The notes beneath the pieces are model-generated. The model did not search any database. It had not been told where the DNA came from and saw nothing but the letters and a program-made list of their open reading frames with translations. Below, one piece after another: positions 1 to 64,000 of a DNA stretch of 64,000 nucleotides. A program made the translations under genes and the position numbers. Every line of letters starts with the position of its first letter. Position 1 is the first letter of the stretch. Origin of the DNA: Ostrinia nubilalis (lineage: Eukaryota > Arthropoda > Insecta > Lepidoptera > Crambidae); NCBI RefSeq assembly GCF_963855985.1, contig NC_087106.1:14586012-14650011 (forward strand), in the 5' to 3' direction.

Positions 1-80
1 CTTGTACACCAAACGTCAGGAACGCGGGTTCGAGACCGCCTACGCGTGAAATTTTTGTATTTTGAGATAAATACATAAAG

Positions 81-1694
81 ATGGCACCAGATATTGTTCG
101 TTGTAATAAATGCAAGGCTAAAGTTAATAAAAAAGATACCGTTGCATGCTCAAAATGTCAAAGCAGATATGAATTTGACTGTGTGGGGCTCTCAGAGAAA
201 CTGTATAATATAATGAGCAAAGATAAGAAACAAAGCTGGAAATGTCCTGTATGTATAGTTATACCACCTAAACCTAAAAACAAAGCACCCTTCGAACAGA
301 CCTCCGTATCTACTAGAAAGCAAGCTGCCGCGAAAGCTTCAATACACGCAAAGACTTCGTCGAGTGATGCAAACATCCAACGATCCAGCTATCCCACCGC
401 ATCTATGGACACTGATGTATCCATTGACTCCCACATCTTAACACAAGACGACATCTCAGTATGCGATGACTCTTGCATATCTGGAGAAAGATTATCGAAA
501 AGCACAGAAAATACTTTCATAAATGACACAAGCACCGAATATGAACTACGTGAAGAAATTAACCAATTAAAACTCAACCTTATCTCTACGGAAACAGAGC
601 TGGAAAGTACGATACTGGAAAACAATAACTTAAAGAAGAATATTACTAAACTAAATAATGAAATACACTTGCTAAAAAACCTCTGTAAGACACAATATAA
701 AATGGAAAATAACAAAAGACTCTCCTTACCACCTGAAATTTTTGCTACACCTCCGAAAGTTCCCATCTTGCCTGTAGAAGAAGAAAAAAGAGATTTGGAA
801 AAGTTTCTTTGCTTCCAAATAAAAATAGCCGAACTCAAGAAATCACTACAAGAGGCCACGCGGGAAATGGAAAGCTTAAATAAGCAAATAACCGAACTTA
901 AACTTAAACTTGAGAACAACAACTCGATAACTTCGCCAGAAAGTGAGAGCTGTGAGAGCGAAAATAAAAATAAACCTACCATTTACATCATAGGAGATGA
1001 GCAGCTCAGAGGATTGTCTTCAACGATTTTACACTCTAGATCTGGAAAATGGAATGACAGATACAGTACCTCGGCAATAATTGTCTCGGAAGCTCAAAGT
1101 TCAGAAATCTTGCCGTATTGCAGGACTGTTGCAAAAAATGTATCCCACAAAGACATTGTAATTCTAGGTTTCGGTTCTCATGACAATAACTTACACAGAT
1201 TGCACTCAAACCTTTGTATAGCAGTTAACCTATTATCTAAGTCATCGGTTTATGTCGTCCCCGTAAACTATAATCCTTATTTCAATGAATACCAATTGTA
1301 CAATGCTATGAAAGTATGGACAAATCATTTCGAGAAATGTTGCATATTAGACTACAGTAATAAATACAAATACATGAAAGATTCCAATTACATAAATTTT
1401 ATCAGTAATAAAATTAATTTATCTATTGACTATTGTGAATATAAAATACAGTTTTTGACATTTAAAAACCATAAATACAATTCGGTTAATATAAGGAAAA
1501 TTAATAATAATAATCAATCTATGACATTTAATAATAATAAGTTGACATATACAATAAATAAAAATCATATCTCAGACATTCTAGATATTCCAAAAAAAGG
1601 GACTATCCCTTTCTATTTTAAACGTTCAATTAATAACTCGCTAACCACTAACATCATCACGCCATCGCAAAGTACTTTTTTTCGTGCCCCATAG
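81..1694 (+). CDS. non-LTR retrotransposon ORF1 (PHD finger, coiled coil, esterase-like)
   Basis: 537 aa starting at the first ATG after the leader. Residues 6-60 form a Cys-rich finger of PHD type (CNKC, CSKC, the DCVGL stretch, then WKCPVC). The usual PHD histidine before DCVGL appears to be replaced (YEFDC), so metal binding may be altered. Residues about 150-215 and 245-285 are Leu/Glu/Lys-rich coiled coils. Residues about 308-430 (IIGDEQLRGL, then VILGFGSHDN) resemble the SGNH-esterase domain of CR1-type ORF1 proteins, with GDE in place of GDS, so esterase activity is doubtful. The C-terminal 100 residues are Asn/Lys-rich. In related elements ORF1 binds RNA and assembles the RNP. The stop lies inside the start of ORF2. 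Confidence 0.8.
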   Translation: MAPDIVRCNKCKAKVNKKDTVACSKCQSRYEFDCVGLSEKLYNIMSKDKKQSWKCPVCIVIPPKPKNKAPFEQTSVSTRKQAAAKASIHAKTSSSDANIQRSSYPTASMDTDVSIDSHILTQDDISVCDDSCISGERLSKSTENTFINDTSTEYELREEINQLKLNLISTETELESTILENNNLKKNITKLNNEIHLLKNLCKTQYKMENNKRLSLPPEIFATPPKVPILPVEEEKRDLEKFLCFQIKIAELKKSLQEATREMESLNKQITELKLKLENNNSITSPESESCESENKNKPTIYIIGDEQLRGLSSTILHSRSGKWNDRYSTSAIIVSEAQSSEILPYCRTVAKNVSHKDIVILGFGSHDNNLHRLHSNLCIAVNLLSKSSVYVVPVNYNPYFNEYQLYNAMKVWTNHFEKCCILDYSNKYKYMKDSNYINFISNKINLSIDYCEYKIQFLTFKNHKYNSVNIRKINNNNQSMTFNNNKLTYTINKNHISDILDIPKKGTIPFYFKRSINNSLTTNIITPSQSTFFRAP

Positions 1695-4593
1695 TTGTGA
1701 GTCTACAACAGACAGAACATTCAAAATTCTACACCAAAACATTGCTAGCATTGTATCTAAAAAGGAACTCCTAGAACTCACAATTACAGACATGGCGCGG
1801 GAAGGAAACGACCCCGATATTATATGCCTAACTGAGACCTTTTTGAAATCTGGGCAGGAAAAATATGCAAAAATCAATAACTACCAAATGGCGTCATCTT
1901 TTTCCAGAAATAAAAACAGGGGAGGATCTTGCATCTTGACCAAAAAAAATCTGGATTACAAAGAACTAATATACCTGAGGCCATATTCGTCTCAAATTTC
2001 TTTTGAATGCTGCGGGATAGAAGTCACACATAATAAACTAATAATACTTTGTATTTATAGAACGCCTTCTTCTGACTCCAATGTTTTCTTCAATAAACTC
2101 GATTGTGTTCTTCATGAAATTTTAGAAAAACACAAATATAAAATAAACATTGTCATAGCCGGTGATTTTAATATAAACACATTAGTTCAAAGTAAAATGA
2201 CCGAGAATTTACGAGACTTAACTGAAAATTACAATCTTACAATCCACGTTAAGGAACCCACTAGGAAGCTGTCATGCATAGACCATATACTGAGTAACAT
2301 TGAACACGCAAAAGTATCAATACTACCCCTTTATCTCTCCGACCATGAAACGGCACAGATGTTAAGTTTCCCCATAAAACACAAAATTACTAAACGATTA
2401 GCTTTTTACACTTATAAACGAGACTATAGCCGAGAATATATTTTATTGTTTAAAAAATACTTATCAGTCCTATCTTGGTCTGATGTTTATGATGAATGTG
2501 ACTTTAACGAAAGCTTCAGAAAATTTCATGAACTAATAAGTCTTATTTATAAACTTTGCTTCCCAGTGCTCAAAATAAAAAATAATCCATTAAAAAAAGC
2601 TAAGCAAAATTGGATCACAAATGGCCTATTGCTAGCTTGTAGAAATAAGCGAAAACTGCGTTACAAATATTACAAAAACAAAACGGAAACAAATAAATTA
2701 AATTACATTAAATACTCGAAAAAATTGAAAAAATGTATATCTTGTTCAAAAAGACGTTCTAACATAAAATTCATTTGCAAAAGTAAAAACAAATGTAAAG
2801 CGTCATGGACGATAGTAAAAAATGAAATTAACACCGTTCCCATTAGAAATGACATAGAAAAAATTAAATCGAATGAATCAATCTTAACTGACGCTACAAA
2901 AATAGCTTCGAGATTCAACGACTTTTATACCAATTTGACCAATAAAACCAGAACTGACAACCCAGAAAGAATGACCAATAAGAAATATATATCTCAAACT
3001 ATATTCTTAAAACCCGTTTCAGAAGTAGAAGTCAAAAATGAAGTCATGTCATTAAATAATACTAAATCAGAAGGATATGATGAAATAAATACTAAAATTA
3101 TTAAGGAATGTATTTGTGAAATTCTACCTGTTCTAACCTATCTAATAAATGCCTCGTTTTCTTCTGGCACCTTTCCTGATCTTCTCAAACGAACCATTAT
3201 AAAACCTTTATATAAAAAAGGTGATAGTGATAGTGTTAACAGTTATCGACCAATTGCCCTGATACCGATATTTTCAAAAATCTTTGAAAAATGTATGCAT
3301 AAAAGACTGACCGAATTTTTCGAGCGATTTGACATAATCAATCATGATCAATATGGCTTTCAAAAAAACAAATCCACAACACTGGCTATATATAAGCTAA
3401 TAAATACTGTTCTATCTAGTATTAATAATAAGAACTTTACAACTACTTTATTCATTGATCTCTCAAAAGCGTTCGACCACGTTTCACATTCATTATTGCT
3501 AGAAAAAATGGAAACAGTTGGAATTAGAGGACCTGCTTTGGAATGGATAAGAACTTATCTTTGTGGCAGACAACAGTGCGTCGTTATAAATAAACTAAAC
3601 CAGAATAACGAAGTTACACCTCACTTTTCTGAATATAGGATTAGTGAGTGTGGCGTACCACAGGGAAGCGTTTTAGGCCCTGTATTGTTCCTTATTTATG
3701 TAAATGACATTACCAATGTAACGGACCACAAGTGCATTATGTTTGCTGATGACATTTCCATCATAGTGACATCAAACAAATTAATGAATACTATTCTTGA
3801 CCACGAAAATGACATAATCGATACAATTAATAAACTGATTAAATGGCTTGACATGAACAATTTAAAAATAAATTTAAGTAAGTCTAATTATATACATTTT
3901 AACAACTATCAAAATACGGAATCTAATAAAATGAACATCCACTACAAAGACACAATAATTGAAGAAGTTAATAATGTAAAATTTTTGGGTGTAACTATCG
4001 ATAAACATATTAATTGGAAAACACATATAGATAATATCTGTAGTAGAACCAATAAATTTGTTTTTGCATTAAGGCAGGTTAGAAATGTAACTAATGTAAA
4101 AACAGCCATTACAGCATATCATGCTTACATAGGCTCTATACTACGCTATGGCCTTATAGTGTGGGGCAATGGTACAGGTGTACAAAGAGCATTTATTGCA
4201 CAAAAAAAATGCTTGAGAGCAATATGTGGACTTCCTCCACGCACATCATGTCGGCCATGGTTTGCAAAGCATGGTATACTGACTTTAACATCTCTGTATG
4301 TTTATGAAATTTGTGTATTTGTACAGCTTAACAAAACCTTATTTACACGGGCATCCAATGTGTATCCAAGAAATACTAGAAACTCCAATAGACTGGTTTT
4401 TAACGATATGCCTAAAACAGCGCAGTTTAGTAAGAGCTGTATAGCCATGTGCATAAAAGTTTACAACAATATACCAGATAACTTTAAAACTCTAAACAAT
4501 AAATCGTTTAAGACAGCCTTGCTGAGGTGGTTACTGACTAAAACATTTTATGACTTAAAGGAATTTTTTGATGATAATAAAGGTATTCATTAA
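1684..4593 (+). CDS. non-LTR retrotransposon ORF2 (APE endonuclease + reverse transcriptase)
   Basis: About 969 aa in the +1 frame relative to ORF1. The coordinate given begins at a GTG. The frame is open from 1645, and its first in-frame ATG is at 1792, which would remove the first endonuclease motif (ILHQNIASI), so the real start is unclear. The endonuclease occupies about residues 1-225 (AGDFNINTL near 159, LSDHETA near 218). The reverse transcriptase occupies about 480-760: SYRPIALIPIFSKIFEK, DLSKAFDHV near 592, GVPQGSVLGPVLF and the catalytic FADD near 686. The C-terminal 200 residues carry a Cys-containing region common in CR1/L2-type proteins. The enzyme would nick the target and prime cDNA synthesis there. 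It looks intact apart from the start. Confidence 0.87.
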   Translation: MPHSCESTTDRTFKILHQNIASIVSKKELLELTITDMAREGNDPDIICLTETFLKSGQEKYAKINNYQMASSFSRNKNRGGSCILTKKNLDYKELIYLRPYSSQISFECCGIEVTHNKLIILCIYRTPSSDSNVFFNKLDCVLHEILEKHKYKINIVIAGDFNINTLVQSKMTENLRDLTENYNLTIHVKEPTRKLSCIDHILSNIEHAKVSILPLYLSDHETAQMLSFPIKHKITKRLAFYTYKRDYSREYILLFKKYLSVLSWSDVYDECDFNESFRKFHELISLIYKLCFPVLKIKNNPLKKAKQNWITNGLLLACRNKRKLRYKYYKNKTETNKLNYIKYSKKLKKCISCSKRRSNIKFICKSKNKCKASWTIVKNEINTVPIRNDIEKIKSNESILTDATKIASRFNDFYTNLTNKTRTDNPERMTNKKYISQTIFLKPVSEVEVKNEVMSLNNTKSEGYDEINTKIIKECICEILPVLTYLINASFSSGTFPDLLKRTIIKPLYKKGDSDSVNSYRPIALIPIFSKIFEKCMHKRLTEFFERFDIINHDQYGFQKNKSTTLAIYKLINTVLSSINNKNFTTTLFIDLSKAFDHVSHSLLLEKMETVGIRGPALEWIRTYLCGRQQCVVINKLNQNNEVTPHFSEYRISECGVPQGSVLGPVLFLIYVNDITNVTDHKCIMFADDISIIVTSNKLMNTILDHENDIIDTINKLIKWLDMNNLKINLSKSNYIHFNNYQNTESNKMNIHYKDTIIEEVNNVKFLGVTIDKHINWKTHIDNICSRTNKFVFALRQVRNVTNVKTAITAYHAYIGSILRYGLIVWGNGTGVQRAFIAQKKCLRAICGLPPRTSCRPWFAKHGILTLTSLYVYEICVFVQLNKTLFTRASNVYPRNTRNSNRLVFNDMPKTAQFSKSCIAMCIKVYNNIPDNFKTLNNKSFKTALLRWLLTKTFYDLKEFFDDNKGIH

Positions 4594-4705
4594 ATAAGTA
4601 CTAATACGAAATGGGTGCTCTGCGGAGACGATATAAATTTGCATGTCTATTTTATTCGACTAAACATGTTGTGTACTCGCTTATGAATTTTGTAATAACT
4701 ATTTT

Positions 4706-7700
4706 CTACCATGTTTTATGCAAATAAAGATATTTATTATTATTATTATTATTTATTATTATTATTATAATTTGCGCTTCACAAATCGAGTCGGTAGTTT
4801 TGATGTCGTAAATCGGTAGGTTGATTGCACACATGAGTTGATGTTCTTGTAAATGTATGCACGAAGATAAATCTCTTGATTCGAGTGGCATTAAGAGATC
4901 TTTTCTGAGACTCACAGCGAAATATTCAGATGTAGGCACTATGTTGATCATTGTATTGTCCTTTATGTTATGAATTGGTATGGCACGCGTCAATTCATAT
5001 TGTTCAGTAGATATAAGAGGTATCTTTACTTCAAATATCATAAAGCTGTCTGTCAATCGGATGTGAACTCTTGACAACTTGTACATCTCCCTAGTGCAAC
5101 TGTAGCTGTTGGTGCATGGTAGTGGCAGGCCCTGTGGCACCTGGCCTGATATGATGTTCAATTGATCTTCGAACTCATCAGGCTTGAGTAAATGTGTGTC
5201 AACCCTGCCACTGCGCACGTCGGTGACCAAATCCATTAACATTTGTTGCACGTGGCGTAGATTATTAAGGATCATGTTGGCTGCTAGTGCAGTAGCGGTA
5301 ATGTACATAGCATTGTCTTGGCTCTGGTGTATCCGGCTTTCCGTTTCTGCCAGATGTTTGTTGATAACAGCAAATTGTGTGTTCATGACTTCTTCATTTC
5401 TCTTTAACAAATTGTATTCGCCTTCGATTATCGACGTGTGTTCTTTGTAAAGATTGAGAAGATGGTTTTCGTTGTCATGAACGAGTTTGATGTCCTTGTC
5501 ATATTTTTCAGCGAATCTCTCATCAAGGACCCCAAAGAGTGAGTTCGCAATGTAGCCTACGCCGTCGATAAGTCCTCGCTTAGTACGTCTTCCATGTTCC
5601 GATCGTAGCATGTCGTTGTAGTGTGTCAGCTCCCTTAGTTCATGTTGGAATTGTGTAGATATTGTTACGAAAGACGCTTCTTTTGTACAAAGAGTGTTGA
5701 GGTGACTGACATAGCGCTCAATGTTAATAAAACTTTGCCAGTAAGTCGACATGTTGTAATACACAACTAGCCTCCATTCATCTTGAACAATTTGCATCTC
5801 AGCGATTTTGTCAAAATAAATCAGTTTAGTGGGGTCCAGTTGAGTCACGTTTACTAGCTGCGATGTAGATGGCGCTAAACACATCATGAAGATCAGCAAC
5901 GATGCGAATACGTTGTTTATTGTTCGTTTAGGAGGTCGAGGGCGTAACGCCTTCGTTGGTTTGTTGTCATTGGAATCATCTGGTTTTGAGTTCGAGTCTT
6001 GAGTTGCGGATGATTCGCTGTCGATAGGTAGGCGAGATAGTTTCGTCACTGGTCGTTTTATGTTGTTTGTTTTTGTTTTTACAGTGACGACACGAACGTA
6101 GCCATCTGCTCCAGGATGCGTGTCTATGACTCGTCCCAGAAGCCATTTTGCAGGTGGTATGTTGTCATCCTTTACGAGCACTACGTCGCCTGTTTCAAGA
6201 TTCTTTGTGGGATGTTGCCATTTGCCACGAGTTTGTAGTGTTTGTAGGTAATCTTTAGACCACCTTTTCCAAAAGTCTCTGTGCATTCTTTCCGTCTGTT
6301 TCCATCTATTAGTTGTAGTTATATCCTCAGTTTCAATTGAGGGTGGTGGAGATAGCACTGAGCCTCCGACTAAAAAGTGTCCCGGGGTAAGGCAATCCAG
6401 GTCATCCACATCGTTTGTAAGTGCCAACAAGGGTCTGGAGTTCAGACAAGCCTCAATTTGTGCAAGTAACGTTGAGAACTCTTCAAACGTTAACTTTTGT
6501 TCGCCAAGAACACGTTTGAGGTGGTGTTTCATACTCTTGACTGCGGCCTCCCAGAGTCCTCCAGCCGTTGGCCATGAAGGTGCGTTGAAATGCCATTCAA
6601 TCCCACAGTTTGTCAAATTGCTTATGACTTCATTGTCTATGTACAAATTCATTGCTTGGTCACGATCCTTCTTCAAAGCCTTAGCTGCTCCCACGAAGTT
6701 GGTGCCATTGTCGCTGTACATATGTCCTGGTGTTCCTCTTCGGGCACATAGTCGTTTTAAAGCAGCTAGGAAGGCAGCAGTGCTTAAGTCGGATACAAGC
6801 TCTAGATGGATTGCCTTAGTGCATAGGCAAATGAAGATAGCTATGTACCCTTTGTTGGTTTTTATGCCTCTGCCCTTGTTTGCCTTAACTTCGACTTGTC
6901 CAGTGAAGTCAACGCCTGTATGTGAGAATGGCCGTGATGGTGTTACTCGAGGTCTGGGTAAATCTGCCATTTGTTGTGCGTTGTTTTGTGTTTTGAAACG
7001 GTGGCATCTCACACATTTCAAAAGTTGTTTCTTGACAGTACGCAGTCCACCCAAGATCCAGTATTTGTTTCGAAGATGTGAGAGTGTCAGCCTGGCGCCG
7101 CCGTGAAGAGTGGTCTGGTGAGCTTGGTCAATCAGCAGTTCTGTCAATTTGGTGTTGTTTGGCAAAATTGCAGGGTGTTTCTGTGATTGATCTAAGTTTG
7201 CGTGTTCCAATCTTCCTTGTACTCTCAGTATTCCTTGTTTATCCAGAATAGGACATAATGTTAGAAGTTTACTTGAAGACGACACCTTGTTTTGTTTACG
7301 TAAGTGGGTCAAGTCCTCAGCAAAGTAATTGTGTTGTACAGTTCGAATAATTACGTTTTCAGCATTTTCTATATCACACGTTGTTAAGTGCGATACTCGC
7401 TTGGCATCATTTGTGTTTCGTACATTGTTTACAAATCTTAATATCCAAGCAAGTACCCGTGTTACACGTGACATAGAACTGTAACTGTACAGAAGTGTCT
7501 CGACGAGTGGCGCTGTTATTTGTGTTGCACAGGCTCGTTTCGATTTCTTCTCCTCTTCATTGGTAGTATAAGTCTCAACACATGGTAGATCATCGTTTTT
7601 CAACCAGTTAGGTCCCCACCACAAATTATGACCAGCTAGTTGTAGTGGACTTAGGCCTCTGCTGGCGCAGTCTGCAGGGTTCTTCTCTGACTTTACGTGT

Positions 7701-10700
7701 CTCCAGCATCCGGATGGCATCATGTCAATGATCTTAACTACTCGATTTGACACGAATTTAGACCACCGGGAAGGCTCTCCTTGTAACCAGCCTAACACGA
7801 CCATAGAGTCTGTCCAACCGTGAATTGTTACTGTCTGTGAGTTTATTGACTCTATGACCTTTGTCATTAGTCGACACAGCAGTAGGGCACCACAAAGTTC
7901 CAGTCGAGGTAACGATGGTGGTTTTCTTAGTGGGGCGAGTTTAGTCTTCCCGGCGACCAGCTTGACGATCTGTTGACCATCTTGATCCGTGGATAGACAG
8001 TAGATGACGCATCCGTAAGCTTTCTCAGATGCGTCACTAAACCCATGTAGCTCGATTGGTTGTTGAGTGTTACCAATCCAGCGTTGTAAACTGATGTCTT
8101 GAATGGATGGCAGTTCTTTTTGAAAGTTTCTCCATTCCTGTTGTATGTTGTCCGGGAGAGGTTCATCCCAGTCAGTTGAAGCAGTCCAAGCTTGTTGAAA
8201 GATGAGTTTTGATTTCATTGTTACTGGCGACAGCCAGCCAAGTGGGTCATATAATTTTGATAAGTCAGACAGTAATGTTCGCTTCGTAATGACGTCACGT
8301 ATGTTGTTACTAAGTGGCGCCTTGAATGTAAACTGATCGTTGTGCGGATTCCATGAAAGGCCTAATGTTTTGTTACTCTCTGCGTCCTTGAAGTCAAACA
8401 TGTTTTGGCTTATAAGATCTTCAGGTAAGGCTTTGAGTATGGTAGGATGATTGCTGGCCCACTTGCGTAGATTGAATCCACCACCTTTTAACAGGTCAAT
8501 CAGCTGTTGTTGTGCCTCTTGCGCTTCTATGAGGTCGTTGCTGCCACCAAGTAGGTCATCCACGTACAATTGATGACTAAGGATCTCAGCCGCTAGAGGA
8601 TAGCGGTGCCCATCGTCGATGACTAGCTGTATTATAGTGCGCATAGCTAAGTATGGCGCAGCTTTTGTGCCATATGTTACCGTGCAAAGTTGGTATTCAT
8701 TGATGAGATCTGTGGTTGTGTTACGCCATACGATTTGTTGCAGGTGTTGGTCCTCATCATGTATCAGTATTTGGCGGTAGAATTTCTCAATATCGGCAGT
8801 GTAGACGTATTGAAATGTTCTCCATCGCAGTATCATAGATTGTAGGTCTTGTTGAAGATTTGGACCGCACTCCATTAGATCGTTTAAGCTATTTCCCGAC
8901 CTTGTCTTAGCCGAGGCGTTGAAAACTACACGTAGTTTTGTTGTTGTTGAGTCCAGTTTTTCAACGCCGTGATGAGGTAAGAAATAGCTAGGCTCTCGTC
9001 TTTCGGTGCATGGTTTCATATGACCGAGTTGTAAATATTCATCAATGAACTTTTTGTACTCAGTTGATAACTGTGTATGTTTGGCTAGTCGTTTTTCTAA
9101 TTGTCGAAATTGTGCGACTGCCTGTGGCTTAGATGGGCCTAAGCTTTCTGTGTATTGTGGTTTCATAGGAAGTCTGACTATATAGCGTCCATCTTCTAGT
9201 CTTGTAGTTGTAGTTGTGTAGATAGATTCGCAATATTCTTCCTGTGAGGTTAAGTTGTGGTTGTCATCTGATATCTCTTCCATTTCCCAAAATCGAGAGA
9301 CGTCGTCGATGTTAATGAGTACATGACAGTTGAAGGTGTTAATATTGCCAAGTAACACCCAGCCAACCTTAGTCTGTTGGGCCATAGGTGCACGTGACGG
9401 GCCTCGTAGGATGCTACTCATGACGATGTCGGCATACACTCCCGCATCAAGTAGAATGTCGACTGGTCTTGAAATGTTGTAGTCGGGATCGGCTAGTTGT
9501 ATGTTTTGGATGTGAGGCCACTCTTGTTTTTCAAAAGTATAGTTGGGCAGGTTGCTGAGCATGTTTGCCATTACCATTGCTTCGATTGTAAATGAATGAC
9601 CTCCGTACAATGACTCGCAGTCCAAACGTACGGTTCCGTTGCTATGATGTGCCGACGTCCCGATACCCGATACAGTTGCGTTCAGGTTTCGTCGTTGTAA
9701 TCCCAGTCGTTGAGCAGCATCTTCGGTTATTAGGTTAATTTGAGACCCTTGATCGAGAAGACATCTCAGGTTGATGAATGTTCCGTCAGCTGCCATTATT
9801 TTCAGTTGTACCGTTGCAAGTAGTACCTCGTTAAAGTTGCCGGACACGTGATTTGCCTTTTGTTGTGACGTAGTTGACTTGTTAGGCATCACGTTTTTTG
9901 ATGTAGTTGGTTTTTCAACGTTCCGAATAATATCATGCAATATTGTGTGGTGTGCATCTTTGCATACTCGGCACCTTTTGATGGAATTGCATTTATTTTC
10001 GTTGTGTGAGTACAGGCAATTGCGACAAATATGCAGTGGTGCAATCGACCTCATTTTGTCTTCCGGCGACATGTCATGAAAAGACTTGCATTGGAGTAAA
10101 ATATGATTGGTTTTACACAAAGGACAATTTTTCTCGGTATTTGTATGATATGTTCGTGGAGAAAAACGCCTATTGGTGTGAAAATCCTTCTTAGATTGTG
10201 CTGTTACTTCCTTGTTGGATGACTTGTTTGATGTTTGCCCCTTTTTCTGAACTGGTTCAAGGGCCGTAAACTTGTTTTCCAAGAATTTTATGAGCTCATC
10301 TAAGCTAGGTAGTGCTCTAGGGGCCTTTCTGGCCTCCATGTATGATGCATACGTGTCGGGGTCCAATTTTCCAGTAAGAATATGCACCAGAATTGGGTCC
10401 CAAGTAGTTGTGTCGATGCCCAGGTTGTGGATAGCATGTATGGTCTCAACACTAGTATCATGTAACTTCTTTAACTCGTATGCATTCTGTGTTTGTAGAG
10501 CTGGTTGTCCCATAAGGGCTTGTATTTGTTTGGTAAACAAAAGTTGTAGATTGTTGTACCTGTGGGTCAATATCTCCCAACAGGTGTCATAGTTTTCAGA
10601 TGATACTGTCAAATGCTGTACAATACGTTCCGCTTCACCCCTCAGTTTCCCCTTGAGGTGCTGCATCTTCTGTGTTTTTGTCAGCATGATGTTATTGTGG

Positions 10701-11377
10701 ATAGCTTCACAGTAGAGATCCATGAAGGTCGGCCACTGTGTGTAGTTGCCCGAGAAAGTAGGGATTTCAATTGTAGGTACCTGTTGGTATTGTTGTGAAG
10801 TCGAGTTGAGTTTTCGATTCAAATCCCTTTTTGTGGTCTCGTACAAGGTTTCGTATGCAGAAAAACTTTGTTCGTAGTTTACATCACTACCAGAGATAAT
10901 GTTGTCGATTTGCCAGTGTAGCTCATCGATCAGTTTCCATCGGGACTGCAGCGAGTTTAGTTTGTCCACTATTTCCCATTTTTCTGTTAGCTCCTTGAGG
11001 TCAATCTTCTTGATCACTCTGGATAGCGCTCGGAAATTAGTGTGTTGTTGACTAATGAGCTCGTCTGATTTCGATGGTACTCCAGTTTCCTCCGTTCTCA
11101 CGTACTCGTAGTTTTTCAACATGTTCAGTATAGACTCGTACCGAGCCTTTGTTGAGGCGTAGGTGTTAGTTGTAAAGTATTCGTCATCGGACCCACTTCT
11201 TGATTTAGCTAGTATTCCATGATTCATGTTAAACACCTCCCATTGTGAGTTGAGGGCGTCTAACCTTTTCTGGATGTATGCTGAAGTTTTGCGCGAATCA
11301 GAATCCTTTTTGAAGTTGGTTTCGATCTTGATGATGGCTTCAATGATCGATTTCTGTTGTTGATAGAGTTGCTCCAT
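4706..11377 (-). CDS. BEL/Pao gag-pol-env polyprotein, C-terminus truncated and chimeric
   Basis: 2223 aa from ATG at 11377. In order: N-terminal helical gag; DUF1759-type gag about 205-355; three Cys/His clusters about 415-480 (CPLCK, CRNCL, CRVCK); A17-type protease near 540 (LLDQGSQINLI); RT about 800-960 with YVDDLLGG near 937; RNase H about 1110-1240 (GFSDASEKAYG, WTDSM, NPADCASRG); integrase zinc region about 1420-1455 (HGG, CVRCH); catalytic core with GVDFTG, YSDNGTNF and GGLWEAAVKS; DUF5641-like domain about 1690-1790. An F-like envelope region starts about 1820 with a hydrophobic signal-like stretch and has a furin-type RRTKR near 1930 followed by a glycine-rich fusion-peptide-like segment. 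Residues after about 2200 are translated from the neighbour's microsatellite tail; the rest of the ectodomain and any membrane anchor are missing. Confidence 0.9.
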   Translation of the reverse strand: MEQLYQQQKSIIEAIIKIETNFKKDSDSRKTSAYIQKRLDALNSQWEVFNMNHGILAKSRSGSDDEYFTTNTYASTKARYESILNMLKNYEYVRTEETGVPSKSDELISQQHTNFRALSRVIKKIDLKELTEKWEIVDKLNSLQSRWKLIDELHWQIDNIISGSDVNYEQSFSAYETLYETTKRDLNRKLNSTSQQYQQVPTIEIPTFSGNYTQWPTFMDLYCEAIHNNIMLTKTQKMQHLKGKLRGEAERIVQHLTVSSENYDTCWEILTHRYNNLQLLFTKQIQALMGQPALQTQNAYELKKLHDTSVETIHAIHNLGIDTTTWDPILVHILTGKLDPDTYASYMEARKAPRALPSLDELIKFLENKFTALEPVQKKGQTSNKSSNKEVTAQSKKDFHTNRRFSPRTYHTNTEKNCPLCKTNHILLQCKSFHDMSPEDKMRSIAPLHICRNCLYSHNENKCNSIKRCRVCKDAHHTILHDIIRNVEKPTTSKNVMPNKSTTSQQKANHVSGNFNEVLLATVQLKIMAADGTFINLRCLLDQGSQINLITEDAAQRLGLQRRNLNATVSGIGTSAHHSNGTVRLDCESLYGGHSFTIEAMVMANMLSNLPNYTFEKQEWPHIQNIQLADPDYNISRPVDILLDAGVYADIVMSSILRGPSRAPMAQQTKVGWVLLGNINTFNCHVLINIDDVSRFWEMEEISDDNHNLTSQEEYCESIYTTTTTRLEDGRYIVRLPMKPQYTESLGPSKPQAVAQFRQLEKRLAKHTQLSTEYKKFIDEYLQLGHMKPCTERREPSYFLPHHGVEKLDSTTTKLRVVFNASAKTRSGNSLNDLMECGPNLQQDLQSMILRWRTFQYVYTADIEKFYRQILIHDEDQHLQQIVWRNTTTDLINEYQLCTVTYGTKAAPYLAMRTIIQLVIDDGHRYPLAAEILSHQLYVDDLLGGSNDLIEAQEAQQQLIDLLKGGGFNLRKWASNHPTILKALPEDLISQNMFDFKDAESNKTLGLSWNPHNDQFTFKAPLSNNIRDVITKRTLLSDLSKLYDPLGWLSPVTMKSKLIFQQAWTASTDWDEPLPDNIQQEWRNFQKELPSIQDISLQRWIGNTQQPIELHGFSDASEKAYGCVIYCLSTDQDGQQIVKLVAGKTKLAPLRKPPSLPRLELCGALLLCRLMTKVIESINSQTVTIHGWTDSMVVLGWLQGEPSRWSKFVSNRVVKIIDMMPSGCWRHVKSEKNPADCASRGLSPLQLAGHNLWWGPNWLKNDDLPCVETYTTNEEEKKSKRACATQITAPLVETLLYSYSSMSRVTRVLAWILRFVNNVRNTNDAKRVSHLTTCDIENAENVIIRTVQHNYFAEDLTHLRKQNKVSSSSKLLTLCPILDKQGILRVQGRLEHANLDQSQKHPAILPNNTKLTELLIDQAHQTTLHGGARLTLSHLRNKYWILGGLRTVKKQLLKCVRCHRFKTQNNAQQMADLPRPRVTPSRPFSHTGVDFTGQVEVKANKGRGIKTNKGYIAIFICLCTKAIHLELVSDLSTAAFLAALKRLCARRGTPGHMYSDNGTNFVGAAKALKKDRDQAMNLYIDNEVISNLTNCGIEWHFNAPSWPTAGGLWEAAVKSMKHHLKRVLGEQKLTFEEFSTLLAQIEACLNSRPLLALTNDVDDLDCLTPGHFLVGGSVLSPPPSIETEDITTTNRWKQTERMHRDFWKRWSKDYLQTLQTRGKWQHPTKNLETGDVVLVKDDNIPPAKWLLGRVIDTHPGADGYVRVVTVKTKTNNIKRPVTKLSRLPIDSESSATQDSNSKPDDSNDNKPTKALRPRPPKRTINNVFASLLIFMMCLAPSTSQLVNVTQLDPTKLIYFDKIAEMQIVQDEWRLVVYYNMSTYWQSFINIERYVSHLNTLCTKEASFVTISTQFQHELRELTHYNDMLRSEHGRRTKRGLIDGVGYIANSLFGVLDERFAEKYDKDIKLVHDNENHLLNLYKEHTSIIEGEYNLLKRNEEVMNTQFAVINKHLAETESRIHQSQDNAMYITATALAANMILNNLRHVQQMLMDLVTDVRSGRVDTHLLKPDEFEDQLNIISGQVPQGLPLPCTNSYSCTREMYKLSRVHIRLTDSFMIFEVKIPLISTEQYELTRAIPIHNIKDNTMINIVPTSEYFAVSLRKDLLMPLESRDLSSCIHLQEHQLMCAINLPIYDIKTTDSICEAQIIIIIINNNNNNKYLYLHKTW
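4733..4770 (+). repeat. TTA/ATT microsatellite tail of the non-LTR element
   Basis: An uninterrupted run of TTA/ATT units follows an AATAAA-like stretch (CAAATAAAGATA). It is the 3' terminus of the CR1/L2-like element. In the opposite strand it is read as Ile and Asn runs at the end of the BEL polyprotein, which marks the junction. Confidence 0.8.
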
Positions 11378-11579
11378 GGTTTTAGTAGAACAACTAGTTT
11401 CAGGTTCGTATGAATGTAACCCTTACTGCGGTATATGCACCTTCTCAATCAAGCCGGGGCGACCCGCTTCTGGGAGACCGGCGAGACCGATTTGCTACCA
11501 CAGATAGAGCCACGAATCACACTCACTGAAACACTCCGTTGGCGACCAGTTGACGTTGTAAATTGTTGTAGGTCGTAGT
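11378..11579 (-). other. BEL 5' leader
   Basis: About 200 bp between the primer-binding site and the gag ATG. I see no ORF of note. It is moderately GC-rich and probably holds packaging or leader sequence; nothing more can be supported. Confidence 0.5.
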
Positions 11580-11597
11580 TCAAATGTCGAAGGACCA
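11580..11597 (-). other. primer-binding site of the BEL element
   Basis: On the minus strand the sequence three bases after the LTR reads TGGTCCTTCGACATTTG. It begins with the TGG expected to pair with a tRNA 3' CCA, and it resembles the TTGGTCCTTCGA motif I recall next to many insect BEL/Pao LTRs. The tRNA was not identified. Confidence 0.65.
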
Positions 11598-11600
11598 AAA

Positions 11601-11840
11601 TGTAGGGGCTGTGTGTCTTGTGTGCCTCTACAGTGTTGATGTTGGATGTAGTTGTAGTTTTATCTACGTCACGGGATGTGGTAATTAAAACTGTGTCCGA
11701 TTCCGTAGAGAGCGTTTATTACACTGAATTGTAAGTAAGTTATAAAAATGAAGTAAAATGAACAGAAAGTAGGTCGCGCGCGCAGGCGCTATGTCAGCAG
11801 ATTTACTGAACAACTTATATGCTATGTACTTGCTCGTACA
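11601..11840 (-). repeat. 5' LTR of the BEL element
   Basis: A 240-bp segment that in element sense begins TGTACGAGC and ends CCCCTACA (TGT...ACA). It contains a TATA-like CATATAAG near 11,815 and an AATAAA polyadenylation signal at 11,720-11,715. The outer boundary is a choice: an alternative TGT start lies about 12 bp further out. No partner LTR is in the window, so neither LTR identity nor the target duplication can be checked. Confidence 0.68.
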
Positions 11841-12282
11841 GGGACCACCACATAAGTGTACTCTATAGAATATGAAATTTTGAAAATCGGTTCACAATTG
11901 ACGGAGTTAAGTCGGTTAAAAATGCTTTGGTGCACCACCAAAAACACCAAAATTAGATTCTCGTTGAAAAAGCTAAATTATATGAAATCTGTTTTAAATA
12001 TAACAACAACATTTTAACACGTGGTATGAAAACAGTTCCTTTACATTATACAAGGAATTCAACTAAAAAGAATAGCTTAGAAATCTTATACAAAAAGACA
12101 CCAAAATTGCAGAATTGTTGTCCGTTTAAAAAAAAACAACACATTTACGTTTTTGGCGGGAAGACGCAGAGGTCTTGCACCCGTCTGCCGTCACTGCTCG
12201 CGGGGGCGGTACTAAACCTAACGAATGATGGGAGTGTTTAAATCCTGTTTGATCTTTAAAGAAACTGACGAGCTATTTCATT
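11841..12282. other. non-coding, AT-rich
   Basis: Flank of the LTR. I see no convincing ORF. A stretch near 11,880-11,920 resembles the interspersed repeat at 34.75 kb (AATCGGTTCA...GGAGTTA), so part may be an old repeat. Confidence 0.4.
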
Positions 12283-12434
12283 CATCATCATCATCATCAT
12301 TTCAGCCACAGGACGTCCACTGCTGAACATAGGCCTCCCCCAATGACTTCCACATCGGTTGGTAGCGGCCTGCATCCAGCGCCTTCCCGCTACCTTTATC
12401 AGGTCATCGGTCCACCTTGTGGGTGGACGTCCCA
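12283..12434 (-). mobile_element. RTE-type non-LTR 3'-end fragment
   Basis: On the minus strand the sequence translates, with one frame change, as the C-terminus common in lepidopteran RTE-like ORFs (VGRPPTRWTDDL, then a SLGEAYVQQW-type ending). It finishes in a (GAT)n tail, seen here as (CAT)n at 12,283-12,300. Only the last 150 bp remain, as is usual for 5'-truncated RTE copies. Confidence 0.72.
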
Positions 12435-14384
12435 CTATTTCATTATTGACACCAAAATCATAAATTTTTCGCGGACAAAACTTAAGGACGTGACTTAATC
12501 ACAGTTATTTGGGAAACTTGCTTAATTTGGTAATCTTAGATAATAGATAGATTGTATAATTCAAAAATATACTTTTTCCCTAAGTTCTGTTTTGATCATC
12601 AGCTAAAAAAATACATATTGTAAGAAATTAAGGATGTGGACACTGCACCAAAATTAGAAACGCTTAGTTCAATTATTTTTTGTCGAATTTGTAAAAGAAA
12701 ATACTCATTAATAATGTTGTCCTCAAAATGGAACCTCTGTATATTTTCGTGTAAAAAAAAAACAAAGTTCTATGTCATAAAAAACATATGATTTGCAGCT
12801 ACGCCGCTCAAAAAATGTGTTTGGGAAATTGACCCATTACTTGCTATATCAGATTATAGAATGGATCCATTCTATTATCTGAGCTTGCTATTATATAGAG
12901 GGTGGAGAGACACAGGATAAATTTTGTAAATGATAAAATAATAAAATTATTATCTCTTCTGATGCGTAACTAGAAGTGAGGATTAAGATGAAACTCAGTC
13001 CTTTTCAGATTCTCGCTCAGTCTATAAGAACGTACGAGGCCAGATTCTGAAACAAAACAACAAAAACATAGCGTTTTAAGCAATATGTTAAGAGAGATAG
13101 TGCACCCGAGTTGCGATTGCACGGTCCATTACGCGTGTGTCGATCGATACGCGGCCGCTGCACCGCGTCACCGCGACCGACACCGCGCGGCGCCCGCGGG
13201 CCACAGTGCTCACCTGCCGGCCCGCCTGCCAGGACTTGCCTTGTTCGTGAATTTTCAATTTTGGATAAACCAACGAGATTAGATAAAAAATACGAAAAGT
13301 CATTATAACTTTCTGGACGTAAAACGTCGGGCAAGCATTATATTGCATGCGCGCAAGTTTCTCGATTGCTTTCAAAGCGATCACAAAACACGATCAAAGT
13401 TTAATAGTTGCCGGCCGCTGACGTCACCGCCCGCCCGAGCGCAGCAAACTCTCACGCTAATATTTTCCCCGGAGAAAACTCAACTCGACAACGGATGCTT
13501 TCATTATTAATGCGAAAGAGAATGAACTCGTGACTATATGGTCCCTCGATGTGAATTTTTTCTAGGCTATTTGGACAGAAATTTATTACATTAGCCCGAT
13601 GAGAATATTTACTACGGTCCCATTGAACGTCGTGGATGGAGCGCAGTGATCCTGGCGGAGAGGCCGCGAGCGCGCCCGCGGGCGACCGCGTTGTTTACCA
13701 TCACTTTGCCGGCGGCGACGACGCGAAATATGGGACTTTCTGTTTACCATCCCTTTATTCAATGTACCGTAGTTATTTATTATCGTCTCTTTAATACGAA
13801 GCTCCCATAGAAGTTCTTTTGTTAAATCAATATTTATGTCGACGAAGTTAATGCATCGTCTAGTTGGTTTCTCTATCTATACCAATAGACTCTTTATTAA
13901 AATCTTGCGCTCGAATAATAATTTATGTCTCCATCTCAGTCTAAAGACTATGCTCATGACAGAAAATAATGAACGTTAATGCTTTCATGAATTGAGACGG
14001 TTGTTTAAACTTACGCGTGCCCGCCGCCTCCTCTCGCTATTCATTACCGGCCGTTAAAATATGCGTAGTGTGCGGTGCGAGTGCGAGGATGAGCTTTAAT
14101 ACATTGTCTCGCAGGTGTTGATCACTATCTATGATCAAAAAGAACCAATGCTAAAAAAACAAATTCCATTTATATCTCAGGATTCTTATTTTTGTCAAAC
14201 TTCGTATAACCTTAGAAAAAGAGTAACATAAGTACTAGCTATCTCCACGCTACAACTTTGATAACTCAAACGTGATTGTTGTGCGGCTCACGCAAAACAT
14301 ATGCCGACGAGGGGATATACAACGCTGTAGTCAAAGTTTGCCCCTCACTCATGTTTCGCAATAAAAGTGTTCGGCGAATAATAG
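12435..14384. other. intron or intergenic, no gene recognised
   Basis: Mostly AT-rich with GC-rich islands at about 13,130-13,240, 13,420-13,450 and 13,640-13,730. The short ORFs in the islands look like GC-driven chance frames. A donor-like GTGAGC at about 13,213 (minus) has no LRR-coding sequence before it. A near-perfect 30-bp palindrome centred on GGATCC lies at 12,851-12,880. The islands could be conserved regulatory elements of the LRR gene, but that is a guess. Confidence 0.4.
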
Positions 14385-14890
14385 AATCCCACCAAAAACA
14401 TTCTGTAAAAAACTAGCCAAGTCTCGATGGAGCTGCTTGTTTATCTCTAAAAAGTAATGAAATCTAGACAAAGTCGTGCCAAGTCTATGGTTCCTTACTG
14501 CGATTTCTTTATTATTATAGGTAATGTTGTGTGACTTGGCCGTTGAAGGGTACAAAACCAGGTGCTCCATGATACCATTGCAACAATCTGTCGCCAGAAC
14601 CGCTACCCATTGACGATGGAAAATTGCCACTTGGAAAATGTTGATTCAACAATAACCATTCAATTGTAGGTTTAATAAAGCTGCGTATTTCAATAATACT
14701 TATGTATGATTATCTTAATAAAGATTGTTCAACGGCCAAGTCACACAACATTACCTATAATAATAAAGAAATCGCAGTAAGGAACCATAGACTTGGCACG
14801 ACTTTGTCTAGATTTCATTACTTTTTAGAGATAAACAAGCAGCTCCATCGAGACTTGGCTAGTTTTTTACAGAATGTTTTTGGTGGGATT
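14385..14890. repeat. perfect 163-bp inverted repeat (foldback/MITE-like)
   Basis: The arms 14,385-14,547 and 14,728-14,890 are exact reverse complements of each other around a 180-bp loop. The outer ends are AATCCCACCAAAAAC and its complement. Each arm is open in the same translated frame, ending FLQNVFGGI, so it may derive from a coding stretch, but I do not recognise it. No clear target duplication is visible. Arms this identical imply recent formation or conversion. Confidence 0.85.
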
Positions 14891-15104
14891 TCACTTCTTT
14901 TTGTAGAAAGTGGCAAAATTATTTAACGTCGTCGTTTTATCGATATTTTTTACGATATTAAATACAAATAAACTCAACGACCTTTAAAATGGACAACGAA
15001 TCAGAATTGTTTTAATAACATAACCTTAGCGAACCTTACAATATACTAAACGAAATCAACGAAATGCAAATTTACACAACATCAACTTAATCGACGGGGG
15101 GCTC
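14891..15104. other. AT-rich spacer, nothing recognised
   Basis: Non-coding spacer between the inverted repeat and the dispersed repeat that follows. Confidence 0.4.
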
Positions 15105-15660
15105 TAGAAAGGAAAAAATCTGGACACCGCTTGGACGCCGCTAGCGCCATCTAGCGGTGAGCGATACAGGCGAACACCACGGTGCCGGAGTAGTATTGAT
15201 TATGAATGTGGTGTTACTCCAGATCTTCGATTTTCCTAGTTTTTATAGTTTTCCCTTTATGTGGCCATTAAACCCTAACTCTGTACCAAATTTCAGCTCT
15301 CTGAGTTGATGGGAAGTACTAGTTCTATTTTGATGATCATCAGTGAGTGAGTGAGTGAGTGAGTGTCGTAAATGCGAAACTTTGCTTTCGCATAACTTCG
15401 GAACTAAATGACTTACAGACTTGAAATTTTGGATTTTAAGCATGTGATTATAGCTTACTATATGACGAAAATTTCTGCGTTCTGGTTTTATCCAGAGGTT
15501 CTCAAATTGGGGCCTGAAAATGCGGCGAAATGGTTCCAGTAAAGGATGGTACGGCAGTGTTTGCTTCGCGCTCGACTTGGCGGGGGCACTGCCGTGCCCC
15601 CAGATAAACGTACGTTCCTCGTATAAACGTACGAAAGCATGCTGTACATTTTTAGGCGTT
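15105..15660 (+). repeat. dispersed lepidopteran repeat with GTGA microsatellite and GC hairpin
   Basis: It contains GCGCCATCTAGCGGTGAG near its left end, a stretch on the theme of 'TACCAAATTTCAGCTCTCT', a (GTGA)n tract at 15,342-15,364, and a perfect hairpin (stem GGGGGCAC, loop TGCC) at 15,582-15,601. I recall this combination as a common dispersed element in moth genomes, but I cannot assign its class. The hairpin suggests a Helitron-like end, yet no CTRR terminus follows. Confidence 0.5.
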
Positions 15661-15794
15661 TTTTTTCCAATGTTCTGTTAATTTTTATTAAATTATCCCA
15701 TGTAAATAGGGGTTTAAGGGAAATCCCCATCACTCCAACTCGTGTGTAAGCAGTGTACCTCGGACGTGGCTGGGCCGCAGCCCGCAGTACTCAC

Positions 15795-15935
15795 AGGAAG
15801 TGCAGGTGGTGCAGGTCGCGCAGCGCGTGCGCCGGCAGCCGCCGCAGCGCGCAGCGGTCCAGCCACAGCCGCGCCAGCGCCGCGCCGCTCAGCGCCCCCG
15901 ACGAGATCGACTCCAGGCGGTTGGAAGAAAGGTTC
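15795..15935 (-). CDS. LRR protein gene, internal exon (two LRRs)
   Basis: 141 nt bounded by a 3' splice site (TTTCCGGCAG) and a 5' splice site (CCT|GTGAGT). Both introns are phase 2, splitting a leucine codon CT|G. It encodes two leucine-rich repeats: LNLSSNRLESISSGAL, then LWLDRCALRRLPAHAL. It joins in frame to the exon at 16,651-16,722. Phase-2 introns at the same leucine are typical of LGR-type receptors and other extracellular LRR genes, and the LWLD repeat recalls LGR4/5/rickets, but three exons cannot settle the family. The codons are very GC-rich compared with the AT-rich introns. Downstream exons are not in the window. Confidence 0.85.
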
Positions 15936-16650
15936 CTGCCGGAAACACTAGCACGTACATTTCTACTTTCTTTGTGCCAGACTTTCCAAGTCCAGAAAGC
16001 ATGTGGCATATCATCAGGAATTTCATCTCGAAGCGTGATCACATCGTTCGCAGTTTTTGTGAAATATATTAATTATTCTTGCCAGGTCCGACCGGACCGG
16101 GCCCTGTGACGAGGAATCCTTTGGCTTCATTGGGACAGTGTTGTGTGTAATGGTGGCGCCGTGCGAAGTGGCGAACTGCGGGCCGCATCGGAATTAGCCA
16201 CATTTGCATCGCCCCCGCCCCCGCCCTCGCCGCGTGCACCGCGCCGCCTTCGCAGACGCTGATTGCCCGTGCGATCGCGATCTGTATTGGGGTCACGATC
16301 GCGAAAGTGATACAGCATCGGGCTGGCTTGCTTGTTGTGCTTCGGATGGCGTAATTTCAAAAACAATACTTATACTTATTTGCAATTAGGGTCGACTCTG
16401 CCGCGGCGACGTGTGTTTAAAATGCATGCAGGCAACTTATCCAGTAGGCAACGAATGCCCGTTAAAAGTGCAAGTCGACGAATTAACTTTTTAAACTTTG
16501 ACAACTCTGCTGTTTGTAATTCTAATTTTACATTTTCAACCCAATTTTTTGAAGTCGGTTGAAAATGTGGTTGTCGTTTTATATCTTTGTTGGAGAAGCG
16601 TCTGACGTTATCATGAAATAAGTTCCTCGAACAAGTCGGCGTGCACTCAC
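15936..16650 (-). other. intron 2 of the LRR gene
   Basis: A 715-bp intron. It includes a GC-rich patch at 16,140-16,300 with no LRR-like frame, and a short inverted repeat (ACATTTTCAAC / GTTGAAAATGT) at about 16,530-16,568 around a TTTTGAAGTCGGTT motif also seen at the end of the MITE at 34.8 kb. Confidence 0.65.
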
Positions 16651-16722
16651 AGGTCCCGCAGGCCGGCGGCGGGCTGCAGCGCGTCCCTCGGCAGCGTGCT
16701 GATGTTGTTGTTGGACACGTCC
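16651..16722 (-). CDS. LRR protein gene, single-LRR exon (72 nt)
   Basis: Exactly 72 nt between CTTGTTACAG and CCT|GTGAGT, phase 2 on both sides, encoding one 24-residue repeat (DVSNNNISTLPRDAL...). Joined to the first exon it reads as the LRR N-cap followed by LDVSNNNISTLP, matching the first repeat of LGR-type ectodomains (LDISMNNITQLP in vertebrate LGR4/5, by recollection). Being symmetric, the exon could be skipped or duplicated without breaking the frame. Confidence 0.87.
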
Positions 16723-17662
16723 CTGTAACAAGACACGACGTCACTTGATGAACTGGACCTTGTTATAAACTAACATTTTTACATAATTTAATTACTATTT
16801 TCGTAAAAAACTATTGCTATATCGCAGTATTACTATTCAATCAAACAAAAAAACTATGATACCTAATTGTGACACTGAAGAACGTTTAAGTTGCGAGGAA
16901 AACGGCGCAGTCAGCGACGGCGGTGATTCGAGAGCCCATAAAACGGTTATAACGCAAAAAATATCGCGTCGGGGCGAGAACTGTCGCGACCGCGCCTGTA
17001 CCAGCACCACGCTTTGATAATTTGTAGCAATCTAATAGCTGCTTACAAGCGCTTTTTTCAAACCTTGTATAGAAAAAAGAGAGGGGTGAGGAGTGCGAGA
17101 CTCGCAGAATAAGACAGTTTTAATGTTTCTTATAACATAACTTTTATCTCAGTGTGACATATCACATCACGCCAACTGCCTGTGGGATATTAAGGCGATT
17201 AGAGTCCTCAATCCGCGTCAAATGGGCATTTTGTAAAGCCTACTCCTCTTTTACTGCTGGACAGAAATAGTTGAAAAAAATATATGTTATACAACAGTTC
17301 AAGGACTACATTTGTGACGTTTGAATTTTCGATACGTCTCTTTGTTTTGGATTAAAAAAATAAATACGGGACATCGATTTTTTACTTAAATTCCCTACTC
17401 CTCCAAAACGGCTATGTTAATTTAAAAGATTTTTGCACTAATAGATTAGGAATTCTTTAATCTTTAAATGACACGTTGCGTTTTCCAATCGAACATTATT
17501 TTCATTCATAAATTTTACTTTTAATAAATTCCGAACGTTTTGCTGTTGAGGGGGCCTTCGCGGGGTGCGGGCGGCAGTCGGCCGCTGGCCTTCAGACGGG
17601 GAGGTTGTGTCACTCGCTGCAAACTGACATTAGCGATCAAAATGAATTTTTTCTTTGGCTGA

Positions 17663-17778
17663 GTTGCACCACCTGACGTGACCTAACTTTGACCGTAGCT
17701 TTGGCGATAACCGGTGTTTTTTGTATGGAGTTTGACAGATTTTTGACTTTAGTCAAATTTAAAATAAGATGGTGCAAC
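17663..17778. mobile_element. small MITE with TIR GTTGCACCA(C/T)CT
   Basis: A 116-bp segment starting GTTGCACCACCT and ending AGATGGTGCAAC, an imperfect 12-bp terminal inverted repeat. The body resembles a common moth MITE (TAACTTTGACC..., TTTGTATGGAGTTTGACAG). The target duplication is not clear. Confidence 0.62.
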
Positions 17779-18984
17779 CTAGTCTTTGTTTGACAATAGT
17801 TTTTATGTCAGAGTTGTTCATAGAGCACGTTCAGTCAGACGATACGATTGAATTAAGGCATGCTCGGACGCTATTGTCTACCTAAATAGAATCTATTAGC
17901 GTAAAAAAATCGACTCCAAAAAAAAACGGCACTAGATAAGTAAAAGTTGAAAATATATTCCGTTATTTATTTACTAGGCCTTTGCAATTAGTATCCAAAT
18001 TAGGAGCGAGTCAGAATCAGTAACTTAATCGATTTACGTGAAGAAAACAATTTATATTTTTCATACTTAGGCTCGGCGCAAATGGGCCATTTAGAATTAG
18101 ATTTTCAATATGTTTCTTCGCGAAAATACCACAGTAAAAAAAAATAAGATAAAGTGGTATTGATAAATTGTTCTATAGAGCTTATTAAAAAATGTGGATA
18201 CTGATTACAAATGCCCGTATATCATGATTGATATTTTCGGAGTCGGTGACAGCCTACCTTTTGGTGATTCGTTTTGGAGTTGGTTTTAATTTTTGGTGAA
18301 AATTAATTTATTTCATGCCTTTAGTAGACTATAGGTACTCAATAGACCTTGTTGTTGCCACTGAAGGTGCATAGGTACACAGTACATTGATACCATATTT
18401 TTCATGTTAAGTGCAAATAAACTTCCCTAAATTACCTAACCATGAAACGTACCTATAGGCTATAATAATTAAAAAGTTTCGTCGATAAAAACTAAAATCC
18501 TCTTATAAGATGATGAGTTTTGGGAGCATGTCATGAAACTAAAATTATTAGCATACAAAAACTTGTTTTAAAAAAAAGGTTTTTTCTTTAAATTTATTTT
18601 TTTATTTATGATGCGGAATTTGCTGCGGCGTAGTAGCAAAGATTTTTCGTTATGTAGCTCGTAATAATTTCGAAGAATAGGGATGTTTCCTGGGTAAAGC
18701 AAGAGTTTGAATTAGTCCGTCGGTCAACTTACCAAAAAAATACTTTAAATGTATTTTGTCACTTTTTTAAACTTATGAAAATTTAAAGAGATAAGCGCGC
18801 CAAAGTTCAGAAGAGACCCATGACATTTAGGCGTGCTTAAAATTGTTGCGATTTGTGACGTCACGCGGAATTTCATCGCATCATAACTTCGTAATTACTT
18901 GTTTGTTGACAAATAAAAATATCCCGTGTCCAATATTTTTTGATAGTGTAATTGATGGACTAAAAGTGTTTTTTTAAGAAACTA

Positions 18985-19520
18985 GCCTATTCCTACGGCC
19001 ACAATTCCAGCTCCATCATCAGACCCTGTTTGTCTTTGAGAATTGAAGTAGGTAGGTAGGTACTCGTGATTTTTAAAGTAGCTTACTTACATAATATTAC
19101 TTACTTATATTTATATAAATAAATAAATACAAATCAAACGAGCCTAAACTCGATGGAATCGTTTAATCCCGGAGTTGCTATGGGGCCACTGGCATTCCAG
19201 CTCTATCATCAGATCGACTCCATGTCATCACAATATTTCATTGTCATCCGAATTACATGTATATCCAAAATTGTAACTCAATCAGCTGTTAAAGGATTTC
19301 TAATAAAAAGACAAGATTAAACACATTTTCAGTTTATTCTTCATAAGTGACACAAAGAGAATGACGATAGACAAAAGAAGAAACATTTGTTTTTTTAAAC
19401 CATAGATAATACTACTATGTGTTCCAATACCTACAGTTGTCGTCAGGAAGTTGGTCTAACAAATTCAGCTTGCAAGATTCCACCCGAAGTTACCTACAAA
19501 TTACATGTTCAAATTTCGAG
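18985..19520. repeat. degenerate dispersed repeats
   Basis: Two related pieces share ATTCCAGCTC(C/T)ATCATCAGA at about 19,003 and 19,195. The second is embedded in a stretch that resembles a common moth repeat (GGGGCCACTGGCATTCCAG..., CTTGCAAGATTCCA). Boundaries and class are unknown. Confidence 0.35.
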
Positions 19521-20654
19521 AACGGCTGAACCGACAAAAACATTAGAAAATTTACGAAAAAATTTAATAAAATAAAAATAATATATCCCGTACAAAATGT
19601 TCATGGATTGTGTTATTTTTATTAAATACCTTTACGCCTGAGCTAAATGACACCGACATCAAGGTTCATCAATTCAAGTTTAAAATAATAGGCAGTAATG
19701 TCATGAAAAAAGAGCTTCTATTCTGTATCTACTTATGCCCGTGTAATTTTGATCGGTGTCAAATCGGAGTTTTCGTGCGGGGTGCGCGGGTGTTTCGCGC
19801 GGCGTGAAGGTCAAACGCCCAAGGTCATTGAGGACTCTAATCGCCTTAACATACAAAATCCTCACATCCAAAGGGTGGCTCTTATGAAGCTCCATTATTA
19901 TTCACGAATAATAAAATATCCTGCTCTATACAGGGTGACTGGAACTGAACCCGCCATAGCTAATATGCGTATAGAGGAGGTCATTTGCTAATTATTGAAC
20001 CTTACTTTCTGTGACTAAAGTTTTATAGTTTAGAAGATAAGTCAATTTTTATACTTTTTTCAGATTTTTCCGAAATTTGACCTAAAAACTGCTTAAATTT
20101 TTTTTCTCGTGTGATTTCAACAGTTTTTTTTATTTGATATTAATATCGAATATGTCTTCATTCAAATAAAATAAATTTCTGATCCAGATAATGACTGAAT
20201 AGCTAGTTACGAGCCGCCAAAGTCTAACAAAAGTACAAACCACAATAAAAAATTCTACTTTGAATTCGATTGAAACAAAAATTAATGGTGATAATGGATT
20301 GCCAATAATCTTAAAAATATCTCTAGCTTCTCTCCTTTCCAATGATATATTACACGTTGTAATTAGATATTGAAAGGATGATGGGCACAAATGTATGGAA
20401 AGTGGTACCCGCTCCAATAGCCATAACCAATATATATTTCAAAAGGCCTTTAGATGTAGAAAAATGTCTGCTATGGGGCCAGTTCTAATTCACGTTTTGA
20501 AAGCAGTAATTCCACTAAGTATTATAAAGAAAGTATAACACAATCATCCATGTATACGAGTATGTACTATGACTACAATCTATTAATATAACTATAAGAA
20601 GCCTTGAAAAGGAAAGGATTATACCTACGATGAACTACCCAAGCTATTCGCTTT

Positions 20655-20806
20655 CATCATCATCATCATGATCATTTTAGCCATAAGACGTCCAGTTGAA
20701 CATAGGCCTCCCCCAATGATTTCCACAATGGCCGGTTGGTGGGGGCCTGCATACAGCGCCTTTCCGCTACCTTTATAAGGTCGTCGGTCTATCTTGTGGG
20801 TGGACT
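20655..20806 (-). mobile_element. RTE-type 3'-end fragment
   Basis: Same C-terminal RTE theme as at 12.3 kb on the minus strand: a DRPT-like start, the WGRPMF / SLGEAYVQ region and a (GAT)n tail seen here as (CAT)n at 20,655-20,668. It lies inside the TA-flanked composite element, so it is either a later insertion or captured sequence. Confidence 0.65.
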
Positions 20807-21140
20807 TATTGGGTCTTGTGGGTTTATTCGCTTTAGCAACCCATAATAAAACCCTTAAGAAATAATAAAACTCCAACCCTTTTATTAATAAAAGTTACAC
20901 CCTAGTGAACTCTGATTTAAATTGTCATTTGGTATGGAAATGTCATTTTAATCCAAGGTTCATCCTAGGTATAACTTTTTTTAAATAAGGGGGTAGTAGT
21001 TCTTCAAATAAAAACATTTATTTCACAATTATCTCTATCAATAATTATAGAGTTAAGGAAGGATGCTGGAGCAGTAAACCCTTCATGCCTCGCATAACCT
21101 AAGTATCATAAGATGGACACGTATGATGCTTCGGTAACAC

Positions 21141-21396
21141 AAAAAGTATGTTTATCTTCGAACGCAACCAGATTTGAGGCTGGTGGCCATAGTAAATGTT
21201 GTTCGTCTTGGTAAGACCTTTCAAATGACACTACACACATAACTATTGGAGCCGGGTACCATTTTGCAAAAAAGTATGTTTATCTTCGAACACAACCAGA
21301 TCTGAGGCTGGTGGCCATAGTAAAAGTTGTTCGTCTTGGTAAGACCTTTCAAACGACACTAGAAGCATATCTATTGGAGCCGGGTACCATTTTGCC
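21141..21396 (+). repeat. 128-bp tandem duplication
   Basis: Two adjacent copies of a 128-bp unit (starts at about 21,141 and 21,269) sharing AAAAAGTATGTTTATCTTCG and GAGCCGGGTACCATTTTGC, with about 8-10 differences. A diverged single inverted copy is recognisable in the left arm near 20,385-20,480 (GGTACCCGCTCCAATAG). Confidence 0.8.
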
Positions 21397-21409
21397 CATT
21401 GTCCTTTGT

Positions 21410-21652
21410 CAAAAATTCAAAATTTATGGAAGAAAATGGAGTAATAATACAAAAATTATCCATACAAAGTTGATTTTGAATTTTTTAAACTCTTTTCTTC
21501 ATAATGTGATTATTATTTTTAAAATCATTTTTCAAAAAACACATAAAAATAGTTATGAAAAGGAGTATAGCAGAAAATATGAGATATTTGAAGAAACTTT
21601 GTATGGATAATTTTCGTATTATTACTCCATTTTCTTCCATAAACTTTGAATT
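21410..21652. repeat. nested inverted repeat
   Basis: Arms of about 60 bp (21,410-21,472 and 21,594-21,652) are near-perfect reverse complements; both contain the GGAAGAAAATGGAGTAATAA motif. It has no counterpart in the left arm of the host element, so it was probably a later insertion into the right side. Confidence 0.7.
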
Positions 21653-22704
21653 TTTAATAAATTTCAGTATCTAATTACTACATGTGATATATCATTGGAA
21701 AGGAGAGAAGGTAGAGCTATTTTTAAGATCAATGGCAATCCATTATCACCATTAGTTTTTTTTTTAATCGAATTCGAACTTGAATTGTTTATCGTGGTTT
21801 GTACTTTTGTTGAACTTTGGCGGCTCGTAACTAGTTATTGAATCATTATCTAGATCTGAAATTTATTTTATTTGACTAAAGGTTTATTCGATATTAGTAT
21901 CAAATAAAAAAATCGGTTAAAATCATGCAAGAAAAAAAAATTAAGCAGTTTTTAGGTCAAATTTCGGAAAAATCTGAAAAAAGTATAAAAATTGACATAT
22001 CTCCTAAACTATAAAACTTTAGCCATAGAAAGTAAGGTTCAATAATAAGCAAATGACCTCCTCTATACGCGTATTAGCTATGGCGGGTTCAGTTCCAGTC
22101 ACCCTGTATAATGTTTTAATAAAATGCTCACTCGTATAATATGTTTTTGGTTACTTTTGGTTGTTTATGACTTTATAAGGGATGTCGGAGTATTTTAAAA
22201 GTTTCTTCAGGTCGGTACGTATCGTATATTTTACTGAAGTTATCAAGCTGCTTATTATTCTCGATGTTCCAGTCTAGGTCACGTTTAGTTGTTAAATTAA
22301 AATGCAAAACAGCTGCCTGAAGACGGATGGCGTTTCGTATTCGCGTGCCATTGTGCTGCTAAAATACAGTGTACCGCGAAAAGGAATTTCCTCGCGCAGT
22401 GGAAGGAGTCCACGGGCCGTGACACATTGGCTGTAGAATTGATTACGCTGAGGACATATTTTTATTTGAAAGAACATTTAGGTAAGTAGAATTTTGTAAC
22501 GTTGTTTATCAGGAACCGACTCTACATAATATAATAAAACACAAATACATTAATATAAAAAAAAACGCTTTACAAATCAAATGACTAAAGACGTTAAGAC
22601 AGAATGTTATGCCTGTCACTTTTATTGAAGATACTACATTAAATTGATGGTGATTTTTCAATCAATGGATATAACTTTTTAATGAGAAATAAAATTGGAC
22701 CAAC

Positions 22705-22800
22705 GATCTGGTGAAGGTCACGGAAAGTACTAAATGCGGACACATCGCATCTGGTCGTTGTGGAAATCCTTGGGGGAGGCCTTTATTCAGCCCCAATGTC
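22705..22800 (+). mobile_element. RTE-type fragment, degraded
   Basis: Reads DLVKVT, then, after a frame change, the WKSLGEAF-like region, on the plus strand. It is the same C-terminal theme as the other RTE tails but more decayed, with no clear tail. Confidence 0.5.
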
Positions 22801-25124
22801 CCAAGGCCCAATGTCCCAATTTTGAAAATGTTACTTAATTTTTCATGGATTCCGCGGAAACAAGTATTCCCGTAAACAGGTTTCAAGACGCCACGCGCCA
22901 TCGAGCTCAAAAGCAGGTTGTTCTACGACTTTGAAGTCGGTTTAAACGCCGCAAACGGGAACGTAGAGATACTGCAGTAGAACATTTTTCAGATCTCAAG
23001 TAAGTAATTGACTTGAACTCGGTGTTGTGTTGCCAACTGGATCCAAATATCATTCATGGCAAGTTGCCTTTTGGCCCGAACATGGTTCGACGCGCGGCTC
23101 AGCAGAGATTGTATCGGAGCCATGTCAGGCGCGAGGCTGCGGAGTGTTGACGCTCACCGCCGGCCGTAACGAGCGGCCGTCGTTATTGCCGCCATCCATC
23201 ATCGCGGTCGCCGACTCCGCAGACACCACCCACCCGCACCCACCCGCACCCCCGCCCCGCGCGCACACACGCGCCGTCTGCTCCTACTCGCACCTCATTC
23301 ACGGACCGCCTTTCACGGTGATCGCGATATCCTTAACGAATGATTGACACTTTTGCGCAAGGAAATTAATAGCTTCTGTAAGTTTTTTATGTACCGAATA
23401 AGCGAAAATTGCCTCCCTTGTCCGTTTATTGGCGTGGGTCAGCCTTCGAAGTAAGAGTAAATGGCCGAAAGTTTCCTTGTCATTCGACTTGAAATTCAAA
23501 TTGCGTACCTTCCTATCCAATACAAATATTTGAATACACCAAGTGTTTATGCAAGGTTTGTTAGTATGTTTGAATTATGTTATACATTCAATGATGAAAC
23601 ATTGTGATCATCGGGTAGCCGTGAGGCTCGCGATGTCGGCCGAGTGTCGCGGCGTGCACTGTCGATAACCTGCTCGGGCTGCAGCCGGCCGAGGTCGCCG
23701 GGGCGCCGACCCCGTGTCAAACGCGCCTACCCCTAATTAATTCATTCACGCCCGCCCGTGGACCCGATTGTGTGGAGCTACTCGCCGTAATTAAGCGATA
23801 ATAAATTACCGCCTAAGCAGCGTGATAACAAATCAAGTTACTTTTTGAATGAATCCCTGAAATGGAAGTCTATGTCCGGTGATGATTTATGAAAAATGAA
23901 TAGGTACGAGTACGAATCACAAAGAAGCAAATTGTATTCCCAGAATGAGAAGGGTTTTTTTTAAAGTGGAAACAATCACATTAGGTAGGTACAAGTACAC
24001 AGTTACGGTAAAAAAAAAGTTATAATGTCATCTTTCATCATGATCACTTTATCGCATTATTGCCACTGGTTTTGAAAGGAAACCGTTTACGAGGCGCATA
24101 CAATTTATTCAGTAACGTGCAATGTTTTCGAGTGCGTCTGCCAAAGTATCAGCTATATCAGTTCTGTCACTGCGCTATGTTGCAATAGTGTTGCAATCAC
24201 AGGCGATATACGAGTAGCACAGCGAGTGGCCGAGCGAGCTGGCGCGCACCCAAGTCCTGCCGGCGCGCACCCCGGCGCGCGCGCACTCAATGGGCGTCCA
24301 GCGCCTCATACACTATTGTAGATAGATAATACATAGTACATACACGCCTGTTTTCACCATTGGTGGTTTTGGAAACCTAGAAAATCGTGATTTATTTATA
24401 TTTTATCGGGTACTTACTTTATTTTTTGTGCTTTTGGTGTTGCTTAAAAATAAATAGGGTGGTGTATCCTAATAAAATATATTATATCCTATCACTAACA
24501 GTCTTGGTGTTAACAGTGGGATTTTAGCGCATGTGTTAGAAATAATAAGTATGTAATAAATGACGCATGCCACGCGACGATTATAGTTAGTTTACTTATT
24601 TGTACTCGGTGGGACACGGTGGAACTGACTGACCACAAATAATCCAATTATCGGGGCTATTCAGTAAACATTGCCTCGAGATGTAAATATGTACTTATTT
24701 ATTTTCCATGCGCGCGTGGCTACGGTTGCCGCAGCCCGCTCCAGCCTCTACTCGCTCGCTGAAAGCCTTATTTATGACCGAGCGGAGTACCGACCGAGTG
24801 TAAGCGACACAATATTTGCTGTGTTATCGCTACACGACACTTTGGTGAGTGGGATGTGTGTACCTACCTTACGGTCAACTACCTCTGTGTTGATATAGCC
24901 ACCTAAAAGGGAGTTGAGTATACTTACAAATAAAATCACTTGCCTAATGAAAATTAATCTACATAATTTATGAAATGAAATTTCTAAAATACAATAAAAC
25001 ATTTATGCAAAAAGCGTCGAAGTCGTGCAATAATTCGCGGTCAAATGTTATGAAATTCAACATAGAGCCCCATTTAAAGTAATAAAATACTAAAACAGCG
25101 GCCGTCTGATATAGTGTTTTGTAC

Positions 25125-25245
25125 AGGACTAAGCCAGAGGTCGCGGGTTCGATACCGCACACTACAAACATTTGTGTGCATGAACATACTCGTATCTGTT
25201 TGTATTGGTCTGGGTATATAATTTTGTTTATATCCATAATTAAAA
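25125..25245 (+). repeat. tRNA-derived SINE-like fragment
   Basis: Contains a pol III B-box (GGTTCGATACC at about 25,146) followed by the CATTTGTGTGCATGAACAT theme I recall downstream of tRNA heads in moth repeats. No complete tRNA fold is apparent, so this is not called as a tRNA gene. Confidence 0.45.
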
Positions 25246-25889
25246 CTAGCAACATTTGGTTCTTTATTCCCCTCCCAGCACTTGAGCTCGCGTCCACTGC
25301 AGCTGCGGTTCAACATTTGCGGCCGGGCGCACGGTGGTCCCGATTTAATAAAACATGGACATTGATGCTAGAGGCACGAAATTTTTTTTGATGGTTACTG
25401 CTATGGTAACTAATAAGGCAAAAAAATATTACAATCCTACGACGTCTATTTCGTAGTAAAAAAAAATATATACATATTTTTTATATGGAAGAAATTACGT
25501 TTCTGTCAATTTTTCGAAATTCTTTAACGATGTCAAGATGCCGATCACACATGTTATAAAACAAGTGATTCTGAGTATTTCATGCGAAGATACTTGTCAC
25601 TTATCTCTGCGTACTTTTGAGTTATCGAGGGTTGAAAAATCGATTTTTTTATATTAAATATTTCCACGAAAAATTGCCAAAATTATAATATGGTGTATAA
25701 GGGACACCTTTGATCACACATAACAACGACTCGCACTCGCGCGCGCTCGTATGCACCAGCTTTTAATAAAATAAAATAAAAAATTAAGGGAAATACTTAA
25801 TACAACGTTGTATGTATAGGTCCGCTGGCCGTCAAAAAGTAGCTTATACGAGAGGTTGCCCAATTTACAATATGTCCATCATTGATAAC

Positions 25890-26189
25890 TCACACAAATA
25901 TCATCTCTCTCTGAAGGATAACAAGTTTTTTTGTTTCCAGAAGCTTTTGATAGATTAAAAAAAAATTCTTTCTTTCTTTCTTTCTTTCTAATTCCTCCTC
26001 AGAATGATTTATAAGTGTTAGAGAGCGCCTCTTCTTCTGCAGTAGAAGAATTTTGCATAAATCTTCAAAAGGTTTTTTATTTATACCAGAAGTCGATGGT
26101 TGCACATCTACTTCCGCAGTCTCATCAACTGAAGCGTTTTCCTCAGTATTAACGTTGTCTATGCGTTGTGTTAACTCGGTAAAAAACAT
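25890..26189 (-). pseudogene. unrecognised ORF fragment, left copy
   Basis: 99 aa starting MFFTELTQRIDNVNTEENA. It matches the right copy for about 67 residues, then runs into the (TTTC)n tract (a Glu/Arg/Lys-rich tail). The acidic N-terminus followed by CKILLLQKKRRSLT is not a family I know. Probably a remnant of a gene carried by the parent transposon. Confidence 0.45.
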
Positions 26190-26433
26190 TGTTTAAATCT
26201 ATATTTTTACAATTCGGCCAGACCATTTCAGACTAAAATGACGAACGTATTGGCATTGAATTGTCTTCCGAAGATTTGAGTAATTATCAAATCATTAAGT
26301 CGTAATTTTACAAGAAATATATCAAAGATATGGTCTGCGTCCTGCAGAGCCCAAAAGACATTTTTGCACCAGAATTCGCATTGGCTAGACTCTGAAATTG
26401 TCTGGCCGAATTGTAAAAATATAGATTTAAACA

Positions 26434-26682
26434 ATGTTTTTTACCGAGTTAACACAACGCATAGACAACGTTAATACTGAGGAAAACGCTCCAGTTGATG
26501 AGACTGCGGAAGTAGATGTGCAACCATCGACTTTTAGTATAAATAAAAAACCTTTTGAAGATTTATGCAAAATTCTTCTTCTGCAGAAGAAGAGGCGCTC
26601 TCTAACACTTTTAGATCATTCTGAGGAGGAATTAGTTTACGCTTTATGTGCTAAACTGAAAGAATCTAACAAACGAAATTAG
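26434..26682 (+). CDS. unrecognised 82-aa ORF, right copy
   Basis: 82 aa with the same N-terminus as the inverted left copy, ending VYALCAKLKESNKRN. It differs at about five of the shared positions, two of them at STSGI/STFSI. It may be the less damaged copy of a short element-encoded protein or an exon of a larger transposase. The function is unknown. Confidence 0.4.
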   Translation: MFFTELTQRIDNVNTEENAPVDETAEVDVQPSTFSINKKPFEDLCKILLLQKKRRSLTLLDHSEEELVYALCAKLKESNKRN

Positions 26683-29600
26683 CGACTACCTATAACAAAG
26701 AACTGTTCCAAAACGAGGAACAGTGTAAAATAGTAGACAATTTTTTAACTTAAAACTGTGTCTACCTGAAGATAAACGTTAGCGCTAGTTACATCATGTA
26801 ATTTGTCAAAATGGCAATATCGCAATTTGAGATTCATTCTCGCTTCAGAGAGTATTTATGGGCTTCCATCCTATCAAGAGCATCTGGAAACAAAAAAAAC
26901 TTGTTATCCTTCAGAGAGAGACGATATTTGTGTGAGTTATCAATGATGGACATATTGTAAATTGGGCAACCTCTCGTATAAGCTACTTTTTGACGGCCAG
27001 CGGACCTATACATACAACGTTGTATTAAGTATTTCAGTTATTTTTTTTTATTTTAGTAAAAGTTGATGCATACGAGCGCGCGCGAGTGCGAGTCGTTGTT
27101 ATGTGTCATCAAAGGTGTCTCTTATACACCATATTGTAATTCTGGCAATTTTTCGTGGAAATGTTTAATATAAAAAAATCGATTTTTCAACCCTCGATAA
27201 CTCAAAAGTACGCAGAGATAAGTGACAAGTATCTTCGCATGAAATACTCAGAATCACTTGTTTTATAACATGTGTGATCGGCATCTTGACATCGTTAAAG
27301 AATTTCGAAAAATTGACAGAAACGTAATTTCTTCCATACAAAAAATATGTATATATTTTTTTTTACTACGAAATAGACGTCGTAGGATTGTAATATTTTT
27401 TTGCCTTATTAGTTATCATAGCAGTAACCATCAAAAAAATTTTCGTGCCTCTAGCATCAATGTCCATGTTTTATTAAATCGGGACCACTGTGGGGCGGGC
27501 CGGAGACGCGCCCGCATCCCGGCGGTGATCATCCGCAAACAACTAAACGCTCCCGACATTTGTTTGTCCAGCAAATTCCGATTACGAAAGTAAATAAATG
27601 ATTTCATTGGAAAATGTATTCCTCACTTGATACTACAATTTAATTTGATGTAAACGAGATAATCAAAATATAAATATCCAAGTCACTGAATTTAATTTTT
27701 AGTAACTACGACACTAATTCCAAAACAGTCAGCTAACACTCGTATATCGTAAGTACCTAGCCTACCTATATTTAATTAATTGTAAATAATTTTTAAATCT
27801 TAATTAAATAAAAAAGTTTCTTATGTGACTCTGTGTCCAAGATTCTGTCTAAAATCTCTCAAGATAAGTGTCACCTATTACAAAACAGGCATGAGCAAGT
27901 GCTCTGAACACTGTGTGAGATTGTGAATAATTTCGGGAAATAATGCGCATGGTGTGGATGTAATCTTCGGAGCGAGAGCTGCTCGCAGCACTCCGCGGTA
28001 ATAGCGCGCCATTATTCCGCGCGGGTAGCGGAAGCGCGGGCCGCGGGGCGCAAACACGTAGGATTTATATGAATCATTTTCTTTTGTGCGACAAAGATAA
28101 GGGACTACAATTCCTGGGTTGAACTTATACTCGTACCTAGGTTCGTACCTATGTCACTTGCCCAAAAATCTCTACCATATTCACGGTAATGTAAGTAATA
28201 AGGTACCAACAAATATGTATCATTATTTAAAAACACAATTATACCTATATCTACTTTACTCGTAAGTATAAGTAATACATATTACATATTACGTACCTAG
28301 TTTGTGAAAAATAATAAATTGGACTTTATATTACAGATATCAGACTTGTAATTCACGTATCCCTGTACATTAGTTGAAAGAGGGCTCCCCATCCTTTAAG
28401 TTTAGTTGACATCTCAGTAGCAAATACATAGTTTTGTTGACATCTAGGCTGCAGGATGTAGATCAGTCTCGACGAAAATGCATCCTTTAAGAGACTCTTA
28501 TAAATTATATGAATAGATTTATGTATATGAATGATAATTCATAAACCAACGAGGATATAAGGATACCATTCTTGCTCTACATGTTGCGTTATGGGCTTGG
28601 AATAAAAAATCAAGGTAAAACAAGTTACAAAACATTTTCAGACTAATTACTCGCAAAAAAGCTCATAAATGAAAGGTCGCGTTTTGATTATTTAGAAGTA
28701 CTTTACTAGTTTGTTTACATTTTGTTGAATCGCAATAAAATTAGTAACATCATCCACGTAATCGACCAAGGCTTTCCTCGCAACAGGAAAATTGTGAGAG
28801 CACCGGAACAGCGCGACCTCTGCAGCCTGGCGCGTGACGCAGCGGGCGCGCGGCCGGCCCTCGCGGTGCAGCGTGCAGCACACATCGCAAGTTATTTATA
28901 TGTATTATAATAATATTATACTCGTTTATTGGAATATTCCAAGCATGAAATTAAGTTACAAAGCAAAAATTTAAGAATAAAGGCTCGTATCAATCCTGTA
29001 TTGTAATATTTAACATTCATACAGTATCTTTGTGTCACCCACCCACCACATAGTCTGTGTAATACCGATGCGGTTTTATGTTGTTATGTCGAATAATAAA
29101 GGCGACAATAGCCCAGTAGTGGTCGGTGTCATACTAGTCGACTCGAGGTCCGAGAAACGAATTCGGTTCGCCGCATCAGCCGTGCCACATCTTAACTAGG
29201 TTTAGTTAGGGCGTGTAGAGTTCTCACTACTCTACATAAATAAATAAATAAAAATCTTACTCGGATATAAATTATCTAAAACGACCTCTGAGCTCTTGTC
29301 AAGAACCTAATTGGAGCCTAAACTATATTTGTTTATAAAGTTTAAGTATGAGATATAATGTGTGTTAAATACTGATTAACTGCATACTCGTTTAAAAATA
29401 AACAGCGATGATGCATCGCCTGCATGCAATTTCCCAGATAAGCTCAGGCACATTCCAATATGTATTCCAGTATTCAGCATCCTTCGGGCGCATTACATCT
29501 ACTGACGTCATTGATAATATCTCACAGCACATCTGCATTAATTATGTCAAGGCTGCGGCTTCTCCTATTTACTTGAGAAAACGAGAACTGAGGGCGAGTC

Positions 29601-30583
29601 TATTTCTGCACCAAAGTATAAATCAGTAGCACTATCAACAGTATCTCGTTGCAAGCGAACGGGCCGTCCCCGGACTCCCCGGGGCCCGCGGCGTAATCCC
29701 GGCGCGGCGCGGGGCGTTCGATGCGACTAATTGCCTCGTCCTCGCATCCCGTTTCTATAAATAGTGCCTCGCTCCCCCGCGCCCGCTGCACGCGACCCCG
29801 GCACCCCGCTCTATCGAACTCGATGCCTCTGTTGTTCCAGCATTTCCTGCGACCCTCGACGCCCGCGCCCGCTACAATAAACACGTTTAATAACAGCTCC
29901 ATAATTCACATTACAGGGAATTATCGTATAATTGATTTACTCGGTGCGAAAGACCACGATATTGTTAGCATGGCTATAAAGCTGCGTGTTGATTTACGCG
30001 GCCGCCCGACGGCGCAGGGCGGGCTGATGCCGCCCAGGGCTGTCCACGGGATTTTGTTGATCTAAACAAGAATATCAGCTGATGTGAAGTTTAGTGAATA
30101 TACATAATATTTTTCGGAACAGAGTCAATTTTTAAAAAATCAACGTACTTATTTAAGTAAATTACCTAAATGTAAGAGCCTCCCTATCAGTTACAAAAGT
30201 TATTTGTTTATTGTTAACATATTCAGTACACTTTGTTGACCACAACTTCTTTTATGTAGGTAATCTAGTTATGTACTTCATTTTCATAATTCTGTAACTT
30301 CATAATTATTATCTTTTGGTTGGATTATATTATACATCCTAGCTAGACTACATCTCACTTAACATCAGGTGCGATTGCGGTCAAATACCTACCTTGTCTT
30401 GCATAAAAAAAACATATTATTATGTTGAATACTCATTCAGTATTGATACTCAATTACTCTTTAATGAATACCATATTTTATGTGAAGTGTCAATTATTAT
30501 CAAATAATTTACAAGTTAGTACACAGCGTAGCCGTGTTCTGCTCCTCAGATTTTCCTCTCCTTTCCTTCCTCAGATATACATA

Positions 30584-30872
30584 TCTATACTAATATTATA
30601 AATCTATACTTCTATATTATACTATAATTATAAATGCGAAAGTAACTCTGTCTGTCCGTCTGTCTGTCTGTCCGTCTGTCTGTCTGTCTGTCTTGCTTTC
30701 ACGCCTAAACCACTGAACCGATTTTGATTAAATTTGGCATAGAGATAGTTTGAGTCCCGGGAAAGGATATAGGATAGTTTTTATCCCAGTTTTTGAAACA
30801 GGGACGCGCGCGATAATATTTTTCTGTGACAGACAAAATTCCACGCGGGCGAAGCCTCGGGCGGAAAGCTAG
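30584..30872 (+). mobile_element. non-autonomous Helitron (289 bp)
   Basis: Shows the full Helitron signature: inserted between A (30,583) and T (30,873), 5' TC (TCTATACTAATATTATAAA) and 3' CTAG preceded by a short GC hairpin (CGCGGGCGAAGCCTCGGGCG). The interior has a (TCTG)n tract and the moth-typical 'ACCACTGAACCGATTTTGAT' region. No Rep/helicase is present. Confidence 0.82.
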
Positions 30873-31524
30873 TATTTTAGTACTATTATTATGTATAACT
30901 TAATAAGGAATTGAAAATGTTGGCGGCCCTGGTAACATAATAACAATTAGTGGCGGCGCCCGCGGATTAGCGCGACGGGTTTATGTTCGGGGAGCACTCG
31001 GCGCCGCGTCGCGCGTGCGCCGGCGCCGGCCACAGCTGAGCCGCGTCATGATACGAGTACATTCCATTTCAAGTTTAGTTTTAGTTCTGTGCTAAAACAC
31101 GGATTTTGATGCAACTTGTACAAAACATTTTTTACAATAAGATTTATGGTTTTTGTGATAATTTTATTTATTTTTACGTAACTTATATTTTACTAATATT
31201 ATAATTATATATTTTATCACTCCTAAAATATTAACTAAAACATAGAAATTTTATTCCGAATCGAGCCACTTCTTGTAAACACTGAGCGCACTTTGAATCT
31301 ATTTCCGTGATCGAAGTTTGTTTTGTGCCTGACCATTTTGGTTCTACCCACAACTTCTACGATTTTCTTTAAATTCCATTTGTTATTATGTTCTTATAGT
31401 AAGGTTTTTGAATTTCATAATCAGAACAATGATCTTAAACCATTATTTACAAAATTTAGTAAAATGGACTCTACATAATTTAATTATACGCATTTCTCTA
31501 TTTCCAGACTGATGTTTGAATAGG

Positions 31525-31675
31525 CAGGGGAAGACCGCCTAAACGATGGATAGACGATATCCGGCAGCAGGCTGGAGTGAACTGGATGCGTGTGGCCAGG
31601 GACAGAAAACGGTGGAGGGTTGAAGAGGAGGCCTATGTTCGAAGGCGAACCCAAAGGCTGGCATAGATAGATAGT
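31525..31675 (+). mobile_element. RTE-type 3'-end fragment
   Basis: An in-frame C-terminus of an RTE-like ORF: GRPPKRWIDDIRQQAG, then RKRWRVEEEAYVRR and RLA-stop, finishing in a (GATA)n tail at 31,663-31,671. It is better preserved than the fragments at 12.3, 20.7 and 22.7 kb and belongs to a different subfamily (GATA rather than GAT tail). Confidence 0.75.
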
Positions 31676-32995
31676 TTGAATAGGTTTATACGCATAATGT
31701 CAAAAGCGCAAAATGTTAAATCGAACGTAACGAACAATGAACGGAAAATCAAAAGGTATAGGTACCTATGTCTAGTGTAATAAAAATGGCAAAGTGTCGC
31801 CTTAATTAAAAGAATACAATACGAGAGCAACCGCGAATGTTCCGAGCGGGCCCTCTGGGGGGAGCAGGGAGAGGGCGCGGGGAGGGAGGCGTCATCAATC
31901 ACGCGACAGCCGCCGCAGACGCCGCGCGAACTGCTGCCGAGGCGACACATCTCATTTTGACCCCTAAAGTCAAGGTTAAGCTTCTAACAAATAATTACTC
32001 ATGACTAAAACTATTCATGTCTGTCAAATTTTCACCAAAGCCTTCCGAAGGGGCTGATTTCCCAGCAGACTTACCCACCCGACAGTTTTAATACTGTATT
32101 TTAACAACGAGTATACATAGGTAGCTACCATACCAGACGTAATAAATTGATTATTTTACTTCAATGCACAGCACACCGACACTTATCTTGAAATATTTGC
32201 GTTGAGCTCGAGAGCTTGCCGCGCTCCTTGACCGCGAACTTTAACTTCTCGTTCGACGCTTTCGAGAAAGCTCGCGACCTGTGCGGCTGCAACTTTTAAC
32301 GTAATCATTGTGTGAATGAGTTTCGAGTTCTAACATATTCGGAGGGAAACATTTACACTCTTTACACGGCCGTTCATGTAGGTACTGTATGTATCGCTGT
32401 AATGGTTACTGAAGATTCTGATTGTATTTTTTTATAAAGTTTCACGCTGGTTGAGGGAGTCAGATTTTGTCCTCATTAACTTTCTTGATGCCGGAAAAAG
32501 CATCTGAAAAACTGATTCTCGCTCCATCGGGTGCATTGATGAATCAGTCAGTCAAACACTTTTTACTAGTCAAGGACCACTTGATGTATTTATTTTTCTA
32601 ATATTAATATGATAGGATAATATAATTAGTTAAAATGGTCAAAATTAAATCATGGTCAGTGCAAAAGACATCAACGCGTCGTCATCACTCGTCAAGATTC
32701 TTGAATTACTACGAGTTACGAACTCACTTGTTTGTCACTTGATCAGTCGATCGTTGTTCTCGATCAATTTTATTTGTTGATTTGTTTATTCAATCGATGC
32801 AATATATTTAATTAAAAACCAGTGACAGTAATGTTTAGAAATTATAATAATATGTACTCGTAAAAGACAAAAAGTATGGCAATATAACATAGGTTTCCCT
32901 TATTATATTATTTAAACATTTGTTGGGATAATTTTATTACATATTGTTATTGAATTGTCATGTATTAAGGGTGTGACATGCAGTCTACTACTTAC

Positions 32996-33183
32996 AGCGC
33001 CAGCAAGTTCTCATGCAGTGGAGGTATCCGGCGCAGTCCCGCGCTGCGACAGTCCAGCCGCGCGCCGCCGTCGCCGCACGCGCATCCCGGCGCCGCGCCG
33101 CCGCCGGGCGCCGGACACAGCGCCGCCGCCGCCGCCGCCAGCGCCGCCACCAGCAGCAGCGCCCGCGCCCGCCCGCGCCCCAT
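32996..33183 (-). CDS. LRR protein gene, first coding exon (signal peptide + LRR N-cap)
   Basis: The ATG at 33,183 opens a 62-codon exon. Residues 1-21 are a typical signal peptide (MGRGRARALLLVAALAAAAA), followed by a Cys-rich LRR N-terminal cap (CPAP, CAC, LDC) and RSAGLRRIPPLHENLLAL. It ends at a consensus 5' splice site (GCGCT|GTAAGT) in phase 2, which matches the acceptor of the 72-nt exon 16.3 kb away. Extremely GC-rich. The protein enters the secretory pathway; whether it is a receptor depends on exons outside the window. Confidence 0.85.
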
Positions 33184-33290
33184 CGGCGCCCGCGCGCGCC
33201 TTCAGCTCGTGCGCGCGCCGCCGCCGCTCCGGCCCCGCTCGCGCGCGCACAGCATCGCGCCCGCAACACGCCGCACGCACCGGCCGGCAC
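33184..33290 (-). other. 5' UTR part of the first coding exon
   Basis: An AG at 33,292-33,291 (TACAAATAAG) is a possible acceptor, placing about 107 bp of UTR before the ATG. It lacks a strong polypyrimidine tract, so transcription could instead start nearby. Confidence 0.4.
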
Positions 33291-33461
33291 CGCTTATTTG
33301 TATACAAACCTACCCTCTCCTCGATATTATTTTATATTTTACGCAAAAAGTGAACACAACAGCGAGAACTTCCAGTGAACGGTTGGCGCACTTCGATGAT
33401 GTTATCTGAATGCTATATGTCACTGTAACTGTCACTCGGCCACCGGTAGATCGGAACTCAC

Positions 33462-33640
33462 GTCGCGCGCGCGTCGAGCGAGTGGCTGCGTGTTCCCGCG
33501 AGCACGGCGCGGGGCGGACTGGCGCGGCGGCGCTCGGCTCGGCAGCAGGAGCGCGGCACAGGCGGCGGCGGCGCGGGCCCGCTCCGCTCGCGCTCGCGGC
33601 ACAACGCGGAGCGACGTCAGAGGTGCCGAGCAGTCTACCC
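33462..33640 (-). promoter_or_regulatory. possible non-coding first exon / CpG-rich promoter of the LRR gene
   Basis: A highly GC-rich island that on the minus strand ends in a strong donor (GAC|GTGAGTTCC, exon end at 33,462) facing the coding exon. A GACGTCA element lies at about 33,612. I infer a 5' UTR exon; no initiator or TATA box can be fixed. Confidence 0.4.
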
Positions 33641-33877
33641 GATACCCATGCCCGATATATTTTGTGCCGATACTCTGTTAAACCAGGTACGCACATTTGT
33701 CAGAAGAAGTACCTACTAATAATTTGATTCAATTTAGAAAATTATGATTTCTATAAGTCACTATTACGAGATTATTGGCTACAAAACACTTTTATAAAGG
33801 TACATAGATAATTATCCTCCCGACGTTGCTCCATGAAAGTTTAAAATATTATGTTATGATTACTATTATACAAGATG

Positions 33878-34106
33878 TTGTAAGGTGTCAAGCCGAAGCA
33901 AGGTGCTAATAGGGATTCTGTTAAAAAAAGAAATCTGAGAAAAGTCAACACGGTAAAAGTAAAGTCTATACTATTACCTAGGTCATGAATTTTTAAAAAG
34001 TTACAAAATTAACGATAACCTTTAAACTACGAAAAATCGTAGAACATACATAGGGGTGGGATCGATAGGTATTTTCCTCACCTGACTTTAGCTTGACACC
34101 TTACAA
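33878..34106. mobile_element. MITE with 16-bp perfect TIRs
   Basis: The ends TTGTAAGGTGTCAAGC and GCTTGACACCTTACAA are exact inverted repeats; the match weakens after them. About 229 bp, no ORF. Class and target duplication are not determined. Confidence 0.7.
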
Positions 34107-34139
34107 AATGAATATTTATTTCCCTTGGTCATCGCATCA

Positions 34140-34296
34140 CGCGTGAACGGCTAGACCGATTTCTCAAATTCTTATTTTGTTGTGTTTCTTATTGTCAGGA
34201 GAAGACTGCTATGTTCTTATGTATGAAAAATTAAGGAAGTTTAGCGAAAACATTCAACTTTTTTTAAGATAGGACAACGTCTGTCGAGACAGCTAG
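34140..34296 (+). repeat. Helitron-like 3' end fragment
   Basis: Ends with a short hairpin (GTCTGTCGAGAC) and AGCTAG followed by T, reminiscent of a Helitron 3' terminus (CTAG|T). It includes the moth-repeat theme CACGCGTGAACGGCTAGACCG. No 5' TC end was identified. Confidence 0.35.
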
Positions 34297-34323
34297 TTAA
34301 ATAATTAACTTTAAAAAAAAAAT

Positions 34324-34844
34324 AAAACCGACTTCAAATGCGTGAACACAAAAAAAAAACTAAAAATTAAAAAAAAGTTCTACCCTTGGGGGTTAAATAT
34401 TTTCTTCAAATTCGCATGAAACCACCCTTTTGATAATACCTCTTCAACAAAAAAAAATCGTTCAAATTGGTTCATATAATCGGCGGAGATATTGCGTATA
34501 AATGAGTTCATCCCCAATTTTCCACCCTTGGGGATGAAATATTTTCTTCAAATTCGCATGAAACCACCCTTTTGATAATACCTATTCAACAAAAAAATAA
34601 TCGTTCAAATTGATTTATAATCGGCGGAGATATTGCGTATAAAGAAGTTCATCCCCAATTTTCCACCCTTGGGGGTTGTTTTTTCTATTATTAAATTTAA
34701 ATGGGACCACCCTTGAGGTATTACCTATACGCCGAAAAAAGATTTGTTCAAATCGGTTCATAATTGGCGGAGTTATCGCGTAACAAACATAGAAAAAAAA
34801 CATACGGGTCGAATTGAGAACCTCCTCCTTTTTTGAAGTCGGTT
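34324..34844. mobile_element. MITE-like element with internal 142-bp repeats
   Basis: Ends in the inverted pair AACCGACTTCAAA / TTTGAAGTCGGTT. The interior has three tandem units starting at about 34,383, 34,525 and 34,666 (CCCTTGGGG..., then GGCGGAGATATTGCG). The first two are nearly identical and the third is diverged. The same GAAGTCGGTT end motif occurs alone at 16,550 and 22,930, suggesting decayed relatives. No ORF. Confidence 0.65.
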
Positions 34845-35229
34845 GATAAAAGTAACTCAACGTCATACTCATATCCATAGAATTAATTACTTAGAAGGTA
34901 CTTGTTAGGCTATTGAATAGAATTTATTTGGCACTCATACAAAAGAATTACAAAACTAACAAACTACAGTAATCGACTTAAATTTAATTTGAAGTAAGTG
35001 TTTCCGCCACGTTACTTATTTCTCACTATTTGAATCAAATGGATCATGCGATTTGGGAACGCATTGTATAACGCCGTAGTTCGAATTATACCCGCCAACT
35101 CGCGGTCAATGACGTGCGATCCTACCATAGACTTTTTGCTCATGCCAATGTGGGCATTCGTATTTTTTCTTTTTTGTCACCTACCCACTTCTGTCTAATA
35201 AATAATTTTCCCCGCTATTATTCGTTGCT
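34845..35229. other. non-coding, nothing recognised
   Basis: AT-rich flank between the MITE and the LTR-like region. Confidence 0.4.
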
Positions 35230-35560
35230 TTCTACACTAGTCTACGAAATGACGTAGCTGACTCCGGACGCCGTTGCGCCGTATCGAGTCACCGCTTCTT
35301 TTTTCTGGAAACTTCTATCGTAGAAGTTCACACCATTGTACAGTATTAGGCCTGAACTGTTCAGCCAATGCTGAGAACTGAAATATTGTGGAGTGTATTT
35401 TGTAAAGTGCGCTGTGTACATATTATATAATTATTATCCCTGTTGCCTTCATTGACTGAGTCGAGCCTGGTCCTTCTTCATCTTCCATCATCGAGGGCAG
35501 ACAAGAGATTGGGAACCGCGGTTCATGCTGGTTCTGGTTGATTGCAGAACGGGTGAGTAC
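35230..35560 (+). other. possible LTR remnant or untranslated exon
   Basis: A moderately GC-balanced segment with TGACGTAGC, a TTCTATCGTAGAA palindrome, a TATA-like TATTATATAAT and CCTGGTCCTTC (which looks like a BEL-type primer site), ending at a strong donor-like CGGGTGAGTA near 35,550. It could be a solo LTR plus leader or a non-coding exon. No matching second copy is in the window. Confidence 0.25.
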
Positions 35561-36340
35561 GCTGTTTGTTTGTAGTTGTAGAATGCAGCAATCTTCCCTC
35601 TCTTTATCTCTGTTCTGAAATTACTACGACCTATATAATAGTGAATATTAACCCACACCCGCTGTGTGAGTAGAATTTACGAATCTTTGGATTTATCGTT
35701 CGTACAGTAACCTTTATAATATTTTTTGTGAACCAATAATTTTTGCTTTAATATGTGCAATGTGAGTAGCTGTAAAAGTGTAACCACAGAATAATAACAA
35801 GTTGGTGTAACCTATAGTATTCAAATCGTATTTTCTCACTTAAATTATAGCCTACGTTATTCTGATGTGTGAAAAATAATACTGAAAATTTTCATCAAAA
35901 TCAGTTCAGTAGTTTTATCGTGACAGAGAATCAACATGTAAGCTTTCATACAAACTTTCGCATTAATAATATTAGATATTAGTGGGTTATGTTATTACTT
36001 TTTTGGTATTATTGTATAACATTTTAATGTTTTTGTTTAAATAATGTATTTTAAATATTAAAGTAAAAATACAATAATTAGTAATACTTTTTAAGCTACT
36101 TGACATACATTTTGTTATTTTTAAATATCCATTTTATCAAAATGCCACAATTTAAAAAATAAACACCTACACAAAATAAAATGCTTTGAAGGAAAATATA
36201 ACGGCCCCGTGACAATCGAGAACCGCCCCGTGCATGCGCACGCGCGGGGGCGGTGCTGCGGGGGGGCGCGCCTGTCATGGTAAAAATCACTCAATCGCCC
36301 GAAACGCTCGCGCGTGCTGCGCACGCGCTCGCGCTCGGGT
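35561..36340. other. AT-rich flank, then GC-rich edge of the 123-bp array
   Basis: A piece at 35,870-35,985 read on the minus strand (TCTAATATTATTAATGCGAAAG..., then AACTACTGAACTGATTTTGA) resembles the 5' half of a Helitron-type repeat like that at 30.6 kb. The last 110 bp (36,225-36,340) are GC-rich and end exactly where the 123-bp repeats begin. Confidence 0.4.
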
Positions 36341-37324
36341 TAGGTTCTTTTCAGAACCTAACCCATTTTCAGAATGGTGTCAGAGACCTAACTCCAATTT
36401 TTCAGGAATTTCGGACGTGGGTTTTCAGGAACCTAACGTGGGTTGAGTTGGGTTTTATAAAGTTAGGTTCTTTTCAGAACCTAACCCATTTTCAGAATGG
36501 TGTCAGAGACCTAACTCCAATTTTTCAGGAATTTCGGACGTGGGTTTTCAGGAACCTAACGTGGGTTGAGTTGGGTTTTATAAAGTTAGGTTCTTTTCAG
36601 AACCTAACCCATTTTCAGAATGGTGTCAGAGACCTAACTCCAATTTTTCAGGAATTTCGGACGTGGGTTTTCAGGAACCTAACGTGGGTTGAGTTGGGTT
36701 TTATAAAGTTAGGTTCTTTTCAGAACCTAACCCATTTTCAGAATGGTGTCAGAGACCTAACTCCAATTTTTCAGGAATTTCGGACGTGGGTTTTCAGGAA
36801 CCTAACGTGGGTTGAGTTGGGTTTTATAAAGTTAGGTTCTTTTCAGAACCTAACCCATTTTCAGAATGGTGTCAGAGACCTAACTCCAATTTTTCAGGAA
36901 TTTCGGACGTGGGTTTTCAGGAACCTAACGTGGGTTGAGTTGGGTTTTATAAAGTTAGGTTCTTTTCAGAACCTAACCCATTTTCAGAATGGTGTCAGAG
37001 ACCTAACTCCAATTTTTCAGGAATTTCGGACGTGGGTTTTCAGGAACCTAACGTGGGTTGAGTTGGGTTTTATAAAGTTAGGTTCTTTTCAGAACCTAAC
37101 CCATTTTCAGAATGGTGTCAGAGACCTAACTCCAATTTTTCAGGAATTTCGGACGTGGGTTTTCAGGAACCTAACGTGGGTTGAGTTGGGTTTTATAAAG
37201 TTAGGTTCTTTTCAGAACCTAACCCATTTTCAGAATGGTGTCAGAGACCTAACTCCAATTTTTCAGGAATTTCGGACGTGGGTTTTCAGGAACCTAACGT
37301 GGGTTGAGTTGGGTTTTATAAAGT
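36341..37324 (+). repeat. 8 x 123-bp tandem array with telomere-like hairpins
   Basis: Eight head-to-tail copies of exactly 123 bp with no difference noticed by eye. Each begins with the palindromic GTTAGGTTC-TTTTCA-GAACCTAAC, so it carries TTAGG and CCTAA facing each other, plus more CCTAAC and ACCTAACG motifs. The period is divisible by three, so the array reads as a continuous ORF (41-residue unit), but I regard that as a by-product. It ends flush in true TTAGG repeats. Confidence 0.92.
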
Positions 37325-37335
37325 TAGGTTAGGTT

Positions 37336-37338
<3 letters not shown>
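37325..37338 (+). repeat. telomeric TTAGG repeats (short)
   Basis: About three TTAGG units (TTAGGTTAGGTTAGG) between the 123-bp array and a poly(T) run. TTAGG is the standard insect telomere repeat. Confidence 0.85.
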
Positions 37339-37385
<47 letters not shown>

Positions 37386-37386
<1 letters not shown>

Positions 37387-38162
37387 AATTTGTTTCTATG
37401 CACCTCTGACGATTGCATATCAGAGACTTTGCTATTTTTAGGTTTTAATTTTTTGGCTGGTGTGTTTTTAAGAGTTTTAGTTGTGTTTTTTACCAATGTT
37501 TATTGCTTTAAATTTTGATAACTTTTTAAAGATTAGTTCTAAAATACTTGTTTGAATTTTGCTATTTATCTGTATTAAAATTTTTGTTCTAGTTGCCAAT
37601 TTATGATTTTCTAATTTTTATTAGTGTTTTGTCGTAGATCTGTTATGCCATGTTCGATTTCAGGACACAGGTTTGCTTGTTTGCTGTTAATTATGGGTAA
37701 GTTTTATTTATTTTAATAGGGTAAGTTTTATTTATTTAAATATCAAGGTTTCGGAAAATTTTGAATATCGGGTTATCTGGTGACTCATTTGCAACTACTT
37801 TTTTATGTTCATCTATAATATTCTCATAATATTTAGATAACATAGGTCTTAATTGTTTTCTTTTTAGTGAGCGCCTTTGTGCTGTTTGTTTTGCGAAATG
37901 AGTTTTTGTTTCCAAATAGTCCAATTTGGCCATCAAATTGTTATCTATTTGTTTGTTTTCTGTAAATTTTGAATTTTGTATTTTTGTTGCTATTTTGTGT
38001 TCTAGATTTAAAGCCAAATTTTTGCAGTTTTTAAATTCAAATTTCAAAGTTATTATTATGTTGCTAATATTTTCTTTTTCTGTTACAGGTTTACAGCGAC
38101 GGACGAGGCAGTTCAAGACCGGGATAGTTGTGAGCTGGATGGAGTTATCGCCCGGGGCAACC
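37386..38162 (-). other. AT-rich 3' tail of element A
   Basis: From the ORF1 stop to poly(A). The first 70 bp are GC-rich and nearly identical to copy B; the rest is AT-rich and clearly diverged, except for the last 45 bp before poly(A) (CTCTGATATGCAATCGTCAG...), which are conserved and may be the recognition end for reverse transcription. Overlapping frames are open on both strands in both copies. Confidence 0.6.
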
Positions 38163-39596
38163 TTAGCAGTACGCCACTGTGGATCTGGCCAACGCGTCCC
38201 ACCGCCTGCGCACTGGGCAGTCATTGCTGAACGCATTGTGCTGGACGTGCTCCGCTTTGGCTCGCTGACAGTTCCGGCACGAAGGTGCCCCGCCAGCGAG
38301 CTTCTCGGCGCAGTCGGTGCTCAGGTGTGGCCCTCCACAGTGGCTGCAGACATCCGCGGGCTCCGCGCAGAATCGCTTGCTGTGGCCGTAACCCAGACAC
38401 TTGGTGCACTGCACCAGCGGTGACTGGTCGGCCACTCGGATGTGCTGCAAGTCGATGTGCACGGTTCCCGCATCAGTCGCTCTCTGCCAGATTGCCGGCG
38501 ATACGCTCACAACTATGTGGCGTGTATGGGGGTTTCTGGCCTTTTTTGTGTATCTAACTTGGACGCGGTCCTCCCCCTCGCGGAGTTCATGAAAAATGCC
38601 CCTATTCTGATTTCTCAGAGCCTTCAGGACGTCTTCGTCGCTGTTGAGCAACAAGACGTCCTTCAGGACTAGGAGCGGGTCTTTATTTTTCATGTCCTCC
38701 GCGACTAGGAGGCCCCCGTCCTCTATTCTGGCCTTTACCTTTCTCCTTTCTTCTTCTGTGCTACACCCCATGATGATCTTTTGGTCCTTTGCTTTCCTTA
38801 TCCTGTCCACCTTGACCCATCCCTCCTTGGCGTTGACGGCGTCCCTGACCTTTCGCAGCACCTCCTCCCCTGTCTCCATCGCGTCCTTAGACGTGACCAC
38901 GATGGAGTGCAGGGCCGACCTAACAGGCAGGCGCTGCTGTCCGGGCACGGACGCCGCGACGCTGGCATAGGTAGGTAGACAACTATTCGTGTTCTGTTTT
39001 TCTGCCTCTTCCTTTATTTCGTCTAGCTTTCTATTGTTTTCCAGCAGGAGTCTCCTATTCTCTTTTATCTCGGCCACAATTGCTCCTTCATCAATCCTAC
39101 ACTCCTTCTCCCTATCCGTTTCCTTCTCTACGGAAGGCTCGGGTTCTGGCTCTGAAACCTTCTTCCCCGAGACCTTCCCTTTCCTCTCAATCTCGGCCTC
39201 TTTGACTAGCTGGTACAGCCGATCCAGAGCCTGGATGACGTCTGTCTTGATGTCGCCGCGCAGGTTTCGTGCTGTGCCAAGGGACATCTTAGCCTTCTGC
39301 AGGCAGGCTCTGGCTTCGGCTGTCCTATCCTTTACAGCGGTGGCGGGGGGCTTCGGTGAGCTCGCCGACGCTGCCTCCACGGAAGCCCGGCGCACTGGCG
39401 CGGGTTTCTTGGGGGCCTTAGGGGGCTCGGCCTGCGGCGGGGTTGAGTCGGAGCCAGAGGAAAGCCCAGCTTTCCTGGTCTCCCACTCGCCGACGCTGCG
39501 TCTCACCTTGCCCGGCCTTCGGATAGGCGGGGAGTCAGGAGACTTCTGTTGGACTTCGTCGCTGTTCCTCTTAGCCGGCGTCCTGAAGCCGAACAT
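38163..39596 (-). CDS. gag-like ORF1 with three zinc knuckles, element A
   Basis: 477 aa. Residues 1-90 are basic and Pro/Ser-rich; 155-205 are a Glu/Lys-rich helix; 225-345 are the conserved R1-clade ORF1 region (VVTSKDAMETGEEVLRKV, EGWVKVDRIRKAKDQKIIMG); 397-461 hold three Cys/His knuckles (CTKCLGYGH, CSHCGGPH, CRNCQRAKAEH). In R1-clade elements this protein binds element RNA and, in TRAS/SART, carries it to telomeres. It stands alone here with no ORF2. It is intact, and at protein level about 97% identical to copy B (13 or so substitutions). Confidence 0.88.
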   Translation of the reverse strand: MFGFRTPAKRNSDEVQQKSPDSPPIRRPGKVRRSVGEWETRKAGLSSGSDSTPPQAEPPKAPKKPAPVRRASVEAASASSPKPPATAVKDRTAEARACLQKAKMSLGTARNLRGDIKTDVIQALDRLYQLVKEAEIERKGKVSGKKVSEPEPEPSVEKETDREKECRIDEGAIVAEIKENRRLLLENNRKLDEIKEEAEKQNTNSCLPTYASVAASVPGQQRLPVRSALHSIVVTSKDAMETGEEVLRKVRDAVNAKEGWVKVDRIRKAKDQKIIMGCSTEEERRKVKARIEDGGLLVAEDMKNKDPLLVLKDVLLLNSDEDVLKALRNQNRGIFHELREGEDRVQVRYTKKARNPHTRHIVVSVSPAIWQRATDAGTVHIDLQHIRVADQSPLVQCTKCLGYGHSKRFCAEPADVCSHCGGPHLSTDCAEKLAGGAPSCRNCQRAKAEHVQHNAFSNDCPVRRRWDALARSTVAYC

Positions 39597-40029
39597 GACG
39601 TCAGAGGTGCGCGTCGCCTAAAGTGTGATACAGTGTGATGATAAAAATCAACAGTCCGTATGACCGCGTTGAAATAAAATAAAGGTTTGTAAAAGTTATA
39701 TAAATAAAATTGTATAAAATGTAAAAATAAAAACAGTCTTGTTTCCCCTTTCAGGTACTCGTCAGTCTGGATGGCAGACACTGCGGCAGTCGGTGTGTCA
39801 GGTGAGTATTTATTACTTTGTAATGCGTCTTTTTTTCTTGCAGGTGCCGATTGCAGCAGCGTCGTGTCCAGAAGCGGTCAAATATGTCTAACTCGTCACA
39901 GTTAAATTTGTTAACTGGTCGAAATTACCTAAAACTACTTACAACTAAACCCAAATTTCGTCAAAAAGTCCCTAAGTGTCAACACTACCCAAATCAACCG
40001 AAAACCGAAATAAAAATTTTTGGCCCAAT
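39597..40029 (-). other. 5' leader of element A
   Basis: Lies between the monomer and ORF1 and matches copy B at 48,849-49,328. On the plus strand it has sequences like splice sites (CCCCTTTCAG, GTCAG|GTGAGT, TTTTTCTTGCAG) at the same places in both copies. Confidence 0.6.
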
Positions 40030-40538
40030 CTAAAAAGTTAACCTAGTAAAAGAGAAAAGGGTGGGTGGGCGGGCTGTTTTTTAAATAAAGTTTTTGACCT
40101 CCGATCGCAACAAATGAGGTGTCTATGGATAGGGCTCGCCGAGACGAATCCAAAAAGCTGAAAAACGCCAGGGGTGGCCCTAGAAAATTTTGAAAATGAC
40201 GCCCAAAAACCGTCTCAGATCCCAAAAGAAACACTAAAGACCACCAAAAAAGCGGAATTTAGTATGAAACGATGTCAATCGAACGTCACGGGAGTGCTAA
40301 ACCGAAAAGGGTGAACCTATTTAAAAGAAAAAATTTTGAAAAACCGACCAAAAATTACCAAGTTAAAAAATTTTGTATGAAAAAATTCTAAGTCAATATT
40401 AAAAATCTAAAAAATTGAATAAAATCGCCGGGAAGGGTGCTAGGGGTCTCAAAATGTTACGGGGGTGTAGGCAAAAATGTGGCGCTCAAAATGATGTATA
40501 TAACCTATAGGTAGGCTATTATTTTCTAGAAATTTGAG
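40030..40538 (-). repeat. single diverged 528-type monomer at the 5' end of element A
   Basis: Corresponds to about 450 bp of the 528-bp satellite unit (shared: GGCTCGCCGAGACGAATCCAAAA, shown here only as its first bases GGCTCGCCGAGACGAATCC; also CTAGAAAATTTTGAAAATGA). It is perhaps 80% identical and stops abruptly at TTTGAGTT, where TTAGG repeats begin. The 75 bp that would complete the unit are missing. Confidence 0.82.
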
Positions 40539-40542
40539 TTGG

Positions 40543-40569
40543 GTTAGGTTAGGTTAGGTTAGGTTAGGT
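40543..40569 (+). repeat. telomeric TTAGG repeats
   Basis: Five TTAGG units plus TT between the 5' end of element A and the 5' end of the plus-strand element. Confidence 0.9.
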
Positions 40570-40913
40570 TGGGGTGCGGTGGTGAGGGACCTCCCCGTGG
40601 TGCACCCCGGGCAACGGCCGCGTGTTCTGTCACGCGGGCGGCTGACTTCTCACCGGCGCGGCAGGTTGCGTCAACTCGGCGGGCCTGTCGGGCAACCCGT
40701 AACCCCCCAATGGAGGGGGGCCGGGGGCCCCGGCTACGGAAGTCGGGGTCAAGACAAGGAAAAGTCTATAAAACCCTCAAATGCCAAGGTCTGGGGGGGG
40801 CCGAGGAGCAGTGTCGGGTGTTAACAGCTCGACACGGTCGGTGGAGTATCATCGGCCGTTACCCCTCCCGGGAGTGAGGTGGGGCAGCTGCGCCCGCAAG
40901 CAGCGGAAAAAAC

Positions 40914-43142
40914 ATGAATAGTGTCAAAACGGTAAAAACTACCCGGGCGGGTCCCAGCCATGCTGGGGTATCCCGTGGCCGCTCACAAGGCGGTCGGCCC
41001 TGTGTATACGGGGGGGCCAACACTATTCCGCGGTCTCGGCCGCGTCACGACGACTCAAGCAACCACAACACGGACTCGAACTCGCACAACGGAACGGATA
41101 CTGACGATAAGGAGGTGGAGGCCTGTGCCCCGTTGGCACACGCCGAAACCAACGACCAAGGCAAATCCCAGACGGACTCTGAGAAGGAGAAGGAGAGGGA
41201 GAAATCGGCGCGGAAGCGCCGGCGTCGGCAGGGGAGTGCTCGAACTAGCACCGATAACTCTTCCCTGTCAGAAGAGGAGACGGCCCCGGCCCCCAAATTT
41301 AGCACTGCACGCCGTGGCAAGAAAGCCGGCAGTGCCCAGCGGGCCCAGGACTACTACCGGAGAGTAGAAGAGCTGGAGGAGCTCGATTTCAATGTCGACC
41401 TGGACAAGAGGGCCAAGGCCAGCCTGATCCGCCGCGAAGGAAGCCGGGCGGGTGGCTCAACCTCGCCGGACCTCGAAGACCCCAAGTCCAGGGTCGACTA
41501 CGAAAGGCTGGATCTGGAGCAGCTGAGGGCCCGCGGGGGACTGTTTGTCTCCGAGATCGCCCGCGTCTCCCAGATCTCTGGACGGCTACAGGGCCCCCTG
41601 AAAGGAGCCCTCAACAGGTCGGCGGACAACCTAGCCGGCATCCTTGACCAGCTCGCAGCCCGGTCAGAGACTGAGGAGAACCGCCGGCTGAGAGTCGACA
41701 ACGCCAACCTGAGGAGAGAAGTTGAGGGCCTCCATGGAGAGATCCGCGCCCTTAGGCGTGATATGGCGGAACTTACTGCCAACGTCGGCAAGAGCGCCAA
41801 CAAACGGGCGACACCCCCGCCGGCGGCCCCGTCAGCTAGCGAGGAGGAGATGGAGCCGCAAGCTCCCACGAGGGACCCCCTTCCGCAGGGCGCATTATGC
41901 GCCCAATCAATTGAAGAGCTGCTGCAGATGGCATGCCAGAGGGCCGTCGACTCGGCGGCTAAACTCATCGACGCCAGATTGGGGGATCTGGAGAGCCGTC
42001 TGCCGCCCCAGAAGACCCTCCGCCCCCCGCTCGCGGCCGACAGTAGGAATCCCCCGGCCCCTACGGAGGGCCCAACCCCAGCGCCAAGGTCAGCCTCCGG
42101 GCGAAAGAAAACACGCCCAACAAGGCCGCAACCCCCATCCCAGCCGGAACCAGTAGCTTCCAGCCAAGAGGTCCAGACGGCGCCCTCATCGGCTCCTCCA
42201 GCCGAAACATGGGCCACCGTGACACGGAAGGGGAAGAAGAAGAAACCCAGGACTGCCGCCGCTTCCCAACCGGTCCCTGCGCCCAGGACGGCTCCAACGG
42301 CGCCGAAACCGAAGCCCAAGCGGGTAAAACTGACCCCTCCCCGCAACGCGGCCATCGTGGTGACGCTGCAGCCAGAGGCGGCAAAGAGGGGGTCTACCTA
42401 CAAGGAGGTGCTCACCAAAGCCAAGGCTGCAGTGGACCTGTCCGAGCTGGGTATCCCCAGCATAAAGGTCACTGACTCGGCGACCGGAGCTCGTCTTATC
42501 GAGGTTCCTGGCGCTGAGTCCAGAGAAAAGGCCGACAAGCTGGCGGAGAAACTGAAGACGGTTCTCGGTGGCGATGTGACTGTCACCAGACCTGAGAAGC
42601 GCGCGGGCGTGCGCATCTCTGGCCTGGACGAGTCCGTCACCAGGGAGGAGGTCGCCGAAGCAGTGGCCAACAAGACGGGTTGCTCTCTGGAAGCTGTCAG
42701 AGTGGGGGAGATCCGGCGCAGCTCCCGTGGAGAGGGAATAGCCACACTCAGCTGCCCGGTTGTTGCGGCCAAGGCACTGTCGGAGGCCGGCCGCTTCCTG
42801 ATTGGGTGGTCCTCGGCCCGTGTCCAAGTCTTGGAGGCTCGCCCGATGCGCTGTTTCAAGTGCATGGGGCTTGGACACACCCGACAGCTGTGCCCTTCTT
42901 CGGCTGACCGCAGTGGCCTGTGCTTCCGGTGTGGAAATCCGGGGCACAAGGCCGCAGAATGTTCGGCAAAGGACGCGCGCTGCGCTATTTGCGCTGAGGC
43001 CGGCCGCGATGCCAGCCATCATATGGGGGGTAGGAATTGCAACCCCCCGCAAACAAGAGGGAAGACAGCCGCAGGGGTTCTGGTCCCCCTGGTAGAGGAG
43101 CACCATGAGCAGTGCGAGGAGGCAGATATGCTCGATGGGTAG
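40914..43142 (+). CDS. R1-clade ORF1 (gag-like, three CCHC knuckles)
   Basis: 742 aa from an ATG 343 bp inside the element. Residues 1-150 are charged and Ser-rich; 205-245 include the LKGALNRSADNLAGILDQL stretch typical of R1-type ORF1; about 250-292 are a coiled coil; 300-470 are Pro/Ala-rich; about 478-645 are the conserved domain before the knuckles (VVTLQPEAAKRGSTYKEVL, GVRISGLDESVTREEV); 647-709 are three knuckles (CFKCMGLGHTRQLC, CFRCGNPGHKAAEC, CAICAEAGRDASH). It is intact. The TAG stop lies inside the start of ORF2 (38-nt overlap), so ORF2 is probably made by reinitiation. It differs strongly from the 477-aa protein of A and B. Confidence 0.9.
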   Translation: MNSVKTVKTTRAGPSHAGVSRGRSQGGRPCVYGGANTIPRSRPRHDDSSNHNTDSNSHNGTDTDDKEVEACAPLAHAETNDQGKSQTDSEKEKEREKSARKRRRRQGSARTSTDNSSLSEEETAPAPKFSTARRGKKAGSAQRAQDYYRRVEELEELDFNVDLDKRAKASLIRREGSRAGGSTSPDLEDPKSRVDYERLDLEQLRARGGLFVSEIARVSQISGRLQGPLKGALNRSADNLAGILDQLAARSETEENRRLRVDNANLRREVEGLHGEIRALRRDMAELTANVGKSANKRATPPPAAPSASEEEMEPQAPTRDPLPQGALCAQSIEELLQMACQRAVDSAAKLIDARLGDLESRLPPQKTLRPPLAADSRNPPAPTEGPTPAPRSASGRKKTRPTRPQPPSQPEPVASSQEVQTAPSSAPPAETWATVTRKGKKKKPRTAAASQPVPAPRTAPTAPKPKPKRVKLTPPRNAAIVVTLQPEAAKRGSTYKEVLTKAKAAVDLSELGIPSIKVTDSATGARLIEVPGAESREKADKLAEKLKTVLGGDVTVTRPEKRAGVRISGLDESVTREEVAEAVANKTGCSLEAVRVGEIRRSSRGEGIATLSCPVVAAKALSEAGRFLIGWSSARVQVLEARPMRCFKCMGLGHTRQLCPSSADRSGLCFRCGNPGHKAAECSAKDARCAICAEAGRDASHHMGGRNCNPPQTRGKTAAGVLVPLVEEHHEQCEEADMLDG

Positions 43143-46100
43143 TCGCCAAATCTGCCTCCTCCAGGGGAACCTTAACCACGCTGCTGGGGCGCAGGATCTC
43201 TTTCTGCAATCCCTGGCAGCGTGGAACATTGACGTTGCGGTTGCCGCAGAACCCTACTGGGTTTCCCCTCAACCCCACTGGGCAGGAGATTCCGGGGGTC
43301 ACGTGGCCATCGTCTGCCGCACAGGACCCGCTGCCAAACCCCTTATACCGCGGGAGCGTGGCCCCGGGTTTGTCTCGGCTGTTTGGGGGGAGTACGGAAT
43401 CGTCGGTGTGTACTTCTCGCCCAACCGACCTCTTTCGGACTTCGAGGCATTCCTGCACACCCTGGGGCCGGTAGTCCAAAGGCTCGCGCCTCATCAGGTT
43501 GTCCTTATGGGCGACCTGAACGCCAAATCGCGGGCTTGGGGCGGGAACACCACCGACGTCCGAGGCAGGGCCCTCGAGGACTGGGCAACGGAGGTCGGGC
43601 TGTCGGTCCTTAACACCGGGACAGATTACACGTGCGTGCGGCCGCAGGGCAATTCAAGGGTGGATGTTTCTTTCGCTACCCCTGCAACGGCACGCCGTGT
43701 AGTCAATTGGCGGGTAATGGAGGAGGAGACTCTCTCGGACCACTTATATATCCGTTTTGAAATCTCCCCCTCCTCGAGCCCCAACGCTCCCCGTCGATCC
43801 GATAGCTCGGCCTATCCTAGGTGGGCCATCACCAGGCTGGATAGGGAAAAAGCCGAGGAAGCCGCTATTGTCCAGGCCTGGTGCTCGAAAGGCAGACCCC
43901 CCCCCCCCAGATGCAGACACCGGTGCCGCCCAACTTCGCGCAGCGCTGGTGGCAGTCTGCGACGCGGCTATGCCGAGAGTCCGCTGTGTGCCGAACCGAC
44001 AGCAAGTTTACTGGTGGACCCAAGAGATAGCGGATCTCCGGACCACCAGCAATGCAGCAAGGAGGGCGTACACACGCCACCGTCGCCGCGCAACCCGCAA
44101 CCCGGAGGAAGAAGGCCGACTCTATGATGCCTTCAAGGAGTCAAGAAGAGTCCTCCGGATCGCTATCTTGGAGGCCAAGGCGGAGGCTCATAACTCCATG
44201 TTGGAGGAGCTTGACGCGGATCCGTGGGGGCGCCCATACCGTGCTGCGCGTAACAAACTTCGCAGCCAAACAGCGCCCGTCACGGAAACCATGGAGCCGG
44301 CCCTTCTCCGACAGGTTATGGAGAGCCTGTTCCCCGAACAAGGGAACTCACCTGACCCAGCCCTCCCGGAGCCCAGGGTTAGTCGACCGGAGCCTCCGTT
44401 TCAACCTGTGTCGGAGGTGGAAGTGGGTGCCGCGCTGGACCGGCTCCTTGGCAAAAGGAGGGCCCCGGGCCCCGACGGGATCCCTGGCAAAGTCCTCCGC
44501 CTGGCCATGCGGGTTGAGGAGAATGAGGGTAAGCTTCGGGAACTGTTCGACATAAGCCTTAGAACCGGACGGTTCCCGAAGCCTTGGAAAGAGGGCCGCC
44601 TGTGCCTGCTGCACAAGGAGGGTCGCCCAGCCGACTCCCCGTCCGCCTACAGACCCATCGTGCTGCTTGATGAGGCGGGGAAGGTACTCGAAAGGGTCCT
44701 GGTTTCCCGCCTTACCAGGCACCTCGAGGACGTTGGCCCAAACCTCTCAGACCGGCAGTTTGGCTTCAGGGCGAGTCGCTCTACTCTCGATGCCTTGTCC
44801 GCCCTGAAGTCAACAACGGAGGAGGCCGTGTCCCGCGGAGAGAGGGCGGTGGCGGTGTCCTTGGACATCGCCAACGCCTTTAATAGCCTGCCCTTTGATG
44901 TGATAGTATCGGCGCTCCACCACCACGGAGTGCCGGCCTATCTCATCAGGCTGCTGGCGGACTATCTGCGGGACCGAGAGGTGTCTTTCGTGGACGGGAG
45001 CGGCGAATTGGTTCGGCACGCGATCTCCTGCGGAGTCCCCCAGGGATCGGCCCTCGGGCCGACTCTTTGGAATATCGGCTACGACAGTGTGCTGCGGTGC
45101 AGGCTCCTCAGAGGGACGAGCCTGCTCTGCTACGCGGACGATACACTGGTCGTAGCCACAGGAAGGGCTCTGCCGGAGCTGTACTTGCGGGTGGAGGCGG
45201 CCACCGAGATGATCGTGGCCCGCATCAGGGGCTTAGGCCTAGAAGTGGCCCCTCAGAAAACCGAGGCCCTAATGTTTCATGGGCCACGGCGCGGGCCACC
45301 CCCTGGTGCCCACCTCACAATCGAGGGCGTCCGGGTGACGATCGGTGCCCGGATGAAATATCTGGGCATCGTGTTGGATGGGCGGTGGACATTCCACTCC
45401 CACTTTGAGGGACTGGCCCCAAAGCTGGTGGGAGCGGCAGCGGCCCTGGGTAGGCTGCTGCCTAACGTAAGAGGCCCCAGCGTGAGTTGTCGCAAACTTT
45501 ACGCTGGGGTTATACGAAGCATGGCCCTATACGGAGCCCCAATCTGGGTCGGCTCCCTCGATCGGGAGAACCGTGCCGCCCTGCGGCGCCCGCAACGAAC
45601 CATAGCGTTGCGGGCTATTAGAGGCTACCGCACCGTTTCACACGGTGCGGCTTGTGTGCTGGCCGGACTCCCCCCCTGGGAGCTTGAGGCCGAGGTTCTT
45701 GACGCGGTCTATAGGTACCGAACGTCAAGGCGGCAAGCGGGGGAGCGTCCGGCCTTTGAAGAGGTGGAGCGCGTCCGTGATCTTGCTCGGGAGGAGCTTC
45801 TGCGGCGCTGGGAGCTGGAGCTGGTGGGTCCCCGCTATGGCGTAAGAACCATAGAGGCGATCCGCCCAGTCCTGGATCAGTGGGTTCATCGGAGGCACGG
45901 CTCCCTTACTTACCGCCTGGTGCAGGTGCTGACCGGACACGGATGTTTCGGTTGGTACCTGCATCTGATAGGTAGGGAGCCCAGCCCCGTATGTCACGAG
46001 TGCGGCGCTGCGGAGGACACGGCCCAGCACACCCTTGAGGCGTGCCCGGCTTGGGTCCCGCAGCGCCGTATTCTGACTGCGATGATTGGTCCGGACCTCG

Positions 46101-46297
46101 CGCTCCCCAGCGTCGTAGTTGCGATGCTCCTGGGTGAGAGCGCGTGGGACGCCATGGTCTCCTTCTGCGAAGAGGTGATGACGCAGAAGGAGACCGCGGA
46201 ACGGGCTAGGGAAGAGGATCCCGAAGCCCACGCGCTCCGGCGCAGACGGCCGGGAGGAAGAAGGAGGAGATTCGCTCGCCTCCTTCCGCCTCCCTAG
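43105..46297 (+). CDS. R1-clade ORF2 (endonuclease + reverse transcriptase), frameshifted
   Basis: Starts at ATG 43,105 (a later ATG at 43,132 is possible). The endonuclease is at 43,150-43,770 (LLQGNLNHAAGAQD, AAEPYW, MGDLNAKSRAWG, LSDHLYIRF). In a run of 12 C (43,897-43,908) the frame changes by +1, as if one C were extra; the original frame ends at 44,127 and the new one is open to 46,297. RT follows: RAPGPDGIPGKVLR, LDIANAFNSLPFD, GVPQGSALGPTLW and YADD at about 45,130. The C-terminal zinc motif is CHEC...HTLEAC at about 45,990-46,040, typical of R1. The break may be a true mutation or a homopolymer sequencing error. If real, no full ORF2 protein is made. Confidence 0.88.
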
Positions 46298-46594
46298 GTG
46301 AGACCAGTGGGTGTTAGGCCGGGGGGCCCATCACCCACATTGCACGGTCTCACCCTGTCTGGGGGGGTCTACCAGTGTACCGGTAGACCCCCTCTTTAGC
46401 GCGGGGGCCCGGCAAGGCTGGGCGATGCGTTGGCACGGCGTGGTGGAATCGATAAGCGCCCCATGTCGTGCCAATAAAACGCAGAGGGTGCACCGCAGGT
46501 TTTTAGTGGGTATACTTGTCGGGTGGCAGCCGCTATTGCTGCCATCCGACGAGGGAGTCCCACATAACCCGCCGCTTCCCCCGAGGCGGCAGGG
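46298..46594 (+). other. hairpin-rich 3' UTR of the R1-clade element
   Basis: Strong predicted hairpins in series: GGTGAGACC / GGTCTCACC (46,297-46,354, with an inner GTGGGTG / CACCCAC); GGGGGTCTACC / GGTAGACCCCC (46,363-46,392); TTGGCACG / CGTGCCAA (about 46,432-46,473); GTCGGGTGGCAGC / GCTGCCATCCGAC with one G-T pair (46,518-46,550); and a short CCGCC / GGCGG near the end. AATAAA is present at 46,473-46,478 but no poly(A) follows. Such structures serve 3' recognition by the RT in R1/R2-type elements. Confidence 0.75.
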
Positions 46595-46620
46595 TTAGGT
46601 TAGGTTAGGTTAGGTTAGGT
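46595..46620 (+). repeat. telomeric TTAGG repeats
   Basis: Five TTAGG units between the 3' end of the plus-strand element and the poly(T) of element B. Confidence 0.9.
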
Positions 46621-46645
46621 TTTTTTTTTTTTTTTTTTTTTTTTT

Positions 46646-47414
46646 CTTTGAATTTGTTTCTATGCACCTCTGACGATTGCATATCAGAGCCTTTTTTATT
46701 ATGTAATTTTCAATTTTTTATCTGGTTTGTTTTTAAAAGGTTTAGTTGGATTTTTTACCTATGTTTATTTGCTTTTAATGTTTGATAATTTTTAAAATAA
46801 TTATGTTCTAAAATGCTTGTTTTGATTTTACTATTATCTTAATGTTAGTTCTGTTTTAGATGCCAATTTATGTTTTCTAATTTTTATTATTTCCCTTGTT
46901 TTGTCATATCTGATTTATGCTTTGTTTGGTTTCAGGACACAGGTGTTATTTATTTGCTGTCTATTATGGGTATGTTTTATTTATTTTAATATCGAGGTTT
47001 CGAAAAATTTTGAATATCTGGTTATTTTGTTACTCATTTGCATGCTAGTACTATATGTTTATCTATCATATTCTAATAATATCTAGAAAACATAGATCTT
47101 ATTTGTATACTATTATGTGTGCGCCTTTATGCTGTTTTATGTTTGCGAAATGAGTTTTTATTTCCAAATAGTTCAATTTGGCCATCAAATTGCTATCTAT
47201 TTGTGTGGTTTCCTTAAATTTTGAATTTATTATTTTTGATATTATTTTATGTTCCAAATTAAAAGCCAAATATTTGCAATTTTTTAGATCCAATTTTAGT
47301 GTAATTTTCATGATGCTAATAACTATTTTTTCTTTTTCAGAGTTGCAGCGACGGACGAGGCAGTTGGAGACCGGGATAATTGTGAGCTGGATGGAGTTAT
47401 CGCCCGGGGCAACC
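46646..47414 (-). other. AT-rich 3' tail of element B
   Basis: Homologous to the tail of A but diverged over most of its length. It is conserved only next to poly(A) and in the 70 bp next to ORF1. Confidence 0.6.
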
Positions 47415-48848
47415 TTAGCAGTAGGCCACTGTGGATCTGGCCAACGCGTCCCACCGCCTGCGCACTGGGCAGTCGTTGCTGAACGCATTGTGCTGGACGT
47501 GCTCCGCTTTGGCTCGCTGGCAGTTCCGGCACGACGGTGCCCCACCAGCGAGCTTCTCGGCGCAGTCGGTGCTAAGGTGTGGCCCTCCACAGTGGCTGCA
47601 GACATCCGCGGGCTCCGTGCAGAATCGCTTGCTGTGGCCGTAACCCAGACACTTGGTGCACTGCACCAGCGGTGACTGGTCGGCCACTCGGATGTGCTGC
47701 AAGTCGATGTGCACGGTTCCCGCATCAGTCGCTCTCCGCCAGATTGCCGGCGATACGCTCACAACTATGTGACGTGTATGGGGGTTTCTGGCTTTCTTTA
47801 TGTATCTTACTTGGACGCGGTCCTCCCCCTCGCGGAGTTCATGAAAAATACCCCTGTTCTGGTTGCGAAGAGCCTTCAGGACGTCCTCGTCGCTGTTAAG
47901 CAACAGGACGTCCTTCAGGACTAGAAGCGGGTCTTTATTTTTCATGTCCTCCGCGACTAGGAGGCCCCCGTCCTCTATTCTAGCCTTTACTTTCCTCCTT
48001 TCTTCCTCTGTGCTACACCCCATAATAATCTTTTGATCCTTGGCCTTTCTGATCTTGTCGACCTTCACCCATCCCTCCTTAGCGTTGACGGCGTCCCTGA
48101 CCTTCCGCAGCACCTCCTCCCCTGTCTCCATCGCGTCCTTAGACGTGACCACGATGGAGTGCAGGGCCGACCTAACAGGCAGGCGCTGCTGTCCGGGCAC
48201 GGACGCCGCGACGCTGGCATAGGTAGGTATCCCACTGTTAGTTCTCTGTTTCTCTACCTCTTCCTTCATTTCATCCAACTTCTTGCTGTTTTCCAACAGG
48301 AGTCTCCTATTTTCCTTTATCTCGGCCACAATTGCTCCTTCATCAATCCTACACTCCTTCTCCCTATCCATTTCCTTCTCTACGGAAGGCTCGGGTTCTG
48401 GCTCTGAAACCTTCTTCCCCGAGACCTTCCCTTTCCTCTCAATCTCGGCCTCTTTGACTAGCTGGTACAGCCGATCCAGAGCCTGGATGACGTCTGTCTT
48501 GATGTCGCCGCGCAGGTTTCGTGCTGTGCCAAGGGACATCTTAGCCTTCTGCAGGCAGGCTCTGGCTTCGGCTGTCCTATCCTTTACAGCGGTGGCGGGG
48601 GGCTTCGGTGAGCTCGCCGACGCTGCCTCCACGGAAGCCCGGCGCACTGGCGCGGGTTTCTTGGGGGCCTTAGGGGGCTCGGCCTGCGGCGGGGTTGAGT
48701 CGGAGCCAGAGGAAAGCCCAGCTTTCCTGGTCTCCCACTCGCCGACGCTGCGTCTCACCTTGCCCGGCCTTCGGATAGGCGGGGAGTCAGGAGACTTCTG
48801 TTGGACTTCGTCGCTGTTCCTCTTAGCCGGCGTCCTGAAGCCGAACAT
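47415..48848 (-). CDS. gag-like ORF1 with three zinc knuckles, element B
   Basis: 477 aa, same length and domains as copy A. The N-terminal 150 residues are identical apart from none seen; the substitutions cluster at about 158-210 (for example T to M, NNRK to NSKK, CLP to GIP) with a few later (R to K, T to I, Q to R, A to T). All zinc-binding Cys/His are kept. Two intact copies suggest selection or recent spread. Confidence 0.88.
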   Translation of the reverse strand: MFGFRTPAKRNSDEVQQKSPDSPPIRRPGKVRRSVGEWETRKAGLSSGSDSTPPQAEPPKAPKKPAPVRRASVEAASASSPKPPATAVKDRTAEARACLQKAKMSLGTARNLRGDIKTDVIQALDRLYQLVKEAEIERKGKVSGKKVSEPEPEPSVEKEMDREKECRIDEGAIVAEIKENRRLLLENSKKLDEMKEEVEKQRTNSGIPTYASVAASVPGQQRLPVRSALHSIVVTSKDAMETGEEVLRKVRDAVNAKEGWVKVDKIRKAKDQKIIMGCSTEEERRKVKARIEDGGLLVAEDMKNKDPLLVLKDVLLLNSDEDVLKALRNQNRGIFHELREGEDRVQVRYIKKARNPHTRHIVVSVSPAIWRRATDAGTVHIDLQHIRVADQSPLVQCTKCLGYGHSKRFCTEPADVCSHCGGPHLSTDCAEKLAGGAPSCRNCQRAKAEHVQHNAFSNDCPVRRRWDALARSTVAYC

Positions 48849-49328
48849 GACGTCAGAGGTGCGCGTCGCCTAAAGTGTGGTACAGTATAATCAAAAGTCC
48901 GTATGACCGCGTTAAAATAAAATAAAAGTTTGTAGAAGTTGTATAAATAAAATTGTATAAAATGTAAAAATAAAAACAGTCTTATTTCCCTTTTCAGGTA
49001 CTCGTCGGTCCGGGCGGCGGACGCTGTGGCTCCCGGTAAGTCAGATGTGTGTATATCTATTATATAAATATGTGTCTTTTCTTTTGCAGGTACCGGTTGC
49101 AGCAACGTCGCTTCCAGAGGCGGTCAAATAAATTTTTTCGTCACAGTTAAATTAGTTAACTGGTCGAAATTACCTAAAACTACTTAAAACTAAACTCTAT
49201 TTGCCTTCAAAGTATCACTAAGCAACAATACCACTCGAAACCGGTCGATCCGCGAAATAAAAATTTTGGCCCCAACGAAAAAGTCTACCTCCCTAGACAC
49301 AAAAGGGTGGGTGGGCGGGCAAATTTTT
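48849..49328 (-). other. 5' leader of element B
   Basis: Homologous to the leader of A, including the plus-strand splice-like sites (CCCTTTTCAG near 48,997; CCG|GTAAGT near 49,035; CTTTTGCAG near 49,089) and the GGGTGGGTGGGCGGGC boundary that precedes the first monomer. Confidence 0.6.
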
Positions 49329-52300
49329 AAACTTCCTGTCGTCGGATCCCTACAAATGGGGTGTCTACGGATAGGGCTCGCCGAGACGAATCCAAAAAGA
49401 CGATAAACGTCGGGGGTGGCCCTAGAAAATTTTGAAAATGACGTCCAAAAACCGTCTCAGATGTTACCCAAAACACTAAAGACCACCAAAAAAGCAGAAT
49501 TTAGTATGGAGCGGTGTCAATCGGACGTCAGGGGGATGCTAAACCGAAAGGGGTGAGTCTATTTAAGCGAAAGAATTTTGAAAATCGGACCAAAAATGAC
49601 AAAGTTATAAAATTTACTATGGAATTTTTCTAAGTCTAAATTAAAAATACAAAATTTTGAATAAATTAGCGAAATGAAATCGTAGGGGTCTCAAAATGGT
49701 ACTGGCGTGTCGGCAAAAATTTGGCGCTCAAAACGATGTACAATACCTATAGGTGAGCTATTATTTTCTAGAAATTAGAGTTAAATATTTGATTTGTCGA
49801 GCTCCACCAAGTAACCTCGGTTCGGTCAAATTTGGAGTAGGTTTTTCCAAATTTCCAAACTTCCTGTCGTCGGATCCCTACAAATGGGGTGTCTACGGAT
49901 AGGGCTCGCCGAGACGAATCCAAAAAGACGATAAACGTCGGGGGTGGCCCTAGAAAATTTTGAAAATGACGTCCAAAAACCGTCTCAGATGTTACCCAAA
50001 ACACTAAAGACCACCAAAAAAGCAGAATTTAGTATGGAGCGGTGTCAATCGGACGTCAGGGGGATGCTAAACCGAAAGGGGTGAGTCTATTTAAGCGAAA
50101 GAATTTTGAAAATCGGACCAAAAATGACAAAGTTATAAAATTTACTATGGAATTTTTCTAAGTCTAAATTAAAAATACAAAATTTTGAATAAATTAGCGA
50201 AATGAAATCGTAGGGGTCTCAAAATGGTACTGGCGTGTCGGCAAAAATTTGGCGCTCAAAACGATGTACAATACCTATAGGTGAGCTATTATTTTCTAGA
50301 AATTAGAGTTAAATATTTGATTTGTCGAGCTCCACCAAGTAACCTCGGTTCGGTCAAATTTGGAGTAGGTTTTTCCAAATTTCCAAACTTCCTGTCGTCG
50401 GATCCCTACAAATGGGGTGTCTACGGATAGGGCTCGCCGAGACGAATCCAAAAAGACGATAAACGTCGGGGGTGGCCCTAGAAAATTTTGAAAATGACGT
50501 CCAAAAACCGTCTCAGATGTTACCCAAAACACTAAAGACCACCAAAAAAGCAGAATTTAGTATGGAGCGGTGTCAATCGGACGTCAGGGGGATGCTAAAC
50601 CGAAAGGGGTGAGTCTATTTAAGCGAAAGAATTTTGAAAATCGGACCAAAAATGACAAAGTTATAAAATTTACTATGGAATTTTTCTAAGTCTAAATTAA
50701 AAATACAAAATTTTGAATAAATTAGCGAAATGAAATCGTAGGGGTCTCAAAATGGTACTGGCGTGTCGGCAAAAATTTGGCGCTCAAAACGATGTACAAT
50801 ACCTATAGGTGAGCTATTATTTTCTAGAAATTAGAGTTAAATATTTGATTTGTCGAGCTCCACCAAGTAACCTCGGTTCGGTCAAATTTGGAGTAGGTTT
50901 TTCCAAATTTCCAAACTTCCTGTCGTCGGATCCCTACAAATGGGGTGTCTACGGATAGGGCTCGCCGAGACGAATCCAAAAAGACGATAAACGTCGGGGG
51001 TGGCCCTAGAAAATTTTGAAAATGACGTCCAAAAACCGTCTCAGATGTTACCCAAAACACTAAAGACCACCAAAAAAGCAGAATTTAGTATGGAGCGGTG
51101 TCAATCGGACGTCAGGGGGATGCTAAACCGAAAGGGGTGAGTCTATTTAAGCGAAAGAATTTTGAAAATCGGACCAAAAATGACAAAGTTATAAAATTTA
51201 CTATGGAATTTTTCTAAGTCTAAATTAAAAATACAAAATTTTGAATAAATTAGCGAAATGAAATCGTAGGGGTCTCAAAATGGTACTGGCGTGTCGGCAA
51301 AAATTTGGCGCTCAAAACGATGTACAATACCTATAGGTGAGCTATTATTTTCTAGAAATTAGAGTTAAATATTTGATTTGTCGAGCTCCACCAAGTAACC
51401 TCGGTTCGGTCAAATTTGGAGTAGGTTTTTCCAAATTTCCAAACTTCCTGTCGTCGGATCCCTACAAATGGGGTGTCTACGGATAGGGCTCGCCGAGACG
51501 AATCCAAAAAGACGATAAACGTCGGGGGTGGCCCTAGAAAATTTTGAAAATGACGTCCAAAAACCGTCTCAGATGTTACCCAAAACACTAAAGACCACCA
51601 AAAAAGCAGAATTTAGTATGGAGCGGTGTCAATCGGACGTCAGGGGGATGCTAAACCGAAAGGGGTGAGTCTATTTAAGCGAAAGAATTTTGAAAATCGG
51701 ACCAAAAATGACAAAGTTATAAAATTTACTATGGAATTTTTCTAAGTCTAAATTAAAAATACAAAATTTTGAATAAATTAGCGAAATGAAATCGTAGGGG
51801 TCTCAAAATGGTACTGGCGTGTCGGCAAAAATTTGGCGCTCAAAACGATGTACAATACCTATAGGTGAGCTATTATTTTCTAGAAATTAGAGTTAAATAT
51901 TTGATTTGTCGAGCTCCACCAAGTAACCTCGGTTCGGTCAAATTTGGAGTAGGTTTTTCCAAATTTCCAAACTTCCTGTCGTCGGATCCCTACAAATGGG
52001 GTGTCTACGGATAGGGCTCGCCGAGACGAATCCAAAAAGACGATAAACGTCGGGGGTGGCCCTAGAAAATTTTGAAAATGACGTCCAAAAACCGTCTCAG
52101 ATGTTACCCAAAACACTAAAGACCACCAAAAAAGCAGAATTTAGTATGGAGCGGTGTCAATCGGACGTCAGGGGGATGCTAAACCGAAAGGGGTGAGTCT
52201 ATTTAAGCGAAAGAATTTTGAAAATCGGACCAAAAATGACAAAGTTATAAAATTTACTATGGAATTTTTCTAAGTCTAAATTAAAAATACAAAATTTTGA

Positions 52301-55300
52301 ATAAATTAGCGAAATGAAATCGTAGGGGTCTCAAAATGGTACTGGCGTGTCGGCAAAAATTTGGCGCTCAAAACGATGTACAATACCTATAGGTGAGCTA
52401 TTATTTTCTAGAAATTAGAGTTAAATATTTGATTTGTCGAGCTCCACCAAGTAACCTCGGTTCGGTCAAATTTGGAGTAGGTTTTTCCAAATTTCCAAAC
52501 TTCCTGTCGTCGGATCCCTACAAATGGGGTGTCTACGGATAGGGCTCGCCGAGACGAATCCAAAAAGACGATAAACGTCGGGGGTGGCCCTAGAAAATTT
52601 TGAAAATGACGTCCAAAAACCGTCTCAGATGTTACCCAAAACACTAAAGACCACCAAAAAAGCAGAATTTAGTATGGAGCGGTGTCAATCGGACGTCAGG
52701 GGGATGCTAAACCGAAAGGGGTGAGTCTATTTAAGCGAAAGAATTTTGAAAATCGGACCAAAAATGACAAAGTTATAAAATTTACTATGGAATTTTTCTA
52801 AGTCTAAATTAAAAATACAAAATTTTGAATAAATTAGCGAAATGAAATCGTAGGGGTCTCAAAATGGTACTGGCGTGTCGGCAAAAATTTGGCGCTCAAA
52901 ACGATGTACAATACCTATAGGTGAGCTATTATTTTCTAGAAATTAGAGTTAAATATTTGATTTGTCGAGCTCCACCAAGTAACCTCGGTTCGGTCAAATT
53001 TGGAGTAGGTTTTTCCAAATTTCCAAACTTCCTGTCGTCGGATCCCTACAAATGGGGTGTCTACGGATAGGGCTCGCCGAGACGAATCCAAAAAGACGAT
53101 AAACGTCGGGGGTGGCCCTAGAAAATTTTGAAAATGACGTCCAAAAACCGTCTCAGATGTTACCCAAAACACTAAAGACCACCAAAAAAGCAGAATTTAG
53201 TATGGAGCGGTGTCAATCGGACGTCAGGGGGATGCTAAACCGAAAGGGGTGAGTCTATTTAAGCGAAAGAATTTTGAAAATCGGACCAAAAATGACAAAG
53301 TTATAAAATTTACTATGGAATTTTTCTAAGTCTAAATTAAAAATACAAAATTTTGAATAAATTAGCGAAATGAAATCGTAGGGGTCTCAAAATGGTACTG
53401 GCGTGTCGGCAAAAATTTGGCGCTCAAAACGATGTACAATACCTATAGGTGAGCTATTATTTTCTAGAAATTAGAGTTAAATATTTGATTTGTCGAGCTC
53501 CACCAAGTAACCTCGGTTCGGTCAAATTTGGAGTAGGTTTTTCCAAATTTCCAAACTTCCTGTCGTCGGATCCCTACAAATGGGGTGTCTACGGATAGGG
53601 CTCGCCGAGACGAATCCAAAAAGACGATAAACGTCGGGGGTGGCCCTAGAAAATTTTGAAAATGACGTCCAAAAACCGTCTCAGATGTTACCCAAAACAC
53701 TAAAGACCACCAAAAAAGCAGAATTTAGTATGGAGCGGTGTCAATCGGACGTCAGGGGGATGCTAAACCGAAAGGGGTGAGTCTATTTAAGCGAAAGAAT
53801 TTTGAAAATCGGACCAAAAATGACAAAGTTATAAAATTTACTATGGAATTTTTCTAAGTCTAAATTAAAAATACAAAATTTTGAATAAATTAGCGAAATG
53901 AAATCGTAGGGGTCTCAAAATGGTACTGGCGTGTCGGCAAAAATTTGGCGCTCAAAACGATGTACAATACCTATAGGTGAGCTATTATTTTCTAGAAATT
54001 AGAGTTAAATATTTGATTTGTCGAGCTCCACCAAGTAACCTCGGTTCGGTCAAATTTGGAGTAGGTTTTTCCAAATTTCCAAACTTCCTGTCGTCGGATC
54101 CCTACAAATGGGGTGTCTACGGATAGGGCTCGCCGAGACGAATCCAAAAAGACGATAAACGTCGGGGGTGGCCCTAGAAAATTTTGAAAATGACGTCCAA
54201 AAACCGTCTCAGATGTTACCCAAAACACTAAAGACCACCAAAAAAGCAGAATTTAGTATGGAGCGGTGTCAATCGGACGTCAGGGGGATGCTAAACCGAA
54301 AGGGGTGAGTCTATTTAAGCGAAAGAATTTTGAAAATCGGACCAAAAATGACAAAGTTATAAAATTTACTATGGAATTTTTCTAAGTCTAAATTAAAAAT
54401 ACAAAATTTTGAATAAATTAGCGAAATGAAATCGTAGGGGTCTCAAAATGGTACTGGCGTGTCGGCAAAAATTTGGCGCTCAAAACGATGTACAATACCT
54501 ATAGGTGAGCTATTATTTTCTAGAAATTAGAGTTAAATATTTGATTTGTCGAGCTCCACCAAGTAACCTCGGTTCGGTCAAATTTGGAGTAGGTTTTTCC
54601 AAATTTCCAAACTTCCTGTCGTCGGATCCCTACAAATGGGGTGTCTACGGATAGGGCTCGCCGAGACGAATCCAAAAAGACGATAAACGTCGGGGGTGGC
54701 CCTAGAAAATTTTGAAAATGACGTCCAAAAACCGTCTCAGATGTTACCCAAAACACTAAAGACCACCAAAAAAGCAGAATTTAGTATGGAGCGGTGTCAA
54801 TCGGACGTCAGGGGGATGCTAAACCGAAAGGGGTGAGTCTATTTAAGCGAAAGAATTTTGAAAATCGGACCAAAAATGACAAAGTTATAAAATTTACTAT
54901 GGAATTTTTCTAAGTCTAAATTAAAAATACAAAATTTTGAATAAATTAGCGAAATGAAATCGTAGGGGTCTCAAAATGGTACTGGCGTGTCGGCAAAAAT
55001 TTGGCGCTCAAAACGATGTACAATACCTATAGGTGAGCTATTATTTTCTAGAAATTAGAGTTAAATATTTGATTTGTCGAGCTCCACCAAGTAACCTCGG
55101 TTCGGTCAAATTTGGAGTAGGTTTTTCCAAATTTCCAAACTTCCTGTCGTCGGATCCCTACAAATGGGGTGTCTACGGATAGGGCTCGCCGAGACGAATC
55201 CAAAAAGACGATAAACGTCGGGGGTGGCCCTAGAAAATTTTGAAAATGACGTCCAAAAACCGTCTCAGATGTTACCCAAAACACTAAAGACCACCAAAAA

Positions 55301-58300
55301 AGCAGAATTTAGTATGGAGCGGTGTCAATCGGACGTCAGGGGGATGCTAAACCGAAAGGGGTGAGTCTATTTAAGCGAAAGAATTTTGAAAATCGGACCA
55401 AAAATGACAAAGTTATAAAATTTACTATGGAATTTTTCTAAGTCTAAATTAAAAATACAAAATTTTGAATAAATTAGCGAAATGAAATCGTAGGGGTCTC
55501 AAAATGGTACTGGCGTGTCGGCAAAAATTTGGCGCTCAAAACGATGTACAATACCTATAGGTGAGCTATTATTTTCTAGAAATTAGAGTTAAATATTTGA
55601 TTTGTCGAGCTCCACCAAGTAACCTCGGTTCGGTCAAATTTGGAGTAGGTTTTTCCAAATTTCCAAACTTCCTGTCGTCGGATCCCTACAAATGGGGTGT
55701 CTACGGATAGGGCTCGCCGAGACGAATCCAAAAAGACGATAAACGTCGGGGGTGGCCCTAGAAAATTTTGAAAATGACGTCCAAAAACCGTCTCAGATGT
55801 TACCCAAAACACTAAAGACCACCAAAAAAGCAGAATTTAGTATGGAGCGGTGTCAATCGGACGTCAGGGGGATGCTAAACCGAAAGGGGTGAGTCTATTT
55901 AAGCGAAAGAATTTTGAAAATCGGACCAAAAATGACAAAGTTATAAAATTTACTATGGAATTTTTCTAAGTCTAAATTAAAAATACAAAATTTTGAATAA
56001 ATTAGCGAAATGAAATCGTAGGGGTCTCAAAATGGTACTGGCGTGTCGGCAAAAATTTGGCGCTCAAAACGATGTACAATACCTATAGGTGAGCTATTAT
56101 TTTCTAGAAATTAGAGTTAAATATTTGATTTGTCGAGCTCCACCAAGTAACCTCGGTTCGGTCAAATTTGGAGTAGGTTTTTCCAAATTTCCAAACTTCC
56201 TGTCGTCGGATCCCTACAAATGGGGTGTCTACGGATAGGGCTCGCCGAGACGAATCCAAAAAGACGATAAACGTCGGGGGTGGCCCTAGAAAATTTTGAA
56301 AATGACGTCCAAAAACCGTCTCAGATGTTACCCAAAACACTAAAGACCACCAAAAAAGCAGAATTTAGTATGGAGCGGTGTCAATCGGACGTCAGGGGGA
56401 TGCTAAACCGAAAGGGGTGAGTCTATTTAAGCGAAAGAATTTTGAAAATCGGACCAAAAATGACAAAGTTATAAAATTTACTATGGAATTTTTCTAAGTC
56501 TAAATTAAAAATACAAAATTTTGAATAAATTAGCGAAATGAAATCGTAGGGGTCTCAAAATGGTACTGGCGTGTCGGCAAAAATTTGGCGCTCAAAACGA
56601 TGTACAATACCTATAGGTGAGCTATTATTTTCTAGAAATTAGAGTTAAATATTTGATTTGTCGAGCTCCACCAAGTAACCTCGGTTCGGTCAAATTTGGA
56701 GTAGGTTTTTCCAAATTTCCAAACTTCCTGTCGTCGGATCCCTACAAATGGGGTGTCTACGGATAGGGCTCGCCGAGACGAATCCAAAAAGACGATAAAC
56801 GTCGGGGGTGGCCCTAGAAAATTTTGAAAATGACGTCCAAAAACCGTCTCAGATGTTACCCAAAACACTAAAGACCACCAAAAAAGCAGAATTTAGTATG
56901 GAGCGGTGTCAATCGGACGTCAGGGGGATGCTAAACCGAAAGGGGTGAGTCTATTTAAGCGAAAGAATTTTGAAAATCGGACCAAAAATGACAAAGTTAT
57001 AAAATTTACTATGGAATTTTTCTAAGTCTAAATTAAAAATACAAAATTTTGAATAAATTAGCGAAATGAAATCGTAGGGGTCTCAAAATGGTACTGGCGT
57101 GTCGGCAAAAATTTGGCGCTCAAAACGATGTACAATACCTATAGGTGAGCTATTATTTTCTAGAAATTAGAGTTAAATATTTGATTTGTCGAGCTCCACC
57201 AAGTAACCTCGGTTCGGTCAAATTTGGAGTAGGTTTTTCCAAATTTCCAAACTTCCTGTCGTCGGATCCCTACAAATGGGGTGTCTACGGATAGGGCTCG
57301 CCGAGACGAATCCAAAAAGACGATAAACGTCGGGGGTGGCCCTAGAAAATTTTGAAAATGACGTCCAAAAACCGTCTCAGATGTTACCCAAAACACTAAA
57401 GACCACCAAAAAAGCAGAATTTAGTATGGAGCGGTGTCAATCGGACGTCAGGGGGATGCTAAACCGAAAGGGGTGAGTCTATTTAAGCGAAAGAATTTTG
57501 AAAATCGGACCAAAAATGACAAAGTTATAAAATTTACTATGGAATTTTTCTAAGTCTAAATTAAAAATACAAAATTTTGAATAAATTAGCGAAATGAAAT
57601 CGTAGGGGTCTCAAAATGGTACTGGCGTGTCGGCAAAAATTTGGCGCTCAAAACGATGTACAATACCTATAGGTGAGCTATTATTTTCTAGAAATTAGAG
57701 TTAAATATTTGATTTGTCGAGCTCCACCAAGTAACCTCGGTTCGGTCAAATTTGGAGTAGGTTTTTCCAAATTTCCAAACTTCCTGTCGTCGGATCCCTA
57801 CAAATGGGGTGTCTACGGATAGGGCTCGCCGAGACGAATCCAAAAAGACGATAAACGTCGGGGGTGGCCCTAGAAAATTTTGAAAATGACGTCCAAAAAC
57901 CGTCTCAGATGTTACCCAAAACACTAAAGACCACCAAAAAAGCAGAATTTAGTATGGAGCGGTGTCAATCGGACGTCAGGGGGATGCTAAACCGAAAGGG
58001 GTGAGTCTATTTAAGCGAAAGAATTTTGAAAATCGGACCAAAAATGACAAAGTTATAAAATTTACTATGGAATTTTTCTAAGTCTAAATTAAAAATACAA
58101 AATTTTGAATAAATTAGCGAAATGAAATCGTAGGGGTCTCAAAATGGTACTGGCGTGTCGGCAAAAATTTGGCGCTCAAAACGATGTACAATACCTATAG
58201 GTGAGCTATTATTTTCTAGAAATTAGAGTTAAATATTTGATTTGTCGAGCTCCACCAAGTAACCTCGGTTCGGTCAAATTTGGAGTAGGTTTTTCCAAAT

Positions 58301-61300
58301 TTCCAAACTTCCTGTCGTCGGATCCCTACAAATGGGGTGTCTACGGATAGGGCTCGCCGAGACGAATCCAAAAAGACGATAAACGTCGGGGGTGGCCCTA
58401 GAAAATTTTGAAAATGACGTCCAAAAACCGTCTCAGATGTTACCCAAAACACTAAAGACCACCAAAAAAGCAGAATTTAGTATGGAGCGGTGTCAATCGG
58501 ACGTCAGGGGGATGCTAAACCGAAAGGGGTGAGTCTATTTAAGCGAAAGAATTTTGAAAATCGGACCAAAAATGACAAAGTTATAAAATTTACTATGGAA
58601 TTTTTCTAAGTCTAAATTAAAAATACAAAATTTTGAATAAATTAGCGAAATGAAATCGTAGGGGTCTCAAAATGGTACTGGCGTGTCGGCAAAAATTTGG
58701 CGCTCAAAACGATGTACAATACCTATAGGTGAGCTATTATTTTCTAGAAATTAGAGTTAAATATTTGATTTGTCGAGCTCCACCAAGTAACCTCGGTTCG
58801 GTCAAATTTGGAGTAGGTTTTTCCAAATTTCCAAACTTCCTGTCGTCGGATCCCTACAAATGGGGTGTCTACGGATAGGGCTCGCCGAGACGAATCCAAA
58901 AAGACGATAAACGTCGGGGGTGGCCCTAGAAAATTTTGAAAATGACGTCCAAAAACCGTCTCAGATGTTACCCAAAACACTAAAGACCACCAAAAAAGCA
59001 GAATTTAGTATGGAGCGGTGTCAATCGGACGTCAGGGGGATGCTAAACCGAAAGGGGTGAGTCTATTTAAGCGAAAGAATTTTGAAAATCGGACCAAAAA
59101 TGACAAAGTTATAAAATTTACTATGGAATTTTTCTAAGTCTAAATTAAAAATACAAAATTTTGAATAAATTAGCGAAATGAAATCGTAGGGGTCTCAAAA
59201 TGGTACTGGCGTGTCGGCAAAAATTTGGCGCTCAAAACGATGTACAATACCTATAGGTGAGCTATTATTTTCTAGAAATTAGAGTTAAATATTTGATTTG
59301 TCGAGCTCCACCAAGTAACCTCGGTTCGGTCAAATTTGGAGTAGGTTTTTCCAAATTTCCAAACTTCCTGTCGTCGGATCCCTACAAATGGGGTGTCTAC
59401 GGATAGGGCTCGCCGAGACGAATCCAAAAAGACGATAAACGTCGGGGGTGGCCCTAGAAAATTTTGAAAATGACGTCCAAAAACCGTCTCAGATGTTACC
59501 CAAAACACTAAAGACCACCAAAAAAGCAGAATTTAGTATGGAGCGGTGTCAATCGGACGTCAGGGGGATGCTAAACCGAAAGGGGTGAGTCTATTTAAGC
59601 GAAAGAATTTTGAAAATCGGACCAAAAATGACAAAGTTATAAAATTTACTATGGAATTTTTCTAAGTCTAAATTAAAAATACAAAATTTTGAATAAATTA
59701 GCGAAATGAAATCGTAGGGGTCTCAAAATGGTACTGGCGTGTCGGCAAAAATTTGGCGCTCAAAACGATGTACAATACCTATAGGTGAGCTATTATTTTC
59801 TAGAAATTAGAGTTAAATATTTGATTTGTCGAGCTCCACCAAGTAACCTCGGTTCGGTCAAATTTGGAGTAGGTTTTTCCAAATTTCCAAACTTCCTGTC
59901 GTCGGATCCCTACAAATGGGGTGTCTACGGATAGGGCTCGCCGAGACGAATCCAAAAAGACGATAAACGTCGGGGGTGGCCCTAGAAAATTTTGAAAATG
60001 ACGTCCAAAAACCGTCTCAGATGTTACCCAAAACACTAAAGACCACCAAAAAAGCAGAATTTAGTATGGAGCGGTGTCAATCGGACGTCAGGGGGATGCT
60101 AAACCGAAAGGGGTGAGTCTATTTAAGCGAAAGAATTTTGAAAATCGGACCAAAAATGACAAAGTTATAAAATTTACTATGGAATTTTTCTAAGTCTAAA
60201 TTAAAAATACAAAATTTTGAATAAATTAGCGAAATGAAATCGTAGGGGTCTCAAAATGGTACTGGCGTGTCGGCAAAAATTTGGCGCTCAAAACGATGTA
60301 CAATACCTATAGGTGAGCTATTATTTTCTAGAAATTAGAGTTAAATATTTGATTTGTCGAGCTCCACCAAGTAACCTCGGTTCGGTCAAATTTGGAGTAG
60401 GTTTTTCCAAATTTCCAAACTTCCTGTCGTCGGATCCCTACAAATGGGGTGTCTACGGATAGGGCTCGCCGAGACGAATCCAAAAAGACGATAAACGTCG
60501 GGGGTGGCCCTAGAAAATTTTGAAAATGACGTCCAAAAACCGTCTCAGATGTTACCCAAAACACTAAAGACCACCAAAAAAGCAGAATTTAGTATGGAGC
60601 GGTGTCAATCGGACGTCAGGGGGATGCTAAACCGAAAGGGGTGAGTCTATTTAAGCGAAAGAATTTTGAAAATCGGACCAAAAATGACAAAGTTATAAAA
60701 TTTACTATGGAATTTTTCTAAGTCTAAATTAAAAATACAAAATTTTGAATAAATTAGCGAAATGAAATCGTAGGGGTCTCAAAATGGTACTGGCGTGTCG
60801 GCAAAAATTTGGCGCTCAAAACGATGTACAATACCTATAGGTGAGCTATTATTTTCTAGAAATTAGAGTTAAATATTTGATTTGTCGAGCTCCACCAAGT
60901 AACCTCGGTTCGGTCAAATTTGGAGTAGGTTTTTCCAAATTTCCAAACTTCCTGTCGTCGGATCCCTACAAATGGGGTGTCTACGGATAGGGCTCGCCGA
61001 GACGAATCCAAAAAGACGATAAACGTCGGGGGTGGCCCTAGAAAATTTTGAAAATGACGTCCAAAAACCGTCTCAGATGTTACCCAAAACACTAAAGACC
61101 ACCAAAAAAGCAGAATTTAGTATGGAGCGGTGTCAATCGGACGTCAGGGGGATGCTAAACCGAAAGGGGTGAGTCTATTTAAGCGAAAGAATTTTGAAAA
61201 TCGGACCAAAAATGACAAAGTTATAAAATTTACTATGGAATTTTTCTAAGTCTAAATTAAAAATACAAAATTTTGAATAAATTAGCGAAATGAAATCGTA

Positions 61301-64000
61301 GGGGTCTCAAAATGGTACTGGCGTGTCGGCAAAAATTTGGCGCTCAAAACGATGTACAATACCTATAGGTGAGCTATTATTTTCTAGAAATTAGAGTTAA
61401 ATATTTGATTTGTCGAGCTCCACCAAGTAACCTCGGTTCGGTCAAATTTGGAGTAGGTTTTTCCAAATTTCCAAACTTCCTGTCGTCGGATCCCTACAAA
61501 TGGGGTGTCTACGGATAGGGCTCGCCGAGACGAATCCAAAAAGACGATAAACGTCGGGGGTGGCCCTAGAAAATTTTGAAAATGACGTCCAAAAACCGTC
61601 TCAGATGTTACCCAAAACACTAAAGACCACCAAAAAAGCAGAATTTAGTATGGAGCGGTGTCAATCGGACGTCAGGGGGATGCTAAACCGAAAGGGGTGA
61701 GTCTATTTAAGCGAAAGAATTTTGAAAATCGGACCAAAAATGACAAAGTTATAAAATTTACTATGGAATTTTTCTAAGTCTAAATTAAAAATACAAAATT
61801 TTGAATAAATTAGCGAAATGAAATCGTAGGGGTCTCAAAATGGTACTGGCGTGTCGGCAAAAATTTGGCGCTCAAAACGATGTACAATACCTATAGGTGA
61901 GCTATTATTTTCTAGAAATTAGAGTTAAATATTTGATTTGTCGAGCTCCACCAAGTAACCTCGGTTCGGTCAAATTTGGAGTAGGTTTTTCCAAATTTCC
62001 AAACTTCCTGTCGTCGGATCCCTACAAATGGGGTGTCTACGGATAGGGCTCGCCGAGACGAATCCAAAAAGACGATAAACGTCGGGGGTGGCCCTAGAAA
62101 ATTTTGAAAATGACGTCCAAAAACCGTCTCAGATGTTACCCAAAACACTAAAGACCACCAAAAAAGCAGAATTTAGTATGGAGCGGTGTCAATCGGACGT
62201 CAGGGGGATGCTAAACCGAAAGGGGTGAGTCTATTTAAGCGAAAGAATTTTGAAAATCGGACCAAAAATGACAAAGTTATAAAATTTACTATGGAATTTT
62301 TCTAAGTCTAAATTAAAAATACAAAATTTTGAATAAATTAGCGAAATGAAATCGTAGGGGTCTCAAAATGGTACTGGCGTGTCGGCAAAAATTTGGCGCT
62401 CAAAACGATGTACAATACCTATAGGTGAGCTATTATTTTCTAGAAATTAGAGTTAAATATTTGATTTGTCGAGCTCCACCAAGTAACCTCGGTTCGGTCA
62501 AATTTGGAGTAGGTTTTTCCAAATTTCCAAACTTCCTGTCGTCGGATCCCTACAAATGGGGTGTCTACGGATAGGGCTCGCCGAGACGAATCCAAAAAGA
62601 CGATAAACGTCGGGGGTGGCCCTAGAAAATTTTGAAAATGACGTCCAAAAACCGTCTCAGATGTTACCCAAAACACTAAAGACCACCAAAAAAGCAGAAT
62701 TTAGTATGGAGCGGTGTCAATCGGACGTCAGGGGGATGCTAAACCGAAAGGGGTGAGTCTATTTAAGCGAAAGAATTTTGAAAATCGGACCAAAAATGAC
62801 AAAGTTATAAAATTTACTATGGAATTTTTCTAAGTCTAAATTAAAAATACAAAATTTTGAATAAATTAGCGAAATGAAATCGTAGGGGTCTCAAAATGGT
62901 ACTGGCGTGTCGGCAAAAATTTGGCGCTCAAAACGATGTACAATACCTATAGGTGAGCTATTATTTTCTAGAAATTAGAGTTAAATATTTGATTTGTCGA
63001 GCTCCACCAAGTAACCTCGGTTCGGTCAAATTTGGAGTAGGTTTTTCCAAATTTCCAAACTTCCTGTCGTCGGATCCCTACAAATGGGGTGTCTACGGAT
63101 AGGGCTCGCCGAGACGAATCCAAAAAGACGATAAACGTCGGGGGTGGCCCTAGAAAATTTTGAAAATGACGTCCAAAAACCGTCTCAGATGTTACCCAAA
63201 ACACTAAAGACCACCAAAAAAGCAGAATTTAGTATGGAGCGGTGTCAATCGGACGTCAGGGGGATGCTAAACCGAAAGGGGTGAGTCTATTTAAGCGAAA
63301 GAATTTTGAAAATCGGACCAAAAATGACAAAGTTATAAAATTTACTATGGAATTTTTCTAAGTCTAAATTAAAAATACAAAATTTTGAATAAATTAGCGA
63401 AATGAAATCGTAGGGGTCTCAAAATGGTACTGGCGTGTCGGCAAAAATTTGGCGCTCAAAACGATGTACAATACCTATAGGTGAGCTATTATTTTCTAGA
63501 AATTAGAGTTAAATATTTGATTTGTCGAGCTCCACCAAGTAACCTCGGTTCGGTCAAATTTGGAGTAGGTTTTTCCAAATTTCCAAACTTCCTGTCGTCG
63601 GATCCCTACAAATGGGGTGTCTACGGATAGGGCTCGCCGAGACGAATCCAAAAAGACGATAAACGTCGGGGGTGTGGCCCTAGAAAATTTTGAAAATGAC
63701 GTCCAAAAACCGTCTCAGATGTTACCCAAAACACTAAAGACCACCAAAAAAGCAGAATTTAGTATGGAGCGGTGTCAATCGGACGTCAGGGGGATGCTAA
63801 ACCGAAAGGGGTGAGTCTATTTAAGCGAAAGAATTTTGAAAATCGGACCAAAAATGACAAAGTTATAAAATTTACTATGGAATTTTTCTAAGTCTAAATT
63901 AAAAATACAAAATTTTGAATAAATTAGCGAAATGAAATCGTAGGGGTCTCAAAATGGTACTGGCGTGTCGGCAAAAATTTGGCGCTCAAAACGATGTACA
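49329..64000 (-). repeat. 528-bp satellite array, 27 complete monomers plus a partial
   Basis: An exact 528-bp period from 49,329 to the edge. The copies look identical by eye; the one difference found is a 2-bp insertion (GTGG to GTGTGG) at about 63,673 in the last, partial unit. Each unit carries a 78-aa minus-strand ORF of no recognisable family; element A's monomer has only a damaged version, so I treat it as non-coding. The first unit joins the leader of element B at the same place as the single monomer of A. Confidence 0.95.

Follow-up and report, generated by a model that had tools for sequence, protein, structure and literature searches.

An ORF1-only relative of TRAS elements in Ostrinia nubilalis telomeric repeats, with a 528-bp 5′ unit found as long arrays

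TRAS and SART retroelements insert in TTAGG repeats and carry both ORF1 and ORF2. In the window examined here (the whole 64,000-nt stretch of Ostrinia nubilalis DNA that was analysed), two elements in such repeats, A and B, encode an ORF1 alone, and element B bears a long tandem array of a 528-bp unit on its 5′ side, raising the questions of how such copies move and where the array comes from. The original prediction of two minus-strand elements with poly(A) at CCTAA/TTAGG, an intact 477-aa ORF1, no ORF2, a leader and a 5′ unit was borne out at every position claimed, element A spanning 37339–40543 as a whole and element B starting at 46620:

37324–37338 (unstranded): TTAGG x3, the 3′ (proximal) target of element A, running on from the GTTAGG of a 123-bp satellite
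37339–37385 (minus): element A poly(A), 47 nt, against CCTAA
37386–38162 (minus): element A 3′ tail, without ORF2; hairpin CTCTGA...TCAGAG at ~37404–37425
38163–39596 (minus): element A ORF1, 477 aa; helices and two RRM-like folds (predicted) ahead of three CCHC-type knuckles
39597–40099 (minus): element A leader, from unit to ORF1, border approximate
40100–40543 (minus): element A incomplete 528-bp-type unit, beginning at unit position 467; 83–84% identity to element B units
40544–40568 (unstranded): TTAGG x5 separating element A from element C
46595–46619 (unstranded): TTAGG x5 separating element C from element B
46620–46645 (minus): element B poly(A), 26 nt, against TTAGG
46646–47414 (minus): element B 3′ tail; hairpin at ~46668–46689
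47415–48848 (minus): element B ORF1, 477 aa, intact
48849–49328 (minus): element B leader
49329–64000 (minus): element B 5′-side array of 528-bp units, continuing beyond the window to C19:14672011, then N

The 123-bp satellite abuts element A and is not part of it. The single unit of element A is incomplete (~454 of 528 nt), as expected; the predicted array of at least 27 units on element B was confirmed and could be followed for 36,672 nt (~69.5 units) to a 2,500-base run of N, within which its outer border falls.

The predicted R1-clade affinity of ORF1 is supported by its three CCHC-type knuckles, a pattern we take to be R1-type, in which cysteines and histidines are invariant across an alignment of 30 copies, and by 48% identity over 403 aa to the ORF1 of element D, a TRAS-like element whose 1235-aa ORF2 has endonuclease (EN), reverse transcriptase (RT) and RNase H matches. 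A Pfam search with ORF1 matched no family, and a scan of viral contigs found no relative. Frames of 166 and 208 aa that overlap the end of ORF1 were considered as possible starts of an ORF2 and rejected, as they enter the AT-rich tail and have no EN or RT match. The ORF1s of A and B differ at 60 of 1,434 nt (12 aa), very unevenly spread: the first 478 nt are identical, a run reached in none of 10,000 codon shuffles, and two other stretches have dS of 0.64 and 0.46, making the pair a mosaic. Among copies more widely, the modules (unit, leader, ORF1, tail) have been shuffled into different combinations.

The homology to a TRAS-like ORF1 could also mean that these copies are internally deleted remnants of ordinary TRAS elements, their ORF1 still open merely because the deletions are recent, and the tail does begin with a GC-rich stretch (in element B, GC of 0.57 over the first 80 nt from the stop and 0.24 thereafter) where the ORF2 of element D begins. 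Against this, all 30 compared ORF1s are open at a median dS of 0.30, with a median dN/dS of 0.12 (maximum 0.23; 423 of 435 pairs, those with dS over 0.02), so that the constraint is long-standing and ORF1, on codon comparisons, evolves under purifying selection. The short ORF1-only layout also recurs in copies ~80% identical in protein, and many copies possess the standard 5′ end and a poly(A), with target-site duplications where a copy is dispersed. We consider recent deletion a rather improbable account, and a constrained ORF1-only family the better one.

That the family as a whole does without ORF2 stood up among the copies scored in the source genome. ORF1 was scored at 89 places, 86 of them without an inner stop, and no ORF2 was seen downstream of ORF1 in the readable parts of the 83 copies whose 3′ side was read systematically: 72 (25/30 in one set and 47/53 in another) are ORF1-only, with poly(A) ~600–790 nt past ORF1; in nine the region 3′ of ORF1 is partly N, yet the same tail begins; and two have no poly(A) of 12 or more. 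Long open frames 3′ of ORF1 in copies L006, L014 and L020, considered as ORF2 candidates, are actually runs of N. Ten of the 39 ORF2 places found lie within 6 kb downstream of a family ORF1, each of the ten beyond the poly(A) that ends the ORF1 copy. The 135 nt that precede poly(A) gave 48 candidate matches, of which 34 of the 40 scored adjoin a listed ORF1, and the remaining six, without such a neighbour, show no ORF2. Because the readable parts of the 83 copies show no ORF2, we do not file the family as a TRAS element, although it has TRAS-type parts. The proposed non-autonomous family retaining just an RNA-binding protein is thus upheld as to ORF2; the telomere homing ascribed to ORF1 remains putative, and in published work, as represented in PMC7265360, target choice lies mainly in the ORF2 endonuclease.

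Telomere targeting holds as a strong preference. Of 86 copies on contigs longer than 1 Mb, 69 lie within 200 kb of a contig end (2.6% expected), at 34 ends, every one of the 69 with its 5′ end pointing outward; the other 17 are interstitial, and the family is not strictly telomeric. Poly(A) faces CCTAA, that is, the insertion lies in (TTAGG)n, at 19 of 25 resolved junctions and, in the other set under a strict test, at 39 of 47; copies outside such junctions include dispersed ones. Dispersed copies with 12–13 bp target-site duplications were seen, and 5′-truncated copies also occur; these are marks of target-primed reverse transcription, and point to it here.

Two kinds of ORF2-bearing relative could supply the enzymes. 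TRAS-like elements share the target: on contigs of known size, 27 of 33 ORF2 places are near contig ends, all 27 oriented outward. Their other modules differ, as no unit or leader was found within 2.9 kb upstream of the element D ORF1, and the six readable telomeric TRAS-like tails (D, L108, L110, L111, L112 and L114) have no hairpin and do not resemble the six ORF1-only tails with which they were compared. A sister family, found at four places, all non-telomeric, has units 86–90% identical to those of the ORF1-only family, a matching leader at three of the four places, the hairpin before poly(A) at all four, an ORF1 55% identical at two and an adjacent ORF2 at three. Since TRAS-like tails are without the hairpin and the hairpin-sharing sister is non-telomeric, no family was seen that combines the matching 3′ end with the telomere target. 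SART1 proteins are described as mobilising in trans RNA that carries the SART1 3′ UTR (PMC7265360), and we infer similar mobilisation of the ORF1-only RNA, on sequence grounds, by its ORF2-bearing relatives: telomeric TRAS-like elements would provide the machinery for TTAGG insertions and the interstitial sister family that for dispersed ones, while the unit, leader and hairpin shared with the sister would mark the ancestry of the ORF1-only family. Element C was rejected as a helper, having the opposite orientation, no poly(A), and EN and RT in different frames. A complementarity between leader and tail was also noted: in 25 of 25 copies the longest match, scored without a shuffled control, is 7–14 nt (just 7 nt in two of them) and pairs the sequence just before the ORF1 start with the tail end; in 13 further copies judged by eye it is full in ten and differs at two letters in three. 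A 5′–3′ RNA contact was considered and is merely recorded, the leader motif not having been found in the sister family.

The array of element B is almost uniform. Its 70 BLAST rows comprise 64 full and perfect units, four with 1–2 nt indels and two edge pieces; inside the window, the sole differences between units are at the proximal edge and in the last unit, which has a 2-nt indel. Such letter-perfect repetition, ending in N, is what would be expected if the 37-kb array were partly an assembly artefact of multiplied or misjoined units. We regard this as unlikely, given arrays of 1–12 full units on other chromosomes and a 528-bp tandem satellite recovered in a read-based survey of the species (0.12–0.15% of the genome), which FISH showed as large clusters at the ends of the sex chromosomes (PMC8042265). 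That satellite, Onub-Sat01 (528 bp, GC 39.77%, terminal by FISH), is described in the same account as without known relatives (PMC8042265); its deposited record is among MW369067-MW369073. With its 528 bp and 39.0% GC, the unit would correspond to Onub-Sat01, a match made by length, GC and location rather than by sequence. Unequal exchange or slippage in the subtelomere, after insertion, could have multiplied the unit on some copies, to ~70 on element B, and so given rise to the satellite.

The original prediction tied the 528-bp unit to this ORF1, and 11 of 13 arrays scored among 186 candidate chunks lead into a listed ORF1; the two that do not are C51:10660-13762 and C10:37501-46295. The claim that the family's 5′ monomer expands into long arrays needs one correction: such arrays were seen, mostly joined to ORF1, but the unit is not peculiar to the family, as the ORF2-bearing sister shares it. 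The two arrays without a listed ORF1, and the 123-bp satellite that adjoins element A without belonging to it, might suggest that the unit was first a subtelomeric satellite of the host, older than the elements, which acquired it or inserted into it. This is very unlikely: in the dispersed copies L012, L017 and L025 the unit lies inside the target-site duplications, and hence within the element, the sister family bears it at four places, all interstitial, and arrays of 1–12 full units end at one unit position on their 5′ side. The unit is better regarded as the 5′ part of the element.

In mouse L1, 5′ monomers are tandem and element 5′ ends lie inside the unit. The predicted resemblance to this arrangement was substantiated by a fixed 5′ position: eight of nine arrays with a visible start begin at unit position 467 and one at 462 (full units 1, 1, 1, 1, 2, 2, 5, 5 and 12; two of the nine, a pair on C14, appear to stem from duplication of one block). 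Twelve single-unit copies likewise begin at 467, and L010 begins at 473. Position 467 also holds where a target-site duplication fixes the border (L012, L017, L025). Because 467 is the usual 5′ end in copies of about 0.9, 1.9 and 12.9 units alike, each 528-bp unit likely carries a start site of the element RNA. RNA cleavage once per unit, by a ribozyme or at a processing site, would also fix the end; 5′-end cleavage is described for R2-type elements (PMC3414825), and an HDV-like ribozyme match lies at the 5′ end of the adjacent element C. An Rfam scan of 37300–51000 nevertheless gave no match up to E 1 in unit or leader, and cleavage in every unit would leave sub-unit 5′ ends alone, yet copies with 1–12 full units exist; we think cleavage quite unlikely, and transcription start the preferable reading. 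The mouse L1 parallel extends to tandem units and fixed ends; here, unlike there, one copy carries ~70 units, lies at a chromosome end and belongs to an ORF1-only element.

Taken together, elements A and B probably belong to a non-LTR family that encodes only a TRAS-like (R1-type) ORF1 (gag), resides mostly in TTAGG with the 5′ end outward and is likely moved in trans by the RT and endonuclease of related ORF2-bearing elements. The unit of this family holds a likely RNA start, and its arrays may have grown into satellite. TRAS elements themselves (Bombyx TRAS1; telomere-specific R1-clade LINEs) share the poly(A)/CCTAA junction, the orientation and the homologous three-knuckle ORF1, and differ in having an ORF2 with EN and RT, seen nowhere in the readable parts of the family. 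The short internally deleted R2/R1 derivatives known as SIDEs are likewise non-autonomous and keep 5′ and 3′ parts; as described in PMC3414825, in SIDEs a 5′ ribozyme is fused directly with a 3′ end, whereas the moth family keeps an intact, constrained ORF1 in tens of copies. HeT-A, as outlined in PMC5537684, resembles the moth family as a non-LTR element that encodes gag alone, has a long 3′ region and lies in one orientation at chromosome ends with poly(A) centromere-ward. Each shares its genome with relatives that carry the enzymes, and in the moth one such relative has the other modules of the family, comparable to TAHRE. In contrast, HeT-A is described on ends without TTAGG-like repeats and at chromosome ends only, while the moth family sits within TTAGG, is interstitial in 17 of 86 copies and includes interstitial copies with target-site duplications; it has 5′ tandem units, where for HeT-A and TAHRE both UTRs are described with sense promoters (PMC5537684). 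A second origin of a HeT-A/TAHRE/TART-like trio in moth TTAGG telomeres is a fair possibility, and we offer it tentatively: a constrained gag-only element would depend on a telomere-specific TRAS polymerase, draw its promoter units and 3′ hairpin from an older dispersed autonomous relative, swap modules almost freely among copies and see its promoter unit become the satellite that is the most abundant of those published for chromosome ends in this species.

Among the open-licence papers listed, we found no earlier report of a gag-only telomeric element in moths, nor of a tie between Onub-Sat01 and a retroelement. Onub-Sat01 shares with the unit its length, a GC of ~39–40% and enrichment at chromosome ends, and is described as a satellite alone (PMC8042265), whereas the 528-bp unit here is the 5′ part of a retroelement. 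The module reassortment, the fixed 5′ position 467 and the two kinds of ORF2-bearing relative are new here.

The family offers a possible origin for a published, unexplained chromosome-end satellite and a natural case of a LINE 5′ unit turning into satellite DNA. It would join HeT-A as the second telomere element of gag-only type, and its insect host retains TTAGG repeats, which would allow study of how such a division of labour arises while simple repeats are still in place. Because ORF1-only copies occur both in TTAGG and at dispersed sites, with two kinds of possible helper present, the system allows a clear test of which part, ORF1, the 3′ hairpin or the endonuclease, directs RNA to telomeres.

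Elements A (37339-40543) and B (from 46620), two minus-strand, ORF1-only non-LTR copies at TTAGG/CCTAA that each carry a 477-aa ORF1, were found together with the array of 528-bp units where and as originally described, and both the observation and the main idea of the original prediction hold overall; new beyond it are a fixed start position of the unit, exchange of modules among copies, two kinds of possible helper and a candidate match to a published satellite. Further features of the window are:

81-4593, plus strand: LINE with ORF1/ORF2 (RT and EN matches)
4706-11377, minus strand: open 2223-aa frame, which by eye we take to resemble a BEL/Pao polyprotein
36339-37330: satellite with a 123-bp unit, 8.1 perfect copies that include TTAGG-like pieces, GC 40.7%
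~37398-37410 and 39599-39610: leader-tail complementarity in element A
40569-46594, plus strand: element C, a TTAGG-flanked LINE between A and B, orientation opposite to both

That ORF1 stands without ORF2 was borne out genome-wide by readings of the 3' side, which mostly show poly(A) soon after ORF1 and contain no ORF2 in their legible parts. A protein search of the 495-Mb genome, in which the window occupies C19:14586012-14650011, scored the best 89 of 827 candidates, so copy counts are lower bounds; the best-ranked named homologue of ORF1 was Ostrinia nubilalis LOC135078368. An inner stop was absent in 86 of the 89 places, a few of which are partial, and the 3' side was read systematically in 83. 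Among the best 30 copies, poly(A) lay 683-787 nt past the stop in 25 and N was reached in five; among 53 further copies it lay 597-773 nt from the ORF1 end in 47, N was reached in four, and L078 and L096, both interstitial, showed no poly(A) of ≥12 within 1.2 kb. The nine copies running into N have 154-720 legible nt resembling resolved tails, with the match of L014 confined to 83 nt (81%) and that of L009 at 66%. A tblastn search of the 53 downstream stretches with the ORF2 of element D, a TRAS-like ORF1+ORF2 element outside the window, gave a sole match at L067, past that copy's poly(A)-CCTAA junction. L067 (C27:58579-59778) comprises an ORF1-only element, poly(A)-CCTAA, then part of a TRAS-like ORF2 that lacks its 5' end (78-79% to D), a tandem indicating that both kinds occupy common repeat tracts. 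Two extra copies (C5:3 and C4:22172, the start of L060) likewise show poly(A) then CCTAA. Searching with the 135 nt that immediately precede poly(A) (40 of 48 candidates scored) placed 34 of 40 matches ≤1.5 kb from a listed ORF1. ORF2 was not found in any of the six others, namely three 5'-truncated copies with poly(A) (L060, L062, L063), one interrupted by a contig end (L061), a fragment without poly(A) (L064) and C27:109668, which begins at CCTAA inside its own tail and is visible in L024.

The expected telomeric location held for 69 of 86 copies on contigs >1 Mb, which lie ≤200 kb from an end (2.6% expected by chance; 3 rows whose contigs were small or of unmeasured length omitted), and failed for 17 interstitial copies. 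All 69 end-near copies, spread over 34 ends of 29 contigs, have their 5' end outward, as do 8/17 interstitial ones in relative terms. Insertion into a directional repeat by itself gives such a shared orientation, which does not count as separate evidence. Target-primed reverse transcription leaves 5' truncation, variable-length poly(A) and target-site duplications; duplications of 12-13 bp occur at dispersed copies L012, L017, L022 and L025, with L030 ambiguous and none found in the flanking DNA examined for L013.

The array of element B totals 36,672 nt (~69.5 units), exceeds the window and stops in N on its outer side. Scoring 13 of 186 candidate chunks gave 13 arrays. On whether units are linked to ORF1, the original prediction again fared well, since 11 run into a listed ORF1, the exceptions being C51:10660-13762 and C10:37501-46295. 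The 5' start is visible in nine, with 1 to 12 full units, and falls at position 467 of the unit in eight and 462 in one (a pair on C14 looks like a single block that was duplicated); a contig or chunk edge clips the remaining four. Copies with a single incomplete unit start at 467 in 12 cases and at 473 in L010, with L014 interrupted by N, and starts at 467 include dispersed copies whose border is set by target-site duplications. The simplest reading would be that transcription starts inside each unit. Because RNA initiated there could not give a new copy more units than the parent copy has, arrays like that of B would have to have grown after insertion.

Elements A and B share 478 identical nt of ORF1, whereas identity is 68-87% in blocks of the unit and in the bulk of the leader, 78-89% in the tail, and climbs to 93-97% in the leader beside ORF1. 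Across 24 of 30 copies (276 pairs; five masked copies and L022 left out), identity in one module (unit, leader, either of two parts of ORF1, or tail) was nearly uncorrelated with identity in another (Spearman -0.10 to 0.30), and in 75 pairs one module was ≥97% identical while another was ≤80%. Copies have thus swapped modules, probably through template switching or gene conversion. The leader directly 5' of ORF1 is complementary over 7-14 nt to the tail end (the 3' arm of a short hairpin before poly(A)) in 25/25 copies, and one or other of two hairpin types, CTCTGA...TCAGAG and CTCTGG...CTAGAG, a paired change, occurs in 46/47 tails.

Among 30 ORF1 sequences (435 pairs, 423 with dS >0.02), median dN/dS was 0.12 and the maximum 0.23, with median dS 0.30 across all pairs; variable positions in 479 codons were third in 217, second in 59 and first in 54. 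An AlphaFold2 model from the alignment of 30 has mean pLDDT 64, is better at residues 229-389, where two RRM-like folds are predicted, and matches tandem-RRM proteins best in the PDB (best E 1.1e-05; query-length TM-scores 0.13-0.17). Three CCHC-type knuckles lie C-terminal to this middle, and the predicted role of ORF1 is RNA-binding.

The 528-bp unit (GC 39.0%) matches Onub-Sat01 (528 bp, 39.77% GC, terminally enriched; Cabral-de-Mello et al. 2021, PMC8042265, in part) in length, GC and terminal location. That paper reports nothing relevantly similar in Repbase or NCBI for Onub-Sat01 or Onub-Sat04 (123 bp, 37.39% GC, terminally enriched), and the sections examined give no retroelement link for Onub-Sat01, a name not found elsewhere in the literature searched. 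The window's 123-bp satellite, whose GTTAGG abuts the 3' end of A, agrees with Onub-Sat04 (PMC8042265, in part) in length but differs in GC (40.7% vs 37.4%).

Element C has a 742-aa ORF1, a pair of overlapping frames that encode EN and RT, and a 3' end that continues directly into GGTTAGG without poly(A); its extreme 5' end (40569-40654) gives a full-length HDV-ribozyme match (39.7 bits vs a gathering score of 50). Its sequence suggests a candidate for cotranscription with telomere repeats and release by the putative ribozyme. Element E (L059:4501-9104, minus strand) also looks ORF1-only: its 533-aa frame is 27% identical to A's ORF1, no same-strand 150-aa frame was found in the 1.6 kb before poly(A), which runs into N, and on its 5' side come short tandem repeats rich in GC, then TTAGG.

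ORF2-bearing relatives occupy at least 39 places (38 of 7361 candidates scored); of 33 with known contig extent, 27 are near ends, all outward. In ten cases an ORF1-only copy stands ≤6 kb upstream, and each time its own poly(A) precedes the ORF2. Element D itself lies ~7.4 kb past the visible end of the B array, oriented like B. Its ORF1 shares 48% identity with that of A over 403 aa, its open ORF2 of 1235 aa matches EN, RT and RNase H, and its 58-nt poly(A) stands against CCTAA. In published O. nubilalis TRAS elements, ORF2 additionally carries a helicase domain (PMC5563155, in part), which was not found in D (Pfam, E 0.01). Among the tails of D and ten ORF2 places, six TRAS-like ones were legible to poly(A) and showed no similarity to any of six ORF1-only tails used for comparison, two were masked, two had no poly(A) in reach, and the remaining one, L115, bears the hairpin.

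L115 belongs to a sister family of four interstitial ORF2 places (C7, C1, C19, C31), 63% identical to D. All four have the hairpin CTCTGATTACGTCAGAG directly before poly(A) and units that start at position 463-467, 86-90% identical to the 528-type over long matches. ORF1 is complete at C1 and C19 (55% identical to A's) and only partly open at C7 (63% over 311 aa), and in all three cases the ORF2 match, which covers residue 18 onward, starts 26 nt past the ORF1 end. At C31:1502300-1504760 (L122) the unit array abuts the ORF2 match (from residue 59), and leader and ORF1 are therefore missing. Target-site duplications measure 16 nt (C1), 12 nt (C19) and 11 nt (C31), with no clear one in the C7 flanks; the leader motif complementary to the tail was not found in this family. 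Of the ORF2-bearing relatives found, it is the nearest, and the divergence of its ORF1 suggests an old origin for the ORF1-only family.

Target choice by TRAS1 and SART1 is held to depend primarily on the EN domain, and SART1 proteins work in trans on RNAs bearing the SART1 3' UTR (PMC7265360, in part). Because of these two properties, we infer that telomeric ORF1-only copies would be made with TRAS-like ORF2, and dispersed ones with sister-family ORF2. The weak point of this assignment is that no family found combines a matching 3' end with a telomere target. The arrangement resembles that in Drosophila, where a gag-only element has a rarer polymerase-bearing relative and a third element probably lends the polymerase (PMC5537684, in part).
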